In this document: piece by piece, positions 1 to 61,926 of the stretch
How positions within the stretch are numbered: position 1 is the stretch's first letter
Layout of the letters: the number at the start of each line of letters is the position of its first letter
NCBI GenBank assembly: GCA_002010075.1
Contig: MTMG01000019.1
Span: forward strand, 1-61,926
Direction of reading: 5' to 3'
Length of the DNA stretch: 61,926 nt
Source: Methanomicrobia archaeon JdFR-19
GTDB taxonomy: Archaea > Halobacteriota > Methanosarcinia > DSM-18856 > Methermicoccaceae
The notes under the pieces: generated by a model
The model's input: only the letters and a program-made list of their open reading frames with translations
What the model was told of the DNA's origin: nothing
The model's database searches: none
Made by a program: the position numbers and the translations under genes

Positions 1-192
1 GATTCCATCGTCAATATCATACCAGAATGCTGCAAAGTCGTCTGCTGTTATTGTGAATGCGGCAAGGTTGGCTGCTGTGGCATCCTGTACAGAGCTTCTT
101 ATTTCAAGCTCTGAGACTTCTGTAGCACTTGCTGGCACGGCTACTAAAGCAAATAATACCAATACCGCAAGTGCCATCGTCAATCTACTCAT
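1..192 (-). CDS. S-layer protein, N-terminal part (partial)
   Basis: Only the first 64 residues lie in the window; the gene runs off the left edge. The start is ATG at 192-190, preceded by a strong Shine-Dalgarno (AAGGAGGTG). A signal peptide is clear: charged start MSRL, a hydrophobic stretch of about 15 residues, then ASA before TEV as the likely cleavage site. After it come a segment like EVSELEIRS and the motif FAAFWYDIDDG, which I recognise as the opening of the S-layer duplication domain (DUF1608 type) of Methanosarcinales-like archaea. It would form the paracrystalline cell-surface layer. The long leader (193-about 320) fits a highly expressed gene. Family call is from motif memory; the rest of the protein is not visible. 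Confidence 0.75.
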   Translation of the reverse strand, partial: MSRLTMALAVLVLFALVAVPASATEVSELEIRSSVQDATAANLAAFTITADDFAAFWYDIDDGI

Positions 193-391
193 TTCTTTTT
201 ACACCTCCTTATTCTGTACCTGACAATCATCTCGTCGATTGTCGGATACCTAAACCCTAACGTATCTTGGGCTTTGATAGGTATTTTAATTATCTTCTTT
301 AAATCTTTTGTGGTTGAATTATAATAAAGGCGAAGGATTCTGTTTTTATTGTTCTATTGAGAAACATACAAATCGACAATTCACTAATAAA
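193..391 (-). promoter_or_regulatory. Leader/promoter region of S-layer gene with hairpins
   Basis: This is the longest gene-free stretch in the window. Read on the minus strand it holds an AT-rich TATA-like element (about 313-325) and a second A/T-rich block (about 280-305). It then has two inverted repeats, gatac/gtatc (245-249 and 262-266) and gacaatc/gattgtc (222-228 and 237-243), and ends in the ribosome binding site just before 192. The layout suggests a structured 5' untranslated leader of roughly 100 bases. That is an inference: no transcription start can be read from the sequence. Confidence 0.4.
222..243 (-). repeat. Perfect 7-bp inverted repeat (hairpin) in S-layer leader
   Basis: GACAATC at 222-228 and its exact complement GATTGTC at 237-243 surround an 8-base loop. 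In the S-layer transcript this would be a hairpin about 30 bases upstream of the start codon. It could stabilise the mRNA or serve as an operator. The stem is short and the role is unknown. Confidence 0.4.
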
Positions 392-832
392 TTATTCGAC
401 ATATTTCTCCTTCATTTCTTTTATCTTTTTCTCAAGGTCTTCGACATTTTCCTCATCGAGTGAATACACATTTGTAATTTCTGGAGCCTTTAACTCGAAC
501 TTCTTCGGTGGTCTGACCATTTCCATCTCCTCCACCTCACCTTCCATCTCCTCTTTTGCTTGTTCTACTTCGCCCACCTCTTCGATGCTTTCAACTGGCT
601 TGATACTTTCCTCTGACCCGCTTCTACTTGCCTTTCTCAGTATTTTAAGAGATAAGAAAGCCACTTCGTCATCCTCGTGATACAGCATCTCTCTTACAAA
701 ATCCAGAGTCCTTGGGGTAGAAGAGTGCTCGACAATATCCTCTACGAGCTCGAGTCCCTTTAAAAGCGTTGAAGTGGGTAGGTTCTCTTTTATTTCTTCA
801 AGTAAGTTCCTCAACGCATCATCAATGCTCAT
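392..832 (-). CDS. Hypothetical acidic, helical protein
   Basis: I do not recognise this 146-residue protein. The first ~75 residues look all-helical, with repeating leucines like a single HEAT/armadillo-type unit (LKGLELVEDIVEHSS, then FVREMLYHEDDEVAFLSLKIL). The middle (about 80-110) is Glu-rich and low complexity. The last ~25 residues form a charged helix (VEDLEKKIKEMKEKYVE). There is no signal peptide or membrane span. The start is ATG 832; a TATA-like AATAATAAATA at about 855-867 would place transcription start at or near it, so it is probably leaderless. It ends with TAA. It may be a scaffold or partner protein, but no function is claimed. Confidence 0.6.
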   Translation of the reverse strand: MSIDDALRNLLEEIKENLPTSTLLKGLELVEDIVEHSSTPRTLDFVREMLYHEDDEVAFLSLKILRKASRSGSEESIKPVESIEEVGEVEQAKEEMEGEVEEMEMVRPPKKFELKAPEITNVYSLDEENVEDLEKKIKEMKEKYVE

Positions 833-873
833 ACTCAAAACTACGGATTCAACATATTTATTATTTGAGGTCT

Positions 874-1434
874 TTACGATTTCGCCTTTACAACTTCACA
901 TACTTTTCTAACCATTCTGATCAATGTCTGCCTTCCAAACTCATCTTCTTCATATGGATGTTGGACTGTTGCACCAAAGTGATTATCATCCCCTACAATC
1001 ACCATCCCATGTATGTGCATCCAAGCATGTATGCCCTGAATTGTCAACTCCTGCCCACCATTCCTCGAACGACCAACTGCCCCAGCGCCCCCCACCTTGT
1101 TCTTCAAGAGAAGGCCGTTCTTTCTCAGAAGAAGAGTCCTATCAAATAGAGCTTTGAGTTGCGAACTTACGCCCCCAAAATAAACCGGAGATATTATCAC
1201 AATTCCATCGGCACTCTCAAGGACTTCATAAACCCCTTCCATGTCATCATCTATAGGGCATTTCTTTTCTTTGGAGCACTGCTCACATGCATTACAAGGC
1301 AATATATTCAGTTCTGCAAGCGATACAAAAACACCCTCGATACCGTTCTTAGATATCTCCTCAAGAGAGTCTCTCGCCATCTTTTCACAGTTCCCATTCT
1401 TCCTCGGACTTCCAGATATCACAACTACTTTCAT
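874..1434 (-). CDS. Iron-sulfur flavoprotein (Isf) / NADPH-dependent FMN reductase family
   Basis: A 186-residue flavodoxin-fold protein. It begins MKVVVISGSPRKNGNCEKM, the FMN-phosphate loop (SGSPRKNGN) of the FMN reductase family. A compact cysteine motif, C-x2-C-x2-C-x5-C around residues 47-59 (CNACEQCSKEKKC), is typical of methanogen Isf proteins and binds a 4Fe-4S cluster. The segment SPVYFGGVSSQLKALFDR matches the family's second flavin-contact region. It probably transfers electrons between ferredoxin and an unknown acceptor, and in Methanosarcina relatives it is linked to oxygen or peroxide detoxification. I chose ATG 1434 because GAGGGGT lies just upstream; a longer GTG start at 1455 is possible. 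It is divergent from mcm. Confidence 0.85.
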   Translation of the reverse strand: MKVVVISGSPRKNGNCEKMARDSLEEISKNGIEGVFVSLAELNILPCNACEQCSKEKKCPIDDDMEGVYEVLESADGIVIISPVYFGGVSSQLKALFDRTLLLRKNGLLLKNKVGGAGAVGRSRNGGQELTIQGIHAWMHIHGMVIVGDDNHFGATVQHPYEEDEFGRQTLIRMVRKVCEVVKAKS

Positions 1435-1455
1435 AGTACCCCTCTTAACACACAA

Positions 1456-1470
1456 ACCATTTATTAAATG
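1456..1470. promoter_or_regulatory. Bidirectional TATA element between isf and mcm
   Basis: The A/T run catttattaaatg reads as a TATA box on both strands. On the plus strand its centre lies about 26 bases before ATG 1489, which fits a leaderless mcm transcript. On the minus strand it would start a short leader carrying the isf ribosome binding site. Confidence 0.5.
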
Positions 1471-1488
1471 TTGTTTATTATTGATGTG

Positions 1489-3573
1489 ATGGTAAGCACA
1501 ATAGTATCATCGCCCACGAGATGGCTCCACTTCTTGGAGGAATACTACCAGAAAGAGATAGATGAATTGTTAGTTGAGTATCCCAAGAAAAAGAGCCTGT
1601 GGATTCGGTACTGTGATGTGGAATTCTTTGACACAGAATTGGCAGAGGAGCTACTCGATTCTCCTGACGACTCACTTGAAAATGCAAAACAAGCTTTAAA
1701 GGAATTTCATTATGGAGAGATCAGTCTGGATGATGCACATCTTCGTATTGTGGGGCTTCCGAAACTGAGGTCCTTCATGGTAAGGGACTTGAGAAGCGAG
1801 CATATAAATAAGCTTGTAGCGGTTGAGGGTCTTGTAAGAAAGGCGACTGAAGTACGTCCAAAGGTCACCAAAGCTTTATTCAGATGTACAAAATGTGGGC
1901 ATGAATTCTTTGTAGAGCAAGAGGGGAATGAACTAAAAGAACCAGAAAAATGCAGAAACGAAGAATGTGATGGTAAGAGATTTATCTTTCTGCCAAAAGG
2001 AAGCAAATTTACGAATGCACAGAAGCTGAGAATTCAAGAAGCGCCAGAGGAACTAAGGGGGGGAGAACAGCCTCAGACGATAGATGTTGAGCTTGAAGAT
2101 GACCTCGCAGGGATTGTGAATCCGGGAGATAGAATAGTGATCGTAGGAATACTTAGGATACGCCCGAGAGGTTCGCAACAGCGGAGGAGTATATTCTATG
2201 ACCTCGCACTCGAAGGAGTATCCATAGAGGTGAGGGAACAGGAGTTTGAGGAGCTTGAGATGAGTGAAGAAGATATCCAACAGATAAAGGAGCTTGCCAA
2301 AAATCCTGACATCGACAAGATGATAGTCGGGTCGATAGCACCATCCATATACGGATACGATGATATCAAGGAAGCCATTGCACTCCAATTGTTCTCAGGC
2401 ATTCCCAAACATCTTCCGGACGGGACTTACATAAGGGGAGACATACACATTCTACTGGTGGGAGACCCTGGAATTGCAAAAAGTCAGCTTCTGAGATATG
2501 TAAAACAACTCGCTCCACGTGGGATATACACAAGTGGGAAATCAACAACATCAGCAGGACTTACAGCAACCGCAGTGAAGGATGAATTTGGAGATGGAAG
2601 ATGGACTCTTGAAGCTGGAGCCCTTGTGATGGCTGACAAGGGGATTGCAGCAGTCGATGAACTGGATAAGATGGATGCAGAGGATAGGAGTGCACTTCAT
2701 GAAGCAATGGAACAGCAGACAATAAGTGTTGCAAAGGCAGGAATACTCGCAACCCTGAAATCAAGATGTGCATTACTCGGTGCTGCAAATCCAAAGTTTG
2801 GGAGATTCGACCCGTACTCTCCGGTGGCAGAGCAGATAAACATGCCACCTGCCCTTCTCTCAAGGTTCGATTTAATATTCGTGATGCAGGACTATCCAGA
2901 TGTGGAAAAGGATTCGAAGTTATCATCCCATATACTCACATCACACTATGCGGGCGAATTGATTGAAAGAAGCAAGATAGACCCATCGGTTAGAGAGAAT
3001 CTGGAAGGAGTTCTGGATATCATAAAACCTGAGATACCCCCCGAACTCCTTAGAAAGTACATAGCATATTCCAGAAGGACAATCTTTCCGGTTATGGAAA
3101 AAGAGGCAATAGAACTTTTGAAAGAGTTCTATGTTGGACTGAGGGCAGAGGGTAGGGACGAGGGGGCACCCATACCCGTGACTGCTCGCCAACTTGAGGC
3201 TCTTGTCAGGATTGCCGAGGCATCTGCAAGAATGAGACTCTCAGACAAGATAACCGTAGAAGATGCAAGAAGAACCATAAAAATAGTGGAGCGTTCTCTG
3301 AATCAGGTTGCAAAAGACCCAGAAACAGGGAGACTGGACGTCGATATTCTCACAGTGGGGCAGAGCAAAACACAGAGAGACAGGGTGAAGATTGTGATAG
3401 ACATAATAAAAGAACTGACATCTGAAGGGGGTATGGCATCTGAGAAGGACATTTCAGCAGAGGCTCAAAAACATGGGATTGATGAGGACAGGGTGAAGGA
3501 AATCCTCAGAAAGCTAAGAGAGGAGGGTATGATATACATGCCAACCTACGGTAATTACAGGCTTGCAACATAA
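1489..3573 (+). CDS. mcm: Replicative DNA helicase MCM
   Basis: A 694-residue minichromosome maintenance helicase, the hexameric 3'-5' motor of archaeal replication forks. The N-terminal OB region carries a zinc finger with cysteines near 133, 136, 155 and 160. The AAA+ core has Walker A GDPGIAKS (about 325-332), Walker B AAVDELDK (about 385-392), sensor-like GAANPKFGRFD and the arginine-finger segment LLSRFDLIF (about 455-463). The last ~80 residues form a winged helix (SEKDISAEAQKHGIDEDRV). I placed the start at ATG 1489 because the upstream TATA predicts transcription start there; ATG 1468 is the alternative and would add seven residues. It ends TAA. Confidence 0.97.
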   Translation: MVSTIVSSPTRWLHFLEEYYQKEIDELLVEYPKKKSLWIRYCDVEFFDTELAEELLDSPDDSLENAKQALKEFHYGEISLDDAHLRIVGLPKLRSFMVRDLRSEHINKLVAVEGLVRKATEVRPKVTKALFRCTKCGHEFFVEQEGNELKEPEKCRNEECDGKRFIFLPKGSKFTNAQKLRIQEAPEELRGGEQPQTIDVELEDDLAGIVNPGDRIVIVGILRIRPRGSQQRRSIFYDLALEGVSIEVREQEFEELEMSEEDIQQIKELAKNPDIDKMIVGSIAPSIYGYDDIKEAIALQLFSGIPKHLPDGTYIRGDIHILLVGDPGIAKSQLLRYVKQLAPRGIYTSGKSTTSAGLTATAVKDEFGDGRWTLEAGALVMADKGIAAVDELDKMDAEDRSALHEAMEQQTISVAKAGILATLKSRCALLGAANPKFGRFDPYSPVAEQINMPPALLSRFDLIFVMQDYPDVEKDSKLSSHILTSHYAGELIERSKIDPSVRENLEGVLDIIKPEIPPELLRKYIAYSRRTIFPVMEKEAIELLKEFYVGLRAEGRDEGAPIPVTARQLEALVRIAEASARMRLSDKITVEDARRTIKIVERSLNQVAKDPETGRLDVDILTVGQSKTQRDRVKIVIDIIKELTSEGGMASEKDISAEAQKHGIDEDRVKEILRKLREEGMIYMPTYGNYRLAT

Positions 3574-3586
3574 TGTTTTTATGTAC
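3574..3586 (+). promoter_or_regulatory. TATA box for the leuD/leuB pair
   Basis: The tgtttttatgtac run just after the mcm stop sits about 26 bases before ATG 3607, so the leuD-type transcript is probably leaderless. The T-tract may also help end mcm transcription. Confidence 0.4.
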
Positions 3587-3606
3587 TTCACAATTACATG
3601 AACCGC

Positions 3607-4092
3607 ATGGGAAGAGCTTGGAAATTTGGAAATAATGTGGATACCGACGCAATCATACCTGGTAGATACCTTGTACTGAACACACCTGAGGAACTTGCTC
3701 CCCACACATTTGAAGGGGTGAGACCTGAATTTTCCAAGAGAGTCAAAAAAGGAGACTTTGTGGTAGCTGGCAAAAATTTTGGATGTGGGTCATCAAGAGA
3801 GCATGCTCCACTTGCACTGAAAGGATGTGGGATATCGTGTGTGATTGCAAAATCGTTTGCAAGGATATTTTTCAGAAACTGCATAAACATTGGCTTGCCC
3901 GTTCTCGAGTGCCATCACACTGATAAAATAGAAGATGGGGATGAACTTGAAGTAGACTTTGAAAAGGGTATTATAACAAACATAACCAAATCTGAAAGTT
4001 ATCCAACAACACCACTGCCAGACTTTATAAGGAAGATAGTCGATGCAGGTGGATTGATAGAATTTGCAAAAAGGGAGGTTCGGCATGTATAA
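3607..4092 (+). CDS. leuD: 3-isopropylmalate/homoaconitate-type dehydratase small subunit
   Basis: A 161-residue swivel-domain subunit of the aconitase superfamily. It pairs with a large Fe-S subunit to isomerise 2-isopropylmalate or homocitrate-type acids. Family hallmarks are [18 protein letters not shown] at the start, [17 protein letters not shown] at about 55-71, and [18 protein letters not shown]. The loop after PGRY (LVLNTPEEL) is the substrate-recognition region; it differs clearly from the second small subunit at 40459-40968, so the two probably serve different substrates. No large subunit is next to it; the only one in the window is at 40968-42221. The start is ATG 3607 (leaderless by TATA spacing) or ATG 3598. 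It overlaps the next gene by 8 bases. Confidence 0.9.
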
Positions 4093-5212
4093 AATACCTG
4101 TGATAGCGGGAGACGGTATTGGTCCAGAGGTCATCAGAGAAGGAATGAAGGTAATCGATGCTGCTGGCGAGAAGTTTGGTTTCGATGTAGAATGGATAGA
4201 ATTCCCCCACGGTGCGGAGCATTATCTCAAAACGGGAGAACTGATGAGTGAAGATACTCTGCGAGAACTATCAAAATATAAGGTGATATACTTTGGTGCG
4301 ATTGGAGATGACAGATTGCAACCCGGAATCCTTGAAAAGGGAATCTTGCTAAAACTCAGGTTTCATTTTGATCAGTACATAAATCTCAGACCTGTGAAAC
4401 TGTTGAGGGGCGTATGGACACCTCTAAGAGACAAAAGTCCAGAGGACATAGATTTTGTGGTTGTAAGAGAGAACACAGAAGATTTCTACATTGGAGTGGG
4501 TGGAAGATGCAAACAAGGACTCTCCCATGATGAGCTTGAAGTTGTTAGGTCGATGTACAGTGTGAAGTTTGGACTTGATATAGAAACAGACACAGATGAA
4601 ATAGCATATCAACTGGGAATGATAACGAAGAGGGGGACGCAGAGAATCATCAAATACGCATTTGAACTTGCAAGAAAAAGGAAAAAACACTTATCAAGCG
4701 TTGACAAGGCAAATGTTCTCACAGATATCTATGGATTCTGGAGAGAGATGTTTGAGAAAATATCCAAAGACTATCCAGATGTGAAAACAGACTTCAATTA
4801 TGTGGATGCAATCACGATGTGGTTCGTAAAGAATCCTGAATGGTTTGATGTTGTTGTGACACCAAACATGTTCGGCGATATAATAACCGACCTTGGGGCA
4901 ATGATTCAAGGTGGACTCGGGTTTGCACCTGGTGGAAACATAAATCCTGAGGGGACGAGCATGTTCGAGCCAATCCATGGCAGTGCACCAAAATACAAAG
5001 GGAAAAACAGAGCAAATCCAATAGCTACGATATGGGCTGGTGCCATGATGCTTGAACATCTGGGTGAGGTTGAGGCTTCTCGTGATATCATAAGGTCAAT
5101 CGAACAAACCATACTGAAAGGTGTAAGGACCCCTGATATGGGTGGAGGTGCAACCACATCAGAAGTGGGGGATGAAATAGCAAATACAATTCTCAATGAT
5201 TCGCAAGACTGA
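4085..5212 (+). CDS. leuB: Isopropylmalate/isocitrate-family dehydrogenase
   Basis: A 375-residue beta-decarboxylating dehydrogenase that oxidises a 3-hydroxy acid with NAD(P) and releases CO2. It shows the family start [17 protein letters not shown], the substrate-binding segment [16 protein letters not shown], the catalytic Lys region (SSVDKANVL), the Mg2+-binding region [16 protein letters not shown] and the coenzyme segment [20 protein letters not shown]. Coupling to the leuD-type subunit (8-base overlap, ribosome site GGGAGGT before ATG 4085) points to leucine or 2-oxoacid elongation. The sequence cannot separate 3-isopropylmalate from homoisocitrate or malate-type substrates. It ends TGA. 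Confidence 0.9.
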
Positions 5213-5213
5213 T

Positions 5214-6014
5214 TCACTGATTCATTATTTCAAGAGCCTCTTTCAGCGTTGCATCCTCATGTACAATCGCACATATGGCACGTGTTATGAGAGTTGGATT
5301 CTCATGCTGGAAAACGTTTCTGCCTATTGCAACTCCACTCGCCCCAGCCTCCATCGCACCTTCAACCATCCTCAACACATCTTCGTCGCTATCCATCTTT
5401 GGACCTCCTGCTATGACAACTGGTACTGGACACCCTTCAACAACTTTTGAGAATGAGTCCGGGTCTCCAGTGTAATTCGTCTTAACAATATCTGCACCAA
5501 GTTCTGCACCAACCCTCGCAACATGTGCAACAACATCTGCATCGTACGGATTCTGTATGGTCTCGCCCCTTGGGTACATCATAGCAAGAAGGGGCATTCC
5601 CCAAAACTCACATCTCTCTGAGACCTCGCCAAGAATTTTGAGTTGGGCGGGTTCTGTCTTCGCCCCTATGTTGATATGGACAGAAACACCATCTGCACCT
5701 ATCTTAATCGCTTCTTCAACTGTGCATACTTGTACCTTGTCATTTGGGTCTGCTGAAAGTGATGTCGATGCAGATAGGTGGATTATCAGACCAATGTCTC
5801 TCCCATAACCACGATGTCCGTGTCTGACCATACCTTTCTGTTGCAAAACGGCATTTGCGCCCCCCTCTGCAACCATATTCACCATGGTCGGAAGGTCAAT
5901 CAAACCCCTTATTGGGCCAACCGTTATGCCGTGATCCATTGGAATTATGACTGTCTTGCCACTCTTCCTATTAACAATCCTCTCCAATCGTACAGCCTTC
6001 CCTATCTCAGACAT
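5214..6014 (-). CDS. 2-amino-3,7-dideoxy-D-threo-hept-6-ulosonate (ADH) synthase, AroA'
   Basis: A 266-residue class I aldolase of the MJ0400/DhnA family. These enzymes condense 6-deoxy-5-ketofructose 1-phosphate with aspartate semialdehyde to make ADH, the first step of the archaeal route to dehydroquinate without DAHP. The signature [10 protein letters not shown] (25-34) and the Schiff-base lysine in DIVKTNYTG (K178) are present. [15 protein letters not shown] and [14 protein letters not shown] complete the TIM barrel. It is last in the long minus operon, its TGA-ATG spacing to thioredoxin being only a few bases. Other aromatic genes here (aroC, aroK, aroQ, trp) support the role. Class I fructose-bisphosphate aldolase is the less likely alternative. 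Confidence 0.88.
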
Positions 6015-6018
6015 ATTC

Positions 6019-6288
6019 TCACCTTAACAGGCTCTCAATTTCCTTTTCAAGCACTGATGCGCTCGTCACCCCATGGAATCTTTTTACTATTTTTCCATCT
6101 TTCTCCAATATGAGAGTAGGTATGAGTGTTATGCCGTACTTGGATACAAGCTCACTATTCTCATCCACATCGATTTCTTTTATCTCAATTTTATCTCCAA
6201 ACTTCTCCCTTATCTTCTCTATCTCCGGAGCCTGAATTCTACACGGGCCGCACCATGTTGCTGTGAAGTCATAAAATACAATACCCAT
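6019..6288 (-). CDS. Thioredoxin
   Basis: An 89-residue small archaeal thioredoxin. The redox motif WCGPC is at 12-16, and the cis-proline segment is TLIPTLIL. Length is short, as usual in methanogens, in which such proteins reduce disulfides in metabolic enzymes. It lies 12 bases downstream of the TAA that ends the DUF447 gene once the TAG in that gene is read through, with ribosome site AGAGGTG in between. So it belongs to the long operon rather than standing alone. Confidence 0.92.
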
Positions 6289-6300
6289 CTTAACACCTCT

Positions 6301-6891
6301 TTAAGACTGTTCAAACCCATTGTTAAAAAAATTATCCATCAGTTGTGTAAGGAGTTGATATGCTTCAACTACCTTGGGACTGCCACATTTCTTTATTATA
6401 TCATGCTAACCCATTACCCTCTCTACAAGAGATTCATCTTTGAAAACTCTATAACGAGTTGCAAGAATACAAGCCTCCACCAGCACAGAAAATCCCCTGT
6501 TATATGCCCTTGGATGCCCCAAAACCTCATCTTCAATTACTTCCACATCGAACACCACAGAACTCGAAGAGGAGGACTTCTCTGAACAACGTAGATAGAG
6601 CCTTGCATCTGCATCGAGAAGTGGCAAATTTATACCCTCTACTGTTTTCCAACCAGCCCATTCCTCTGGGTCAGAGAGCGAGCATATCACGAACAGCAGC
6701 GGGTCATAGGTTATGTGGGCAACTGCATAAGGAACTTCAAGAATGTTTGAGAGAGTGTGAGAACCCCGATATACTCTCAATCTTGCCTTTCCTTCCTTGA
6801 GTATTATGCCCATCGGCGAGGCATTGGGCCTCCCGTCAGACGAGACCGTGGTAAGAATCACCTCATTTATGCCATCTGAAAGTAATCTCAT
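6301..6891 (-). CDS. DUF447 family protein, with in-frame TAG codon
   Basis: A 196-residue flavin-binding split-barrel-type protein (DUF447) common in methanogens, function unknown. It starts MRLLSDGINEVILTT and has SDGRPNASPMGIILK, as in FMN-binding split barrels. A TAG occurs in frame at codon 162 (6408-6406). If TAG ended the protein the C-terminal helical region of the family would be lost. Reading through gives 34 more residues (starting HDIIKKCGSPKVVEAYQLL) to a TAA at 6303-6301, closing the gap to thioredoxin. ATG 6891 overlaps the CitG-like stop as ATGA and has a GGGGGGATG ribosome site. The next gene upstream is the usual neighbour of this family. Confidence 0.85.
6406..6408 (-). other. 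In-frame TAG codon (codon 162 of DUF447 gene)
   Basis: The context is GGT-TAG-CAT on the minus strand. The same frame stays open for 34 codons and keeps the family's C-terminal helix. I infer that it is decoded as an amino acid, probably pyrrolysine. Confidence 0.75.
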
Positions 6892-7784
6892 AGTCTCATC
6901 CCCCCCATGAGAGCAATAAAAAGACCAGCACACATGATGTCTGCAACACTTCCTGGATTTATCCTCCTACTTATCAACTCCTCATCAAAGCTCTGAATGA
7001 GATTTCTTGCATTTTTGATGTCGGCTTTCTCAATAAACTCAACCAGATTTTCTGCTCTCTTTTTGGTCCACTCTGCTACCTCATCCCCAAATTTTATTGT
7101 GATAAAAGTATCACCGTATTTTGCAAGAATCTTCAAAAACGTGATGGTTATTGCATCCCACAGCGATCTCTGATTTCTCTCCTCAGCTATCAGCTTCGCA
7201 CTCTCAAAAGAAACAGAAAATCCATTCACCCATTCCCTTGCAACCATATCATAATGTGCGGACATCTCGATGAGGTCATAAAGTGTTAGTTCCCTCTTTA
7301 CAATCTCTTCTGCGGTCTCATCGTCTCTCAAATCAAGGGAGGGAACACTCTTCACTTTGACCCTTGCAAACCTGAAGGCCTCGTAGAACTCAAGTGCATC
7401 GAGCATGTCTGTTGATCTGACGATTCGTTGTGTGGTATCTCTCAAAACCAACATGCTCCCCTTACTCTCAAGCTTTCCATTCTCTACCAACTCACCAGCA
7501 GCCATTGAAAGAGGTATCAAGAGAAGGAATGTTCCAAAATGTGTGTTGCCTCCGCTATGCCATTTCATACTCTGAAGAACCGCATCCTTTATCAGTGTCC
7601 CAACGCCCCTTCTTGATTGAGATGCTCTTCTAAAAACAGGATAAACTCCAACCGCAGAAGCAAGAAAGTGTTCAAACTTTGTATCCACATACTCATGAAA
7701 TCTATCAACATTACCTGGCTTTGTTGGTGTAGATACCTCAAGAAGCATTGCAAGCTGGGCACACTGTGCTACCATTTCAGACAT
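6888..7784 (-). CDS. Triphosphoribosyl-dephospho-CoA synthase (CitG/MdcB)-like protein
   Basis: A 298-residue protein of the CitG/MdcB superfamily, which in bacteria makes the prosthetic-group precursor of citrate lyase from ATP and dephospho-CoA. The conserved features are the start QCAQLAMLLEVSTPTKPGNV, GVGTLIKDAV, and GGNTHFGTFLLLIPLS. No citrate lyase genes are near, as is usual in methanogens, so the archaeal substrate is unknown; a nucleotide-type transfer is expected. ATG 7784 follows GGGGAGTGAG closely, and the gene begins only four bases after the taw1 TGA. It overlaps DUF447 by ATGA, implying translational coupling. A longer start at 7838 would run into taw1. Confidence 0.82.
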   Translation of the reverse strand: MSEMVAQCAQLAMLLEVSTPTKPGNVDRFHEYVDTKFEHFLASAVGVYPVFRRASQSRRGVGTLIKDAVLQSMKWHSGGNTHFGTFLLLIPLSMAAGELVENGKLESKGSMLVLRDTTQRIVRSTDMLDALEFYEAFRFARVKVKSVPSLDLRDDETAEEIVKRELTLYDLIEMSAHYDMVAREWVNGFSVSFESAKLIAEERNQRSLWDAITITFLKILAKYGDTFITIKFGDEVAEWTKKRAENLVEFIEKADIKNARNLIQSFDEELISRRINPGSVADIMCAGLFIALMGGMRL

Positions 7785-7788
7785 GTTC

Positions 7789-8709
7789 TCACTCCCCAAT
7801 AAACATATCTTTACTGCCATCTTCTGTGAGTAATACAACTCTGCTTACTCTGGATTGGTCAGCAATCTTGTATCCAATCTTCTCTGCCAAGTGTGAGGCA
7901 AAATTCATAACTTCCTCATGAGATGGCATAGACCCCCTTGACAGTCTGTTCCTCGAATATCCGAGATGCATGTATGCTTTGACCTCTATGAAGTCGGGCG
8001 ATGCCAACTTCAACAACTAACCATAACTATGAATGTCAAAATCGTTCAGATTCTTTACAAGCGTTATTCTTACCGCTCTCTTAATCTCTCCGTTTCTATT
8101 CCCTATGACGTTTAAACTCTCTATGATGTTATCCCAGTAGTCCGAACGCGGACGACACACCCTCATATAAGTGTCTCTATCTGGAGCATCCAACGACAAA
8201 TACAACATAGTTGGACTAATCTTCTCAATCATTTCTGGATTGGTGGCGTTGCTCACAACAAAGGTTGTCATATCCCTTTCCTCAAAAATTTTGATAAGTT
8301 TGGGAAGGTGTGGATATAATGTTGGCTCTCCTATCAGAGATATTGCAACATGTTTGGGGGTAAGTGCCTCTTGAAATCTGTTCATATCTGTTTTGGGAGA
8401 GCCTTTGTATCCCCACAGTATCCTCTTATGTGCATCCACCACTCCCTCCGCAATCCTATCTGGTGAGTCCCACTCATCAACTCTGAAATCGAATTCAACC
8501 GGTCTCCAGCAAAATATACATTTCTGGTTGCATTCTATCGAAGGAGTCATCTGAACACATCTGTGAGACTGAATACCATAGAACTTCCCCTTATAACAGA
8601 ACTCGAGTCCTCTCATTGACTTCGATAACCAGAGACAGCCTTTCACAGCACTGTGAGAGCCAACAATCTGGTATCTCTGCTTCCTCAACCTTTTTAGATA
8701 CTCCTCCAT
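7789..8709 (-). CDS. taw1: tRNA 4-demethylwyosine synthase (Taw1), with in-frame TAG codon
   Basis: A radical SAM enzyme that builds the tricyclic wyosine core on guanosine 37 of tRNA-Phe from N1-methylguanosine and pyruvate. The SAM cluster motif is C60-x3-C64-x2-C67 (CNQKCIFC). The extra-cluster cysteines are C25, C38 and C51, as expected for archaeal Taw1. SLIGEPTLYPHL is the GEPT motif. An in-frame TAG stands at codon 231 (8019-8017); the frame then continues with the highly conserved tail FIEVKAYMHLGYSRNRL to TGA at 7791-7789. Without readthrough the essential C-terminus would be missing. Start ATG 8709 follows GGAG by about 11 bases; a GTG at 8718 is possible. Confidence 0.92.
8017..8019 (-). 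other. In-frame TAG codon (codon 231 of taw1)
   Basis: The context is GGT-TAG-TTG. It falls a few residues before the conserved FIEVKAYMHLGYSR segment, at a helix position that from memory of the family often holds a polar residue such as lysine. It is inferred to be a sense codon. Confidence 0.8.
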
Positions 8710-8711
8710 CC

Positions 8712-9755
8712 TCAGCACTCCAGAAGAGTGTCAACATCTATATATCTATCCACAAGCTCCTTCATGATTCTTGCCTTATCCGGGCTCTTTGCCTTTATAC
8801 CCGATAAAATTGAGTCAAGACACTCGATCATCCTGAGCATGTCCTATCTTGTATGGAGAACTGGGACTCCGCACTCTTCTGCATAACTAACCACGGCTCT
8901 GTCTGGGGGATGGTCGCCACTGACCACTACACACCTAACACAGCAACCGATTGCAGTCGATATTATGTCCGAGCGCCCACTTCCTGTAACAATAACCGCA
9001 TCCTTTCTTCTTCTGAAACTTCTCACAGAACTCTCCGAGTCAAGGGCGCCCACAACAAGAGTTCCAACCTCCCCATCAAGATTGTGGTGTGCAGATAATA
9101 CATCTGCTCCTGTTAGCTCGACGATTTCATTGACTGTCACAGTCCTGAGTCTCGGCTCAGATGGTATTATAGATGCCATTGGAACTTCAAGAGTGTCCAA
9201 GAATCTCTCCATCCATTCGACTCTATATGATGGTACATCGTTAACAACAACACCACACACCCTAATCCCCTCGTACCTCAAAAGGGACAGCGATGTGAGA
9301 ATGTCATCCTCAACAAAATCTTTATCAGACGCAACAAGAACAACCGGCAAATCAAGAAGTTTTGCGACTTGAGAATTCGAGAGACCGATGACAGACCCAG
9401 TACCGAGACCTCCAGCCCCCTCAACAATCACAAAATCCTTTCCTGAACTTATCTCTGCAAAAGCTCTTGTTATGGTACTTTGAAGGTTTGTTATCTCACC
9501 CTTTATCGAACTCTGAATTAATTTCTCAGTATATGAAATCGGAGATATCATTTCCAAAGGCTCAGAAAATGAGAATAATCCTTTCATGACAAGAGCATCT
9601 TCATCCACAAGCTTCTTTTCAACCTCAACAAGAGCGTTGCCAATCGGTTTCATATAACCAACTTTCTTACCCCTCTCAATGAGTACTGAGATCAATCCAA
9701 CACATATTGCACTCTTTCCCGACTTCGTCATATTCGAGACTAACATCACACTCAT
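8712..9755 (-). CDS. BioD-like P-loop / DRTGG-domain protein, with in-frame TAG codon
   Basis: A 347-residue protein with an N-terminal dethiobiotin-synthetase/CobQ-like P-loop domain (SNMTKSGKSA near 7-16; VIVEGAGGLGTGSV near 110) and a DRTGG-type regulatory domain (about 195-300), as in the N-terminal half of some phosphotransacetylases. A sensor or regulatory role in acetyl-CoA metabolism is likely, since it lies 9 bases after the ADP-forming acyl-CoA synthetase. TAG is codon 304 (8846-8844), right after GVPVLHTR. The frame then runs 43 codons through a helical tail (DKARIMKELVDRYIDVDTLL) to TGA at 8714-8712, so that taw1 follows at once. The tail makes the operon spacing normal. Confidence 0.85.
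8844..8846 (-). other. In-frame TAG codon (codon 304 of BioD/DRTGG gene)
   Basis: The context is AGA-TAG-GAC. The frame remains open to a TGA adjoining the taw1 start. It is inferred to be read as an amino acid. Confidence 0.7.
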
Positions 9756-9764
9756 ACTATCACC

Positions 9765-11837
9765 TCAACTCTCATCCCACTTAACATTAGCCCTGAAGTC
9801 CACTGCTACACACCCTTTCTGAAGTGCCATAAGCGGGTTTATCTCGAACTCAACTATTTCTGGATGCTCTTCGACAAGCTGGGATATCCTCTGAATACAC
9901 TCAACAATTGCATCCACATCACACCTCTCTCCACCCCTCACGCCAGCAATCAACGGATACGTTTTTATCTCTCTGACCATCTCCATAGCCTCACTTTTTG
10001 TAATGGGCGATATTCTGAAAGATACATCTTTAAGTACTTCTACATATATCCCACCGAGTCCAAACATCAGGACCTTCCCAAACTGGACATCTTCCACAGC
10101 ACCAACTATGGTTTCCTTCCCTTTTACCATTTCTTGAACCATCACACCATACACATGAACATCTGGAGCATATCTCTTCACAGACGAGAGCATCGAGTTA
10201 TAAACAACCTCAGCTTCATCCCTATCACTGACAACTCTCACACCACCAACCTCTGTCTTGTGCGAAATTTGAGGTGAGACTATCTTCATAACAACTGGAT
10301 ATCCTATCCTCGAGGCTGCATCGACTGCTTCCTCGGCACTCCTCACTATTCTGTATTTTGGAATCGTTATTCCATATGCTGAAAGCATATCCATGTCCAA
10401 AAGTCCAAGTTCGTTCCTCCCTTCTTTTCTGACATTTTCAAGAATTTCTCTTACTTTGTGATAATCCACATCAAATCTCTCAGGTTTTTCTTTGGAAGGT
10501 TTAAACATGGTATATTTCACCATTGCATTAAGTGCAGAAGCTGCCCTTTCAGGATATGGATAATTGGGAATACCTGCTCTCCTTAGTATGCTAACCCCTT
10601 TCTCTATATAACTCCCTCCAACAAAGGAAGCGAGAATTGTTTTTGAGAATTGTCTCGAACAAAGCATCTTTGCAATTGCCTCAATATCCGTCATGGCTTG
10701 GGGAGATGTGAGACACATTACCGCATCCACATTGGGGTCTTTCATCACAGTAAAAACAGCTCGTGAATATACATCGGCATCAGCATCCCCCAAAACATCC
10801 ACTGGATTATAGACATTTGCACTCGGTGGAAGAAAAGACCTCAACTCATCTATCGTTGAAGAAGAAAAATCAGATAATCTTAGCCCCTTCATAACACATG
10901 CATCAGTTCCGAGGATTCCAAGCCCCCCTGCATTCGTCACAATTGCTACCCTATCTCCCTCTGGAAGAGGCTGATATGCAAAAACTTGTGCTACATCGAA
11001 CAACTCTTCGAGTGATGAAGCTTGAATAACTCCACTCTGCTTGAATGCGGCAGTGTATGCTGATTCTGAGCCAGCAATTGAGCCAGTGTGAGAAGAAACT
11101 GCTCTTGACCCTGCTCCTGTTCTGCCCCCTTTCAGCACAACCACTGGCTTAATCGCGCTAACCTTTTTTGCAGTTTCCAGAAACCTCCTCCCATCTGAAA
11201 CGCCTTCTATGTAAATCATTATGACCCTTGTTTCGTCATCCTCCACGAGAGCTTCAAGCAGATCCACCTCGTCGATATCTGCCTTGTTACCAAGACTGAC
11301 AAAAGCAGAGAATCCCACTTCCATCCTATCCGCCCAATCCAGAATCGAGGTCAATAAAGCACCAGATTGAGACACTACCGCTATGTTTCCCTTCCTTGGA
11401 GAAGTTGCAGAGAAGCTCGCATTCATACCTGTCCGTGGATTTCCAACGCCCAAACAATTTGGACCGAGTATCCTCACCCCATATGATGAGGCTATTTTCA
11501 AAACTTCTTTTTCAAGTCTAAGTCCTTCAACGCCACTCTCTCTAAAGCCGGCAGATATCACGACTGCACACTTGACGCCAGCCCTCCCGCACTCCTCCAC
11601 AACGCTTGGCACAAATGGTGCAGGTATTGCTATCACAGCAAGCTCACAAGGAGGTGCATCAATTACACTCGAATAACATTTCATTCCAAGAATTGTTTCA
11701 TAATTTGGATTTACTGGATAAACTTCTCCCTGAAAATTTTTCAAATTTAGAAGAAGGGCGTTCCCTACTTTGCCCCTCTTGGGAGACGCGCCTATCACTG
11801 CAATTGATTTCGGAAACAATAGACTTTCAAGTTTCAT
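9765..11837 (-). CDS. acd: ADP-forming acetyl/acyl-CoA synthetase (fused alpha-beta)
   Basis: A 690-residue NDP-forming acyl-CoA synthetase with alpha and beta parts fused. It makes ATP from acyl-CoA, ADP and phosphate, or runs in reverse. Domains in order: CoA-binding Rossmann (PKSIAVIGASPKRGKVGNAL, 8-27), succinyl-CoA-ligase-like domains with the phospho-histidine segment SSHTGSIAGSESAY (about 243-256), and a C-terminal ATP-grasp domain (about 475-690; YPVVMKIVSPQISHKTEVGG). ATG 11837 overlaps the DUF35 stop (ATGA). Linked to thiolase and HMG-CoA synthase upstream, it ties acetyl-CoA energy metabolism to mevalonate supply. The exact acid used (acetate or longer) cannot be told from sequence. 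Confidence 0.93.
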   Translation of the reverse strand: MKLESLLFPKSIAVIGASPKRGKVGNALLLNLKNFQGEVYPVNPNYETILGMKCYSSVIDAPPCELAVIAIPAPFVPSVVEECGRAGVKCAVVISAGFRESGVEGLRLEKEVLKIASSYGVRILGPNCLGVGNPRTGMNASFSATSPRKGNIAVVSQSGALLTSILDWADRMEVGFSAFVSLGNKADIDEVDLLEALVEDDETRVIMIYIEGVSDGRRFLETAKKVSAIKPVVVLKGGRTGAGSRAVSSHTGSIAGSESAYTAAFKQSGVIQASSLEELFDVAQVFAYQPLPEGDRVAIVTNAGGLGILGTDACVMKGLRLSDFSSSTIDELRSFLPPSANVYNPVDVLGDADADVYSRAVFTVMKDPNVDAVMCLTSPQAMTDIEAIAKMLCSRQFSKTILASFVGGSYIEKGVSILRRAGIPNYPYPERAASALNAMVKYTMFKPSKEKPERFDVDYHKVREILENVRKEGRNELGLLDMDMLSAYGITIPKYRIVRSAEEAVDAASRIGYPVVMKIVSPQISHKTEVGGVRVVSDRDEAEVVYNSMLSSVKRYAPDVHVYGVMVQEMVKGKETIVGAVEDVQFGKVLMFGLGGIYVEVLKDVSFRISPITKSEAMEMVREIKTYPLIAGVRGGERCDVDAIVECIQRISQLVEEHPEIVEFEINPLMALQKGCVAVDFRANVKWDES

Positions 11838-12223
11838 GCAGGAACAAATTTGGTGCCATAATATATTATACCTCTTTCTCCACTCTCTCCCATCTTTCTA
11901 AAAACTGCCCTGACTCTCATACCTATTTTAACATCCTCTGGCTCGCAGACCAATTGGGCTGTTATCTTAGGTCCTTCATCCAATTTTATTATGGCAAGTA
12001 TGTACGGGGTATATTTCTCAAATCTCTTGGCAGGTGTGTTCACAACGGTATAAGTAACAACCTCTCCAGTCCCACCAAAATTGTAAGGCTCTATCTTTCC
12101 AGACCTTCTACACTTCGGACAGATATTTCTGGCAGGATAGTGATACGCGCCACACATAGTGCATCTGCTTCCACTCAGATTGTATCTGGACGGTATCTCT
12201 CTCCAAAACATCGGAACACTCAT
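11834..12223 (-). CDS. DUF35 OB-fold acyl-CoA-associated zinc-ribbon protein
   Basis: A 129-residue DUF35 protein: an N-terminal rubredoxin-like zinc ribbon (CTMCGAYHYPARNICPKC, about 19-36) followed by an OB fold. In methanogens this protein bridges acetoacetyl-CoA thiolase and HMG-CoA synthase so that the thermodynamically poor thiolase product is passed on directly. Gene order HMG-CoA synthase, thiolase, DUF35 is exactly that complex. Start ATG 12223 has AGGTGATG upstream; the thiolase stop is 4 bases before it. It overlaps acd by ATGA. Confidence 0.93.
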   Translation of the reverse strand: MSVPMFWREIPSRYNLSGSRCTMCGAYHYPARNICPKCRRSGKIEPYNFGGTGEVVTYTVVNTPAKRFEKYTPYILAIIKLDEGPKITAQLVCEPEDVKIGMRVRAVFRKMGESGERGIIYYGTKFVPA

Positions 12224-12227
12224 ATCA

Positions 12228-13391
12228 TCACCTCGAAAGGATATGTACGACAGCAGTTCCCCCAGACCCGCCCACATTATGTGTCAATGCGAGCTCAGCC
12301 CCATCCACTTGTCTCTTTCCTGCCTCGCCTCTCAGCTGTTGCACTACCTCAACAATTTGTTTTATGCCAGTTGCTCCTACCGGATGCCCACACGCTTTCA
12401 ATCCGCCCGACGTATTCACAGGAATCTTCCCTCCTATCTCAGTCTCTCCATCCTCGGTCATCTTACCACCTTCTCCCTTTGCACAGAAGCCCAAATCCTC
12501 TATAGCGCATATCTCCGCAATCGTAAAACAATCATGAACTTCTGCAATATCCACATCGGCTGGTGATATGTGTGCCATGGAATATGCTCTCTTTGCAGCC
12601 TCTTTTGTCGCATCAAGTGTTGTTATGTCTTCCCTATCATGAAGTGAAATTGTACTTGTGGCACATGCTGACGCTTTAACACGGATGGGGGTGTCAGTGT
12701 ATTCAGATGCTATATCAAGAGGGGCAAGTACAACCGCAGCTGCACCATCTGTTATGGGTGAACAATCTAAAACCCTTAGGGGGTCGGCAACTATTGGCGA
12801 GTTGAGAACATCCTCCACACTTACATTTCTCCTATACTGTGCCTTTGGATTGTGAACTGCATTGGCGTGATTTTTCACAGACACAAGCGCAAGTTGTTCT
12901 CTTGTGGTTCCATATCTGTGCATATGAAGTCTGGCTATCATCGCATAAAGTCCTGGAAAGGTTGCCCCAGCAAATCCCTCCCATTCTCGATCAGATGCAG
13001 CTGCAAGTGCATCTGTTGCATCCTCAGTCGAAACATCTGTCATTTTCTCAACGCCTGCCGCAACAACCACATCATAGTATCCCGATGCAACAGCCAGAAA
13101 AGCCTGATGCATTGCAAGACCGCCTGAAGCACATGCACCCTCCACCCTCACAGATGGAATGTGAAATGAGGCAAGCCCTGCATAATCTGCTATCAAACAC
13201 CCGATATGCTCCTGTTTTGTAAACTGTCCGCTACTCATATTCCCTACAAAGAGGGCGTCGATTTCCTCTCCTCCCACACCACAATCTTCCAGAGCTTCAA
13301 TTCCAGCCTCTACCACCAAATCCCGAAGAGAACGATTCCACAACTCTCCAAATCTTGTACATCCAACACCTACAACCGCAACTTCCCTCAT
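12228..13391 (-). CDS. Acetoacetyl-CoA thiolase (archaeal SCP2-type)
   Basis: A 387-residue thiolase that condenses two acetyl-CoA to acetoacetyl-CoA, the first step of the mevalonate pathway. The nucleophilic cysteine is C87 in [11 protein letters not shown]. The C-terminal catalytic motifs are [27 protein letters not shown] and [10 protein letters not shown]. It lacks the second biosynthetic-type N-terminal features of bacterial thiolases, as usual for the archaeal branch. It starts 9 bases after HMG-CoA synthase and 4 bases before DUF35, in the channelling complex. Confidence 0.93.
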
Positions 13392-13400
13392 TCCAACCCC

Positions 13401-14447
13401 TCAAAACTTTATTTTATTCTTATGCTTTGCATAGAGTGCATAATCAAGATAAATCGGACTGGATAACAATTCCTCGACAGTGGGAACCTCTTTCACCCTG
13501 ATTTTCTCAATTGTATCTCTCACAACGAACGAAAATGTGTCACTCCCCGCACCAGAGCCAAAGGATGTCATGAGTATCCTATCTCCCGGTTCAGCTTTAT
13601 CAAGAACTGCTGCAAGACCAATCATAGACGAAGCGGAGTAAGTATTACCAAGTCTTCCAACAACAAGTCCGGGCAATAATTGTTGCTCTGTGAAACCTAA
13701 CTTCTTTGCAACATTCATAGGAAACTTACCATTCGGTTGGTGAAACACCACATATCTATAATCCTCTGGCGTTGTAGAAGTTGCATCGAGGAGCATCTTA
13801 GTTGCATTATAAATATGTTTGAAATAAGCTGGCTCTCCTGTAAATCTCCCCCCATGCTCTGGATATGGTTGCCCCTCCCTCCTCCAGAAATCAGGTGTGT
13901 CTGTTGTGTATGAGAGTGTATGCTCAATCTCAGCTATCACGTCATTTCCTTTTCCTATAATGGCAGCCATCCCGCCTGCGGCAGCTGTAAATTCAAGAGC
14001 GTCGTTGGGTGCACCTTGTGAAACATCTGCTCCAATCGCCATACCAAGGTCTATCATGTCTGCTTTCACAAGAGCGTAACATGTTTGCATCGCAGCAGTC
14101 CCTGCCTTACATGCAAACTCATAATCTGCAACTGTTAAATGTGGTGTTGCTCCAATCGCCTCGGCAACAATAGTGCCAGTTGGCTTTACAGCATACGGAT
14201 GACTCTCAGAACCCACATACAAAGCACCTATCCTCCTGGGGTCTATGCCAGCTCTTTTCACCGAATATCTGGCAGCTTCTACCGCAATTGTGACAGTATC
14301 CTCATCAATATCTGGGGCAGATTTTTCTCTGACTCTCAATCCTCTTATTATGGGTTCAGGATCTTTTCCCCATACCCTTGCTATTTCCTCAATCTTTATC
14401 CTGTATCTTGGTATATATACACCATACGAAACCAAACCAACGACCAT
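13401..14447 (-). CDS. Hydroxymethylglutaryl-CoA synthase
   Basis: A 348-residue archaeal HMG-CoA synthase that joins acetyl-CoA and acetoacetyl-CoA to make HMG-CoA for isoprenoid lipids. Active-site cysteine is C113 in [12 protein letters not shown], close to Cys114 of the methanogen enzyme. The catalytic histidine segment is [12 protein letters not shown], and [11 protein letters not shown] ends the fold. It starts 3 bases after the upstream regulator stop, with ribosome site GAGGTAAGTT. Its immediate neighbours are thiolase and DUF35. Confidence 0.95.
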
Positions 14448-14450
14448 AAC

Positions 14451-15206
14451 TTACCTCCTCAGAACCTTTATAATACTCTCAACAGGCATGGTGGTTGCAA
14501 GTACAGGTATCTGTTCGATTTCAGCTATCCTAACCGCAATGCTATCAACCCTTGTAATGCCCTGTAATACCACCGCACTGGGCTTGAGATTGCTAACCCT
14601 TATTGCAACCATGGGAGAGCGTCCTGTGCTTACTCTTGTAAATATCAATGCCCTCTCTGTACTCCATCCATAGAGTCTCTGAAAATCGTACGATGAGAGT
14701 TCAAGAATTGCTTTCAAACTATCCACGATTGTATGCCCATAAAGACGTCTTCCGTGATCAACCAAGTAAACCTTTATCGCATTTATTCTCTCAGCAAGTT
14801 CAGAAACCGTGATTGGCTTTTTGTAATCGTACATGTCATAAATCACGCCGGGAGTAAAACTGTAAAGGGTTGTGGCATATGTCCTCACATTCTTCCCACC
14901 TTTCAGTATGTCTATCTCAATGAGTGCCTCGACAACCCTTCTGATGATGTTTATGCCAGGCGACTTTCTTCTTCCACTCTCATAGTCGGATATGACAGAG
15001 GGTGACACATTCAGATAGGCTGATAACTCACTCTGTGATATTCCAAAGCTTGTTCTCCACTTTCTTATGGTCTCACCTGGATTCTGAGAAAGCGTTATTT
15101 CTCCAGCCATTTTTTCTGCAAGCTTTGACCTAACATCTGCCCATCCCCTATCTTCCATGAGAGGGGGTGTGTAATCATAATTTATAAATTTAACGAGGGA
15201 GGGCAT
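14451..15206 (-). CDS. HTH transcriptional regulator at head of mevalonate operon
   Basis: A 251-residue protein with a Cro/C1-type helix-turn-helix at about 55-95 (WRTSFGISQSELSAYLNVSPSVISDYESGRRKSPG, given here by its key parts ISQSELSAYLNVSP and SDYESGRR). A long C-terminal domain of unknown ligand follows. This archaeal family regularly sits just before HMG-CoA synthase and is presumed to control the operon. ATG 15206 has no ribosome site; a T-rich TATA-like tract at about 15227-15238 suggests a leaderless transcript. A later ATG at 15158 is possible. It ends TAA. Confidence 0.85.
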   Translation of the reverse strand: MPSLVKFINYDYTPPLMEDRGWADVRSKLAEKMAGEITLSQNPGETIRKWRTSFGISQSELSAYLNVSPSVISDYESGRRKSPGINIIRRVVEALIEIDILKGGKNVRTYATTLYSFTPGVIYDMYDYKKPITVSELAERINAIKVYLVDHGRRLYGHTIVDSLKAILELSSYDFQRLYGWSTERALIFTRVSTGRSPMVAIRVSNLKPSAVVLQGITRVDSIAVRIAEIEQIPVLATTMPVESIIKVLRR

Positions 15207-15221
15207 CGTCAAAAAACGAAA

Positions 15222-15240
15222 AAGGAAGTTTTAAAAATGC
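15222..15240. promoter_or_regulatory. TATA-like element between divergent regulator and zinc-ribbon gene
   Basis: The run aaggaagttttaaaaatgc lies between the two divergent genes. Centred near 15233, it is about 27 bases from ATG 15206 on the minus strand and about 28 from ATG 15261 on the plus strand, so one A/T element may serve both. Confidence 0.35.
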
Positions 15241-15260
15241 TTTGTGTGTTAGGTGGGTGT

Positions 15261-15434
15261 ATGGTAAAGACAACAAGTCCATATCACTGCAACTCATGTG
15301 GGGTTGCTCTGAAAGAAAGAGGTTTTACAAGGTTTCCTTGTCCGATATGTGGGACTGTGATTGGAAGATGTACAAGATGCAGAACAATCGGTGCACAGTA
15401 CATATGCCCCAAATGTGGATTTACAGGACCTTGA
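15261..15434 (+). CDS. Small zinc-ribbon protein (HVO_2753-like, predicted RNA-binding)
   Basis: A 57-residue protein made almost only of two zinc ribbons, with four CxxC motifs: CNSC, CPIC, CTRC and CPKC. This conserved archaeal family sits next to elongation factor 1-beta and is predicted to bind RNA or the translation machinery. Start ATG 15261 has AGGTGGGTG upstream. The TGA is 12 bases before the aEF1B start, so the two are co-transcribed. Confidence 0.88.
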   Translation: MVKTTSPYHCNSCGVALKERGFTRFPCPICGTVIGRCTRCRTIGAQYICPKCGFTGP

Positions 15435-15446
15435 GAGGTGATGAAA

Positions 15447-15713
15447 ATGGGAGATGTTGCAGCGAAACTGAGAATTATGCCAAAAGATGTGGAGATTGAT
15501 TTAGAACAGCTGAAAGAGAAGATATCGATGGTGCTTCCCGAGAATGTAAAACTCCATGGCTTTTCCATCGAGCCAATCGCCTTTGGTCTGAGTGCGTTGA
15601 ACGTTGTGGTTCTGGTGGCAGATGCGGAAGGTGGAACTGAAGAAGTTGAACAGCTCATAGAGGGGCTGGATGATGTTGAAAGTGTGAGTGTTGTTGAGGT
15701 GGGAAGGATATAA
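15447..15713 (+). CDS. ef1b: Translation elongation factor aEF1B (EF-1 beta)
   Basis: An 88-residue guanine-nucleotide exchange factor that reloads aEF1A with GTP. It starts MGDVAAKLRIMPKDVEIDLE and holds the conserved core KLHGFSIEPIAFGLSALNV. Length matches archaeal aEF1B. I chose ATG 15447 because AGGTGA lies about six bases before it; in-frame ATG 15441 and GTG 15438 are alternatives. It ends in tandem TAA TAA. Confidence 0.95.
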   Translation: MGDVAAKLRIMPKDVEIDLEQLKEKISMVLPENVKLHGFSIEPIAFGLSALNVVVLVADAEGGTEEVEQLIEGLDDVESVSVVEVGRI

Positions 15714-15718
15714 TAAGG

Positions 15719-16144
15719 GTGGTGTGTGTTGGCTCACTTAAGGGAGCCATGAAGGATATCGAAAATGAATACCTCAAAAGAATGAGAGACGTGTATGTTG
15801 TGGAAGTGAAGGAAGAGAAAGACAAGGGGTTGGGTGTGGATAATATTCTTAAAAATGAAGAGAAGAGAATTTTGGACAAATTAAGGGGTTTTGTTGTTGT
15901 TCTTGATGAGAGGGGCAAAGAGATGAATTCAAACGAATTTGCACGGTTTGTTAATGAGAGAAAACTCAGGGGTGATATAACATTCGTTGTTGGAGGACCA
16001 TATGGGCTATCGCAGAACATAAAAAATCGGGCGGATGTTGTTCTATCTCTAAGTAGGATGACACTGACCCATGAAATGGCAAGAATTCTGCTGCTTGAAC
16101 AACTTTACAGAACATTCACAAAATCAATTGGGTATCACAAGTGA
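15719..16144 (+). CDS. rlmH: RlmH, 23S rRNA (pseudouridine-N3)-methyltransferase
   Basis: A 141-residue SPOUT methyltransferase that methylates a pseudouridine in helix 69 of large-subunit rRNA. The knotted SAM-site motif is VVGGPYGLS (about 93-101), and the tail LSLSRMTLTHEMARILLLEQLYR matches the family. The N-terminus is short: VCVGSLKG is preceded by only a GTG (15719) in a frame that closes at 15695. So the start is GTG 15719 with AAGGATA upstream, or a rarer codon. It follows aEF1B by five bases. It ends TGA. Confidence 0.88.
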   Translation: MVCVGSLKGAMKDIENEYLKRMRDVYVVEVKEEKDKGLGVDNILKNEEKRILDKLRGFVVVLDERGKEMNSNEFARFVNERKLRGDITFVVGGPYGLSQNIKNRADVVLSLSRMTLTHEMARILLLEQLYRTFTKSIGYHK

Positions 16145-16156
16145 AAAACATAGAAA

Positions 16157-16172
16157 AAATTTATTTATAAGA
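16157..16172 (+). promoter_or_regulatory. TATA box of the archaellum gene cluster
   Basis: An A/T tract, aaaatttatttataag, stands about 30 bases before TTG 16199. It is a good BRE/TATA-like element and likely starts the fla transcript. A ribosome site TAGGGGAT follows. Confidence 0.5.
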
Positions 16173-16198
16173 TGAACAAAGTGATGTAGGGGATATGT

Positions 16199-17236
16199 TT
16201 GGGCATTCTTGATAAACTATCAAAATTGATACCAAAAAAAGAGAAAGAACTCGAGTTTGATGTTTCACCTGAAGAGATGGAAGAGGTTCCTGGAGATATT
16301 TTCGGAGATGAATTTGAAATTGAAGAAGGTGGTTTGGGAGAGATCCGAGAGGAGGAAGTGAGCGGAGGAGGAAAGGGAGAGGAAAGATTTGAAGAGCTTG
16401 AAAGTAAGATTTCAAAACTTGAGATGACGATAACAGGTATGCAGAGAGAACAAGATGAGGTTAAAAAATCGCTGGAATCCATAAATCAGAGCATGGTTGA
16501 ACTTCTTTCTCTTTACGAGGTTGTCTCAAACCAAATAAACCCATTCGTGGGGGACGGTGATAAAGCTCCAGTGGTAATGGAAAAACTTGACAACATGGAA
16601 AAAAGAATCAACGAGTTCGAAGAGATTGTAAACAATATCAAAATGGATTTGGAAACAAAGAGGACAGAGGACAAAAGTTTAGAATTTGATACACTCTCTG
16701 AAGCTTTTGGAACACTGAGTGAAGAGGTTGACAAACTCTCCAAGAAAATTTCCGAGATTGAAGTAGAGATAAAATCTGAGAAAATGGAGAGTAAAGAAGT
16801 AAAAAGAGAGAATGTGAAGGAAAATATAGTTATTACTGCTGATTCTGTGGTGGATTCTGGAGAGGTCTCCCAGACGCCGACCAAACCAAGGCTGAAGAGA
16901 ATAGAACTGACGCCGACCAATGTCGTGGTACTTCTAAAATGGCTCGAATTTCTCATGGAGAGAGTGGGAAGGAATAACCTGATAGAGGTGCTCGACTTCT
17001 ATGTAGAAATTGGATGGATCAGTGAAGAAGTAGCATCAACATTGCTCTCTTATGCAAGAGGGATTGAGTACTATACTGAAAAACATGAGTGGAGGCTTCT
17101 ATCTGATGACCACACAAAATCTCTCCTCTTCATAGAAAAACTCTCAGGGAACAAAATCGACCACTCAACCCTTCGCAGAGTTGAGAGAGAGATATCAAAA
17201 TTGAGTAGGGGAGTTGAGGAGATATACGGACTTTAA
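16199..17236 (+). CDS. Archaellum protein FlaD/E (ArlD/E)-like
   Basis: A 345-residue component of the archaellum motor ring that links motor and chemotaxis proteins. The first ~65 residues are acidic, about 65-220 is coiled coil (KISKLEMTITGMQRE, then LSEEVDKLSKKISEIEVEI), and the last ~120 residues form the FlaD/E domain (RIELTPTNVVVLLKWLEFL ... RGVEEIYGL). The coiled coil plus D/E domain in one chain resembles the fused FlaC/E or FlaD of other euryarchaeotes. The start is TTG 16199 (MGILDKL), supported by GGGGAT. An upstream ATG at 16184 would be in frame only by reading a TAG at 16187-16189. It ends TAA. Confidence 0.88.
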   Translation: MGILDKLSKLIPKKEKELEFDVSPEEMEEVPGDIFGDEFEIEEGGLGEIREEEVSGGGKGEERFEELESKISKLEMTITGMQREQDEVKKSLESINQSMVELLSLYEVVSNQINPFVGDGDKAPVVMEKLDNMEKRINEFEEIVNNIKMDLETKRTEDKSLEFDTLSEAFGTLSEEVDKLSKKISEIEVEIKSEKMESKEVKRENVKENIVITADSVVDSGEVSQTPTKPRLKRIELTPTNVVVLLKWLEFLMERVGRNNLIEVLDFYVEIGWISEEVASTLLSYARGIEYYTEKHEWRLLSDDHTKSLLFIEKLSGNKIDHSTLRRVEREISKLSRGVEEIYGL

Positions 17237-17237
17237 C

Positions 17238-17278
17238 AGTTGTTTGTAGTTTACAACAAATTACAAAGTATTAAATAG
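17238..17278 (+). promoter_or_regulatory. flaH promoter with imperfect palindrome
   Basis: The flaD/E to flaH gap (63 bases) holds an imperfect inverted repeat, TTGTTTGTA and TACAACAA around a 3-base centre (17241-17260), and then a TATA-like tattaaatag (17268-17277). The TATA lies about 27 bases before GTG 17300, which fits a second, leaderless promoter. The palindrome is an operator candidate. Confidence 0.4.
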
Positions 17279-17299
17279 CCCACTCTGAGAGTTTGAATT

Positions 17300-18004
17300 G
17301 TGGGCAATATGAGGGAGTTATATAAATTTGCACTGGAGAGAGACGAACTCGAGAAAAAGCTTGGAGGAGGTATTCCACCAGGCTCACTCATACTCGTGGA
17401 GGGCGAAAGTGGAAGTGGCAAGAGTACAATATGCCAGAGACTGGCCTATGGGCTTCTCGAGGCAGGACATACTGTCACCTACATCTCAACCCAGCTCACA
17501 ACCAAAGGCTTCATAAACCAGATGTACTCGCTGAACTATCCGATTGCATCCCACCTCCTCCGAGGTAATCTTATCTACATACCAGTTCTACCCCTCATAA
17601 ATGCCCCGAAATCCAGAGAAGACTTCATAGAGAGACTCATGAGTGCAAAAAAGCTTTTTGAAAGCGATGTTATCATAATAGATACCCTTTCGGCGTTGAT
17701 AAAAGCAAGTATAGATTCAAAAAAGGAGCTTGAACTTATATCGTTCTTCAAAAAGATAAACGGGCTTGGGAAAGTAATAATCGTAACGGTGGACCCTGCC
17801 CAGCTTGAAGAAGAAAGTCTCCTAGTTCTCCGTTCTTCTTGCGATATCTACCTCCAACTCAAGATAAAAACCTTTGGAACTGAAATAAAAAGATCGATTT
17901 TTGTAAATAAGTTCACTGGGGCACGTAAAAGAGTGGCCCCACTGATAGGTTTCAGAATAGAGCCGAACGTTGGTTTCGTGGTCGAGATCTCTGCTGTCTC
18001 GTGA
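17300..18004 (+). CDS. flaH: Archaellum ATP-binding protein FlaH (ArlH)
   Basis: A 234-residue RecA/KaiC-like protein that binds ATP and docks on FlaI in the archaellum motor. Walker A is VEGESGSGKST (33-43) and the Walker B-like strand is DVIIIDTLSAL (about 123-133). As in other FlaH proteins it probably binds ATP without strong hydrolysis and switches the motor assembly. The start is GTG 17300, matching the upstream TATA; ATG 17309 would shorten it by three residues. It ends TGA and is closely followed by flaI. Confidence 0.95.
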   Translation: MGNMRELYKFALERDELEKKLGGGIPPGSLILVEGESGSGKSTICQRLAYGLLEAGHTVTYISTQLTTKGFINQMYSLNYPIASHLLRGNLIYIPVLPLINAPKSREDFIERLMSAKKLFESDVIIIDTLSALIKASIDSKKELELISFFKKINGLGKVIIVTVDPAQLEEESLLVLRSSCDIYLQLKIKTFGTEIKRSIFVNKFTGARKRVAPLIGFRIEPNVGFVVEISAVS

Positions 18005-18014
18005 GGTGAGGACG

Positions 18015-19646
18015 GTGGAGACCGAACTGAAGAGGGCAATGGCAAGGAATCCCCATCTTAAAACATATCTAAACGAGTTCGGAAAGAAAAACGGGTCTTT
18101 CCCAAGATTCCTTCCACAATTAAGTGGAGATTTGAAAAACGAGGATTACATAAATATTCTGATTCCCGTAGGTGATCCAATTTTTATCCATCTATATGGG
18201 AGTAACCAACTTAAAACTGTAAAATATTATGCAATAGAGCCAAAACTGAATGGAAAGGAGAAAAAGAAGTATCAGGATGTCCTTGATGCAATTCTTGAGA
18301 GGTCTGCAGAAGAGGAGATACCAGACACTGAGGCAAAGCTTAGAGTCATGATATTCAAGCTTCTGAGAGAGGTGTGTGAGGTTAGCAATGAGGAGAGTAA
18401 GAGTTCAGGACCATTACAAAAGGGTCTTGATAAGATACCTGTAACACCTCTTGAATACGATAAAATTCAGTACTATCTTGAGAGAAACATTCTCGGTGCA
18501 GGGCCAATAGAACCTCTCATAAGAGACCCCTACATTGAAGATGTGCATTGTATAGGATATCAGAACATCTACATTGTGCATAAGATCTTCGACATGCTTG
18601 AGACAAATATCAGATTCGAGAGCGAGGGGGAGCTGGACAACTGGATGCGAAGTATGAGTGAGAGAATAGGAAGGCCCGTGAGTGAGTCAAGACCCATAGC
18701 AGACGGTGCACTTCCAGATGGTTCCCGTATAAACATCATATACAGCACAGATGTCTCAAGAAAAGGACCGAGCTTTACAATGCGAAAATTCTCGGCAACA
18801 CCAATCAGCATAACACAGCTGATAAAATGGGGCTCGATAAACGAAGAGATTGCAGCGTATCTCTGGCTCTGTCTTGAAAATAATATGAGCATATTCTTTA
18901 GTGGTGAGACAGCGAGTGGAAAAACAACAATGCTCAACGCCTGTCTTCCATTCATCAACCCAAAAGCGAAGATTTACTCTGCAGAGGACACTGCTGAGGT
19001 ACAACCACCCCACCCAGTATGGCAACAACTCATAACAAGGGAAGAGGGTCCACCCGAGTCAAGAGTGGACTTGTTCACACTCCTTAAAGCAGCTCTCAGA
19101 TCAAGACCCAACTACATCATAGTCGGTGAGATCAGAGGTGTAGAGGGTGCAGTTGCATTCCAAGCAATGCAAACTGGACACCCCGTTATAGCGACGTTCC
19201 ACGCCTCGACTGTAAAGAAAATGATTCAAAGACTTACAGGTGAGCCAATAAAGGTTCCTGTAACGTTTATAGATAACCTGAACGTTGCCATGATACTGCA
19301 GGCAGTATACCGAAACGGGAAGTTCCTGAGGAGATGCGTTGCAGTTGAAGAGATTGAAGGATACTATGAAGACATTGGAGGAGTTGTCACACGTGCAGTA
19401 TTTCAGTGGGACCCTGCAAACGACAAACACGAGTTCAGGGGCTACAACAACTCCTACATACTGGAAGAAAAGATTGCAAAAATACAGGGATACTCAGACC
19501 CGAGAGAGATATACAACGACCTATTCCTCAGAGCAAAGATACTGAGAACCATGGTTGAAAACGACATCATAGAGTATCATCGAGTTAACAAAATCATATT
19601 CGATTTTGCAGTCGGTGGTGTAGATTCGCTTCCATTCTTGGTATAA
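18015..19646 (+). CDS. flaI: Archaellum motor ATPase FlaI (ArlI)
   Basis: A 543-residue secretion-type ATPase of the archaellum, powering both filament assembly and rotation. The N-terminal domain (1-~220) leads to the RecA-like C-terminal domain, with Walker A FSGETASGKTT (about 295-305), the Asp-box region AEDTAEVQPP, Walker B IIVGEIRG and the His-box TGHPVIATFHA. GTG 18015 follows GAGGTGAGGA by a few bases; GTG 18006 and ATG 18039 are alternatives. It starts just after flaH and ends TAA 25 bases before flaJ. Confidence 0.95.
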   Translation: METELKRAMARNPHLKTYLNEFGKKNGSFPRFLPQLSGDLKNEDYINILIPVGDPIFIHLYGSNQLKTVKYYAIEPKLNGKEKKKYQDVLDAILERSAEEEIPDTEAKLRVMIFKLLREVCEVSNEESKSSGPLQKGLDKIPVTPLEYDKIQYYLERNILGAGPIEPLIRDPYIEDVHCIGYQNIYIVHKIFDMLETNIRFESEGELDNWMRSMSERIGRPVSESRPIADGALPDGSRINIIYSTDVSRKGPSFTMRKFSATPISITQLIKWGSINEEIAAYLWLCLENNMSIFFSGETASGKTTMLNACLPFINPKAKIYSAEDTAEVQPPHPVWQQLITREEGPPESRVDLFTLLKAALRSRPNYIIVGEIRGVEGAVAFQAMQTGHPVIATFHASTVKKMIQRLTGEPIKVPVTFIDNLNVAMILQAVYRNGKFLRRCVAVEEIEGYYEDIGGVVTRAVFQWDPANDKHEFRGYNNSYILEEKIAKIQGYSDPREIYNDLFLRAKILRTMVENDIIEYHRVNKIIFDFAVGGVDSLPFLV

Positions 19647-19671
19647 CGACGGGTAATGACGGGTGTGAGCA

Positions 19672-21321
19672 ATGAAGCTGAAAAAAGCATTTCTCAGCAT
19701 GGGAAAAACACCAAAGGAGTATGCCATCAAGGTAGTTGTCCCAACGATGGTGATTGGGGTACTGATTGGTATCGCTGTTAGGATGGTATTGCCACCATCT
19801 ACCCTCGTCAACGTTGCAAGCTTTTTGATACCTCTCATGAGTGTGGTGCTCATAATCTTTTATCCCCTGATGAGTTTTGGAAAGAGGGCGCATGAGATAG
19901 ATATCAACATGCATTATTTCATCACAGAGATGGGTGCGCTTGCCACATCTGACATCTCCAGAATGAAATTGTTCGAAATCCTTGCAAAGAACGATAGATA
20001 CGGTGCATTAGCAGATGAGGCAAAAATGATATACCATTTGATGGCAACATGGCATCTTTCTCTCGTCGATGCTTGTAGATTCGTTGCAAAGCGAACACCT
20101 TCAGAGTTGCTTGCAGACTTCCTCGATAGATTTGCTCATGCTGTTCAGTCCGGTGAAGACCTTGAGAAGTTTCTGAGAGCTGAGCAGAGCGTTGTAATGA
20201 ACGATTATGAGGCAATGTACACCGCCTCTCTGAGGGTTTTGGAGGTTCTGAAGGAGACATTCATTTCCCTTATAATGTCCATGATATTTCTTGCATCGTT
20301 TGCACTCATCATGCCAATAATCATGGGAGGTGACCCTCTCTCACTCATGATAACTGTAATGATGCTCTTCATGATGGTAGATATAATCGTGATTTTTGCT
20401 GTGAGGAGGAGAATGGGAAGCGACCCAATATGGCATCAGCTGGACATAGAAACTGAAGCAGAAAAGAAACTCAAGAAAACATTTCCCATTACTGTTGTTG
20501 GATGTGCTGTGATTGGTTCTGTTCTTTTTTTGAAGACAGATTTGCCTCCTGCAATCATATTAGCACTGTCTCTCACACCCCTCGCATACACAGGTAATGT
20601 TGCAAAGAAGATAGAGCATGAGATAAAAAGAAGAGATGATAGTTATCCCGCATTCATACGCTCGCTTGGTAGCTCTGCTGGAGCCATGGGTGGTCTCATC
20701 ATTGAGGCATTGAGAAGCTTGAGGACCCATGACTTCGGTCCCCTGACAACTGACATTAACCGACTTTACAAACGATTGTTAACAAGAATAAACAAACATC
20801 TTGCATGGGACTATTTCTCTGCTGGCACCGGTAGCAACCTCATTCAGAGATTCTCGACGATGTTTGTTGAGGCTACAGACCTCGGAGGCAAGCCTGAGGT
20901 GATAGGCGATATAATCAGCGAGAACTTCCATAGAGTCGTGAATCTCAGAAAGCACAGATACCAAAGTGCTTCTGCGTTTGTTGGTGTCCTATATGGACTC
21001 ACTGGGGGGATAGCGTTCACACTCTTCATATCCATTTCAATCGTTGATGTGATGAAATCCCTCTACGAAGAAATTGAGATTCCATCGGGTCTGGAAGCAG
21101 GCATGATGCTAAACGTAAGTGGGATAGACATTCACTTGATGAGTCTTCTGATATTGTTCATCCTCGTTGTACATTCACTTCTCTCTTCAATACTTCTCAA
21201 GATAATAGATGGTGGACATATTTTCTGTTCGTATTCACATTTCGTTGGCATGGTATGGGTCTCTGTGATATGTGCTGAGATCACAAGAATCGGTGTCGGT
21301 TCCCTACTTGGACTATCATGA
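19672..21321 (+). CDS. flaJ: Archaellum membrane platform protein FlaJ (ArlJ)
   Basis: A 549-residue polytopic protein, the platform through which FlaI drives filament assembly. Membrane segments are visible at about 20-40 and 45-65, a cluster near 195-245, one at about 265-300, and at the C-terminus (445-465, 490-515, 525-545). Between them are the basic cytoplasmic T2SF-type domains that contact FlaI (FITEMGALATSDISRMKLFE; SYPAFIRSLGSSAGAMGG). It ends TGA, overlapping the convergent small gene by 6 bases. No archaellin, FlaF or FlaG gene follows. Confidence 0.95.
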   Translation: MKLKKAFLSMGKTPKEYAIKVVVPTMVIGVLIGIAVRMVLPPSTLVNVASFLIPLMSVVLIIFYPLMSFGKRAHEIDINMHYFITEMGALATSDISRMKLFEILAKNDRYGALADEAKMIYHLMATWHLSLVDACRFVAKRTPSELLADFLDRFAHAVQSGEDLEKFLRAEQSVVMNDYEAMYTASLRVLEVLKETFISLIMSMIFLASFALIMPIIMGGDPLSLMITVMMLFMMVDIIVIFAVRRRMGSDPIWHQLDIETEAEKKLKKTFPITVVGCAVIGSVLFLKTDLPPAIILALSLTPLAYTGNVAKKIEHEIKRRDDSYPAFIRSLGSSAGAMGGLIIEALRSLRTHDFGPLTTDINRLYKRLLTRINKHLAWDYFSAGTGSNLIQRFSTMFVEATDLGGKPEVIGDIISENFHRVVNLRKHRYQSASAFVGVLYGLTGGIAFTLFISISIVDVMKSLYEEIEIPSGLEAGMMLNVSGIDIHLMSLLILFILVVHSLLSSILLKIIDGGHIFCSYSHFVGMVWVSVICAEITRIGVGSLLGLS

Positions 21322-21513
21322 CTCCAACTTGGCAAGTCTTATACCGAGGAAACCCATCAGAATGCAGAATGCCATGATTACAAGTTCTGAGAAAATTCCG
21401 TTGATTCCATACATGCCAAGAAATGCAAGGATAACTATCATGCCAACAACAGCACACAGAGTCCCTACTGTCTCCATAACACGGACATCCATGAACAATC
21501 CTTTATATTCCAT
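21316..21513 (-). CDS. Small predicted membrane protein
   Basis: A 65-residue protein I do not recognise. It has two hydrophobic segments, about 12-33 (VGTLCAVVGMIVILAFLGMYG) and 40-58 (SELVIMAFCILMGFLGIRL, given in part), joined by a short loop, so it may be a hairpin membrane protein. It lies convergent to flaJ with a 6-base overlap and is divergent from mtrA only 18 bases away. ATG 21513 or ATG 21492 could be the start. The hydrophobic pattern and its fit into the gap support it, but it could be spurious. Confidence 0.5.
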   Translation of the reverse strand: MEYKGLFMDVRVMETVGTLCAVVGMIVILAFLGMYGINGIFSELVIMAFCILMGFLGIRLAKLES

Positions 21514-21531
21514 GTATTAAAAGGTTTGAGT

Positions 21532-22122
21532 ATGGTATCTTCCGATGTCAAGCAATGGCCAGTTGTAAAGGGAGACTATGTGGTGGGAGATGAGGCATCG
21601 AATGTTGCGGTTGTTACACTTGCAAGCAGTCTTGAGTCTTCTCCGAGGGCTGCAATCTGGGGAACATGCATGACCGAAAACTTGGGTGTGGAAAAGGTCA
21701 TAATCAACGTTGTTTCCAATCCTCATATAAGATACGTGGTTGTATGTGGGATGGAATCAAAAGGACATCTCCCGGGTGATGCAATAGTTTCGATTCACAA
21801 AAATGGTGTTGATGAAAGAAGGAGAATCGTCGACTCTAAAGGTGCTATACCCTACATAGAAAATGTCCCCTTGGAAGCGATTGAAAGATTCAGAAAACAA
21901 GTTGAGATTATCAATATGATAGGTGAAATTGACACTGATAAAATCCACCACACAGTTGACAAGTTATCGAGGTGTGCAGAGCAATACCCTGAGGAGCCCA
22001 TATTCTGTGTTGCACCATCTACTTCTGATGTCAAAATCGAATACAGAGAGGGAGATGTTTTCGTGTGTGATGATGTGTATATAGACTCAACCGTCGGGGT
22101 GGTTATAGATGTTCAGGTTTAA
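21532..22122 (+). CDS. mtrA: MtrA-like corrinoid protein, soluble form (methyl-H4MPT:CoM methyltransferase subunit A)
   Basis: A 196-residue homologue of the corrinoid-binding subunit of the Na+-translocating methyltransferase Mtr. It begins with the family segment KQWPVVKGDYVVGDEASNVAVVTL. The cobamide region NPHIRYVVVCGMESKGHLPGDA holds the expected axial-ligand histidine. The C-terminal membrane anchor of the standard MtrA is missing: the chain ends after a hydrophilic ~30-residue tail. With MtrH next door and no mtrBCDEFG, this looks like the soluble MtxA/MtxH-type pair. ATG 21532 is chosen; TTG 21526 is possible. It ends TAA and overlaps mtrH by 14 bases. Confidence 0.85.
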   Translation: MVSSDVKQWPVVKGDYVVGDEASNVAVVTLASSLESSPRAAIWGTCMTENLGVEKVIINVVSNPHIRYVVVCGMESKGHLPGDAIVSIHKNGVDERRRIVDSKGAIPYIENVPLEAIERFRKQVEIINMIGEIDTDKIHHTVDKLSRCAEQYPEEPIFCVAPSTSDVKIEYREGDVFVCDDVYIDSTVGVVIDVQV

Positions 22123-23038
22123 CCATGAACAGACCATTCATAACATAAGGGGAGTCAGGATAGGCGGACAGCCCGGGGAGTTGCCAACTGTTTTGTGTGG
22201 TAGCATATTCTATGAAGGACATAGTATAGTAGAGGATGCTGTAAAAGGTAAGTTCGACAAAGAGAGAGCTGAAAATCTCATAAATAACCAAGCAAGTTTC
22301 TCAGATGAGACTGGAAACCCACATATCATCCAGATTTATGGAAGAAGTCTGGATGCACTCGTAAAGTACATGGAGTTCGTACATGAAGTGAGCGATGCTC
22401 CCATGATGATTGATTCGACAGAAGGGAGTGTGAGGAGTGGGGGTGCACTTTACTCAACCGAGGTTGGGCTGTCTGATTCTGTTATATACAATTCAATGAA
22501 TGTCGGGATGACCGAGAGTGAAATATCTGCGTTGAAAAGCTCTGATATAGACACTGCAATCGTACTCGCTTTCAACCCGATAGACTCATCCCTCAAAGGC
22601 AGAATTGAACTGCTTGAAAATGGAAGTGGGATTTTGAACAGAGGCTTACTTGAACTCGCTGAGGAGTGTGGCATAAAGAAGGTGCTTGTTGATACTGGTG
22701 CAACGCCAATTGGCTCAAATTCAGGAGTTGTTCTGAGGTTGACGCTTGCTGTTAAAGGAAAATACGGACTTCCTACCGGTTCAGGTATCCACAACATACC
22801 CCTCTCATGGCAGTGGTTAAGGGAGAGAAAGAAAGATGACCCAGTTATATATAGGGTGTGCGATATATCAACAGTTGCACTTCAACAAATCGTTGGGGGG
22901 GACTTCGTGTTGTACGGACCGATTGAAAATGCAAAATATGCATTTGCGTGTGCTGCCATGACCGACATACTGATTGCAGAAGGAGCAATAGAGTTCATAA
23001 AGCCAAGTTCCTCACATCCTATAAACAAATTAAAATGA
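22109..23038 (+). CDS. mtrH: MtrH-like methyltransferase (methyl-H4MPT-dependent)
   Basis: A 309-residue TIM-barrel methyltransferase that moves a methyl group between tetrahydromethanopterin and the cobamide of MtrA. Its start (FNHEQTIHNIRGVRIGGQPG) and the segments PMMIDSTEGSVRSGG, VLAFNPIDSSLKGR and LPTGSGIHN are typical of MtrH. Overlap with mtrA and the lack of the membrane subunits indicate a cytoplasmic methyl-transfer pair, not coupled to sodium export. The methyl donor or acceptor on the other side is unknown. It ends TGA 9 bases before the next gene. Confidence 0.9.
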   Translation: MFRFNHEQTIHNIRGVRIGGQPGELPTVLCGSIFYEGHSIVEDAVKGKFDKERAENLINNQASFSDETGNPHIIQIYGRSLDALVKYMEFVHEVSDAPMMIDSTEGSVRSGGALYSTEVGLSDSVIYNSMNVGMTESEISALKSSDIDTAIVLAFNPIDSSLKGRIELLENGSGILNRGLLELAEECGIKKVLVDTGATPIGSNSGVVLRLTLAVKGKYGLPTGSGIHNIPLSWQWLRERKKDDPVIYRVCDISTVALQQIVGGDFVLYGPIENAKYAFACAAMTDILIAEGAIEFIKPSSSHPINKLK

Positions 23039-23047
23039 GGAGATAGG

Positions 23048-23545
23048 ATGAAGAAAATAAGTGTAAATTTACCTGATGAACTGTATAAGAAATTAGAAGG
23101 GATACCAAACAAAAGTGAATATATCAGAAATATTCTCATGAAAGAGCTTGAAAAAACAGAAGACAGAACAGGAGATAGTCCAGAAGAGGAAAAACATCAC
23201 GAAATTGAGCATATTTTAAAGGAGATTTGTGAGAGAAATAAATATCTCGAGGCAGAGCTAATAAGAATTGCAAAGATTGTAAATGCGGTTTATGAGAAAC
23301 TAAAAAGAAAAATCGACGAACTTGAAAAAGTGAAGAAGCAAAAAGAAGAAGCTGAGGATAAAGAAACAGAAAGGATGAAAAAGATTATCGCCTGCATACC
23401 AAAAGGAAAGGCTGTCAAAAGAGGTGCCGTAGAGAGACTGCTCGTAAAAAGATATGAAGATGTCACTGCGGTGATCTCAAAGCTCATTAAAGATGGCATT
23501 GTAAAGAGTGAAGTCCGTAACGGTGAAGAGTATATCTGGAGATGA
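23048..23545 (+). CDS. Ribbon-helix-helix protein with coiled coil and C-terminal winged-helix-like domain
   Basis: A 165-residue protein. The N-terminus (MKKISVNLPDELYKKLEGI, 1-19, then NKSEYIRNIL) is a CopG/MetJ-like ribbon-helix-helix DNA-binding domain. Residues ~60-120 are a charged coiled coil, and ~120-165 (GKAVKRGAVERLLVKRYED ... VISKLIKDGIVKSEVRNGEEY) look like a winged helix. It is 9 bases from mtrH with ribosome site GGAGATAGG, so it is co-transcribed with the methyltransferase pair. It also lies just before the trp promoter. It probably regulates one or both, but the target is not known. Confidence 0.75.
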   Translation: MKKISVNLPDELYKKLEGIPNKSEYIRNILMKELEKTEDRTGDSPEEEKHHEIEHILKEICERNKYLEAELIRIAKIVNAVYEKLKRKIDELEKVKKQKEEAEDKETERMKKIIACIPKGKAVKRGAVERLLVKRYEDVTAVISKLIKDGIVKSEVRNGEEYIWR

Positions 23546-23589
23546 TTCTCAAGAGTTCTAAAAAAATTTATATATGAGCTAGTTTTATT

Positions 23590-23635
23590 AGTGCTTCAAT
23601 GTATAAATTAGTGTATTATTGTATAAATATATACA
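23590..23635 (+). promoter_or_regulatory. trp operon promoter with direct repeats
   Basis: The very A/T-rich gap (23546-23635) has two copies of GTATAAAT, at 23601-23608 and 23621-23628, spaced 20 bases apart. The first is a good TATA for a start near 23627; the second for a start near 23648. The repeats could be alternative TATA boxes or operator sites. No leader peptide or attenuator is visible. Confidence 0.5.
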
Positions 23636-24667
23636 ATGGTGTTGGGTATGACTTCCGAAATGTTGAGAGAATTCACCCAAAAGATAATTGAGGATGGGAG
23701 GCTCTCAGAAAAAGAAGCTGAAGAAGCTCTGGTTGAGATCATGATAAGGGGGAGTGATGCACAGATAGCATCATTTTTGACGGCTATCTATCTAAAAGGC
23801 ATCACACCAGAAGAGATTGCAGGATTTGCACATGGAATGAAAAAATTGTGTGTGAAAATCCGACCAAAGGTAAGGAAGCTTGTAGATACGTGTGGCACTG
23901 GAGGGGATGGACTATCCACGATAAATATCAGCACCGCATCAGCCATACTTGTCTCTGCGTGTGGTGTTCCCGTGGCGAAACATGGCAACTACTCATTCAC
24001 ATCAAAATGCGGTAGTGCAGATGTTCTGAAGGCACTTGGTGTCAAAATAGACCTCGAACCAGAAACTGTCGAGAAATCAATAGAGCAAATTGGAATCGGC
24101 TTCATGCTTGCACCACAATTCCATAAATCGATGAAAAGGGTTGCCCATATAAGAAAGGAATTGGGATTTAGAACAATATTCAACATTCTCGGACCTCTTA
24201 CCAACCCAGCAAATGCAAACATACACCTCATGGGAGTATACTCTGAAGGATATGTATGTCTGCTTGCGTAGGCTATGAAAAAGATGGGCATAAAGAGGGG
24301 GATGGTCGTACACGGTGGTGGAATGGACGAGATTTCAAACTTTTCAGAGACCAGCGTATGTGAGGTCAGAAATGGTAGAATCGAAAAATACACACTGAGT
24401 CCCGAGGACTTCGGTCTGAAAAGAAGTTCTCTTTCAGAGATTGTTGGCGGAGAGGTCGAGAGGAATGCGAACTCCATTCTGAGCGTGTTTTCTGGAGACG
24501 GCGGTGCCAAAAGAGATGTCATACTGATGAACGCATCTGCAACCCTCTATCTCTCCTCCGAAGTATCTGATTTCTGTGAAGGGGTTGAAGTTGCTTCTAA
24601 CATCATCTCTGATGGTCTTGCACTTCAAAAACTCAACGAGATGAGAGAATTTAGCAGGGAGATGTGA
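23636..24667 (+). CDS. trpD: Anthranilate phosphoribosyltransferase (TrpD), with in-frame TAG codon
   Basis: A 343-residue enzyme that adds phosphoribosyl to anthranilate, the second step of tryptophan synthesis. Motifs are DTCGTGGDGLSTINIST (PRPP site, about 84-100), AKHGNYSFTSKCGSAD and FNILGPLTNPA. TAG is codon 212 (24269-24271), immediately after GYVCLLA. The same frame continues with AMKKMGIKRGMVVHGGGMDE and the rest of the C-terminal domain to TGA at 24665-24667, which abuts trpF. TrpD cannot fold without this half. Start ATG 23636, or ATG 23648 if leaderless from the second TATA. It is first in trpDFEGCBA. Confidence 0.95.
24269..24271 (+). other. In-frame TAG codon (codon 212 of trpD)
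   Basis: The context is GCG-TAG-GCT. It falls in a helix between conserved blocks, where from memory most TrpD proteins have a glutamate or lysine. It is inferred to be translated. Confidence 0.85.
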
Positions 24668-25321
24668 ATGAGAGTGAAGGTGTGTGGCATCACAACGAAA
24701 AAGGATGTGAAGATGGTGGCAGAAGCGGGTGTGGATGCTCTTGGATTTGTTGTAGAGTCAGAGAGCGAGAGATCAATAACCAAAAAAAGATGTTCTCATC
24801 TCCTCAAATCTGTCCCCCCATTTGTCAGTTCTGTTGTTGTGAGTACAACAACCGACATTGATGAGATAGTTGAATTGTCAACACTCGGAACAAATGCAAT
24901 TCAGATACACTCCAACCTCCCTCTCGAGGATGTCAGGAAGGTGAAGGATATCGTGAAGTGTAAAATCCTCAAAGCGGTTTCGGTAGAAGGGGGGGCAGAT
25001 TCTCTTGTAAAGGAGGTTGAGGAAGTATCGCAAGTATGTGATGGCATCGTTATTGACACTGGAAAAGGTGGAACTGGGAGGACACATGACTGGACGATTA
25101 GCAGAATGCTGAGGCAAGTCTCCTTCTCGCCAGTTATCCTCGCAGGAGGACTTAATCCTGAGAATGTTGCAACTGCCATACGCATTGTCAGACCATATGG
25201 AGTGGATGTATCGAGTGGCGTTGAGATAAGAAAAGGAATAAAAGACCCGAAACTCGTAAAAAAATTCGTTTCGGAGGTGAGAAAGATTGAATATTATGCC
25301 AACAAAGGGAGAACTTCATGA
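24668..25321 (+). CDS. trpF: Phosphoribosylanthranilate isomerase (TrpF)
   Basis: A 217-residue TIM-barrel isomerase for the third tryptophan step. It shows VKVCGITTKKDVKMV (catalytic Cys in the CGI motif), GVDALGFVVESESERSI, TNAIQIHS, GIVIDTGKGGTGRTHDW (catalytic Asp) and ILAGGLNPENV, with VDVSSGVE closing the phosphate site. ATG 24668 directly follows the trpD TGA. It overlaps trpE by 26 bases. Confidence 0.96.
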   Translation: MRVKVCGITTKKDVKMVAEAGVDALGFVVESESERSITKKRCSHLLKSVPPFVSSVVVSTTTDIDEIVELSTLGTNAIQIHSNLPLEDVRKVKDIVKCKILKAVSVEGGADSLVKEVEEVSQVCDGIVIDTGKGGTGRTHDWTISRMLRQVSFSPVILAGGLNPENVATAIRIVRPYGVDVSSGVEIRKGIKDPKLVKKFVSEVRKIEYYANKGRTS

Positions 25322-26810
25322 GATATCTGAAAAATTTGATCAGGTTCTCGTTCAGTTCGTAAAACCACTCCAGACAGACATAACACCACTTAAAGCTTAC
25401 AAACTAATTTCAGATGGACAGAAATTCAGCTATATACTAGAATCTGTTGAAAAAAATGTAAAAGAAGATTTGTTTTCTTTTGTAGGCTCAAATCCAGTAG
25501 CTATTGCAGAAATCCGTAATGGTATGATGTACGTGAAAACTGAAATGGAGTTTCTGAAACAGAAGCTACTAGAAAAATTTGAAGAGAGGGAGGGAAAATT
25601 CGTTGTGAAAAACGCATTCGATGGGTTGAGAAGTTTGCACCTTCCAGAGTATATTCCAGTCATCACAAACCTGAAATTCGACAGACAGAGTTTTGTGGGT
25701 GGGCTTGTTGGGTGTGTTGGGTACGATGTGGTGTATGGGTGCTGGATTAAACGAGAAAAGAAGGACGAAAGGCATCCTGATGCGATATTCATGCTGTCCA
25801 TGGATAATCTACTGTTTGACCATCGAAACGATTGTGTCTATGCAGTTATGAACAGAATCATGGAAAATAATCCCTCGGAGACGTACAACGATGTTGAAAG
25901 AAGTATGAGAGAGATTGAAGATATATTAAACAGAAAAATAGATAAAAAAATAGGAGTGCCAGAAAAAACAAAAATTCAAGATAAAAAAGTTGTTTTTTAC
26001 GATAATCTTTCTAAAAATGAGTTTATTGAGAATGTAAAAAAGGCAAAAAAACATATTTTCGACGGAGACATATTTCAGGTTGTTTTATCACGAAGATATA
26101 CTGTAAAAGCAGATATAGACCCAATTGAAACGTACAGTATGCTACGTTCTATAAATCCGAGTCCGTATATGTATCTACTCAGATTCGATGATTTGGCGAT
26201 TGTTGGAGCAAGTCCAGAGACTTTGATGAGTGTGTATGGTAGGGAGCTAACGGTGAATCCAATTGCAGGCACTTGTCCAAGAATGGGCGGAACTGAAGAC
26301 GAAAAGCTTGCATCCGAGCTGTTAAGAGATCAAAAGGAAAGAGCAGAGCACATCATGCTGGTTGACCTCGGAAGGAATGATGTGAGGATGGTTTGTGAGG
26401 GGGGGAGTGTTGTTGTTGAGAACCTGATGAAGATTGTGAAGTATTCGCATGTACAACATCTTGAAAGTACTGTAAAGGGAAAGCTAAGAGAGGAATGTGA
26501 TATTTTCGATGCTATGCGAGCTGTTTTCCCAGCTGGGACTCTCTCGGGAGCACCAAAGATAAGGGCGATGGAAATAATACATGAGCTTGAGCCAGATTCA
26601 AGAGGAATTTATGGAGGTGGAGTAGGATATGTCAGCGTAAATGGAAGTGCTGATTTTGCAATCACAATCAGAACACTCGTCCACAATGGAGGCACCATAG
26701 AAATACAAGCTGGAGCTGGAATAGTTGCAGATTCTGATCCCGAAAGAGAATACGAAGAGACTGAGCAGAAGATGAAAGCCATGTTGAGAGCATTGGAGGT
26801 CGTTATATGA
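25296..26810 (+). CDS. trpE: Anthranilate synthase component I (TrpE)
   Basis: A 504-residue chorismate-utilising subunit that makes anthranilate with ammonia from TrpG. The C-terminal catalytic domain shows FQVVLSRRYTV, NPSPYMYLLRFDD, GASPETLMSV, NPIAGTCPRMGG, DLGRNDVR, GTLSGAPKIRAMEI and GAGIVADSDPEREYEET. An N-terminal LLES-like motif (YILESVEKN, about 44-52) suggests feedback inhibition by tryptophan. Start ATG 25296; TTG 25287 is possible. It ends TGA overlapping the trpG ATG (ATGA). Confidence 0.96.
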   Translation: MPTKGELHEISEKFDQVLVQFVKPLQTDITPLKAYKLISDGQKFSYILESVEKNVKEDLFSFVGSNPVAIAEIRNGMMYVKTEMEFLKQKLLEKFEEREGKFVVKNAFDGLRSLHLPEYIPVITNLKFDRQSFVGGLVGCVGYDVVYGCWIKREKKDERHPDAIFMLSMDNLLFDHRNDCVYAVMNRIMENNPSETYNDVERSMREIEDILNRKIDKKIGVPEKTKIQDKKVVFYDNLSKNEFIENVKKAKKHIFDGDIFQVVLSRRYTVKADIDPIETYSMLRSINPSPYMYLLRFDDLAIVGASPETLMSVYGRELTVNPIAGTCPRMGGTEDEKLASELLRDQKERAEHIMLVDLGRNDVRMVCEGGSVVVENLMKIVKYSHVQHLESTVKGKLREECDIFDAMRAVFPAGTLSGAPKIRAMEIIHELEPDSRGIYGGGVGYVSVNGSADFAITIRTLVHNGGTIEIQAGAGIVADSDPEREYEETEQKMKAMLRALEVVI

Positions 26811-27403
26811 TCATTTTCATAAACAACAAAGACTCGTTTGTATGGAATCTCGTGGATTACGTCTCGAGATTCGAGGAAGATACCGAAGTTGTTTCAAACA
26901 CAATCGAGGTTGAAGAGATTGAAGAGATTAATCCATCCGGCATCATAATATCGCCCGGCCCAGGAACTCCTAATAATCCAGAAGACATAGGCAACTCCAT
27001 CGATGTTGTCCGTTTGTGTGTAAAGCTCTGTATACCTGTGCTGGGCGTGTGCCTCGGTGCACAAACAATCGCAGTAGCGTTTGGTGGAATTGTCTCTCAT
27101 TCGCCAGAAGGACCAATCCATGGAAAGAGTTCCCTTGTGTACCATGACGGTAAAACCATTTTCAGAAATGTGAGGAACCCTCTCGAGGCGGGGAGGTACC
27201 ACTCACTTGCAATCCTAAAAGTCCCAGAAACCTTTGAAGTATCAGCATACTCAAACTCCATAGTAATGGGGATAAGATCTCGGAAACTTCCGATTGAAGG
27301 TGTGCAGTTTCATCCGGAAAGTGTTCTGACGCCAGAAGGACTGAAAATCATAGAGAATTTTGTGAGGATGTGTGAAGATGGAAGAAATAATAAAAACAAC
27401 TGA
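26807..27403 (+). CDS. trpG: Anthranilate synthase component II, glutamine amidotransferase (TrpG)
   Basis: A 198-residue class I glutamine amidotransferase that feeds ammonia to TrpE. It has the start NNKDSFVWNLVDY, the oxyanion motif SPGPGTPNNPED, the nucleophile Cys in PVLGVCLGAQTIA (about 80-85) and the His-Glu pair in EGVQFHPESVLTPEG. Coupled to trpE by a 4-base overlap. It ends TGA inside the start of trpC. Confidence 0.96.
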   Translation: MIIFINNKDSFVWNLVDYVSRFEEDTEVVSNTIEVEEIEEINPSGIIISPGPGTPNNPEDIGNSIDVVRLCVKLCIPVLGVCLGAQTIAVAFGGIVSHSPEGPIHGKSSLVYHDGKTIFRNVRNPLEAGRYHSLAILKVPETFEVSAYSNSIVMGIRSRKLPIEGVQFHPESVLTPEGLKIIENFVRMCEDGRNNKNN

Positions 27404-28163
27404 AAAAAGGGTTAGGGTGCTAAGGACAGAGAGGATTCTGGGAGGAGAATTACCCTATCGTCCATCACATAGGGGGTTTCTCAACTCTCTTAAAAAAGGT
27501 AAGAAAAAATATGGTTATGCACTCATAGCTGAAATAAAACCAGCCTCCCCTACAACCACAAACAGACTCATAACCTCCCAAGATGCAGTAAAAATTGCAA
27601 AAGATATGGAAAGGGGCGGTGCATCAGCAATATCTGTAATAACAGAGCCATATTTCTTCAAGGGTTCGATTGGAAATCTGAAACTTGTAAGGAGAAACGT
27701 AAGACTTCCCATACTAAGAAAAGATTTCATCATATCATCTCTGCAACTGACCGAATGCTATCAGGATGGAGTTCTGCTCATAACATCAATCTTGGGCAAT
27801 GAAATCGAAGATATGATAAAAGAGTGCAAGAAATTGTCGCTTGAACCACTTGTTGAAGTGAGAGATATCAAAGAAGCAGAGATGGCTATTGATGCCGGTG
27901 CCAGAGTTATCGGAATTAACAACCGAAACCTTAGAACGTTTGAAGTTGATGTGAATACCAGTGTAGAACTAATTCCCTCAATAAAGAAGGAAGACAACAA
28001 CGTATTCGTGATATCAGAAAGTGGTATTCAGAATGTGGATGATGTTAGAAGGGTGGTTGAAGCGGGGGCAGATGGCGTTCTCGTAGGAAATGCAATCATG
28101 AAATCCACCAGTATATACGAGAAAACATATGCACTTGCCCATGCGATGGAGGTGAACAAGTGA
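27378..28163 (+). CDS. trpC: Indole-3-glycerol phosphate synthase (TrpC)
   Basis: A 261-residue TIM-barrel synthase for the fourth tryptophan step. Motifs: [14 protein letters not shown] (catalytic Glu and Lys), [28 protein letters not shown] (catalytic Lys), [26 protein letters not shown] and [13 protein letters not shown]. Start ATG 27378 with GAGGATG upstream; a GTG at 27372 is possible. It overlaps trpG by 26 bases and trpB by 4 (GTGA). Confidence 0.95.
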
Positions 28164-29338
28164 AAAGAGGATGGTATGGAAGATATGGGGGGATGTTTGT
28201 CCCAGAGACGTTGATGCCAGCTCTTGAACAGCTCGAGAGAGAATACAGAAAACTTAGCATAGACTCCAATTTTAAAAAAGAGCTTGACATGTATCTCGAA
28301 GAGTTCGCTGGAAGACCCACTCCACTTTATCTGTGCAGAAGACTCAGTAAGGAGTTGGGGATAAAACTGTATTTGAAGAGAGAAGACCTTGTGCATGGTG
28401 GAGCCCACAAGTTAAACAACACCCTCGGACAGGCTCTCCTTGCAAAACATATGGGAAAAACGAGATTGATTGCAGAGACGGGTGCTGGACAGCACGGATG
28501 TGCAACTGCAATGGCAGGGGCGGTGCTTGGTCTTGATGTAGATATCTACATGGGTGCAAAAGATGTTGAAAGGCAGAAGATAAACGTGTATAGGATGCAC
28601 TTGCTCGGTGCAAATGTAATACCAGTCCATTCTGGCTCCATGACTCTGAAAGACGCAACAAACGAGGCTCTGAGAGATTGGTCAGCCTCTGTCGAGAACA
28701 CCCACTACTTGATAGGTTCGGTTGTTGGGCCACATCCATTCCCTACGATTGTCAGAGATTTTCAGAGTGTTATAGGAAAAGAAACGAAGGAACAGATACT
28801 CGAAAGGGAAGGAAGACTTCCAGACTCCATAGTCGCGTGTGCTGGTGGTGGGAGCAATGCGATGGGGATATTCTATCCGTTCATAAAGGAGGGCGTTGAG
28901 TTATATGCAATAGAAGCGGGTGGCAAGGGAATAAAAAAAGATGAAAAACAAGCTTGTCATTCTGCATCTCTGTGTGTCGGTGAGGACGGAGTGTTGCATG
29001 GTGCAATGACAAAAATACTGCAAAACGAATATGGTCAAATCCTTGAAACCCACTCAATAGCCCCGGGGCTTGATTACTCCGGAGTGGGGCCAGAGCTTGC
29101 ACAACTGTGCGAGAGTAGGAGGGTGAGGGCAGAGATGGTCTGTGATGATGATGCGATTTCGGCATTCTATACACTGAGTAAGAAAGAGGGAATTATCCCT
29201 GCACTTGAATCCGCACATGCAATTGCATACGTACTAGAGAATGTTGATAAGATGGGAGAACTGGTGGTGGTGAATCTCTCTGGGAGGGGGGACAAGGACG
29301 TAGAAAGTGTTGCACGTTTGGAGGGGGTATCCTTCTGA
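28160..29338 (+). CDS. trpB: Tryptophan synthase beta subunit (TrpB)
   Basis: A 392-residue PLP enzyme that joins indole and serine. The PLP lysine is K84 in [14 protein letters not shown], and [12 protein letters not shown] is the catalytic Glu loop. [13 protein letters not shown] binds the PLP phosphate. Sequence and length match the classic TrpB1 type, which works with TrpA. It starts with GTG 28160, overlapping the trpC stop. It ends TGA 27 bases before the first usable trpA start codon. Confidence 0.96.
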
Positions 29339-29364
29339 TCAGAAATGGATTCTTAGATGGTAGC

Positions 29365-30105
29365 TTGATAGCATATACGTGTATGGGAGACCCTTCGATA
29401 GAGGAAAGTAAGAAAGTGGTTGAAATCATTGAAAAAGGCGGTGCTGACATCATCGAGCTTGGACTCCCATTCTCAGACCCGATTGCAGATGGCAAGGTGA
29501 TTCAGAGAGCTTCAGAGAGAGCCTTAAAGGCGGGTATGAATCCAGATTTGTTCTTTGATTTGGTTTCTGAGCTTAATGTGAAAGTACCACTTGCAGTAAT
29601 GACATACTACAACCTTGTGTTCAAGAGGGGAATTGAAAGATTCGTCAGGGACTGTTCAACCGCAGGTATAAGTGGTATAATAATCCCAGACCTTCCCCCA
29701 GAAGAGGCTGGAGATGTTTTGAGAGCATGTAGAAAGTTTTCAGTTGAATATACGGGATTTGTAACCCCGATCACAACACCCGAAAGAATTGAGAGAGCGG
29801 TCAAAGTGTCAACAGGCTTTCTTTACATTGTTTCAAGACTTGGTGTGACTGGAGGGACTACATCCATATCCCCTCTCAAAAAGCTCTTGGAGAGATTAAA
29901 ACAATACGATGTGCCAAAGGCAGTTGGATTTGGAATATCATCACCACCACAATGTGAAGAAGCAATCAGCATGGGTGCAGACGGAGTGATAGTTGGCTCA
30001 GCAATTGTGAAATTGGTTGGAGATAGAAAATATAAAGAGATTGAAGAAGTTCTCAGAAAAATGAAGGAAGGATGTTTGAAAGGTTTAAAAAGAAGGATAG
30101 AATAA
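29365..30105 (+). CDS. trpA: Tryptophan synthase alpha subunit (TrpA)
   Basis: A 246-residue TIM barrel that splits indole-3-glycerol phosphate. Catalytic Glu is in DIIELGLPFSDPIADG and catalytic Asp in GIIIPDLPPEEAGD; the phosphate site is GFGISSPPQCEEA and GADGVIVGSAIV. The start is unclear: no ATG or GTG precedes the conserved LIAYTCMGDPS. TTG 29365 is the first usual start codon but has a weak ribosome site, while a strong GGAGGGGG at 29319-29327 precedes CTG 29335 and ATC 29338 in the same frame. So ten or so residues may be missing from this entry. It ends TAA. Confidence 0.93.
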   Translation: MIAYTCMGDPSIEESKKVVEIIEKGGADIIELGLPFSDPIADGKVIQRASERALKAGMNPDLFFDLVSELNVKVPLAVMTYYNLVFKRGIERFVRDCSTAGISGIIIPDLPPEEAGDVLRACRKFSVEYTGFVTPITTPERIERAVKVSTGFLYIVSRLGVTGGTTSISPLKKLLERLKQYDVPKAVGFGISSPPQCEEAISMGADGVIVGSAIVKLVGDRKYKEIEEVLRKMKEGCLKGLKRRIE

Positions 30106-30677
30106 AAGGCATCATCAAAAACTGGGAGGAGCTTTACAAAAGACCTCTTTGGGGTTGGGCAAACTCTACCGAGATCATCGAGACTATTCGACCCTATGTA
30201 AGGGGCAGGGTGCTTGATTTGGGGTGTGGTGAAGGGAGATATCTCATCCAGCTCAACAACATAGTGGGTCTTGATATATCAAGAAACGCGATTACAAGAG
30301 CTAGGGCAAGAGCGAGGATATATGGAATCAATGCAGAATTCGTCTTAGGGGATGGGATGAACATACCCTTCAAAGACGAGACGTTTGAATGTGTATTATG
30401 TATGGGAGTTCTACAGCACTTTCTGGAAAACGAGAGAAAGATGGTAGTAGATGAGGTTTATCGGATTCTAAAGCCATATGGGATATTTGTGGTCAGTGTT
30501 AGTAGGGTTGGAGATTCAAGATTTGGTAAGGGGACTTGTATTGAGAAAAATACATTTGTGAGGGGTGGAATACCTCACCACTACTTCACACATGATGAGT
30601 TAAATGAGCTTTTGAGAGACTTCGACATCTTAATTTCAAACGACAAAATTATGATTGTCTGTGCAAAATGTCCCTGA
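30072..30677 (+). CDS. SAM-dependent methyltransferase (class I), substrate unknown
   Basis: A 201-residue class I methyltransferase. SAM-binding motif I is VLDLGCGEGRYLIQL (about 47-61), followed by IVGLDISRNAI (motif II) and FECVLCMGVLQHF (motif IV-like). The last ~50 residues have HHYFTHDELNELLRDFDI, seen in TRM9-type and related tRNA or small-molecule methyltransferases. ATG 30072 overlaps trpA by 34 bases, so it is translated from the trp message. It overlaps the convergent cofE by 29 bases. The substrate cannot be assigned. Confidence 0.85.
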   Translation: MFERFKKKDRIKGIIKNWEELYKRPLWGWANSTEIIETIRPYVRGRVLDLGCGEGRYLIQLNNIVGLDISRNAITRARARARIYGINAEFVLGDGMNIPFKDETFECVLCMGVLQHFLENERKMVVDEVYRILKPYGIFVVSVSRVGDSRFGKGTCIEKNTFVRGGIPHHYFTHDELNELLRDFDILISNDKIMIVCAKCP

Positions 30678-31389
30678 TGATGTCTTCTTTTTTGGGTCTG
30701 AAAATATCAACCGCCTTGCCATCTCCCATCAGATGAGAGAGACCACGAACAACAACCGCAGGTATCCTCCAGTTCCCCTCTCCCATGAGGATGTTGGCAA
30801 AACCAGCAAGCTCATCGGCAACTACTTCTCTTGTAACTCGAAGTTCCTTTCCATAACAGTCCCGTCTGCCCCGCCAATCAACAACCGAAGATACACCAGA
30901 GCAACCAATTGCTACTCCACACTGCCCTACTCTGAAAGGGCGCCCACAGGTGTCTGTTATCACAACTCCCACCTCCTTATGAGTCAGCTCCATTATTCTG
31001 TCCCTTATTCGCTCTGCACTCTTGTCTGGGTCAGATGGCAGAAGCAATGCATATCCCTCCTCAACATTGCTCTCATCCACACCTGCATTCACACATATGT
31101 GTCCTTTTCTGCAAACAAGTAAAAACGGCTTTTCCAGAAGTATTTCATCACTCTCGTCAAGAACTATCTGCACAAACTCTGGTCTCTTATCGATTTGACT
31201 TGCTATTTCTTTTGCTCTCGGGGTGGGATGCACATCTGAAAGTCTAACAACTCTACCCTCACTCTTCGAAACAATGGTCGATGCAATCAGTACGATATCA
31301 CCATTCTCAAACTCGAAATGATTCGAAAGTATCTCTCCAACATCATCCCCCCTACTGAACATTGGAAGATTCTTTATGGGTATAGCCAC
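30649..31389 (-). CDS. cofE: Coenzyme F420-0:L-glutamate ligase (CofE)
   Basis: A 246-residue GTP-dependent ligase that adds glutamates to F420-0, finishing the hydride carrier of methanogens. Family marks: GDIVLIASTIVSKSEGR, GHICVNAGVDESNV, LLPSDPDKSAERIRD, VGVVITDTCGRPFRVGQCGVAIG and DELAGFANILMGE. It starts with GTG 31389 (AGGTC just upstream), 23 bases after the porB stop, so it probably belongs to the por transcript. It ends TAA. Confidence 0.95.
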   Translation of the reverse strand: MAIPIKNLPMFSRGDDVGEILSNHFEFENGDIVLIASTIVSKSEGRVVRLSDVHPTPRAKEIASQIDKRPEFVQIVLDESDEILLEKPFLLVCRKGHICVNAGVDESNVEEGYALLLPSDPDKSAERIRDRIMELTHKEVGVVITDTCGRPFRVGQCGVAIGCSGVSSVVDWRGRRDCYGKELRVTREVVADELAGFANILMGEGNWRIPAVVVRGLSHLMGDGKAVDIFRPKKEDIIRDILHRQS

Positions 31390-31412
31390 GACCTAATCGT
31401 TTTTCATCTCCT

Positions 31413-32300
31413 TCACTCAAGCCCATATTTCTTAACGTTGAGGTCTGCCATCCTTTGTAGTTCAGACAATACTTCTTTTCCTTCCTCCCTTACAAAAAGA
31501 TGCTTAAATCTTCCTTGAACTTTTAGATACTCCTCAACTGGCTTTCTCTCCTTGATTTTATAGACTTTTGTAAGAACTCCATTTTCAAACTCGATGAGCG
31601 GATACAACCCTGTCTCCACTGCCAGCCTTGCGACTTCAACCGCCAATTCACCTGAAAAGTGCCAACCTGTACAACAGGTAGAATGAATCTGAACATATGT
31701 GGGGCCTTCGATCTCAACAGCTTTCTTAACCTTTCTTATCACATCACGTGGATGGGCAATTGACGCAGTTGCAACATATGGACAGCCGTGTGCAACCGCT
31801 ATCTCTGGCATATTCTTTTTGTAGAGTTGCTTACCGAGTGAATATCTACCAGGAGGCGTTGTGGTGGTGTATGCGCCATACGGTGTTGCTCCACTCATCT
31901 GAATGCCGGTGTTCATATATGCCTCATTGTCATAGCACACATACGTAACATCATGCTTTCTGTCCCAAACACCTGATATCGCTCCAAAGCCAATATCGAA
32001 AGTTGAACCATCGCCCGCTATGACGAGAACTTTGGTATGATCATTGCCAAGAGCTCTGAGGGCTCTCTCAATCCCAGCAGCAACAGATGCTGAGTTCTCA
32101 AACAACGAATGAATCCAAGGAACTTCCCAAGCACTCTCTGGGTATGGTGTTGTGAAGACTTCGACGCACCCAGTTGGACTGCACACGATAACATCGTCTC
32201 CCGCACCCTCAAGAATCAGTTTAACGGCAATTGCCGCTCCACATCCCCCGCACCCTCTGTGTCCGGGGGCGAGCTTGGATATCAACGGTTTCTTTGCCAT
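31413..32300 (-). CDS. porB: Pyruvate:ferredoxin oxidoreductase beta subunit (PorB)
   Basis: A 295-residue TPP-binding subunit of the four-subunit enzyme that interconverts pyruvate and acetyl-CoA plus CO2 with ferredoxin. Cysteines for the cluster lie in GHRGCGGCGAAIA (16-19) and near 208 in HSTCCTGW. The TPP motif is VLVIAGDGSTFDIGFGAISG, with DNEAYMNTGIQMSG. TAATG links it to porA. Ends TGA. Confidence 0.95.
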   Translation of the reverse strand: MAKKPLISKLAPGHRGCGGCGAAIAVKLILEGAGDDVIVCSPTGCVEVFTTPYPESAWEVPWIHSLFENSASVAAGIERALRALGNDHTKVLVIAGDGSTFDIGFGAISGVWDRKHDVTYVCYDNEAYMNTGIQMSGATPYGAYTTTTPPGRYSLGKQLYKKNMPEIAVAHGCPYVATASIAHPRDVIRKVKKAVEIEGPTYVQIHSTCCTGWHFSGELAVEVARLAVETGLYPLIEFENGVLTKVYKIKERKPVEEYLKVQGRFKHLFVREEGKEVLSELQRMADLNVKKYGLE

Positions 32301-33502
32301 TAGAGAACCTCCTCCCTCAACCCCAGATAAGCATTCTCATCGACATCTTTCCCTTCAAGCACCTTCTCCGAATCGGTTATAACAGACATTATGTGCGAAA
32401 GTGTTATGTCCCTGCCTCCTAATCCAGCAATCCTCCCAAGTACTGGTACCCCCATACCATAAGAATACAGAACAGCCTTTAACTCAGTTGTCAACGCACC
32501 TTCATATTTACCAACGCACACATCCTTTTCGATGACTGCCACAACCTTTGCATTCTTCAACGTATCTACCAACTCCTTCTTCGGGAATGGTCTGAAGACT
32601 CTCAGTTTTACGATGCCCACCTTCACCCCCTCGTCTCTTGCTCTATCAACTGCTTCCTTCATAGTTCCAACAACAGAACCCATCGAAATGAGTATTATGT
32701 CTGCATCATCAACTCGATAGGTATCTACAAGGTCTCCATGCCATCTCCCATACATCCTCTTGAAATCGATTGCAGCCTCCTTTATCTTGTCCAAAGCGGT
32801 CTCCATTGCCTTCTCCTGCATATATCTGGCTTCCATATACACATCCGGAGTTCCCAGCGTTCCAAAAGACTTCGGATTTGTGGGATCGAGTCTGTAAGGT
32901 GGGTCATAAGAAGGGAGATACTCTTCAGTGATGTCCTCCTCAAGTAAAATAACTGGCTCATAGGTGTGAGAAAGAATAAAACCATCTATACATACCATTG
33001 CCGGAAGCAACACATCCCTATCCTCAGCAACCCTATACGCCTGAGCCAACATATCCGAGGCTTCTTGGATGTCCTCCGCATAGAACTGAATCCATCCCGC
33101 ATCTCTTTCTGCAATGGAATCTTGCTGGTCGTTCCATATGTTGATCGGGGCAGACAACGCCCTATTTACAGTCACCATTACTATGGGCAATCTCATTCCT
33201 GAGGCGTTGAAGAGTGCCTCATGCATCAATGCAAGTCCCTGAGATGTTGTGGAAGTGAAAGTTCTCGCCCCAGTAGCACTTGCACCAATCAGCATTGAAA
33301 TTGCAGAGAACTCACTCTCAACATTGATGTACTCGCATTTAATCTCCCCATTTGCAACCAACTTGCTTAGCTCCTCCACTATATGGGTCTGTGGTGTGAT
33401 TGGATATGCTGATACAACATGTGGCTTGCATGCTTTGACAGCATAAGCAATCGCCTGAGAACCTTCAACAACCTTCATTTTCTCCATTTCATTTGTCATC
33501 AT
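32300..33502 (-). CDS. porA: Pyruvate:ferredoxin oxidoreductase alpha subunit (PorA)
   Basis: A 400-residue subunit carrying the pyrimidine-binding and transketolase C-terminal domains. Features: KVVEGSQAIAYAVKACKPHVVSAYPITPQTHI (given by its parts EGSQAIAYA and AYPITPQTHI), TSTTSQGLALMHEALFNASG, and IGSVVGTMKEA-like segment ILISMGSVVGTMKEA. The start is ATG 33502, which overlaps the porD TGA, or ATG 33499, which has better spacing from GGAGGAG. It ends TAA in overlap with porB. Confidence 0.94.
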   Translation of the reverse strand: MMTNEMEKMKVVEGSQAIAYAVKACKPHVVSAYPITPQTHIVEELSKLVANGEIKCEYINVESEFSAISMLIGASATGARTFTSTTSQGLALMHEALFNASGMRLPIVMVTVNRALSAPINIWNDQQDSIAERDAGWIQFYAEDIQEASDMLAQAYRVAEDRDVLLPAMVCIDGFILSHTYEPVILLEEDITEEYLPSYDPPYRLDPTNPKSFGTLGTPDVYMEARYMQEKAMETALDKIKEAAIDFKRMYGRWHGDLVDTYRVDDADIILISMGSVVGTMKEAVDRARDEGVKVGIVKLRVFRPFPKKELVDTLKNAKVVAVIEKDVCVGKYEGALTTELKAVLYSYGMGVPVLGRIAGLGGRDITLSHIMSVITDSEKVLEGKDVDENAYLGLREEVL

Positions 33503-33765
33503 TTCTCCTCCAGCACCATCGTAATCGCTTTCTTCGGACACTCTTGCGCACACACCCCACATCCCTTACAATAATCATAATCTGGAACATATGCATCAAC
33601 TTCCTCACTATAATGAACAATTCCCTCAGGACAGAATATCTCGCAGATGCCGCACTTCACACACTTCTCTGGGTCAACAACTGGCTTAAAAACTCTCCAG
33701 CTACCCGTTTTGTTTCTCCGTGTTGACCCTGGCTCAGCTACAAGCCCAATTGTGACCTTACTCAT
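33499..33765 (-). CDS. porD: Pyruvate:ferredoxin oxidoreductase delta subunit (PorD)
   Basis: An 88-residue ferredoxin-like subunit with two CxxCxxCxxxC(P) motifs: CVKCGICEIFCP (about 36-47) and CKGCGVCAQECP (about 66-77). They bind two 4Fe-4S clusters that pass electrons to ferredoxin. The N-terminal segment GSTRRNKTGSWRVFKPVVD is typical of PorD. Start ATG 33765 has GCAGGTGG upstream. It overlaps porG and porA. Confidence 0.95.
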   Translation of the reverse strand: MSKVTIGLVAEPGSTRRNKTGSWRVFKPVVDPEKCVKCGICEIFCPEGIVHYSEEVDAYVPDYDYCKGCGVCAQECPKKAITMVLEEK

Positions 33766-34300
33766 GCACACCACCTGCAATTTCATAAGCTTTTTCAACC
33801 GCTTTCACATTTAACTCAGCAATTTTTCCAGAAAATCTGTGTGAAATAGATTTTTTAAGAGACTCAAGTGAAAGTAGTTTAGTAATAGATGCAAAAGCTC
33901 CAATTATCACGGTATTCACAATCGGCTTTCCAATGATATCAAGAGCTATTCTTGTGGCATCGAAAGTTACAACATTTCCATCAACTGGCAATTCATCGGG
34001 AGATAGAGCTGAATTCACAATAATGAGACCATCCTGCTTGATTCCTTTGCCAACATCCTCTGTTGCAAGAAGTGTTGGATCTTGGACTATGACGTAGTCG
34101 GGATTGTATATCTGGCTCCTTATTCTTATTTTCTTTTTGTCGATTCTAACAAAAGCCATCACCGGAGCTCCTCTTCTCTCAACCCCAAACGAAGGAAACG
34201 CTTGAGAGAACCAGCAATCCTCAAACGCTGCTTTTGCAAGAATTTCAGCAGCCGTCACTGACCCCTGTCCACCCCTGCCATGAATCACAATCTCCTTCAT
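33758..34300 (-). CDS. porG: Pyruvate:ferredoxin oxidoreductase gamma subunit (PorG)
   Basis: A 180-residue catalytic-domain gamma subunit that binds CoA. It starts EIVIHGRGGQGSVTAAEIL and has FPSFGVERRGAPVMAFVRI and NTVIIGAFASI, as in all PorG. A strong ribosome site (AAGGAGGTG) precedes ATG 34300. A TATA-like tttttattaaatg at 34330-34342 suggests that porGDAB-cofE has its own promoter. It ends TAA and overlaps porD by 8 bases. Confidence 0.95.
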   Translation of the reverse strand: MKEIVIHGRGGQGSVTAAEILAKAAFEDCWFSQAFPSFGVERRGAPVMAFVRIDKKKIRIRSQIYNPDYVIVQDPTLLATEDVGKGIKQDGLIIVNSALSPDELPVDGNVVTFDATRIALDIIGKPIVNTVIIGAFASITKLLSLESLKKSISHRFSGKIAELNVKAVEKAYEIAGGVHE

Positions 34301-34327
34301 CCCGCACCTCCTTAGGTGTGCCTATTT

Positions 34328-34343
34328 CATTTAATAAAAAAGT
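34328..34343 (-). promoter_or_regulatory. TATA box for porGDAB
   Basis: In the 51-base gap between the cyclodeaminase-type gene and porG, an A/T tract (TTTTTTATTAAATG on the minus strand) lies about 35 bases before ATG 34300, leaving a short leader with the ribosome site. Confidence 0.4.
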
Positions 34344-34351
34344 TTTTCGAT

Positions 34352-35575
34352 TTAGTAGGATTGGTTTCTCAACATCTCGACAAGCATTGGCAAGAAAATC
34401 CCAACATCGGTTACAAGGCCTATCGCCTGAGCGCTTCCCCTATCCATCAGCTTCGTAACTGCAGACGGATTTATATCAACACATATCGTCTTTACATAAG
34501 AGGGCAGAAGATTTCCCACCGCTATGGAGTGGAGCATCGTAGCCAGCATCAGCACCATCTCACACCCTTCTAAAGCTTTTTCCATCTCTTTCTTCGCCTT
34601 CATGGTGTCAGTTATCACATCTGGGAGGGGTCCATCGTCTCTTATAGAGCCTGCAAGTACGAAAGGTACATTATTCACAACACACTCATACATGATGCCT
34701 CTCTTCAACACGCCCTTTTCCACCGCTTCCCTTATTGAGCCACAAGCCATTACCTCGTTTATTGCATACAGATGATGTCTGTGTCCATAATCTACTGGCT
34801 GAGATGTCTCTATATCCATTCCAAGAGACGTACCATACAGGCTGTATTCTATATCATGCACTGCAAGGGCATTTCCTGCGAGAAGCACATCCACATATCC
34901 TTCTCTCACCAACTCCGCAAGAGCCCAACTTGCACCGCTATGCACAATAGTCGGGCCACCGACAACAGCTATTTTCCCACCTCTCCTCTTTATATCAAGT
35001 ATTTCGCCCGCTATCTGCCGTATGATGGTGGATGTTGGACGCTCGGACGACACGTCTCTACCCATGAAACTGAATATAGAACGTTTTCTTGGTCGCTCTG
35101 GGGGTATCACTCTCACACCCTTGCTCCCAACAACAACTGAATCTCCCTTCTTTATGCTCGATATCGAAACACACCTTGCCCTTTCACCCTCCACAACTAT
35201 CAATCTGTCCATCCTCATGTCCTCAACATCGATCCACTTTTCTCCAAGCCGTATCATGGTCGGGTGATTTGTGGTTGAATAAAAGCCTCTTGGAGCAACA
35301 CCATCTGCGGGAGCTCGTTCAAGATGTACTTCCTCAAGCTCAGGAAGTATTGCTCCAACGCCCCTCAATGCTGTTAGAATTTTTTCAAGATGTTGTTCAT
35401 CCTTCCCCTTTACGAGCAATTTCGCATAGCTCGTATCAGATTTTCTTCTTCCAACCCTGAACTCGATTATGTCAAAATCGCCATCCATATCCATTATAAT
35501 CGACAAGGCTTTTGTGAGTATCAGAGAGTCTATGAGGTGTCCTTCAAACTCGACCTCCGCAACAGTATCAATCAT
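34352..35575 (-). CDS. LOR/SDH bifunctional-family protein, archaeal ornithine cyclodeaminase type
   Basis: A 407-residue protein of the archaeal LOR/SDH (TIGR00300) family. A methanococcal member has been shown to deaminate ornithine to proline. The N-terminal domain (about 1-110) is the conserved LOR/SDH part ([32 protein letters not shown]). The C-terminal domain has a Rossmann-like NAD site ([15 protein letters not shown]) and [15 protein letters not shown]. Its role here is most likely proline synthesis. ATG 35575 overlaps the upstream DUF5611 stop by 8 bases. It ends TAA. Confidence 0.85.
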
Positions 35576-35879
35576 TTACAGCCTCCTTTTGAGCCATCTT
35601 TATCCTTTCTTTTGTGGTGTATCCCGTGGCTTTTGTGAGAAAATCTCGAAACATCTTGTTAGTTTGTAGTATCTCCTCCTCATTCGCATCCCTATTAGAC
35701 TCTGTTATGACATGGAGTTTCTTGTTCTCAATCCATACATGCATACTCTTCAATGCACCAAAACTTATCACATATCCTTTCTCGACTTTCTCTGGCTCAA
35801 CTGGAAAACAGCTTTTCAGCACTTCCAGAATCCTCTGCTCATCTGCGGAATAACCTCTCTTAAATTTATACTCCATCAT
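35568..35879 (-). CDS. DUF5611 family protein
   Basis: A 103-residue small protein of a family known from methanogens, function unknown. It is soluble, alpha/beta in appearance ([38 protein letters not shown]) with a basic C-terminal helix. It overlaps the cyclodeaminase-type gene by 8 bases and heads that transcript. ATG 35879 or ATG 35876 is the start; the TATA at about 35900-35912 supports a leaderless message. The family name is from memory. Confidence 0.7.
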
Positions 35880-35909
35880 ACTCTAAGAGAGGTTGACTTC
35901 TATAAAAAA

Positions 35910-37070
35910 TTATAACTTTCTATAAACATTCAGTGTCTCTTTGCTGACATTCTCCCAGCTATACACCGTATGTATCAACCTTCTTCCTGCCTTACCAAGC
36001 TCCTTCGTTTGAAGTAAATCCCCTAGAGCATACTTTATACCCCATGCAAAAGACTCGGGGGTTGGATGACATAGTATTCCCGTCTTGAAGTTGTCTATTA
36101 TGGGCACTGCTTCGGTTGCCACAACTGGTTTCTCAGCATCCCATGCTTCAAGAACGATTATCCCAAAAGGTTCATTTCGAGATGGGACGGCCACAACATC
36201 ACATGCGTTTAACCACTCATATTTTGTCCCCTCCGAGCAATATCCTAAAAACAAACAGGCATCTCCCACACCTAGGCTCTGAGCCAACCATTCGCAGTGC
36301 ATCCTCATCTCCCCTTCCCCAATCAAAACAAATCTGGCTCCCCAATGAACATCCAAAACAAGGGGAACAGCCCTCACAAGGATGTCTGGCCCTTTCTGAT
36401 ATGCCATCCTTCCCACAAAGAGAATCACTGGGGCAAAAGGATGAAGTCCGTACTTCTTCTTCACTTTTCCAGGATCAAGATTCCTTTTAGTTTTACCCTC
36501 AAATATTGCATTTGGAACAATATTCATCTTGTATTCTGGAATCTGATACAACCACTGTACTTCATTTTTCAGTCTTTCCGATGTCACAATTATCTGTGAT
36601 GCTTCATATCCAGCAAGCCATTCTCTGCGTGATATTTCTTTTGCTTCCCACCACTCTGCAAAGACATTGCCATTCCGTCCGTACTCAGTACTGTGGTATG
36701 TCAGAACAAATGGCTTATCTTCCTCCTTCCCTATACGAACAAGAACATTTACTGGATGCCAGTCATGACCATGGAGGACGTCAAATTCGCCAAACAAATC
36801 CTTCACGACATTATATCGCTCATACATGGCATTGCACATTGCATCCATCTGTTCAACAATCCCACCTGACTGTTCGTGTTTAACTCTCTGATAATGAACT
36901 CCCTTGATGTTTTCATACTCAGTGAAATTGCCAGCTCTAGTAAATACATGCACCTCATGTCCCATTTTCGCAAGTGAGTAAGATAACTCCGAAACATGGG
37001 GAGATATGCCTCCAACCTTCACAGAGTGCATACTCTCCCATGAAAACATACCAATTCGAAGAGATTCCAC
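35910..37070 (-). CDS. Glycosyltransferase family 4 (glycogen-synthase-like)
   Basis: A 386-residue GT-B fold glycosyltransferase. N-terminal half: RIGMFSWESMHSVKVGGISPHVSELS, reported here by MFSWES and VGGISPHVSEL, plus VLHGHDWHPVNVLV. C-terminal donor half: PVILFVGRMAYQKGPDILV and the E-x7-E motif NEPFGIIVLEAWD (about 316-328). The subfamily resembles archaeal starch or glycogen-synthase-like proteins and it is divergent from PEP synthase, so a link to carbohydrate storage or glycan synthesis is reasonable but unproved. It starts with GTG 37070 behind GGTGTGAT. It ends TAA. Confidence 0.85.
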   Translation of the reverse strand: MESLRIGMFSWESMHSVKVGGISPHVSELSYSLAKMGHEVHVFTRAGNFTEYENIKGVHYQRVKHEQSGGIVEQMDAMCNAMYERYNVVKDLFGEFDVLHGHDWHPVNVLVRIGKEEDKPFVLTYHSTEYGRNGNVFAEWWEAKEISRREWLAGYEASQIIVTSERLKNEVQWLYQIPEYKMNIVPNAIFEGKTKRNLDPGKVKKKYGLHPFAPVILFVGRMAYQKGPDILVRAVPLVLDVHWGARFVLIGEGEMRMHCEWLAQSLGVGDACLFLGYCSEGTKYEWLNACDVVAVPSRNEPFGIIVLEAWDAEKPVVATEAVPIIDNFKTGILCHPTPESFAWGIKYALGDLLQTKELGKAGRRLIHTVYSWENVSKETLNVYRKL

Positions 37071-37146
37071 ACAATCACACCTTATTATATATCCATCGTC
37101 ATCCTTTAATACCTTGCGAGTAGTTTAGACATTCGGGGGTCTTTGA

Positions 37147-39405
37147 ATGTCCAATGGTATGGTAGTATGGCTTGAAGAGGTTGACATCAACGATGTTCCT
37201 TTGGTAGGTGGGAAGGGAGCGAGTCTCGGGGAAATGATTAGAATTGAATTGCCAGTCCCAGGGGGATTTGTTGTAACATCATATGCCTTCAAGCGTTTTT
37301 TGTTGGAAGGAGGAATAGCTGATAAACTGTTCAAGATATTGGATGTCAATGTCGATGATGATAAAGAATTGAAAGAGGCAGAGGCAAAAGCTAAGAAGCT
37401 TGTACTCGATACGAAGATTCCTGCAAATATTGAAAAGGAGATAAGGAGATACTACAAGGAGTTATGTAAACGAGAGGGCGAAGAGGTGTTTGTTGCGGTT
37501 CGTTCGTCTGCAACCGCTGAAGACCTTCCGGAAGCGAGTTTTGCTGGACAACAGGAAACATTTCTCAATATAAAGGGAGAGGACGAGGTTGTCGATGCAG
37601 TAAAGAAATGCTGGGCATCACTCTATGGGGCAAGAGCAATATACTACAGGATGAAACAAGGCTTTGACCACTCGAAAGTTTATATTGCTGTTGTTGTTCA
37701 GAAGATGGTGAATGCTGAAAAGGCAGGAGTGATGTTCACAACACACCCAAGTACAGGGGAACAAGTTGTTGTTATAGAAGCTGCATGGGGACTTGGAGAG
37801 AGTGTGGTGTCTGGTTCTGTTTCTCCAGATTTGTACGTTGTTTCCAAAGAAGACAGAAGAATCTTGGAAGAGCGAGTCTCCAAAAAAACAACAATGACCA
37901 TCAGAAAGGGAAAGAAAACTATCGAGAAAGAAGTTCCTCCCGAACTTCAAGAGAAAAAGGTGCTTTCAAATGACGAAATTATGAGACTTGTAGATTTTGC
38001 AATACTCATTGAAGAGCATTATGGAAAACCACAGGATGTGGAATGGGCAATCGAGAAAAACAAGATATACATCGTCCAGTCAAGACCCATAACAACCCTC
38101 AAAAAGCAGGAGAAGGAGGATGAGGTAGAGATTGAAGAGGAAAAAGTGATTCTTGAAGGGATAGGTGCATCGCCCGGGATTGTGTCTGGCGTTGTAAAGA
38201 TTATTCGTGAAATGGATGACCTTGGAAAGATTGAACATGGAGACATACTGGTGACATCGATGACAACACCAGACATGGTGCCTGCTATGAAGAGGGCAGC
38301 AGGCATAATCACCGACGAGGGAGGTCTTACGTGTCACGCTGCCATTGTGAGCAGAGAGCTTGGATGCCCTGCAGTTGTTGGAACAACAAACGCAACCCAG
38401 CTATTGAAGGATGGCATGGTAGTTACAATCGATGGCGAGAGGGGGGTAGTATATCTTGGAAAGGTAAAGGAAGCAAAGAAGCCAGAGGTTATAGCTACAT
38501 CTCCTCAAACCCATCTAATAACAGCAACAGAGGTAAAAGTGAATGTCTCAATCGTCGAGGCTGCAAAAAGAGCTGCTGAAACGAATGCAGATGGAGTTGG
38601 GCTCCTAAGAATAGAACACATGATACTCGGACTCGAAAAACATCCAAAGCTCTACATAAAAGAGGGTAAGCACGATGAATATGTTTCTGAGCTTGTGAAG
38701 AGGATTCAGATTGTTGCAGATGCGTTCTATCCTAAGCCAGTTTGGATAAGAACACTCGATGCACCGACTGATGAATTCAGAGGCATGAAGGGTGGGGAGG
38801 ATGAGCCACGTGAGCCCAACCCTATGCTTGGATGGAGAGGCATTCGCAGAGACCTTGATGAGGTTGAGCATTTTAAACTTGAACTGAGAGCCATCAAAGA
38901 GCTAATAGAAAGAGGATACACAAATCTTGGAATAATGCTACCTCTCGTTCAACATCCAAAAGAGCTGAGAGAAGCAAAACAGATCATGGAAGAAATGGGT
39001 ATTCTTGACAAAGTAGATGTGGGCATAATGGTTGAGACTCCGGCGTCTGCCATACTCATAGATGAATTTATAAAAGATGGTATCGACTTTATATCGCTCG
39101 GAACGAACGACCTCACACAATACACGCTTGCTGTTGACCGAAACAATGAAAACGTTGCAGAGCTGTATGATGAGATGCATCCAGCAGTTATGAGGCTGAT
39201 TGAAAATGTGATAAAAGAATGCAGAAAAGCAGGTGTTCAGAGCTCTATATGTGGTCAGGCTGGTTCAAATCCAAAGATGGCTGCTAAACTTGTTGAACTT
39301 GGAATAACGAGCATATCCGCAAATATAGATGCGGTAGAGGCGGTTAGGGAGGCGGTCTACAGAGCAGAACAAAAGCTTTTAATTGACAAAGTGAGAGAAC
39401 GCTAA
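37147..39405 (+). CDS. ppsA: Phosphoenolpyruvate synthase (PpsA)
   Basis: A 752-residue pyruvate, water dikinase that makes PEP from pyruvate and ATP for gluconeogenesis, matching the carbon flow from the nearby Por enzyme. N-terminal ATP-grasp domain: VGGKGASLGEM, AVRSSATAEDLPEASFAGQQ. The phospho-histidine is in GGLTCHAAIVSRELGCPAVVG (about 392-411). The C-terminal barrel has RTLDAPTDEFRGM, GTNDLTQYTLAVDR and SICGQAGSNP with the catalytic Cys. Length is normal for archaeal PpsA. ATG 37147; ends TAA. Confidence 0.96.
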   Translation: MSNGMVVWLEEVDINDVPLVGGKGASLGEMIRIELPVPGGFVVTSYAFKRFLLEGGIADKLFKILDVNVDDDKELKEAEAKAKKLVLDTKIPANIEKEIRRYYKELCKREGEEVFVAVRSSATAEDLPEASFAGQQETFLNIKGEDEVVDAVKKCWASLYGARAIYYRMKQGFDHSKVYIAVVVQKMVNAEKAGVMFTTHPSTGEQVVVIEAAWGLGESVVSGSVSPDLYVVSKEDRRILEERVSKKTTMTIRKGKKTIEKEVPPELQEKKVLSNDEIMRLVDFAILIEEHYGKPQDVEWAIEKNKIYIVQSRPITTLKKQEKEDEVEIEEEKVILEGIGASPGIVSGVVKIIREMDDLGKIEHGDILVTSMTTPDMVPAMKRAAGIITDEGGLTCHAAIVSRELGCPAVVGTTNATQLLKDGMVVTIDGERGVVYLGKVKEAKKPEVIATSPQTHLITATEVKVNVSIVEAAKRAAETNADGVGLLRIEHMILGLEKHPKLYIKEGKHDEYVSELVKRIQIVADAFYPKPVWIRTLDAPTDEFRGMKGGEDEPREPNPMLGWRGIRRDLDEVEHFKLELRAIKELIERGYTNLGIMLPLVQHPKELREAKQIMEEMGILDKVDVGIMVETPASAILIDEFIKDGIDFISLGTNDLTQYTLAVDRNNENVAELYDEMHPAVMRLIENVIKECRKAGVQSSICGQAGSNPKMAAKLVELGITSISANIDAVEAVREAVYRAEQKLLIDKVRER

Positions 39406-39406
39406 A

Positions 39407-40462
39407 TCACTCTTTCCAAGTCTTTCCTCCGAGATACATCTTTATTTTATCCTCGGTGGATTGGTATAGTCTTGAAAATGTGATTAGTAGCCCTTTTGGA
39501 TGTTCTTGTCTTTCGATAATCTTATAACCAACTCCCTGTCTTCGAAGATGCTTGAAGAAACTCTGAGCTTCTTCCCAATCTTTCACAACAATGCTCATTC
39601 TTTCCTCTACCCTCCCCCCTTCTGCAACATCCCTGATTGCCCTGACCATCGGCAAAAGAATTGCTCTACCAATTCTCTCTGCCCATCTCTCAAGCTCTTC
39701 ATCCCCACACTCCACCGCCTAAAATCCCTCTCTTATCAATCTGCTGAAAATGAAGTCTCTTCCAAAATCGAATGGATACCTAAATGCATACTCAACATTT
39801 TCCACGTTGGTGGTGTGTGTCGTGTACTTAAGTTGTACTTTCATATCAAGAGACTTCATAACTATCCCCTCTCTGCCCTCGCAATTCAATCTCTCAACAA
39901 CCTCCATCACTTCTTCTCCATCGCTTGGTGAGAATTCACCCAACAACTCCACTTGCGGGATGTCCCATTCAGAAAGTAGTTTTCTTCTTTCGAGAAGGGG
40001 TAAGGGTTCATTTGTCTCCTTTCTTCGGATGTCAAATGCAAAAAAGCCAATATCCCTCACTGGATAATCCCTTGGTACGTATGGGTTGCGTAGCCCAGCC
40101 ATTTCAACACATAAAACGAGGTCTGGATTGCTCATAAGAAAATCGCACACGTTTTCGTCTTCCCTTACTCGCGAAAGAGTGAATGGACATATAAAACCGC
40201 CTCTCGTAAAAACGAGGACTTCACCAGACACTGCACACATCCTCACATTATATCCATCTATCTTTTCTTCCACACCAAACATACCATCAAAATACTTTTT
40301 AATTCCATTTTTTAACATTAAAATTCTCTTAATCTTTGGAAATCCTCTTATTAACTCCCCTCTAAAGTAGACAGTTCCTTTCTCGAGACCGTTTCTTGGT
40401 TTTGGGAGAATATACAGAGGTTCTCCCCTGAAATTATACTGTTCAAAATGTTTCAAATTCAT
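39407..40462 (-). CDS. ATP-dependent RNA ligase (Pab1020/Rnl3 type), with in-frame TAG codon
   Basis: A 351-residue archaeal RNA ligase of the Rnl3 family, which seals or circularises RNA. The nucleotidyltransferase core has the adenylated lysine in [12 protein letters not shown] (about 61-72; the family motif is EKxDGYN) and [20 protein letters not shown] is codon 248 (39721-39719) just after LIREGF. The frame continues for 103 codons with [20 protein letters not shown] and the remaining C-terminal domain typical of this family, ending TGA. The two halves read separately would each lack a domain. ATG 40462 overlaps the upstream subunit by ATGA. Confidence 0.9.
39719..39721 (-). other. In-frame TAG codon (codon 248 of RNA ligase gene)
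   Basis: The context is TTT-TAG-GCG. It separates the ligase core from the C-terminal dimerisation domain of one continuous frame. It is inferred to be translated. Confidence 0.8.
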
Positions 40463-40968
40463 TCATATCCTCCGCTTTTTCTCAGATACGACATTATACC
40501 GCCCGCCTGAAGAAGGTTCTGCATAAAATCTGGAATTGGCTTAAATGACAGCTCATAACCCTTCGTGATGTTTCTAATCTTCCCACCGTCTAAATCGATT
40601 TCAAGCTCGTCTTCCTTGTCAACATGAGCTAAGATACCTTTACACTCGACAATCGGGAGACCGACGTTAAAGCTGTTCCGATAGAATATCCTTGCAAACG
40701 ATTCTGCAACTATACAAGATATGTCGCATTCTCGAAGTACTCTCGGTGCCTGTTCTCTTGATGACCCACATCCAAAATTTTTGCCAGCAACCAAGATTGA
40801 ACCTGGATTCTTCTTGGCATCCTTATAGAAAGAAGGGTCTATCGCCTCAAATGTATGAACTGCCAACTTCCCTATGTCCAGCACATCATACTTGTACTTT
40901 CCAGAGATTATCTCATCTGTGTTGGTATCGTCTGGAAGAACTCTCAAAACTTTTCCCCTTATGATCAT
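40459..40968 (-). CDS. hacB: Aconitase-superfamily small subunit (LeuD/HacB type), second copy
   Basis: A 169-residue swivel-domain subunit, a paralogue of the gene at 3607-4092. It has [40 protein letters not shown] (about 59-77) and [21 protein letters not shown]. The specificity loop here is [11 protein letters not shown] in place of LVLNTPEEL, so its substrate likely differs. It is coupled (TGATG) to a large subunit, which makes this the complete enzyme. ATG 40968 follows GGAGGT. Candidates are aconitase-like, isopropylmalate or homoaconitate steps; sequence alone does not decide. Confidence 0.88.
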
Positions 40969-42221
40969 CACAACACCTCCCTCGGATCAACTATTTCGCC
41001 ATACAAAGCAGATGCTGCTGCTGTTGGGACGGACGAAAGATATATTTCTGCATTCTCGTTGCCCATCCTACCCTTGAAGTTTCTGTTCTGGGTCGAAAGA
41101 GCCTTTTCGCCATCGCCAAGTGCAACCGTCCTGCCTATACAGAAACCGCAACCAGGAGCACAAACTGCGGCTCCTGCCTCCAAAAGTTTCTCGATTATCC
41201 CTCTCTCCACCGCCTTTATAAAAACACTCCTGCTCGCTGGATATACAACAAGTCTCGTATCCTTACACACCTCTTCTCCATCGAGTATCTGGGCTGCAAT
41301 CTCAAGATCACTCAGTCTACCGTTCGTACATGAACCTATACACACCTGGTCAATGTGCATACCTTTGAACTCATACGCTGGGGCGACATTGTCCACTCTG
41401 TGAGGGTATGCAATCATGGGTTCGATATCTTGTGCATCGATAAAAATCTCACTGAGATACTCTGCGTCATCATCTGGATATAGCTCCTCAAATTCATCCC
41501 CCCTTCCATATTCTCTGAGAAACTCCTTCACCTTATCATCTGCCTTACAGAGACCAAGCTTTGCCCCTGCCTCTATCGCCATATTGGTGAGGGTCGCTCT
41601 CTGCTCTACTTCCATATCATCAATACATTTCCCCACAAATTCCATAGACATGTATGTTGCACCATCCGCCTTTATATCGCCCACCACGCTCAGAAACAAA
41701 TCCTTTGAAGTGACCCATTCTCCCAATTCACCATCCACTTCAATCTTCATGGATTCTGGAACTTTGAACCAAGTCTTCCCATACACCATTATCGCACCTA
41801 CATCTGTGCTTCCCATACCAGTCGCAAACGCACCAACAGCACCATGTGTGCATGTATGCGAGTCTGCACCAACTATCACCTTATACGGTGCAGCATATCT
41901 CTCAAGCACTATCTGATGACAGATTCCATCCCCATTCTCATAGAAATCTATGCAGTTCTCTCTCGCAAACTCCCTCATCATCGTATGCACATTCGAGATG
42001 TGGGAACTCGGTGATGGAGAAGCATGATCACAAAATCCAGCCACCTTACATGAATCGAATACCTTTGTTGTCCCAAGCTCGTTTTTCATCTGCTGTATCG
42101 CAAGGGGCATTGTGCCATCATGGGCAAATGTCATATCAACTTCGCATACCACTAACTCACCTGGCTCAACGTCCCTTCCACATTTCCTTGAAAGTATCTT
42201 CTCAGCCATTGTCTTTCCCAT
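40968..42221 (-). CDS. hacA: Aconitase-superfamily large subunit (LeuC/HacA type)
   Basis: A 417-residue 4Fe-4S hydro-lyase subunit. Cluster cysteines lie in IGSCTNGR (about 296-303) and in the pair [10 protein letters not shown] (about 355-364). [23 protein letters not shown] is the substrate loop. The sequence belongs to the archaeal LeuC2/HacA group. It may also supply the large subunit for the orphan small subunit at 3607. ATG 42221 has AGGGTGAG upstream, and a TATA at 42265-42274 is shared with the divergent histidine kinase. Confidence 0.92.
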
Positions 42222-42262
42222 AAACTCACCCTAACGCTATTACAACACCATTTCACAAATAA

Positions 42263-42276
42263 CTTTTTATATTGAT
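42263..42276. promoter_or_regulatory. Bidirectional TATA element between hacA and histidine kinase
   Basis: The run ctttttatattgat reads as TATAAAAAG on the minus strand, about 45 bases before ATG 42221 (short leader with ribosome site). On the plus strand it stands about 38 bases before TTG 42308. Confidence 0.4.
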
Positions 42277-42307
42277 GCTTCAAAGTGTATATAGGGGGCA
42301 TTGAGCC

Positions 42308-43426
42308 TTGGTAGAGGCTACTTTGGATGTAGACACGGAAAAATTGAGACTTTTCATCCGTATAAACCAACTGGAGGAGAGATACCGCACATTGGTTGAG
42401 AATGCAAATGTGGGTATTTACCTCCTAATGGAAGGGAAGATAGCATATGCTAACCCTGAATTCCAGAACATGTTTGGTTATTCTCTGTCTGAACTATCCC
42501 AAATGAGCATAACAGACCTCATTCACAAAGATGATAGGCAGTCATTCATTGAGAGGATGAAGGATGGCGACTGGATAAGATGTAGAGGAGTTAGAAAGGA
42601 TGGAAGCCTAATGCTTTTGGAGTGGTCGATAGCTCCTCTAAAATACCACGGCGGATTTGCCATCCAAGGAACAGTCAAGAATCTCACTCAAATTGAATTT
42701 TTACTAACTGAGAGAGAAAGACTATACAGAGAATTGGAAAAGCTCTATGAAGAGATACAGAAATCTGAAGATGATAAAGTGAAGTTCTTAGAGACGATAA
42801 ACCACGAGATAAAAACCTCACTCACAATAATCTACGGTTATCTTGACATGATTGAGAGAGGACAGAATCCATCGATTGAAAAGATTGAAAAATATGTCGA
42901 AGGTATTAGAAAGGGGGCAGACAGAATAAAAGAGGTTCTTGATAAGATTGTGTCCATTGAGATGATTGAGGAAGTATGCGAGGTTAAGTGGAGAAAAGTA
43001 GAGCTTTCATCCCTCGTTAAAGAGGTGGTTGAATCTCTAACATCCAGTAGGAGAAGAAAGAACGTAAACATCAGGTGCAATTTGGATAAAGTGATTGTAG
43101 AGTGTGATGCAGAGAAGATAAAGGCGGTAGTGAGAGAGCTCTTATCGAACTCCATGAAGTTCACATTCGGTGGTCATATCGATGTATCTGTGTCAAAGGA
43201 CGATAAATGGGCAATCGTGAGTGTCAGAGACACAGGCAGTGGCATACAAGACATAGAAAGAATATTCGAGAGACTTCATATTGCTCACGACATTAAGAAG
43301 CACTCGAGGGGAATAGGCAGTGGACTGTATCTCGCAAAGAGATTTGCACACATGCATGGAGGAGAGATTGAGGTAGAGAGTAAGCCGTTGAAGGGTTCGG
43401 TTTTCACATTAAAATTACCATTGTGA
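42308..43426 (+). CDS. Cytoplasmic PAS-domain sensor histidine kinase
   Basis: A 372-residue two-component kinase without membrane segments. After a short helix comes one PAS domain (about 25-135; NANVGIYLLMEGKIAYANPEF), a coiled linker, the phospho-acceptor H-box TINHEIKTSLTII (about 158-170) and an ATP-binding domain with N-box VRELLSNSMKF, G1 VRDTGSGI and G2 GIGSGLYLAKRFA. It senses a cytoplasmic or redox signal. No response regulator is adjacent. TTG 42308 is the only start before the PAS, as TGA closes the frame at 42302-42304, and a GGGGG site lies upstream. Ends TGA. Confidence 0.92.
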   Translation: MVEATLDVDTEKLRLFIRINQLEERYRTLVENANVGIYLLMEGKIAYANPEFQNMFGYSLSELSQMSITDLIHKDDRQSFIERMKDGDWIRCRGVRKDGSLMLLEWSIAPLKYHGGFAIQGTVKNLTQIEFLLTERERLYRELEKLYEEIQKSEDDKVKFLETINHEIKTSLTIIYGYLDMIERGQNPSIEKIEKYVEGIRKGADRIKEVLDKIVSIEMIEEVCEVKWRKVELSSLVKEVVESLTSSRRRKNVNIRCNLDKVIVECDAEKIKAVVRELLSNSMKFTFGGHIDVSVSKDDKWAIVSVRDTGSGIQDIERIFERLHIAHDIKKHSRGIGSGLYLAKRFAHMHGGEIEVESKPLKGSVFTLKLPL

Positions 43427-43435
43427 GGTTTGGTT

Positions 43436-43726
43436 ATGAGTTTGGAAATCATCATATTTGTGATAGGTGTTATCTACGGGTATTTGAAACCAGGAAAACA
43501 GAGTAAAGCAGAGCTGTTCAAAAAGAGTATAATCTTGGGGATAATTCTTGGAATCATTTTTGCATTGGTGTTGGGAGTAATCTCAATGTTCCTCGGTTCG
43601 TTTGCTGGCAGTTTTATCATGGCTACAGGAACATTCATCGGAATTTTAATCAGTGTGATCTGGCTTGCATTATTCTTCATAGCGGGAGTTGCCATTGGAG
43701 ACTTCATTGAGAGCAGGACTAAATAA
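43436..43726 (+). CDS. Small membrane protein
   Basis: A 96-residue protein with about three membrane segments: IIIFVIGVIYGYL near the start, IILGIILGIIFALVLGVISMF in the middle (about 31-51) and the C-terminal FIGILISVIWLALFFIAGVA. Glycine-rich hydrophobic character is like small archaeal membrane proteins of unknown role. I do not recognise a family. ATG 43436 lies 9 bases after the kinase stop with GAGGTTTGG before it, so they are co-transcribed; a membrane partner for the soluble kinase is possible. It ends TAA, convergent with the UPF0200 gene. Confidence 0.7.
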   Translation: MSLEIIIFVIGVIYGYLKPGKQSKAELFKKSIILGIILGIIFALVLGVISMFLGSFAGSFIMATGTFIGILISVIWLALFFIAGVAIGDFIESRTK

Positions 43727-44261
43727 AGAAGTCTTTCACTTTATTCTTGAACTCCTGTAAGGAAGATTTGTTTTCTATCATGAAGTCTGCCGAGTTTATC
43801 GCATCTTCAAGACCCCATTTTTTCTCCCTCTCGTCCCTATTCCTCAGTTCTTCATCAGTAAAAATACGGTCAGGTCTCTCTCTCTTTCTTATCCTTTCCA
43901 ACCTATCAGAAAATGTGGCATCTATGTACACAAGAAAAAAGGAATCTGAAAACTCTTTTCTGAATAGCTCGACCTCTGCAATCCCCCTCACGCCATCCAC
44001 AACAACCAACTCGTGTCTCTTCAGCACATCCTTTACTCTGGGAAGGCATCTCTTTGCAATCGCATCCATCCCCTCTCTCATCCTCAACTCGTTTGCAACC
44101 CTCCCAACAACCTCATCGTACTCAGGAAGGCCCCTTCTCCTCACCTCTTCCCTGACAGCATCTCCCATATTCACAACTGGTATCCCGAGCGAAGAGGCGA
44201 CAGCAGATACCTCACTTTTGCCACTCGCAGGATACCCTACAAATGCTATGACCTAACTCAC
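43704..44261 (-). CDS. UPF0200 P-loop kinase (AAA/adenylate-kinase-like), with two in-frame TAG codons
   Basis: A 185-residue archaeal UPF0200 protein related to dephospho-CoA and adenylate kinases; substrate unknown. The P-loop is FVGYPASGKSE (7-17), followed by VVNMGDAVREEVRRRG and RPDRIFTDEELRNRDEREK. The only usual start codon that retains the P-loop is GTG 44261, which overlaps the radical SAM stop as GTGA and has GGAGG upstream. From it the frame reads M, S, TAG (44255-44253), VIAFVG. A second TAG at codon 181 (43721-43719) is followed by four codons and TGA 43706-43704. So readthrough is required for the N-terminus; the second TAG could be terminator or sense. Confidence 0.85.
44253..44255 (-). 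other. In-frame TAG codon (codon 3 of UPF0200 gene)
   Basis: The context is AGT-TAG-GTC. It lies between the only start codon and the P-loop, where the family usually has a lysine or arginine (from memory). It is inferred to be sense. Confidence 0.75.
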
Positions 44262-44986
44262 ACTCTCTTCCTCCCAACAATCTTCTCACCTTCCCTTCCT
44301 CTCACAACAACCCTATCAAGCACATCAAGAGCTGCATCTGCATATTCCATCATCTCTGATGGAGTGGGGGAACGATATTCAAACCTTCCTTTCACACTCA
44401 TCCCCTCTTGAAGAACATAAACTGCAGATGTATTCTTTATGTCGTCTGCAATCAGACGAATGTCTTCAGGTGTGAGTAGGTTTGTGAATATAGTGGTTCT
44501 GACTTCCGCTTCTTTCACATTTGATATTATATCCAAAGCTTTCCTGATTTTTTCCACATCACATTTTCTTTCATCAGAATAACAGATTCTCCCATACAAC
44601 TCTGGTTTACTCAGTGGTGCCTTAACATCAAGAGAGATAAAATCGAGTAATCCCTTCTCAACCATCTCATTTATGACTTGCCATCTCAGACCATTTGTGT
44701 TCAGACCAACTCCGAGGCCCATGTGCTTCGCAGCCCTCGATATCTCCAGTAGAGGCTCTTTTTGAAGGGTTGGCTCTCCCCCACAGAAGACAACCCCGCT
44801 AACAAAATTCTTTGCAAGCGAGAGATACGAAATTATTTCAGAAACATCGACAAGGTTCTTTCCTTCGAGCAGATGGTAATTATGACAATACACACACCTC
44901 ATTTGACAACCCCTGAAAAAGATTACACATACTGCTTTTCCAGACCAGTCAACTGTAGACACATCAGTTCTCCCACCATAATTCAT
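44258..44986 (-). CDS. Radical SAM activase-like protein (NrdG/PflA family)
   Basis: A 242-residue radical SAM protein with the cluster motif C-x3-C-x2-C in FRGCQMRCVYCHN (about 26-38) and the GGEPTLQKEP motif. The family includes activating enzymes of anaerobic ribonucleotide reductase and glycyl-radical enzymes; which target it has here is unknown. ATG 44986 lies 13 bases after the aglB TGA; extended starts would overlap aglB. It ends TGA overlapping the UPF0200 GTG. Confidence 0.88.
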   Translation of the reverse strand: MNYGGRTDVSTVDWSGKAVCVIFFRGCQMRCVYCHNYHLLEGKNLVDVSEIISYLSLAKNFVSGVVFCGGEPTLQKEPLLEISRAAKHMGLGVGLNTNGLRWQVINEMVEKGLLDFISLDVKAPLSKPELYGRICYSDERKCDVEKIRKALDIISNVKEAEVRTTIFTNLLTPEDIRLIADDIKNTSAVYVLQEGMSVKGRFEYRSPTPSEMMEYADAALDVLDRVVVRGREGEKIVGRKRV

Positions 44987-44999
44987 CACAACCACAGAA

Positions 45000-47549
45000 T
45001 CACCCCACAACGATTGTCTCACCATTGAGGACAGCTTCCTCACTGACGTTCACCCTTACCACCTCATCACCGAATCGGATTTCATACGGTCCAAGTGGAC
45101 CTATGTCATAAAGCGTAGAGCCTTCCTCAGGGCCTTGGGTGGAGTAGGGAACAACAAACTCATAATGCCCGTCAGAGACGGTTGTTTGCGTGTATGTAAA
45201 TGTCCTCGCAGGAGTGAATATGGTGATAGATAAAGTGACGTTCTCACCCTCTGGTGCACTGCCTATGATACGGGCACCCTTGACATACTCGAACACCTTC
45301 ACATAAGAAACCGGTGGGAGGGGGTCAAATGCAACCATGTTTGTGCTGGTATCAACATAGAATGGCTTTATCATATTGTAGAACTTCTCAGCGTCGGTAT
45401 ATTCTGAAAACGACTGTGCTCCTCTATACACCCCGCCAGTATTCATATCTGCAACCTGATAGAAGACATAGTATCCAGGAGACTCATGTACGAGTCTGTA
45501 ATGTGAAAGGGAGACACCATCGTACAGATGCAATCTTGCTATCATTGATGAGTGGTATTTCTCAGAGAGAACAGGGAAATTAACGGGATGTCCCATTATA
45601 CCATACTGGGCATACGTTGTCCATCCTTCCAAATCAAGTGCCCATGCTGCCATTGCATAGAATTTTCCAGTTGCCATCTCTGCATCACTCACAACGTACC
45701 TAACCCCTAACTCATCCGCTATCTGATTTGCTTTCCCTTCTTGTGTGGTAGTGAAGAATGTAGAAGCACCTGGTTTATGGTCTGGCCCCCCTCCTATGCC
45801 CTGCTGGAATGGATTTGCATTTGGCATTCTATGTCCTATCGCCAATATCCAATGTCCGTAATCCCACCATGACATTACACCATACGCCTCTGGGGGATAG
45901 GTGAAATTGCCTGGATCATAAATCCCATAATAGTCCACGCCGGGGTCAGGTGTATGTGTTTTCATCCAATCTAGGCTTTCAACCCAGCCTGGAGGGGGTC
46001 CTCCCACACCTTTTGCAGATGCAACTGAAGTTGGAAGTATTCCAGGCCACGGATAAACAAGGATTATGACGATGACGAAAACAAGAAAAACTAAATTGAG
46101 TGGTTTTATCTCTTTGAGAATCTTTACAAAAGGTTCATGAAATCCTTTGAATGAGTGAACTGACTGAACATATTTCTTGGATAGCTCTTGCATGCCCATT
46201 CTATCAACTAGGTAAGAAAGAACTAGACCTGTCAGAAGCGCAACATTGACTGCATAATAGTAGGCAAATCTGTTCTGTTGGTACATCGCATCAAATATCA
46301 CAATGCTCCAGACCAATATCAGCATCTCTTCTGCTTTCCATTTCTTGATTATTCGCATGAAGAGAAGAGCCAAGCCAACCAAAGAAAGATAAAACGCCAT
46401 CCCAAAGTTCCCATTCACCATATCGAGTGTGAATTTCCCTCTCGGGAAGAATATCGGTGTTGCTTCTGCAATTGTTAATTCGCCAACTGTACTCTTCGTG
46501 AGAATCGTAAAAGCGCTTTTGATGGTCGAGAACAGAGACGGAACAAAATTCGATATTATAAAGAGTACGATGATGCCCACCGCCACCAAAACAATTGGAT
46601 AATAAAGTGTCAGAGAATGCTCTGTGCGTTTTTGGAGTTTATCCATCAGCCTCGATAGAGACAACAGAAGAGGTCCAAGAATGGTGGCAAGCAACAGGGC
46701 TGCAACCGTAATGATTGAATAGTAGAGATAGCCAAAGCTTTTGAAATCGCATATTGGCAGTACCAAGAATAATGGAAGCAGAAAGATCAAAGAACACATG
46801 CAAATGTAATCTATTCTCCTTCCTCTCAAATGATCAACAACCGCCTGAACGATGATGAAGATTGAAATTAAAAGGGCAAACATCAAAGCACCTGTCCAAG
46901 AGAGCTGATATACAGCGTAAGATATGGATGCTCCAATCAAATACAAAAATGATCTACTTCTCAGCGAAAATTCGATTCTCCTTTCCTTAATAGCAAGAAC
47001 CAAAAACATAATGGTGAGGGTGCTAAAGAAAATCTCATTCGCATGATGGTCTGCAAACCCAAGTATCGTTCTGCTCAGTATCTGCCCTGGGAGAACAGCA
47101 ATTATCAACGAGGCAAAGAGTGCAGCCTTTATGCCCCACAACTCTCTTGCAATCACATACACTGGAATCAAAAGCAGTATCCCCAACACAGCTGGAATGA
47201 TTGCGCCAACTGCATAAACTGTATGGGTATCTGGTGAGCCGAAACCTGCTATCAACGCAAGAAAAGCAACAATCTGGTCGTGAATTGGACCCCAGTACAA
47301 CACACTCCCGTGTGGAAAGTTCGTCATCGGGTCAAACCACATTCTATGTGGGAAATTATGTATTGTTACCTCTGTGAGCCTCATATGATAGTAGGGGTCG
47401 TTTCCACCAAGCATCACCTTACCGTTTTGAAACACATTGCTCCAAGGAATCACAATTCTTATCCAGAATGAGATAAAAGCTATGACTAACAACACCACAA
47501 ATTCTGGACGTATCTTCGCCTTCAACCACTCTCTATCAGCTCTCAACAA
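45000..47549 (-). CDS. aglB: Oligosaccharyltransferase AglB (STT3)
   Basis: An 849-residue membrane enzyme that moves the lipid-linked glycan onto Asn-X-Ser/Thr of exported proteins such as the S-layer. The first ~500 residues hold about 12-13 membrane segments, with a catalytic acidic motif in the first external loop (GGNDPYYHMRL, about 48-58). The catalytic WWDYGHW is at about 559-565, in the soluble C-terminal domain. The chain ends with a beta-rich region. It starts with TTG 47549 (or the next TTG) after GAGAGGTG; no ATG is near. It ends TGA. Many sequons in the exported proteins at 56154-58649 suit it. Confidence 0.95.
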   Translation of the reverse strand: MLRADREWLKAKIRPEFVVLLVIAFISFWIRIVIPWSNVFQNGKVMLGGNDPYYHMRLTEVTIHNFPHRMWFDPMTNFPHGSVLYWGPIHDQIVAFLALIAGFGSPDTHTVYAVGAIIPAVLGILLLIPVYVIARELWGIKAALFASLIIAVLPGQILSRTILGFADHHANEIFFSTLTIMFLVLAIKERRIEFSLRSRSFLYLIGASISYAVYQLSWTGALMFALLISIFIIVQAVVDHLRGRRIDYICMCSLIFLLPLFLVLPICDFKSFGYLYYSIITVAALLLATILGPLLLSLSRLMDKLQKRTEHSLTLYYPIVLVAVGIIVLFIISNFVPSLFSTIKSAFTILTKSTVGELTIAEATPIFFPRGKFTLDMVNGNFGMAFYLSLVGLALLFMRIIKKWKAEEMLILVWSIVIFDAMYQQNRFAYYYAVNVALLTGLVLSYLVDRMGMQELSKKYVQSVHSFKGFHEPFVKILKEIKPLNLVFLVFVIVIILVYPWPGILPTSVASAKGVGGPPPGWVESLDWMKTHTPDPGVDYYGIYDPGNFTYPPEAYGVMSWWDYGHWILAIGHRMPNANPFQQGIGGGPDHKPGASTFFTTTQEGKANQIADELGVRYVVSDAEMATGKFYAMAAWALDLEGWTTYAQYGIMGHPVNFPVLSEKYHSSMIARLHLYDGVSLSHYRLVHESPGYYVFYQVADMNTGGVYRGAQSFSEYTDAEKFYNMIKPFYVDTSTNMVAFDPLPPVSYVKVFEYVKGARIIGSAPEGENVTLSITIFTPARTFTYTQTTVSDGHYEFVVPYSTQGPEEGSTLYDIGPLGPYEIRFGDEVVRVNVSEEAVLNGETIVVG

Positions 47550-47559
47550 AGCACCTCTC

Positions 47560-47620
47560 TGGGAGTAAATTTTAAGATAAGTATATAATATATATCAATG
47601 TCGATAATGACCTAAACAAG
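47560..47620. promoter_or_regulatory. Divergent promoter region aglB / htpX
   Basis: The 81-base gap between divergent aglB and htpX is A/T rich with tatataatatatatc (47582-47597), which can act as TATA in both directions. On the minus strand it lies about 40 bases before TTG 47549, and on the plus strand about 42 before ATG 47631. Confidence 0.45.
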
Positions 47621-47630
47621 GTGTAAAAAG

Positions 47631-48515
47631 ATGGTGACGAAGGCATACAAAAAAGACTTTGGACTTACTATGAGGATGTTCCTCACGATGCTCCTGCTTG
47701 CGGTAGTGTACATAGGGTTCCTAGCTATTCTTTCACAGTTCATGATGTTCACATGGGTGCTTATGTTTGCAGCTCTCATGTTATTTGCTCAGTTCTACTA
47801 CTCTGACAAACTTGTTCTGTGGTCAATGGGTGCAAGAATAGTTGGGCGTGAAGAAGCTCCAGAACTCCATGCGAGAGTTGAGAAGTTATGTGCCCTCGCA
47901 GACCTTCCAAAACCGAAGATAGCAATCGTAGATACAAATGTTCCAAACGCATTTGCAACGGGAAGAAACAAAAAGAATGCAGTAGTTGCCGTCACCACCG
48001 GACTTCTCAGAACACTAAGCAGAAATGAGCTGGAGGCGGTGCTTGCTCATGAGTTGTCTCACATAAAGAACAAAGATATGCTCGTACTGACCATAGCAAG
48101 CTTCATCTCAATGGTTGCCTTCTTTATTATGAGATATGCCATTTTCTTCGGGATCGGTGGCGGTAGAAGGGATAATGCATACATACTATTGGTATGGGTG
48201 GCATCCATTATCACGTGGATCGTCAGCTTCATACTCATCAGGGCACTCTCCCGTTATAGGGAGTTCGCAGCTGATAGGGGTTCTGCATTCATAACAGGAA
48301 GACCGAAAGACCTGATATCAGCCCTCTACAAGATAAGTGGAAAAATGCAGAGGATCCCGACCGAGGATTTGAGGAAAGTAGAGGGATTGAATGCATTTTT
48401 CATAATACCTGCAGTTTCGGGAGACCTAATAACAAAACTATTCTCAACACATCCCCCTCTTGAAGAGAGGGTAAAAGCACTTGAGACCCTCGAAAAGATG
48501 ATGGGGAGAATCTGA
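47631..48515 (+). CDS. htpX: Membrane zinc metalloprotease HtpX
   Basis: A 294-residue M48 protease that cuts misfolded membrane proteins. Two membrane segments near the start (about 15-55), the zinc motif HELSH (about 140-144) with the third ligand Glu in REFAADRGSAF, and two more membrane segments between them (about 158-210). ATG 47631. Its TGA overlaps the pspAB ATG (TGATG), a conserved archaeal pair. Confidence 0.95.
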   Translation: MVTKAYKKDFGLTMRMFLTMLLLAVVYIGFLAILSQFMMFTWVLMFAALMLFAQFYYSDKLVLWSMGARIVGREEAPELHARVEKLCALADLPKPKIAIVDTNVPNAFATGRNKKNAVVAVTTGLLRTLSRNELEAVLAHELSHIKNKDMLVLTIASFISMVAFFIMRYAIFFGIGGGRRDNAYILLVWVASIITWIVSFILIRALSRYREFAADRGSAFITGRPKDLISALYKISGKMQRIPTEDLRKVEGLNAFFIIPAVSGDLITKLFSTHPPLEERVKALETLEKMMGRI

Positions 48516-49072
48516 TGGGGTTGTTTGATACCATATTTGGTAGAAGAGTTAGAACAGGGTCTGATTGGGAGACGAATGAGAGGATACTCGATATCTCCTC
48601 TGCATCTACCATGCTCGAGTCTCATGGTATGAGGCCCATAGAGAGTGCAGGCATCTGTTTCAAACCCATGTCAGACTCGGATTTTGAGAGAGTAATTTCT
48701 GATGTGAATGAATCGATGTCTGGGGAAAGAGGCAGACACAAATACACAACAGACGAATACGGATATCACTGGATAGTAGTGTACGATGATGAATTTGACG
48801 GGCTGGTTGAACTTGTTCACAGCACAGTAAAGATTTTAACAAAGAATGGATTCGGGGAAAGACTACTCTGTGCTGTTTTTGGCTTCATTGAGAACGAAAA
48901 CAGGATATACTGGGTCTACTCATACAAAAGAGGTTCATTCTACCCATTTGTTCCTCTTGACAAAAAGAGGGACATGGAAAAAGAGGTTAAATTGGCTTCT
49001 CTCCTGAAAGAAGAGATGAACATAGAAAAGGATGCTTCATGTTGGTATCCTATATGGAATCCCCCACTTTAA
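48515..49072 (+). CDS. pspAB: PspA-associated protein PspAB
   Basis: A 185-residue soluble protein of the archaeal PspAB family, usually encoded next to htpX and thought to join it in membrane-stress response. It starts MGLFDTIFGRRV and has FDGLVELVHSTVKIL and IYWVYSYKRGSFYPF. It is translationally coupled to htpX. Its TAA overlaps the convergent nmd3 stop by 4 bases. Confidence 0.85.
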   Translation: MGLFDTIFGRRVRTGSDWETNERILDISSASTMLESHGMRPIESAGICFKPMSDSDFERVISDVNESMSGERGRHKYTTDEYGYHWIVVYDDEFDGLVELVHSTVKILTKNGFGERLLCAVFGFIENENRIYWVYSYKRGSFYPFVPLDKKRDMEKEVKLASLLKEEMNIEKDASCWYPIWNPPL

Positions 49073-50064
49073 ACGAACTTGTTTGGGATGTGTATCAGCC
49101 CCTTTTTCGTCAACAAAACAATCGCTCTGTCTCTCACATCCTCATTTTTTCTAATCCAGACCGTCTCATATGTGCGAGGGTGCATTACCTCAATCGCACT
49201 TTCATCGCTCGATAGAACTTGTACCTCAACAACATCTCCAATATTCCCAATAACATCCAGCCTTTCATCCAGGGGCAAAACAACAACCTTTCCTCCCTCA
49301 ATAGGTGTTAAAGAGATTTTCTCACCAACATTCGTAACCACATACGTTCTTCCCTTCCACTCAACTACATCCCCCTTAGCCAACAATGGCAACCTTAACG
49401 AATACGTGACTCGGTAAACATCTTTCCCATCTTTCTTCCCAACCAAGGTTGCACTCGTTTTCACGCTTCCACCCATTTCAGATACCACATGAGAACAAAC
49501 CTTCTTTGCAATCTTTTTACTGCCGATGAAGATGTCAATACCGCCTCTGACATCAACCCTTTTTGTAATGAATGCCATTCTATCACTTTCGCTTGATATC
49601 ATATCTTTCACAAGACTCTCAGCCTGCAAACACTTCTCTCTGGATGGAGACCTTATCTGTATGATTGCCTCATAATATCCTCCCGCCTTTCTTGAACACA
49701 CATCACACACCTTTGGGACGAACTTCACAAAAAAATCAAACATCTTTTCTGTTTCAACTTCTCCTATCCTGTCAACAACTTTTCCGTGGACTCTGAAAAA
49801 ATTCTCAGACCTCTTCTCGATATCAAATTCCACATTCCTTCCCTCAAATGAGTCCATGACCATCTGATGCACAACTTCCTCCAAATCCTCAAACTTCATC
49901 CCATACATTGGACAGAATCCACATCTCGAACAGAACTCGACCGAGACAGATGATTTGTACTGTAGAGACGTAAGTTCAGCAACACACTGGCTACAAAGTC
50001 CAATTTCATGATTCTCCATAGCTTCTATCTCTCGCCCGCATCTCGGACACACATACTTCCTCAT
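49069..50064 (-). CDS. nmd3: NMD3-like ribosome/RNA-binding protein
   Basis: A 331-residue archaeal homologue of the eukaryotic 60S export adaptor NMD3; in archaea it probably acts in large-subunit maturation or quality control. Zinc-binding pairs are at C6/C9, C24/C27, C45/C48-51 and CDVCSRK (about 118-124). The C-terminal half contains an OB/SH3-like region ([13 protein letters not shown]). ATG 50064 overlaps the aroC stop (ATGA) with ribosome site GGTGAGG. Ends TAA. Confidence 0.9.
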
Positions 50065-51155
50065 ATCCTCACCGGATTGATGTATCCTCCAATTATCGAA
50101 TAGTCTGCAAGCACAACTGACATCATCGCTTCAGCAACTGGAACAAGTCTGGGTGGTATCGTAGGGTCATGCCTCCCATACACCCTTATTTCCACATCGT
50201 TTCCAAATTCATCCACAGTATGCTGTGGCTTTGATATGGATGGAGTCGGCTTAACAGCCAGTCTACAAACAATGGGCTCACCTGTACTGATTCCGCCAAG
50301 AATCCCACCGGCGTTGTTGGTGATGAAACAAGGTCTTCCATCACGCATCTCCATCCAGTCATTCATCTCACTGCCTTTCATGCGTGTGCATCCAAAACCC
50401 GCTCCAAACTCAATCCCCTTCACGGCACCTATGGACAACATGGCACACGCTATCTATGCTTCCAGCTTCTCAAACACAGGCTCACCGAGACCCGCTGGAA
50501 CACCAAATGCACATACCTCCACAATCCCCCCGACTGAGTCTCCTTCCTCTCTCAACTCCATTACAAGAGACTCCATCTTCTTTGAAGCTTGCGGGTCAGG
50601 ACATCTTAGAGGACTTTCTTCTGTTCTTTTGAAAAGTTCGTCTGGATCTTCAGGAATGTGTTCTGCCTCGATATCCCCCAAAGACCTGACAAAACCTATA
50701 ACCCTCACGCCCAATGTTGATATCAACTTTTTGGCAACCGCTCCTCCAGCCACTCTTCCCACTGTTTCTCTTGCAGATGCTCTCCCGCCACCTCTCCAAT
50801 CCCTCACCCCATACTTTTTCCAGTATGTGTAGTCTGCATGTCCGGGTCTGAAAACATGTTTTAGCTGTTCATATGGTGCTGAATCAACATCTTTGTTCCA
50901 GATGATCATGGATACAGGAGTTCCAGTTGTGATTCCTTCAAGAACACCTGAAAGAATTTCTACTTCATCTTCTTCGAGTCTCTGCGTTGTGTATGCACTT
51001 TTCCCCGGTCTCCTTCTATCAAGCTCTTGTTGGATATCTCCTTTGCTAAGTGGCAAACCGGCTGGGCATCCATCGATTACCACACCAACCGCTTTTCCAT
51101 GACTCTCTCCCCATGTCGTTATGCGAAATAACTTTCCGAATGTGTTTCCACCCAT
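50061..51155 (-). CDS. aroC: Chorismate synthase (AroC), with in-frame TAG codon
   Basis: A 364-residue FMN-dependent enzyme making chorismate from EPSP. It begins [35 protein letters not shown] and [22 protein letters not shown] are the catalytic signatures (key parts given). TAG is codon 234 (50456-50454), right after EPVFEKLEA. The frame continues [20 protein letters not shown], an invariant chorismate synthase block, with [11 protein letters not shown] and the final catalytic regions, to TGA at 50063-50061. ATG 51155 agrees with a TATA at about 51177-51187 (leaderless). It overlaps nmd3 by ATGA. Confidence 0.95.
50454..50456 (-). other. In-frame TAG codon (codon 234 of aroC)
   Basis: The context is GCA-TAG-ATA. 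It sits one residue before [13 protein letters not shown], a conserved helix in all chorismate synthases; from memory this position is variable and polar. It is inferred to be translated. Confidence 0.85.
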
Positions 51156-51173
51156 GATGAAGGGTAAGGCACA

Positions 51174-51192
51174 CAAAATATAAATCTATAAG
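51174..51192. promoter_or_regulatory. Divergent promoter aroC / leuA-type synthase
   Basis: The run cacaaaatataaatctata between the divergent genes gives a TATA for aroC about 25 bases before ATG 51155. On the plus strand it lies about 30 bases before GTG 51218, followed by the ribosome site GGTAAGGG. Confidence 0.45.
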
Positions 51193-51217
51193 GTAGGTAG
51201 TAGGTAAGGGTATCAAC

Positions 51218-52696
51218 GTGAGAAGGATAAGATTTCTGGATACTACGCTCAGAGATGGGGAACAGACGCCCGGGGTGAGTCTGACAAGCGACCAGAAACT
51301 CTGGATAGCGAGGAAGCTTGATGCACTTGGGGTTGATATAATAGAAGCTGGGAGTGCAATCACATCTGAGGGAGAGAGAGAAGCCATAAAAAGGATAGCA
51401 AACGATGGTCTATCCGCAGAGATATGTAGCTACTGTAGAATCAAGAAAGAAGATATTGATGCTGCTCTCAGTTGTGATGTGGATTCAATTCATCTTGTTG
51501 CCCCAGTTTCTGACCTCCATATAGAGAGAAAGATTAAGAAAAGTAGAGAATGGGTAAGGGATAAATCAATCGAATGTATTGAGTATGCTCTCGAGCATGG
51601 TCTGATTGTGGAATACAGTGGGGAAGATGCCTCAAGAGCTGACCTCGAATTTGTGAAGTCTCTATTCAAGGATGCAACTGAAACGGGTGCCCAAAGACTT
51701 TGCTTCTGCGATACGGTTGGTGTGTTAGTTCCTGAAAAGACAAGAGCAATATTCGAGGAGTTGTCGAAAATTGGGGAGGTAAGTATTCACTGCCATGATG
51801 ATTTCGGACTTGCCACGTGTAACTCTGTGAATGCTGTACTCAGTGGTGCATCAGAAGTGCATGCAACAATAAATGGAATCGGTGAGAGGGCTGGGAACAC
51901 CGCTCTTGAAGAGGTGGTTATGGTTCTTTCGGTTCTACACGGGTATGAAACTTCTATAAACACAAGAGACCTCTATTCGGTTTCCAGATTGGTCTCAAGG
52001 CTTACTGGACTGTCGGTTGCTCCAAACAAAGCCATAGTCGGGTCGAACGCATTCACACACGAGTCAGGGATTCATGTACATGGAATCATAGCAGACACAT
52101 CCACATATGAACCGATCTCGCCAGAACTGGTGGGAAGGGAAAGGAAGATAGTAATAGGAAAGCATGCTGGAAAGGCATCAATCATGCTGGCGTTGAAGGA
52201 AATGGGGATGGAACCCACAGAAGAACAACTAAACGAGATAATCGCGAGAGTAAAGGAACTTGGAGACAAAGGTAAAAAAGTGACCGATGCAGACCTCGAG
52301 GCAATCGCTGAGACTGTCTTGAACATCTCGAAAGAGCCAAATGTTAAACTGCTTGAGCTAACGGTTGTATCAGGAACTGTCACGCCCACCGCCTCCATAA
52401 GGCTTCAGGTAAATGGAAAAGAAAAGACCAGTTCGGGAATCGGAACTGGTCCCGTTGATGCAGCTATAAACGCACTCAGAAACGCATTATCTGAGATTGG
52501 AGATGTCGAACTTGAAGAATATCATGTGGATGCCATAACAGGGGGCACTGATGCCCTTGTCGAGGTTGTGGTCAGAATGAGGAAAGGAGACAGTGTGATA
52601 ACTGCAAAAGGTGCAAGGTCTGACATAATTATGGCATCGGTGGAGGCAGTGATTGAGGGTATAAACAGACTTCTTTCGAGGCTTGATAAATCATAA
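51218..52696 (+). CDS. Isopropylmalate/citramalate synthase family protein (LeuA/CimA)
   Basis: A 492-residue enzyme that condenses acetyl-CoA with a 2-oxoacid. The catalytic barrel has FLDTTLRDGEQTPGVSLT (6-23), VHATINGIGERAGNTALEE with metal-binding residues and IHCHDDFGLA; ESGIHVHGI follows. The C-terminal ~120 residues form the LeuA allosteric dimer domain (GTVTPTASIRLQVNGKEK), so 2-isopropylmalate or (R)-citramalate synthase is more likely than homocitrate synthase, which in methanogens lacks it. It fits with the LeuB- and LeuC/D-type genes elsewhere in the window. GTG 51218 start; TAA end. Confidence 0.9.
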   Translation: MRRIRFLDTTLRDGEQTPGVSLTSDQKLWIARKLDALGVDIIEAGSAITSEGEREAIKRIANDGLSAEICSYCRIKKEDIDAALSCDVDSIHLVAPVSDLHIERKIKKSREWVRDKSIECIEYALEHGLIVEYSGEDASRADLEFVKSLFKDATETGAQRLCFCDTVGVLVPEKTRAIFEELSKIGEVSIHCHDDFGLATCNSVNAVLSGASEVHATINGIGERAGNTALEEVVMVLSVLHGYETSINTRDLYSVSRLVSRLTGLSVAPNKAIVGSNAFTHESGIHVHGIIADTSTYEPISPELVGRERKIVIGKHAGKASIMLALKEMGMEPTEEQLNEIIARVKELGDKGKKVTDADLEAIAETVLNISKEPNVKLLELTVVSGTVTPTASIRLQVNGKEKTSSGIGTGPVDAAINALRNALSEIGDVELEEYHVDAITGGTDALVEVVVRMRKGDSVITAKGARSDIIMASVEAVIEGINRLLSRLDKS

Positions 52697-52713
52697 AACC
52701 ACATAGTAAATCC

Positions 52714-53910
52714 TCAAAACACAACCTTTCTGACAGCTTCTATCGTAGCATCCACCTCTATGGGTGATGGAGCATTCTTCAACACGGTCTCAGGATCTTT
52801 GAGCAAGTGTCCCGTTGTTATGCATACCACCCTTTCCCCTCTTTCGATGACTCCTAACTCCCTCAGCTTTTTGAGACCTGCGACCGATGCCGCACTTGCC
52901 GGCTCAACACCGATCCCCTCTGCCATCGCAAGTTCTCTCTGAGCTTTTAAGATCTCTGCATCGCTCACCCTCTCGGCAAATCCTTTACTTTCCCTTATGG
53001 CATTCAACGCCTTCTTCGCATTCACCGGATTTCCAATCCTTATTGCTGTGGCAACTGTTTCGGGTTCTTTCACAGGCAATATATCTTCATCACCTCTTTC
53101 AAATGCATCCACCACAGGACACGCTCCTTCTGACTGGATGCCAGTCATCATAGGCACATTATCGATTATGCCGAGTTTTTTAAGTTCGACAAATCCCTTG
53201 TAAATTGCACTGATGTTTCCGGCGTTGCCGACAGGTAGCACTATCCTATCTGGGGATTCCCATCCCATCTCATCAGCAATCTCGTACGCAATCGTTTTCT
53301 GTCCCTCGAGTCTGTATGGATTAATGGAGTTCAGCAGATAAAATCCTTCACTCGTACATAACTCTCTAACAAGGGCAAGAGTGTCATCGAAGTTCCCTCT
53401 GACAGAAAGAACTCTTGCTCCATGCATGAGGGCTTGTGCAACCTTTCCAAGAGCAACCTTCTCGTGTGGGAGCAGTACCACAGCTGGAATACCTGCTTTT
53501 GCACCATAAATCGAGAGCGAAGCAGCTGTATTGCCCGTCGATGCACATGCAACCACTTTCATACCGAGTTCGATGGCTTTTGTGACTCCTACAGTCATTC
53601 CTCTATCCTTAAACGAGCCAGTAGGATTCATTCCTTCATGCTTCACATACAACTCCACTCCAAGTTCCTGCCCAATTTTTTCACACTCGTAGAGAGGTGT
53701 CCCTCCCTCTTTGAGAGAGACAGGCGTTATTTCAACGGGCAGTAGTGAGGAATACTTCCACACACTCAAAGGCTCACCAGAACTGACAAAGGAGGTGTCA
53801 ACCATATCAAGTTCATACACAATCTCCAGCAACCCCCCACACTCACACGTATACGCAATCTCTCTCGGGTCATATTCCCTTCCACACTCTATACAACGCT
53901 GAACGTACAT
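52714..53910 (-). CDS. thrC: Threonine synthase (ThrC)
   Basis: A 398-residue PLP enzyme that turns O-phosphohomoserine into threonine. An N-terminal zinc-ribbon-like segment (CIECGREYD ... TCECGGLLE) is common in archaeal ThrC. The PLP lysine is in GMNPTGSFKDRGMTVG (about 100), with ACASTGNTAASLS and LPVGNAGNISAI for PLP phosphate and substrate. ATG 53910 follows GAGGTG. It is 23 bases after the pantoate kinase stop. It ends TGA. Confidence 0.94.
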   Translation of the reverse strand: MYVQRCIECGREYDPREIAYTCECGGLLEIVYELDMVDTSFVSSGEPLSVWKYSSLLPVEITPVSLKEGGTPLYECEKIGQELGVELYVKHEGMNPTGSFKDRGMTVGVTKAIELGMKVVACASTGNTAASLSIYGAKAGIPAVVLLPHEKVALGKVAQALMHGARVLSVRGNFDDTLALVRELCTSEGFYLLNSINPYRLEGQKTIAYEIADEMGWESPDRIVLPVGNAGNISAIYKGFVELKKLGIIDNVPMMTGIQSEGACPVVDAFERGDEDILPVKEPETVATAIRIGNPVNAKKALNAIRESKGFAERVSDAEILKAQRELAMAEGIGVEPASAASVAGLKKLRELGVIERGERVVCITTGHLLKDPETVLKNAPSPIEVDATIEAVRKVVF

Positions 53911-53933
53911 CTTGAACACCTCTGCACTACCAT

Positions 53934-54785
53934 TTAAAAAACCTTACTCGCTATCCTTGCCCCCTCCACAGAAGTGTAGCATGTGAAAACCTCACCAAAC
54001 TCGTGCAAACAATCCGGAGTCCCAAGAGCGACGACACATTCACCAAGCATAGCCATAAAAACATTTCCCCCCTCTGACTCAACTGCCTCAAACGCATCTA
54101 TAACCCACGGGGTCGCCAGCTCTGTTTTCATAGAAAACTCCTTCGACACGCAGAAAAAATTTTCAAGTGATGGAGACTTCATGAACTCTTTCAAGCAATC
54201 CTTTCCAATCTTCCCTATTTTATGCAATTCGGAGCTTGTGAGCACATCAGAAGTGAATATGGGGTCTTTCACAACATATGACACGATTCTCCTCTCCATG
54301 GGAACAGAATCCGCAACCGCCCTCGTCGGTGAGCCAGGTTTGATTCTGACAACAAGCCCCCCTAAACACTGCGCAACAACATCGCCAAGACCTGTTCTGC
54401 ATGAGACCTCTGCAATATGTGCGACATCACCAATCTCTTTCAAACACTTTGGGATCCCAAGAACACAATGTACCCCAAGAGATGTTGAGAGAGCACATGC
54501 TCCACTTACACCAAGACCGTATCCTACAGGTGCATCAGACCTCAAATTCACAACAACATCCTCTGCCCCCAACATATCTAGAACACTGTCAACAACATCG
54601 CATTCAAACTGCTCTCCCTAACACAGAGTTTTTCTATCACCCACACTTATTTCAGCATTCACTCCATGTGATAAAGTTATACCACAACCTATCGAACCTG
54701 TTTCAAGCACAGAGTCTGTTATGATTGGTGAGAAGAAACCACTTATATGGCAGGGTGAAAAGACTTCTACCCTCTTACTCTCCAA
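53934..54785 (-). CDS. Pantoate kinase (PoK, GHMP family), with in-frame TAG codon
   Basis: A 283-residue archaeal pantoate kinase, first step of the archaeal route from pantoate to 4'-phosphopantothenate for CoA. N-terminus: VFSPCHISGFFSPI and TGSIGCGITLSHG. TAG is codon 56 (54620-54618), followed in the same frame by GEQFECDVVDSVLDMLGAED and the GHMP ATP loop PVGYGLGVSGACALS (about 80-94), then SCRTGLGDVVAQ. The N- and C-parts each lack half of the fold without readthrough. TTG 54785 follows GGAAGGTGG and overlaps pyrC by 11 bases. Ends TAA. Confidence 0.88.
54618..54620 (-). other. In-frame TAG codon (codon 56 of pantoate kinase gene)
   Basis: The context is TGT-TAG-GGA. It falls between the N-terminal CHISGFF motif and the GHMP ATP loop of one frame. 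It is inferred to be translated. Confidence 0.8.
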
Positions 54786-56100
54786 TCCACCTTCCGCTTC
54801 CCTTCTCCGCAACTATCCCTCCCTCTTCCCGCTCGTCATATATTATCTCACCTCTCCTTATAACCAAGCTTGGAAAAATTGCATCAAAACCATCAAATGG
54901 ACTCCAACCTGCCTTTGAATGGAGTTTTTCGCCTTCAACCTTCCCAACACACTTCATATCGTACACACCAAAATCAGCATCATATCCCCCTTCTATCTTA
55001 CCCTTGCCAAGTATTCCGAAGATGTCAGCAACCCTTTCCGACGAGGCATTCACAACTCTCTCCAGAGGTATCATATTCCTCTTCACACATGCCAGCATCA
55101 AAGGGAACATCGTCTCAACCCCAGGAACACCGGGGGGCGAATCAAAAACATTATCTTTTTCAATTCTTCGATGGGGGGCGTGGTCTGACACTATGATATC
55201 AATGATGCCTCTCCTTAAATACTCCCATAACTTCTGAACATGAGTGTAAGGTCGGAGAGGGGGGTTCATCTTGCCCATTCCCCCCAGCCTCAGCATGTCA
55301 TCTTCGGAAAGTAGAAGGTGATGGGGGGTAACTTCACAGCTTACTTTCATTCCTACGTACTTCGCATTTCTAACCATACCGGCACCGTCCTCTGTACTGA
55401 TATGGCATATGTGAAGTTTAACATCGAGGTCCTTCACCATATTAACGACCTTAACAACCGCCTCTACTTCTGCCTCGGGTGGACGCATAAGACAGTGATA
55501 CATCGGATTCGTGGGGTCAAAACGAGATTCTGCTTTCAGTATTATTTCCCCATCCTCTGCGTGAATGCATGCAGGCAATGACAATTCTGATATCTTTTCA
55601 AGAGCTTTTCTTAATATGGTATTATCAAGAGGTTCTGCGTTGGTGGATGGTGCCATGAATATCTCGCCAAATGCAGTAATGCCACACTCCTTCAATCTTT
55701 CAAGCATTTCCAAGTTTGACGTGACTCCACCATTGATACCGAAATCAACTATGGAGAGTTTATTTGCCCTTCTCAGCTTTTTTCTGAATGCCTTTGGGTC
55801 GATGGTTGGAGGGTTCGTATTTGGGTGGTCTACTACACACGTAACCCCCCCTCCAGCAGCAGCACATGAACCAGTATACCAGTTCTCCTTGCTTGTAAAA
55901 CCTGGGTCTCTGAAATGAACATGTGCATCAATCACACCAGGCAACACAATCCTTCCACCCACATCTACAACAACATCAGCTTGCTCAGGAGGGGCTATCT
56001 TTGATAATTTGTATATCTTCCCATCCCTAACCGATATCTCAAGCTCCTTTAACTCACCATCATGGAATACCTTTGCATTCTTCACAACTATGTCAAGCAT
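54775..56100 (-). CDS. pyrC: Dihydroorotase (PyrC)
   Basis: A 441-residue zinc amidohydrolase that closes carbamoyl-aspartate to dihydroorotate in pyrimidine synthesis. Metal ligands and motifs: VIDAHVHFRDPGF (about 58-70), GGGVTCVVDHPNTNPPT, IHAEDGEII, HICHIST, VTPHHLLLS and SDHAPHRRIEKD. It belongs to the larger class typical of archaea. ATG 56100 lies about 26 bases after a TATA at 56122-56132, so it is leaderless. It ends TAA inside the pantoate kinase start. Confidence 0.93.
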   Translation of the reverse strand: MLDIVVKNAKVFHDGELKELEISVRDGKIYKLSKIAPPEQADVVVDVGGRIVLPGVIDAHVHFRDPGFTSKENWYTGSCAAAGGGVTCVVDHPNTNPPTIDPKAFRKKLRRANKLSIVDFGINGGVTSNLEMLERLKECGITAFGEIFMAPSTNAEPLDNTILRKALEKISELSLPACIHAEDGEIILKAESRFDPTNPMYHCLMRPPEAEVEAVVKVVNMVKDLDVKLHICHISTEDGAGMVRNAKYVGMKVSCEVTPHHLLLSEDDMLRLGGMGKMNPPLRPYTHVQKLWEYLRRGIIDIIVSDHAPHRRIEKDNVFDSPPGVPGVETMFPLMLACVKRNMIPLERVVNASSERVADIFGILGKGKIEGGYDADFGVYDMKCVGKVEGEKLHSKAGWSPFDGFDAIFPSLVIRRGEIIYDEREEGGIVAEKGSGRWIGE

Positions 56101-56153
56101 CACTATAACTATATGGCAATGAAAATATAGTTAATCGTTCATATATCAGGTGG

Positions 56154-57419
56154 ATGAGGTTCGTAACCATCCTCGCTGTGGTATGCATCTTGGTATGTAT
56201 ATCAGTTACGTCACTCCCTGCACTTGCATCCTCCACCGAAGTGGTTGTCGAGTGGGGTGAAGTAGAAAAGGTGGGAAATGTCAGCTTCGAAATTGTGAGC
56301 TATGGGTACGAGGAATATGCATGGGCAGAGTTGAAAGTACTTTATCAAAATGAGAGTGTCATGGACACACTACTTACCGGAAACGAGTCCATCCCATACT
56401 TTGTCTACAGTACAGAGTTTGAAAAGACCTTCTACCTCGAACCAATTAACTACACATCAGAGACCCTAAACCTCTCGATGGAAGATGTTGAAATGATATT
56501 CAGTGGAAACCCGCCCATTCCCAAGCTCGAATTTCTCTTGAGTGTGAACGAGACATTCAAAGCCGTAGAGGAGGAGAAAATCAGAATAAACAAAACAACA
56601 GTTGAATGTGCATATATAAAGGAGAGGTTCCCCATCAAGATATCTATAGAGAACGAATATGACGATTATGTCAGCATTAAGATGAGAGATAGCTTGCCAG
56701 ATAACATAGTAACCGACCCGTACAACAAACTCACATGGACATTTGAGGTTGCACCAATGAGCTCCAAAATTATAACATACACAGTTCAGGCATTGAAGCC
56801 GGGAGAATATATTCTTCCCAACCCCGTGGTAAATCGTTCCGATGTTTCGTTTGGCTCGAATAACACATCTCTCCTTGTAATTGGTCCTTGGGTTGATGTT
56901 GAGAAGAAGGTGAATGTGAATGGAAATTTCGTAGAAGTAAATCTGACTATAAAGAATACCGGAAACGAGAGTGTACGGGTGTATGTGGCTGATTTCGTAC
57001 CCAAAAATGCCGAAATATTGTCTGGAAAACTAAATTTCACAACAACACTCGATGTAAACCAGAGTTATTCAAACGTATATACACTGAAGGTAAATGGAGG
57101 TGCAACTCTCCCAAGGGCAAAAGTTCTGTTTGTCAGTGGAAGACAGGTTGATAAGTACTTCACAGAAGACATCATGCTTCCAGACTGTTTCAAAGGGATT
57201 TTTGATTCGAGATACGCACATGGTGTGAGAGAGTCAAATCAAATTCAATTGAGCGTACCAAAGGAAGAGGTGAAAGAAAGTGAGGTGATAGCAACACCGA
57301 AAACAGAGACTCAACCACCCCCAGAAACACAAAATAAGGAAGAGAGTAAGGCAAAATTACCATTCGTCGGTGTTGAACTACTCGTGCTGATTTTCTATCT
57401 GTTCAGGCAACGTTTATAA
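56154..57419 (+). CDS. Exported, membrane-anchored glycoprotein candidate
   Basis: A 421-residue protein I do not recognise. It has a signal peptide (residues 1-~25; hydrophobic LAVVCILVCISVTSLPALA), a large beta-rich extracellular region with about a dozen Asn-X-Ser/Thr sequons, and a C-terminal hydrophobic stretch VGVELLVLIFYLF followed by RQRL. A Pro/Glu-rich linker (TETQPPPETQNKEESK) precedes the anchor. The region around 235-290 (WVDVEKKVNVNGNFVEVNL; TIKNTGNESVRVYVADFVP) looks like a CARDB/DUF11-type adhesion repeat. It is likely a cell-surface protein under the S-layer. ATG 56154 follows AGGTGG. Ends TAA. Confidence 0.75.
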   Translation: MRFVTILAVVCILVCISVTSLPALASSTEVVVEWGEVEKVGNVSFEIVSYGYEEYAWAELKVLYQNESVMDTLLTGNESIPYFVYSTEFEKTFYLEPINYTSETLNLSMEDVEMIFSGNPPIPKLEFLLSVNETFKAVEEEKIRINKTTVECAYIKERFPIKISIENEYDDYVSIKMRDSLPDNIVTDPYNKLTWTFEVAPMSSKIITYTVQALKPGEYILPNPVVNRSDVSFGSNNTSLLVIGPWVDVEKKVNVNGNFVEVNLTIKNTGNESVRVYVADFVPKNAEILSGKLNFTTTLDVNQSYSNVYTLKVNGGATLPRAKVLFVSGRQVDKYFTEDIMLPDCFKGIFDSRYAHGVRESNQIQLSVPKEEVKESEVIATPKTETQPPPETQNKEESKAKLPFVGVELLVLIFYLFRQRL

Positions 57420-57443
57420 GTAGTGGAGTGTAGAATTCAAACC

Positions 57444-57761
57444 ATGGACATAAAGGAGTATATCTTCTCAATCGTGATGGTGCTATCGGCATTTGTGCTG
57501 ACACACACTTGGATAACGAGGTTTGGACCTTCGAATGCGTTGATTGTTGCATCTGCGATGGTGATGATGGGAGCACTTGCGGCCATGCTCATCAGCATAG
57601 ACATGAGACTGAAAAAGGTTGAAGAGGCACTGAGAGAAGAAGAGTCCTCACTCAAGTTCATGATGAATGCGGTGGAGAGTAGCCTCTCTGCACAGCTTGC
57701 AAGTGTTATAAAAATGGTCGATGATGCACTTGATGAGTTCACAAAAAGGATATACAAATGA
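57444..57761 (+). CDS. Small two-span membrane protein with coiled-coil tail
   Basis: A 105-residue protein without a recognised family. Two membrane segments (about 6-22 and 33-55: ALIVASAMVMMGALAAMLISI) are followed by a charged coiled coil (MRLKKVEEALREEESSLKF) and helical tail. ATG 57444 lies about 28 bases after a TATA (gtttataagt, 57411-57420), so its message is leaderless. It ends TGA 9 bases before the next gene. Confidence 0.7.
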   Translation: MDIKEYIFSIVMVLSAFVLTHTWITRFGPSNALIVASAMVMMGALAAMLISIDMRLKKVEEALREEESSLKFMMNAVESSLSAQLASVIKMVDDALDEFTKRIYK

Positions 57762-57770
57762 GGAAGGAAC

Positions 57771-58649
57771 ATGAATGTAAAACTTATCTCCTACTTCCTC
57801 GTGTTTATAATGGTGGGCTCGGCGATTGTGTATATAGGTGCAAGTACCCAAGAACAGACCCAACCAACACCACAACCTACCAAGGAATATGAAGGATACT
57901 TCAACGTTCAGGGAAAGATTGTGTACAAGCCATTTGATAGCATCGAAGACGCCTTGAATATTACGCCCCCAGGGATATTGTATGCAACGTTCATAAACTG
58001 CGACAAAGCAAAGAACTCGGTGCTTGAAAACTTTTCTCTGCATCTCACATCCCCTCTCTACACATATTATCTCTCAAATGTGAAGAGGACGTTCAACGCA
58101 TATTATCAGTCGGGAGATAACATTAAAATGGACTACATAAGACCAAAGGGCATCCATTTCAGCTGGACGGGGATGAGTACGTACAGAGACTATGTTGTTT
58201 TCAACCGCACAAACCCCAAGGGGTATACTGTTGTGGGAGACCCCATAATATTCTCGCAGAACTACAGTTTGTTATGCAAGGCGATTGACCTTATCGAGGA
58301 TTACAACGAGACAAGTGGAATCTCGGAATTCTCCAGACTATTCAAGATTGTGAATGTGCTTGACAATGCATCATATCCAATCGAAGTTGTTGGAAAGTAC
58401 GGAGACAACGAGGGTATTTACTACCTTGGTGTAAGAGGAGAGGGTGAGAGAGCAGTTAGAAAGGCTTATTATCCAAACCCGACTCCAGAATTGCTCGATA
58501 ACATTCGGAAATATCGCGATAAGGCAATTGAAAACGGTACCTTTGAGAGTTATCAGGTCAGTATTACAGATGTGGAGGGGACAAAGGTTGCCATCGTAAC
58601 GATTGTGTCAGAAAATATCGAGAAGGTAGTGCTTGAGCCAGCCATATAA
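57771..58649 (+). CDS. Exported or membrane-anchored protein of unknown function
   Basis: A 292-residue protein with an N-terminal hydrophobic segment (ISYFLVFIMVGSAIVYIGA, about 6-24), either a signal or an anchor, then a Pro/Thr/Gln-rich linker (QEQTQPTPQPTKEYEG) and a soluble domain with several N-glycosylation sequons. No enzymatic motif is visible. It is 9 bases from the small membrane gene and 16 from the GTPase, so the group may be co-transcribed. Start ATG 57771 with GAGGAAGG upstream. It ends TAA. Confidence 0.75.
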   Translation: MNVKLISYFLVFIMVGSAIVYIGASTQEQTQPTPQPTKEYEGYFNVQGKIVYKPFDSIEDALNITPPGILYATFINCDKAKNSVLENFSLHLTSPLYTYYLSNVKRTFNAYYQSGDNIKMDYIRPKGIHFSWTGMSTYRDYVVFNRTNPKGYTVVGDPIIFSQNYSLLCKAIDLIEDYNETSGISEFSRLFKIVNVLDNASYPIEVVGKYGDNEGIYYLGVRGEGERAVRKAYYPNPTPELLDNIRKYRDKAIENGTFESYQVSITDVEGTKVAIVTIVSENIEKVVLEPAI

Positions 58650-58665
58650 AGGGTGAGTCTTGAAG

Positions 58666-59748
58666 ATGGCAAGCCTTGAGGAGAGAATAAGGGAATTGGA
58701 GGAGGAGATCAGAAAGACCCCTTACAATAAAGCAACAGCCCACCATATTGGAAGACTTAAAGCAAGAATTGCAAGACTCAGAGAAGAAGCTGAGAAACGG
58801 TCTGTGAAAAGAGGGGGTGGCGGGTATGGTGTCAGGAAAGGAGGAGATGCAACTGTCGTGCTTGTTGGATATCCATCCGTTGGGAAGTCAACACTGCTAA
58901 ACAAATTAACAGGTGCTAAGAGTGAGGTTGGTTCATACGACTTTACAACACTAAGGGTTGTCCCCGGTATCATGAACCACAAAAAAGCAAGGATACAGAT
59001 ACTCGATATTCCAGGCATAATTGAGGGGGCATCGATGGGGAGGGGGCGTGGGAGGGAGGTGTTATCTGTTGTTAGGTCTGCAGATTTGATAGTGTTGCTC
59101 GTTGATGCTTCGAATCCATCTCAGCTCGATATCATAAAACGAGAACTTCACTCCGCAGGTATAAGACTGAACAAAAAGAGGCCAGAAATCTTCATAAGAA
59201 AGAAGAAGACAGGAGGAATAAACATCAGCTCAACATCCAAACTTGATTTTGATGAGGACATAATAAAGTCAGTACTTCAAGAATACAAAGTACATAACGC
59301 CGATGTGCTGATAAGAGGGAAAGTTGGAATTGATGATGTCGTGGATGCTCTTTCCGAGCGGGTTATCTACAAAAAAGCGATCACGGTCTTCAACAAAATA
59401 GACCTCTGCACCCGGGAAGAGCTGAAGAAACTAGATGAGGGGGCAATATTCATTTCAGCAGAGAGTGGCTATGGCATTGATACTCTCAAAGAGAGGATAT
59501 ACCAAGAACTTGACCTGATAAGGGTGTTCATGAGACCTCAAGGGGGGGAGCCAGACTTTGAAGAGCCTCTTGTCCTTAGAAAAGGCTCAACCATCGAAGA
59601 TGTTTGTATAAGGCTCCATAAGGATTTTGTGAGGAAATTTAGATATGCACAGGTGTGGGGCTCATCTGTGAAATTCGATGGACAGAGAGTTGGACTTGAG
59701 CACGAATTGAGTGATAGGGATGTTGTGACGATAGTGATAGAGAAGTAA
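58666..59748 (+). CDS. DRG-family GTP-binding protein
   Basis: A 360-residue developmentally regulated GTP-binding (DRG/Rbg) protein that works with translating ribosomes. Helical N-terminus (1-45), basic glycine-rich stretch, G1 GYPSVGKST (68-76), G3 DIPGIIEGAS, the DRG-specific insert, G4 FNKIDLC, G5 ISAESGYG and a C-terminal TGS domain (LVLRKGSTIEDVCIRLHKDF, given at its core). ATG 58666 has GGGTGAGT upstream; TTG 58660 is possible. It ends TAA. Confidence 0.95.
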   Translation: MASLEERIRELEEEIRKTPYNKATAHHIGRLKARIARLREEAEKRSVKRGGGGYGVRKGGDATVVLVGYPSVGKSTLLNKLTGAKSEVGSYDFTTLRVVPGIMNHKKARIQILDIPGIIEGASMGRGRGREVLSVVRSADLIVLLVDASNPSQLDIIKRELHSAGIRLNKKRPEIFIRKKKTGGINISSTSKLDFDEDIIKSVLQEYKVHNADVLIRGKVGIDDVVDALSERVIYKKAITVFNKIDLCTREELKKLDEGAIFISAESGYGIDTLKERIYQELDLIRVFMRPQGGEPDFEEPLVLRKGSTIEDVCIRLHKDFVRKFRYAQVWGSSVKFDGQRVGLEHELSDRDVVTIVIEK

Positions 59749-59780
59749 GTTTTATTTCTCTGTACTGTCATCCTTCTCAT

Positions 59781-60638
59781 ATGCGGGGGGAAGCTATCGC
59801 TTACGGAGCGGGGACGATTGTAAATGCAATAGCTACTTGGAGGGGGGCTGCATTTGGCATAGAACTCAGGACAAAAGTATCGGTTGAATTAAGAGAGAGC
59901 GACGCCATGAAGATTGAAGGATATGCATATGGTGGGCAAGAAACATGTGATTCCTCTTTGATTGTGAGATGTGCTGAGCTTGTTCTTGAAAGATATGGGC
60001 TTTGCTGTGAGGGTAAAATACGCTCTGAGAGCGAAATACCCATAGGGAAGGGGCTCAAAAGTTCATCCGCAGCAGCAAACGCTGCAGTACTTGCAACTCT
60101 AAGAGCAATAAACGAGGAAGTGGAGCCTCTTGAAGTTGTGAAGCTCGGTGTACAGGGGGCAAAAGACGTTGGAGTGACGATAACCGGTGCATTCGATGAT
60201 GCTTGTGCATCTCTGCTCGGAGGGGTTGTGATAACTGACAACAAAAACTTGAAACTGATAAAAAGGGATGTTCTTGATTCAGATGTTCTGATATTTGTTC
60301 CAGAAGAAGTGTGCTTTACAAAGGATGTGGATGTTGAAGCATGCAGGTTAATGGCTCCTTTTGTGGAAGAAGCTTACAGAATTGCACTTGAAGGTAGATA
60401 CGAGAGAGCTATGACAATAAACGGACTGATATACTGTACCGCTCTTGGGTATAGAACCGATGTCTTGATGGGGGCGTTGAAGTATGGTGCAAGGGGATGT
60501 ACGCTCTCTGGTACTGGCCCCTCGTTCATAGCAATCCTCGGAGATGGGGCTAACACAGAAAAAATCTGTGAAAAATGGAAAGAAATTGGAGGGAATTTTA
60601 TTCATACGAAAATAAACAACAAGGGGGTAATAACTTGA
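59781..60638 (+). CDS. aroK: Archaeal shikimate kinase (GHMP family, AroK)
   Basis: A 285-residue GHMP-type shikimate kinase, unrelated in fold to the bacterial enzyme, phosphorylating shikimate on the way to chorismate. ATP loop: SEIPIGKGLKSSSAAANAAVLA (key part PIGKGLKSSSAAAN, about 91-104), and GARGCTLSGTGPSFIAI near the C-terminus. It is directly followed by aroQ, sharing its function. ATG 59781 is about 27 bases after ttttatttc (59751-59759), so leaderless. It ends TGA overlapping the aroQ start (TTGA). Confidence 0.94.
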   Translation: MRGEAIAYGAGTIVNAIATWRGAAFGIELRTKVSVELRESDAMKIEGYAYGGQETCDSSLIVRCAELVLERYGLCCEGKIRSESEIPIGKGLKSSSAAANAAVLATLRAINEEVEPLEVVKLGVQGAKDVGVTITGAFDDACASLLGGVVITDNKNLKLIKRDVLDSDVLIFVPEEVCFTKDVDVEACRLMAPFVEEAYRIALEGRYERAMTINGLIYCTALGYRTDVLMGALKYGARGCTLSGTGPSFIAILGDGANTEKICEKWKEIGGNFIHTKINNKGVIT

Positions 60639-60922
60639 GAAGCTTAGAAGAATTAAGACAGGAAATCGAGGAGATAGATAAAGAGATAATCAAGCTGATA
60701 GAACGAAGAACGATGTTAGCGAAAGATATAATAGAGGCAAAAAAGAAGCTGGGTCTTGGTCCAGTTGATAAAGAAAGGCGAGAAGACATACTCGGGAAGG
60801 TGAGTGTGATGGCTGTTGAGAAAGGGCTTGACCCTGCACTGATAAAGTAGATATTTGACACCCTCATTCAGATGAACGTTGAGAAGCAGAGGGAGTATCT
60901 TGGAGAGGGAAACCTTCCTTGA
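60635..60922 (+). CDS. aroQ: Chorismate mutase (AroQ type), with in-frame TAG codon
   Basis: A 95-residue helical chorismate mutase that makes prephenate. Helix 1: [22 protein letters not shown] with the catalytic Arg; [16 protein letters not shown] follows. TAG is codon 72 (60848-60850), right after DPALIK; the frame continues [18 protein letters not shown], the third helix with the catalytic Gln-type residues, to TGA at 60920-60922. Without readthrough this helix is missing. It starts with TTG 60635, overlapping aroK, with GGGGGTAA upstream. Read through, the gene overlaps the convergent purE by 59 bases. Confidence 0.88.
60848..60850 (+). other. In-frame TAG codon (codon 72 of aroQ)
   Basis: The context is AAG-TAG-ATA. 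It lies one residue before the third helix of the AroQ fold, where charged residues are usual. It is inferred to be translated. Confidence 0.8.
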
Positions 60923-61301
60923 GAGAGAGTATCCTGAGGGCGAGGTGGGCGGCATTCTCGCCGTTGTCTATGCCAACACATGCAACTGGAACTCCAGGAG
61001 GCATCTGAACGATGGAAAGAAGAGCGTCCAACCCTCCAAGTTTTACACTGACTGGAACACCTATCACAGGTTTCTTTGTTTTGGATGCAATAACTCCAGG
61101 GAGTGCAGCAGAAAGTCCTGCTATTGCTATAAAAACGTCTGCATCAGACCTCCTAACAAATTCATCGAGTTCGTCAGGATTTCTGTGGGCTGATATAACA
61201 TGAACCGCATAATCAACCCCTGCAATTTCGAGAACCGATGTGACTTTCTGTGCAATCTTTCTGTCACTTTCAGAACCCATTATCACTACAACCTTTGCCA
61301 T
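60864..61301 (-). CDS. purE: N5-carboxyaminoimidazole ribonucleotide mutase (PurE)
   Basis: A 145-residue PurE, which shifts the carboxyl group in purine synthesis. Motifs: [14 protein letters not shown] (5-18), [29 protein letters not shown] and [30 protein letters not shown] (reported by PVIGVP and [12 protein letters not shown]). The final ~20 residues are not conserved and lie in the region overlapping the aroQ end. ATG 61301. Ends TGA. Confidence 0.94.
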
Positions 61302-61351
61302 AAGAAACGACTTTCAAGACGATAATGATAAGTCTAACGGTTGATGAAAGT

Positions 61352-61926
61352 ATGAGATTGTTTGGGTCTTCAGGAATAAGAGGGATTGTGAATGAAGAAT
61401 TCACACCTGAGCTTGCCCTCAACATAGGACTTGCCATCGGTGATGATTTTAAGGATGTATGTGTGGGAAGAGATACAAGAACATCTGCTCCCATGATAGA
61501 AAGTGCCCTTGTTTCAGGACTTACATGTGCTGGCGCAGATGTCACCTTGCTTGGAATAATACCCACACCAACGCTTGCACATTACTGTGAGAATTTCGGA
61601 TGTGGTGTGATGATAACCGCATCCCATAACCCTCCAGAGTATATAGGGGTGAAGCTGTGGAATTCTGATGGCTCAGCATTCAATTCAAAACAGCAACACA
61701 ACATAGAGAGAAAGATAGAAGAAATCAAAAAAGTGAAGAGGGCATCGTGGGAAGATGTTGGAATAATTTCGGTTGATGAGGGGGCTATCGATTTTCATGT
61801 AGACAAAATTCTGAAGAAATGTAAGGCAGATACCAACTTCAAAGTGGTGTGTGATACTGGATGCGGAGCTGGAGGGGTTGTGTTACCCTATCTCCTCGAA
61901 AGAATGGGTTGTAAAGTCATTACGTT
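61352..61926 (+). CDS. Phosphohexomutase (phosphoglucosamine/phosphomannomutase), N-terminal part (partial)
   Basis: About 191 residues are visible before the window ends. The alpha-D-phosphohexomutase start MRLFGSSGIRGIVNEEFTPE is present, as is the phosphoserine loop MITASHNPPEYIGVKLWN (about 88-105). VGRDTRTSAPMIESAL binds the sugar phosphate. Archaeal members act on glucosamine-, glucose- or mannose-phosphates for surface glycans. No TAG occurs in the visible frame. Start ATG 61352, or an in-frame ATG at 61325. It is divergent from purE. Confidence 0.9.
   Translation, partial: MRLFGSSGIRGIVNEEFTPELALNIGLAIGDDFKDVCVGRDTRTSAPMIESALVSGLTCAGADVTLLGIIPTPTLAHYCENFGCGVMITASHNPPEYIGVKLWNSDGSAFNSKQQHNIERKIEEIKKVKRASWEDVGIISVDEGAIDFHVDKILKKCKADTNFKVVCDTGCGAGGVVLPYLLERMGCKVIT

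Follow-up and report, generated by a model that had tools for sequence, protein, structure and literature searches.

In Methanosarcina, UAG is described as a codon with two meanings, pyrrolysine and stop. An archaeal 'Pyl code', in which all TAG codons stand for pyrrolysine and UAA and UGA are the sole stops, was reportedly described in 2025. Methanomicrobia archaeon JdFR-19 would be an additional member of this kind, alike in the proteome-wide reading of UAG as pyrrolysine and in having UAA and UGA as its sole stops. The features of JdFR-19 to be set beside that code are a split PylRS, an altered aRF1 motif, putative fossil TAG terminators and an mcrA gene that was not detected. In an excerpt of PMC8211752, pyrrolysine is described as catalytic in the methylamine methyltransferases. 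Methanosarcinaceae-like genomes of the same class, which carry pylTSBCD, have the same genes and the same TAG-containing methyltransferases as JdFR-19 (excerpt of PMC2933860). However, the PylS frame is fused and 406-553 aa long in these genomes, whereas it measures 282-286 aa in the JdFR-19 lineage, and the called genes ending at TAG number 1/64, 1/57, 1/69, 7/58 and 0/60 in five sampled genomes compared with 51/543 in JdFR-19. A PylSn + PylSc class of archaeal PylRS has been named for Methanomicrobia archaeon JdFR-19 and Hydrothermarchaeum; the section of PMC9499178 on this class gives separate pylSn and pylSc as found here, almost certainly from the same genome, and leaves genome-wide TAG use unmentioned. 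The Pyl recoding of the non-methanogenic Asgard Ca. Sifarchaeia resembles that of JdFR-19 in pairing a full pyl set with an apparent lack of methanogenesis, but its UAG stop usage is unusually high (excerpt of PMC9723677), whereas no clear UAG stop was found in the JdFR-19 sample.

The JdFR-19 genome is a metagenome-assembled genome (MAG) of 1.29 Mb in 27 contigs, ~90% complete, from a deep-sea habitat. The pyl genes expected from the first-pass annotation were all found in it, giving a complete pyrrolysine system of tRNA-Pyl(CUA), pylSn, pylSc, pylB, pylC and pylD. Profile searches placed every protein gene of the set above its own NCBIfam cut-off (PylS_Cterm 298 bits, cut-off 178; PylS_Nterm 91.8 bits, cut-off 51; PylB 417.9, PylC 335.0 and PylD 218.3 bits). 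A Pfam search for the N-terminal domain of PylC gave no match in JdFR-19, and the presence of PylC was confirmed by TIGR03909; no PylD above the cut-off was found in the sister genome, which is 59% complete. The pylSn and pylSc genes are adjoining and separate, and the best PDB matches are 3dsq and 2zni (286 bits), above the 2q7e group (192 bits). The tRNA-Pyl (cta) found by ARAGORN (L033 8500-8570 and L068 1210-1280) is 71 nt long, has an anticodon stem of 6 bp and is identical in sequence between the two species. Among the methylamine methyltransferases, MtmB (PF05369) has a TAG at residue 202, the dimethylamine (dimeth_PyL) and trimethylamine (trimeth_pyl) enzymes have one TAG each, and two additional MtmB homologues are TAG-free. 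TIGR03256 matched no mcrA in either of the two genomes, which are 90% and 59% complete, so that the gene may sit in a missing part.

The window, the whole stretch of 61,926 nucleotides analysed here, had been annotated from its letters as holding ten in-frame TAGs in nine genes. All ten are present, and each frame closes on TAA or TGA (Table 1). Profile searches place 8 of the 10 TAGs within a Pfam or NCBIfam match extending to both sides of the codon; the other two are both in the UPF0200 gene. If the codon-3 TAG of this gene were avoided by moving to the next listed start (44174), the P-loop would be lost, and the second TAG stands 4 codons ahead of the TGA. A TAG upstream in the pantoate kinase frame (54813-54815) probably precedes the true start. 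The gene-calling script recovered 7 of the 9 window genes, missing pantoate kinase and aroQ, and the remaining TAG-open frames of the window were taken as spurious.

Table 1. Genes of the window with in-frame TAG codons, followed by possible additional cases.
Gene	Positions	Strand	In-frame TAG and closing stop	Evidence or remark
DUF447 protein	6301..6933 (start may be 6891)	-	TAG 6406-6408, then TAA	PF20766 (145-196) covers TAG codon 176; homologue alignment 36.4% with internal TAG
taw1 / TYW1 tRNA-wybutosine radical SAM	7789..8718	-	TAG 8017-8019, then TGA	TIGR03972 398.9 bits, 9-297; homologue alignment 54.7%
BioD-like AAA + DRTGG protein	8712..9755	-	TAG 8844-8846, then TGA	PF07085 DRTGG 210-313 covers codon 304; 43-codon continuation scores +10.3
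trpD anthranilate phosphoribosyltransferase	23636..24667	+	TAG 24269-24271, then TGA	TIGR01245 407.9 bits, 15-338; homologue alignment 49.5%
Pab1020-type RNA ligase	39407..40462	-	TAG 39719-39721, then TGA	TIGR01209 365.4 bits, 22-350; TAG common to sister genome
UPF0200 P-loop kinase (family name from the first-pass annotation)	43704..44261	-	TAG 44253-44255 (codon 3) and 43719-43721 (codon 181), then TGA	Both TAGs kept in sister genome
aroC chorismate synthase	50061..51176	-	TAG 50454-50456, then TGA	TIGR00033 473.2 bits, 17-361; homologue alignment 65%; TAG kept in sister genome
Pantoate kinase	53934..54839	-	TAG 54618-54620, then TAA	NF040725 160.5 bits, 20-297, below family cut-off 380; homologue alignment 38.6%
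aroQ chorismate mutase	60575..60922	+	TAG 60848-60850, then TGA	PF01817 68.9 bits, 27-105, covers codon 92
Possible extra in-frame TAG	Gene 16172-17236	+	TAG 16187..16189 (codon 6)	Start codon ambiguous
Possible extra in-frame TAG	Gene 30649-31416	-	TAG 31393..31395 (codon 8)	GTG two codons on could be start
Possible extra in-frame TAG	Gene 33758-34330		Codon 3	Start codon ambiguous

On a wider scale, TAG was counted over 517 kb, a sample that makes up 40% of the genome. In strict alignments (identity of at least 35%, stop at least 10 positions from each alignment end; 37,820 aligned codons), the internal stops are 18 TAG, 0 TAA and 0 TGA, and the chance of 18/18 TAG given the shares of the stop triplets is ~8e-14. 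The earlier statement that internal TAA or TGA is never seen holds under the strict filter; before filtering, 28 TAG, 8 TAA and 5 TGA occur, and most of the TAA and TGA are found where identity is 26-28% or close to alignment ends. The genome-wide extent of the sense use, which the first-pass annotation had proposed from the window, is borne out by 97 TAG codons in 79 of the 524 genes called by the script over the 517 kb. Even so, no codon is rarer than TAG (0.64 per 1000); 72 of the 97 lie away from both gene ends and 14 among codons 1-15, where the start could be misplaced, and the last 7 codons are enriched in TAG (11/83). Regular termination of conserved genes at TAG, named earlier as evidence to the contrary, was not seen: the 110 conserved gene ends of the sample comprise 68 TGA, 40 TAA and 2 in which a TAG comes first, neither of the latter being a clean TAG stop.

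Calling the sample with table 11 gives a false TAG end in 51 of 543 genes. Continuations of at least 20 codons past the stop are coding in 37/37 cases for TAG, 32/97 for TAA and 54/187 for TGA; past TAG, the same test gave 39/39 in the sister genome and 18/84 in a relative without pylS. The continuations of 45 of the 51 TAG-ended genes score above 0, and the other 6 are short (<20 codons) and uninformative. The total coding score goes up by 436 with TAG as sense and drops with TAA or TGA as sense. Two cruder tests did not separate the stops: a both-sides coding test with 40-codon flanks (TAG 38, TAA 37, TGA 33), which was probably swamped by tandem genes in the same frame, and a both-sides threshold of 8 nats, which is too strict (TAG 6, TAA 1, TGA 6).

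The sister species is represented by an independent MAG from a different basin, whose internal stops under the strict filter are 16 TAG, 1 TGA and 0 TAA. Comparison of the TAG sites on uncleaned ORFs, with spurious antisense ORFs included, showed 42 common sites, 7 in JdFR-19 only and 10 in the sister only, and 12 sites at which the sister has TAA or TGA. TAG swaps with CAG, GAG and AAG between the two species. Divergence beyond the TAG is biased to the third codon position (55, 41 and 192 of 1,749), and the aligned continuations contain three gap runs that are not multiples of three, with none upstream of the TAG. Of the 27 alignable TAG sites, 20 are polar in the relative, against a background of 35%, and the residues of relatives at TAG sites (R4 L3 D3 Q3 E3 T3 N2 K2 I V M Y) show none that dominates.

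Each genome has one aRF1 above the cut-off. The NIKS motif is intact. The YxCxxxF motif has a D-to-A change and the residues following NIKS are also altered, which is seen in none of 30 aligned relatives, but the protein carries 28 such lineage-specific differences in all. The aRF1 of this lineage may have weakened or lost its recognition of UAG.

Because of the pyl set, the 18:0:0 strict alignments and the 37/37 coding continuations, UAG is very probably a sense codon throughout the genome in the JdFR-19 lineage, read as pyrrolysine. The gene set, the reading of TAG as sense and the absence of clear TAG terminators from the sample are shown by the sequences; pyrrolysine is the probable residue at every UAG. 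PylB, PylC and PylD would make pyrrolysine, with which the two-part synthetase PylSn + PylSc would charge tRNA-Pyl(CUA). The residue would then go in at each UAG, in the methylamine methyltransferases and in dozens of other genes, some of them housekeeping. Outside the methyltransferases it would occupy tolerant, mostly polar positions, with UAG sites gained and lost by drift through single-base changes. UAA and UGA would carry termination, and former UAG terminators may persist as in-frame UAGs a few codons ahead of a back-up stop. We give an even chance to a fuller reading, in which a 21st amino acid has taken over UAG entirely in a methylotrophic Methanosarcinia lineage without methyl-coenzyme M reductase, the sole aRF1 has evolved in step and no longer terminates at UAG, former TAG terminators are left as fossils ahead of back-up stops, and core biosynthesis, beyond methylamine use, cannot do without pyrrolysine.

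JdFR-19 would be a natural case of core metabolism that uses a stop codon for a 21st amino acid. Long-standing questions become testable with it: how UAG is divided between release factors and amber tRNAs, whether pyrrolysine outside the methyltransferases is neutral or useful, and how a code change passes through terminators, a process that fossil TAGs beside back-up stops would record directly. For genetic-code expansion, the lineage provides a PylRS that is split in nature and an aRF1 that may be blind to UAG.

UAG might instead keep two meanings, part pyrrolysine and part stop, with TAG merely avoided at gene ends and the housekeeping products a mixture of full-length and truncated forms. 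The intact NIKS motif and the enrichment of TAG in the last 7 codons, where stopping does no harm, are in keeping with this, and termination is possible at TAGs directly ahead of another stop. However, chorismate synthase and other enzymes would be made at fractional yield, yet their TAGs are common to a sister species from another basin; this, the lack of a clear TAG terminator among the 110 conserved gene ends and the lineage-specific changes in the stop-reading motifs of aRF1 make two meanings unlikely. Condition-dependent UAG decoding has been reported in one bacterium, Acetohalobium (excerpt of PMC8211752), a precedent for UAG as a regulatory switch, with full-length enzymes restricted to times of ample methylamines and pyrrolysine synthesis. 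However, the carrier genes are unrelated and the TAG sites turn over between the sister species. Thus, drift fits better than regulation, and such a switch is very unlikely. Local cis recoding was rejected, as there are too many unrelated genes; a cis element is not required for UAG decoding in E. coli (excerpt of PMC8211752), and the support for PYLIS is limited (excerpt of PMC2933860).

That the genome is metagenome-assembled and in 27 contigs leaves room for pseudogenes, sequencing errors or mis-assembly behind the in-frame TAGs. This was rejected and has next to no probability, since TAG stands alone in the strict alignments of JdFR-19 and sites are common to the independent MAG; the near-exclusive TAG of the sister alignments and the third-position bias beyond the TAG also argue against it. 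The varied residues of relatives at TAG sites and the exchange of TAG with CAG, GAG and AAG would also suit an ordinary amino acid (e.g. Gln, Lys or Glu) at the housekeeping UAGs, brought by another suppressor tRNA. No one residue is dominant at these sites, however, and none of the 45 other Rfam tRNA matches, three of them read by eye, has a CUA anticodon, which leaves tRNA-Pyl as the sole CUA tRNA seen. Another suppressor tRNA was therefore rejected, and an ordinary amino acid is highly improbable; the genome is ~90% complete and the Rfam search missed tRNA-Pyl itself, which means that it could also overlook a second CUA tRNA of odd shape beyond the stretches retrieved. The tRNA of L222 had an Rfam match in one search and none in another, and its anticodon was read by eye. 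The tRNA of C13, called Glu(ttc) by ARAGORN, is by eye an intron-bearing Tyr(GTA).

The genome of Methanomicrobia archaeon JdFR-19 comprises 1,288,683 bases in 27 contigs (89.75% complete), one of which is the entire window, and belongs to the same class as the genomes with a fused PylS. The published assembly is described as 1,289 kb in 27 contigs, with an N50 of 78,121 and a GC content of 43.2%, from the Juan de Fuca Ridge flank (PMC5369317). The reading of TAG as sense was tested on 517,327 bases sampled in 24 stretches, the window included. Calling with table 11 ended 51 of 543 genes at TAG. All 37 TAG continuations open for at least 20 codons scored as coding, vs 32 of 97 for TAA and 54 of 187 for TGA (Fisher p ~8e-18 against TAA and TGA together), and 45 of the 51 TAG-ended genes scored above 0 when all continuation lengths were taken. 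The corresponding counts in the sister genome, of the same genus, are 39 of 39, 9 of 50 and 32 of 117. In a control relative lacking pylS, only 18 of 84 TAG continuations were coding. Treating TAG as sense shifts the total score by +436 in JdFR-19, +411 in the sister and -1,726 in the control, and the same treatment of TAA or TGA gives a lower score in each of the three genomes.

Alignment of the control proteins by tblastn showed 28 TAG, 8 TAA and 5 TGA internal stops in 187 unfiltered alignments. A strict filter (identity of at least 35%, at least 10 positions from either alignment end; 129 alignments, 37,820 codons) left 18 TAG and no TAA or TGA in the JdFR-19 sample, and 16 TAG, one TGA and no TAA in the sister. 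The first stop in the 110 alignments reaching near the C-terminus is TGA in 68, TAA in 40 and TAG in two. One of these two is the TAG of a UPF0200 gene, with a TGA at the expected length 5 codons later; the other is met only after passing a TGA into the following gene. The sister gene ends (n = 76) are 45 TGA, 28 TAA and 3 TAG, two of the latter being the same two cases and the third lying 49 codons beyond the alignment.

Comparison with the sister, possible for 11 of the 37 genes, showed 55, 41 and 192 substitutions at codon positions 1, 2 and 3 beyond the TAG (1,749 of each position) and 21, 17 and 130 upstream of it (~990 each). Three gap runs beyond the TAG and none upstream are not multiples of three. 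In uncleaned ORFs, 42 TAG sites are common to both species, 7 occur only in JdFR-19 and 10 only in the sister, and the sister has TAA or TGA at 12 sites. TAG exchanges between the species with CAG, GAG, AAG, TAC and similar codons; a clean case is ornithine carbamoyltransferase (named by eye), with AAG in JdFR-19 and TAG in the sister.

Translation of the nine window genes recovered the ten in-frame TAGs where the first-pass annotation had placed them, and every frame reaches TAA or TGA. Eight of the ten are spanned by a family profile (DUF447, taw1, BioD/DRTGG, trpD, RNA ligase, aroC, pantoate kinase and aroQ), the pantoate kinase match scoring under the curated cut-off. In UPF0200 the profile match covers neither TAG: the first is at codon 3 (GTG AGT TAG GTC ATA...) with the P-loop immediately after, the second 4 codons ahead of a TGA. 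The window also carries a 151-nt inverted repeat (3761-3911 and 40643-40793, 75% complementary, 36.7 kb between the copies) within two frames of opposite strands, which are probably paralogues.

Locations of the pyrrolysine system and the release factor in JdFR-19 (C, contigs; L, sequence stretches)
Feature	Contig or stretch	Position	Arrangement
tRNA-Pyl(CUA), pylSn, pylSc	C6	near 53 kb	together
pylB, pylC	C6	6.2-8.4 kb	neighbours
pylD	C18		
Split PylRS (same pylSn, pylSc)	L033	8388-9726	
aRF1	L165	8485-9729 (-)	

JdFR-19 encodes its PylRS in two pieces, pylSn and pylSc, in contrast to the fused form of the class; the nearest PDB structures are 3dsq/2zni, from Desulfitobacterium. Separate PylSn and PylSc in JdFR-19 are already in print (PMC9499178, section 10). 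The sister has an identical tRNA-Pyl sequence, pylSn, pylSc, pylB and pylC, its pylS lying on a 7,555-base contig; PylD over the cut-off was not found in this 59% complete genome. MtmB (at residue 202) and the dimethylamine and trimethylamine methyltransferases contain one TAG each, and the region of MtmB and the dimethylamine methyltransferase also encodes a RamA-type activase and a corrinoid protein (TIGR02370). Thus, together with the pyl genes, these methyltransferases indicate that Pyl-tRNA is presumably active in the cell. Two further MtmB homologues have no TAG (stretches L161, 18666-19994, and L163, 15176-16534).

Of the 524 genes called in the 517-kb sample, 79 (15%) contain TAG, with 97 such codons in all, a frequency of 0.64 per 1000 codons, below each of the 61 ordinary sense codons; extrapolation by the sampled fraction gives roughly 240 in the genome. 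By position, 14 belong to the opening 15 codons of their gene, 11 to the closing 7 and 72 to the part between. At the 27 of these 72 middle sites that could be aligned, relatives have R (4), L, D, Q, E and T (3 each), N and K (2 each), I, V, M and Y. Residues are polar at 20 of 27 sites vs a background of 35% (p 4e-5), and G, A, S, P and C occur at none of the 27 (p 1e-4), with residue classes picked post hoc and some alignments below 32% identity; the strict alignments list S once in JdFR-19 (pantoate kinase), and S and P once each in the sister. Such varied, mostly polar sites suit a long polar side chain on protein surfaces and not a single canonical amino acid. They do not prove pyrrolysine, which we infer mostly from the presence of just one CUA tRNA together with its synthetase. 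None of the 45 Rfam tRNA matches in the genome has a CUA anticodon, leaving tRNA-Pyl without a visible competitor; this search omits tRNA-Pyl itself and ARAGORN covered about half of the genome, so that an oddly shaped second CUA tRNA could escape. Three tRNAs with introns were assigned by eye to Ser UGA, Ser CGA and Tyr GUA.

TAG is enriched just before gene ends. With the first 15 codons left out, the last 7 codons hold 11 of the 83 TAGs vs 2.1 expected (p 8e-6), a share of 13% vs 2.4-5.6% for eight other codons examined. One TAG just ahead of a stop is at window 43719-43721. These TAGs could still terminate; they are likely fossil TAG stops, made harmless by a close TAA or TGA. The single aRF1 over the cut-off in each species was compared with 30 relatives (the loci returned from 60 genomes). 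Within the YxCxxxF motif, both species carry A in place of D at position 123 (YHCASEF, vs YHCDSSF or YHCDSAF in three of these relatives); directly after NIKS, which is intact, V replaces T and M replaces Q. These changes are absent from the 30 relatives and belong to a set of 28 lineage-specific differences spread over the protein. Work on eRF1 shows that both motifs take part in stop reading, and aRF1 may hypothetically have lost UAG recognition.

Five pyl-bearing genomes of the class mostly avoid TAG as gene end (1/64, 1/57, 1/69, 7/58 and 0/60 genes in 80 kb each). In the genome with 7/58 (L208-L211), the median continuation is 9 codons, a single long one scores as coding, and the total score drops with TAG as sense; given the short continuations and the drop, TAG seems a true stop there. 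The first-pass reading of UAG as pyrrolysine throughout the JdFR-19 proteome, core biosynthesis included, is supported in substance by the sequence evidence. Genome-wide UAG as pyrrolysine has reportedly been published for archaea, making JdFR-19 a further member with features of its own. A review assigns UAG a double role in pyl archaea, as a sense codon and as a stop (PMC2933860), and a Codetta screen inferred nine archaeal stop codons as amino acids (PMC8629427).

HemBCD are described as missing from JdFR-19 (PMC8351635). Searches for mcrA found none in JdFR-19 (90% complete) or the sister (59% complete), the methylamine methyltransferases notwithstanding, and the lineage is possibly a non-methanogenic methylotroph within Methanosarcinia.
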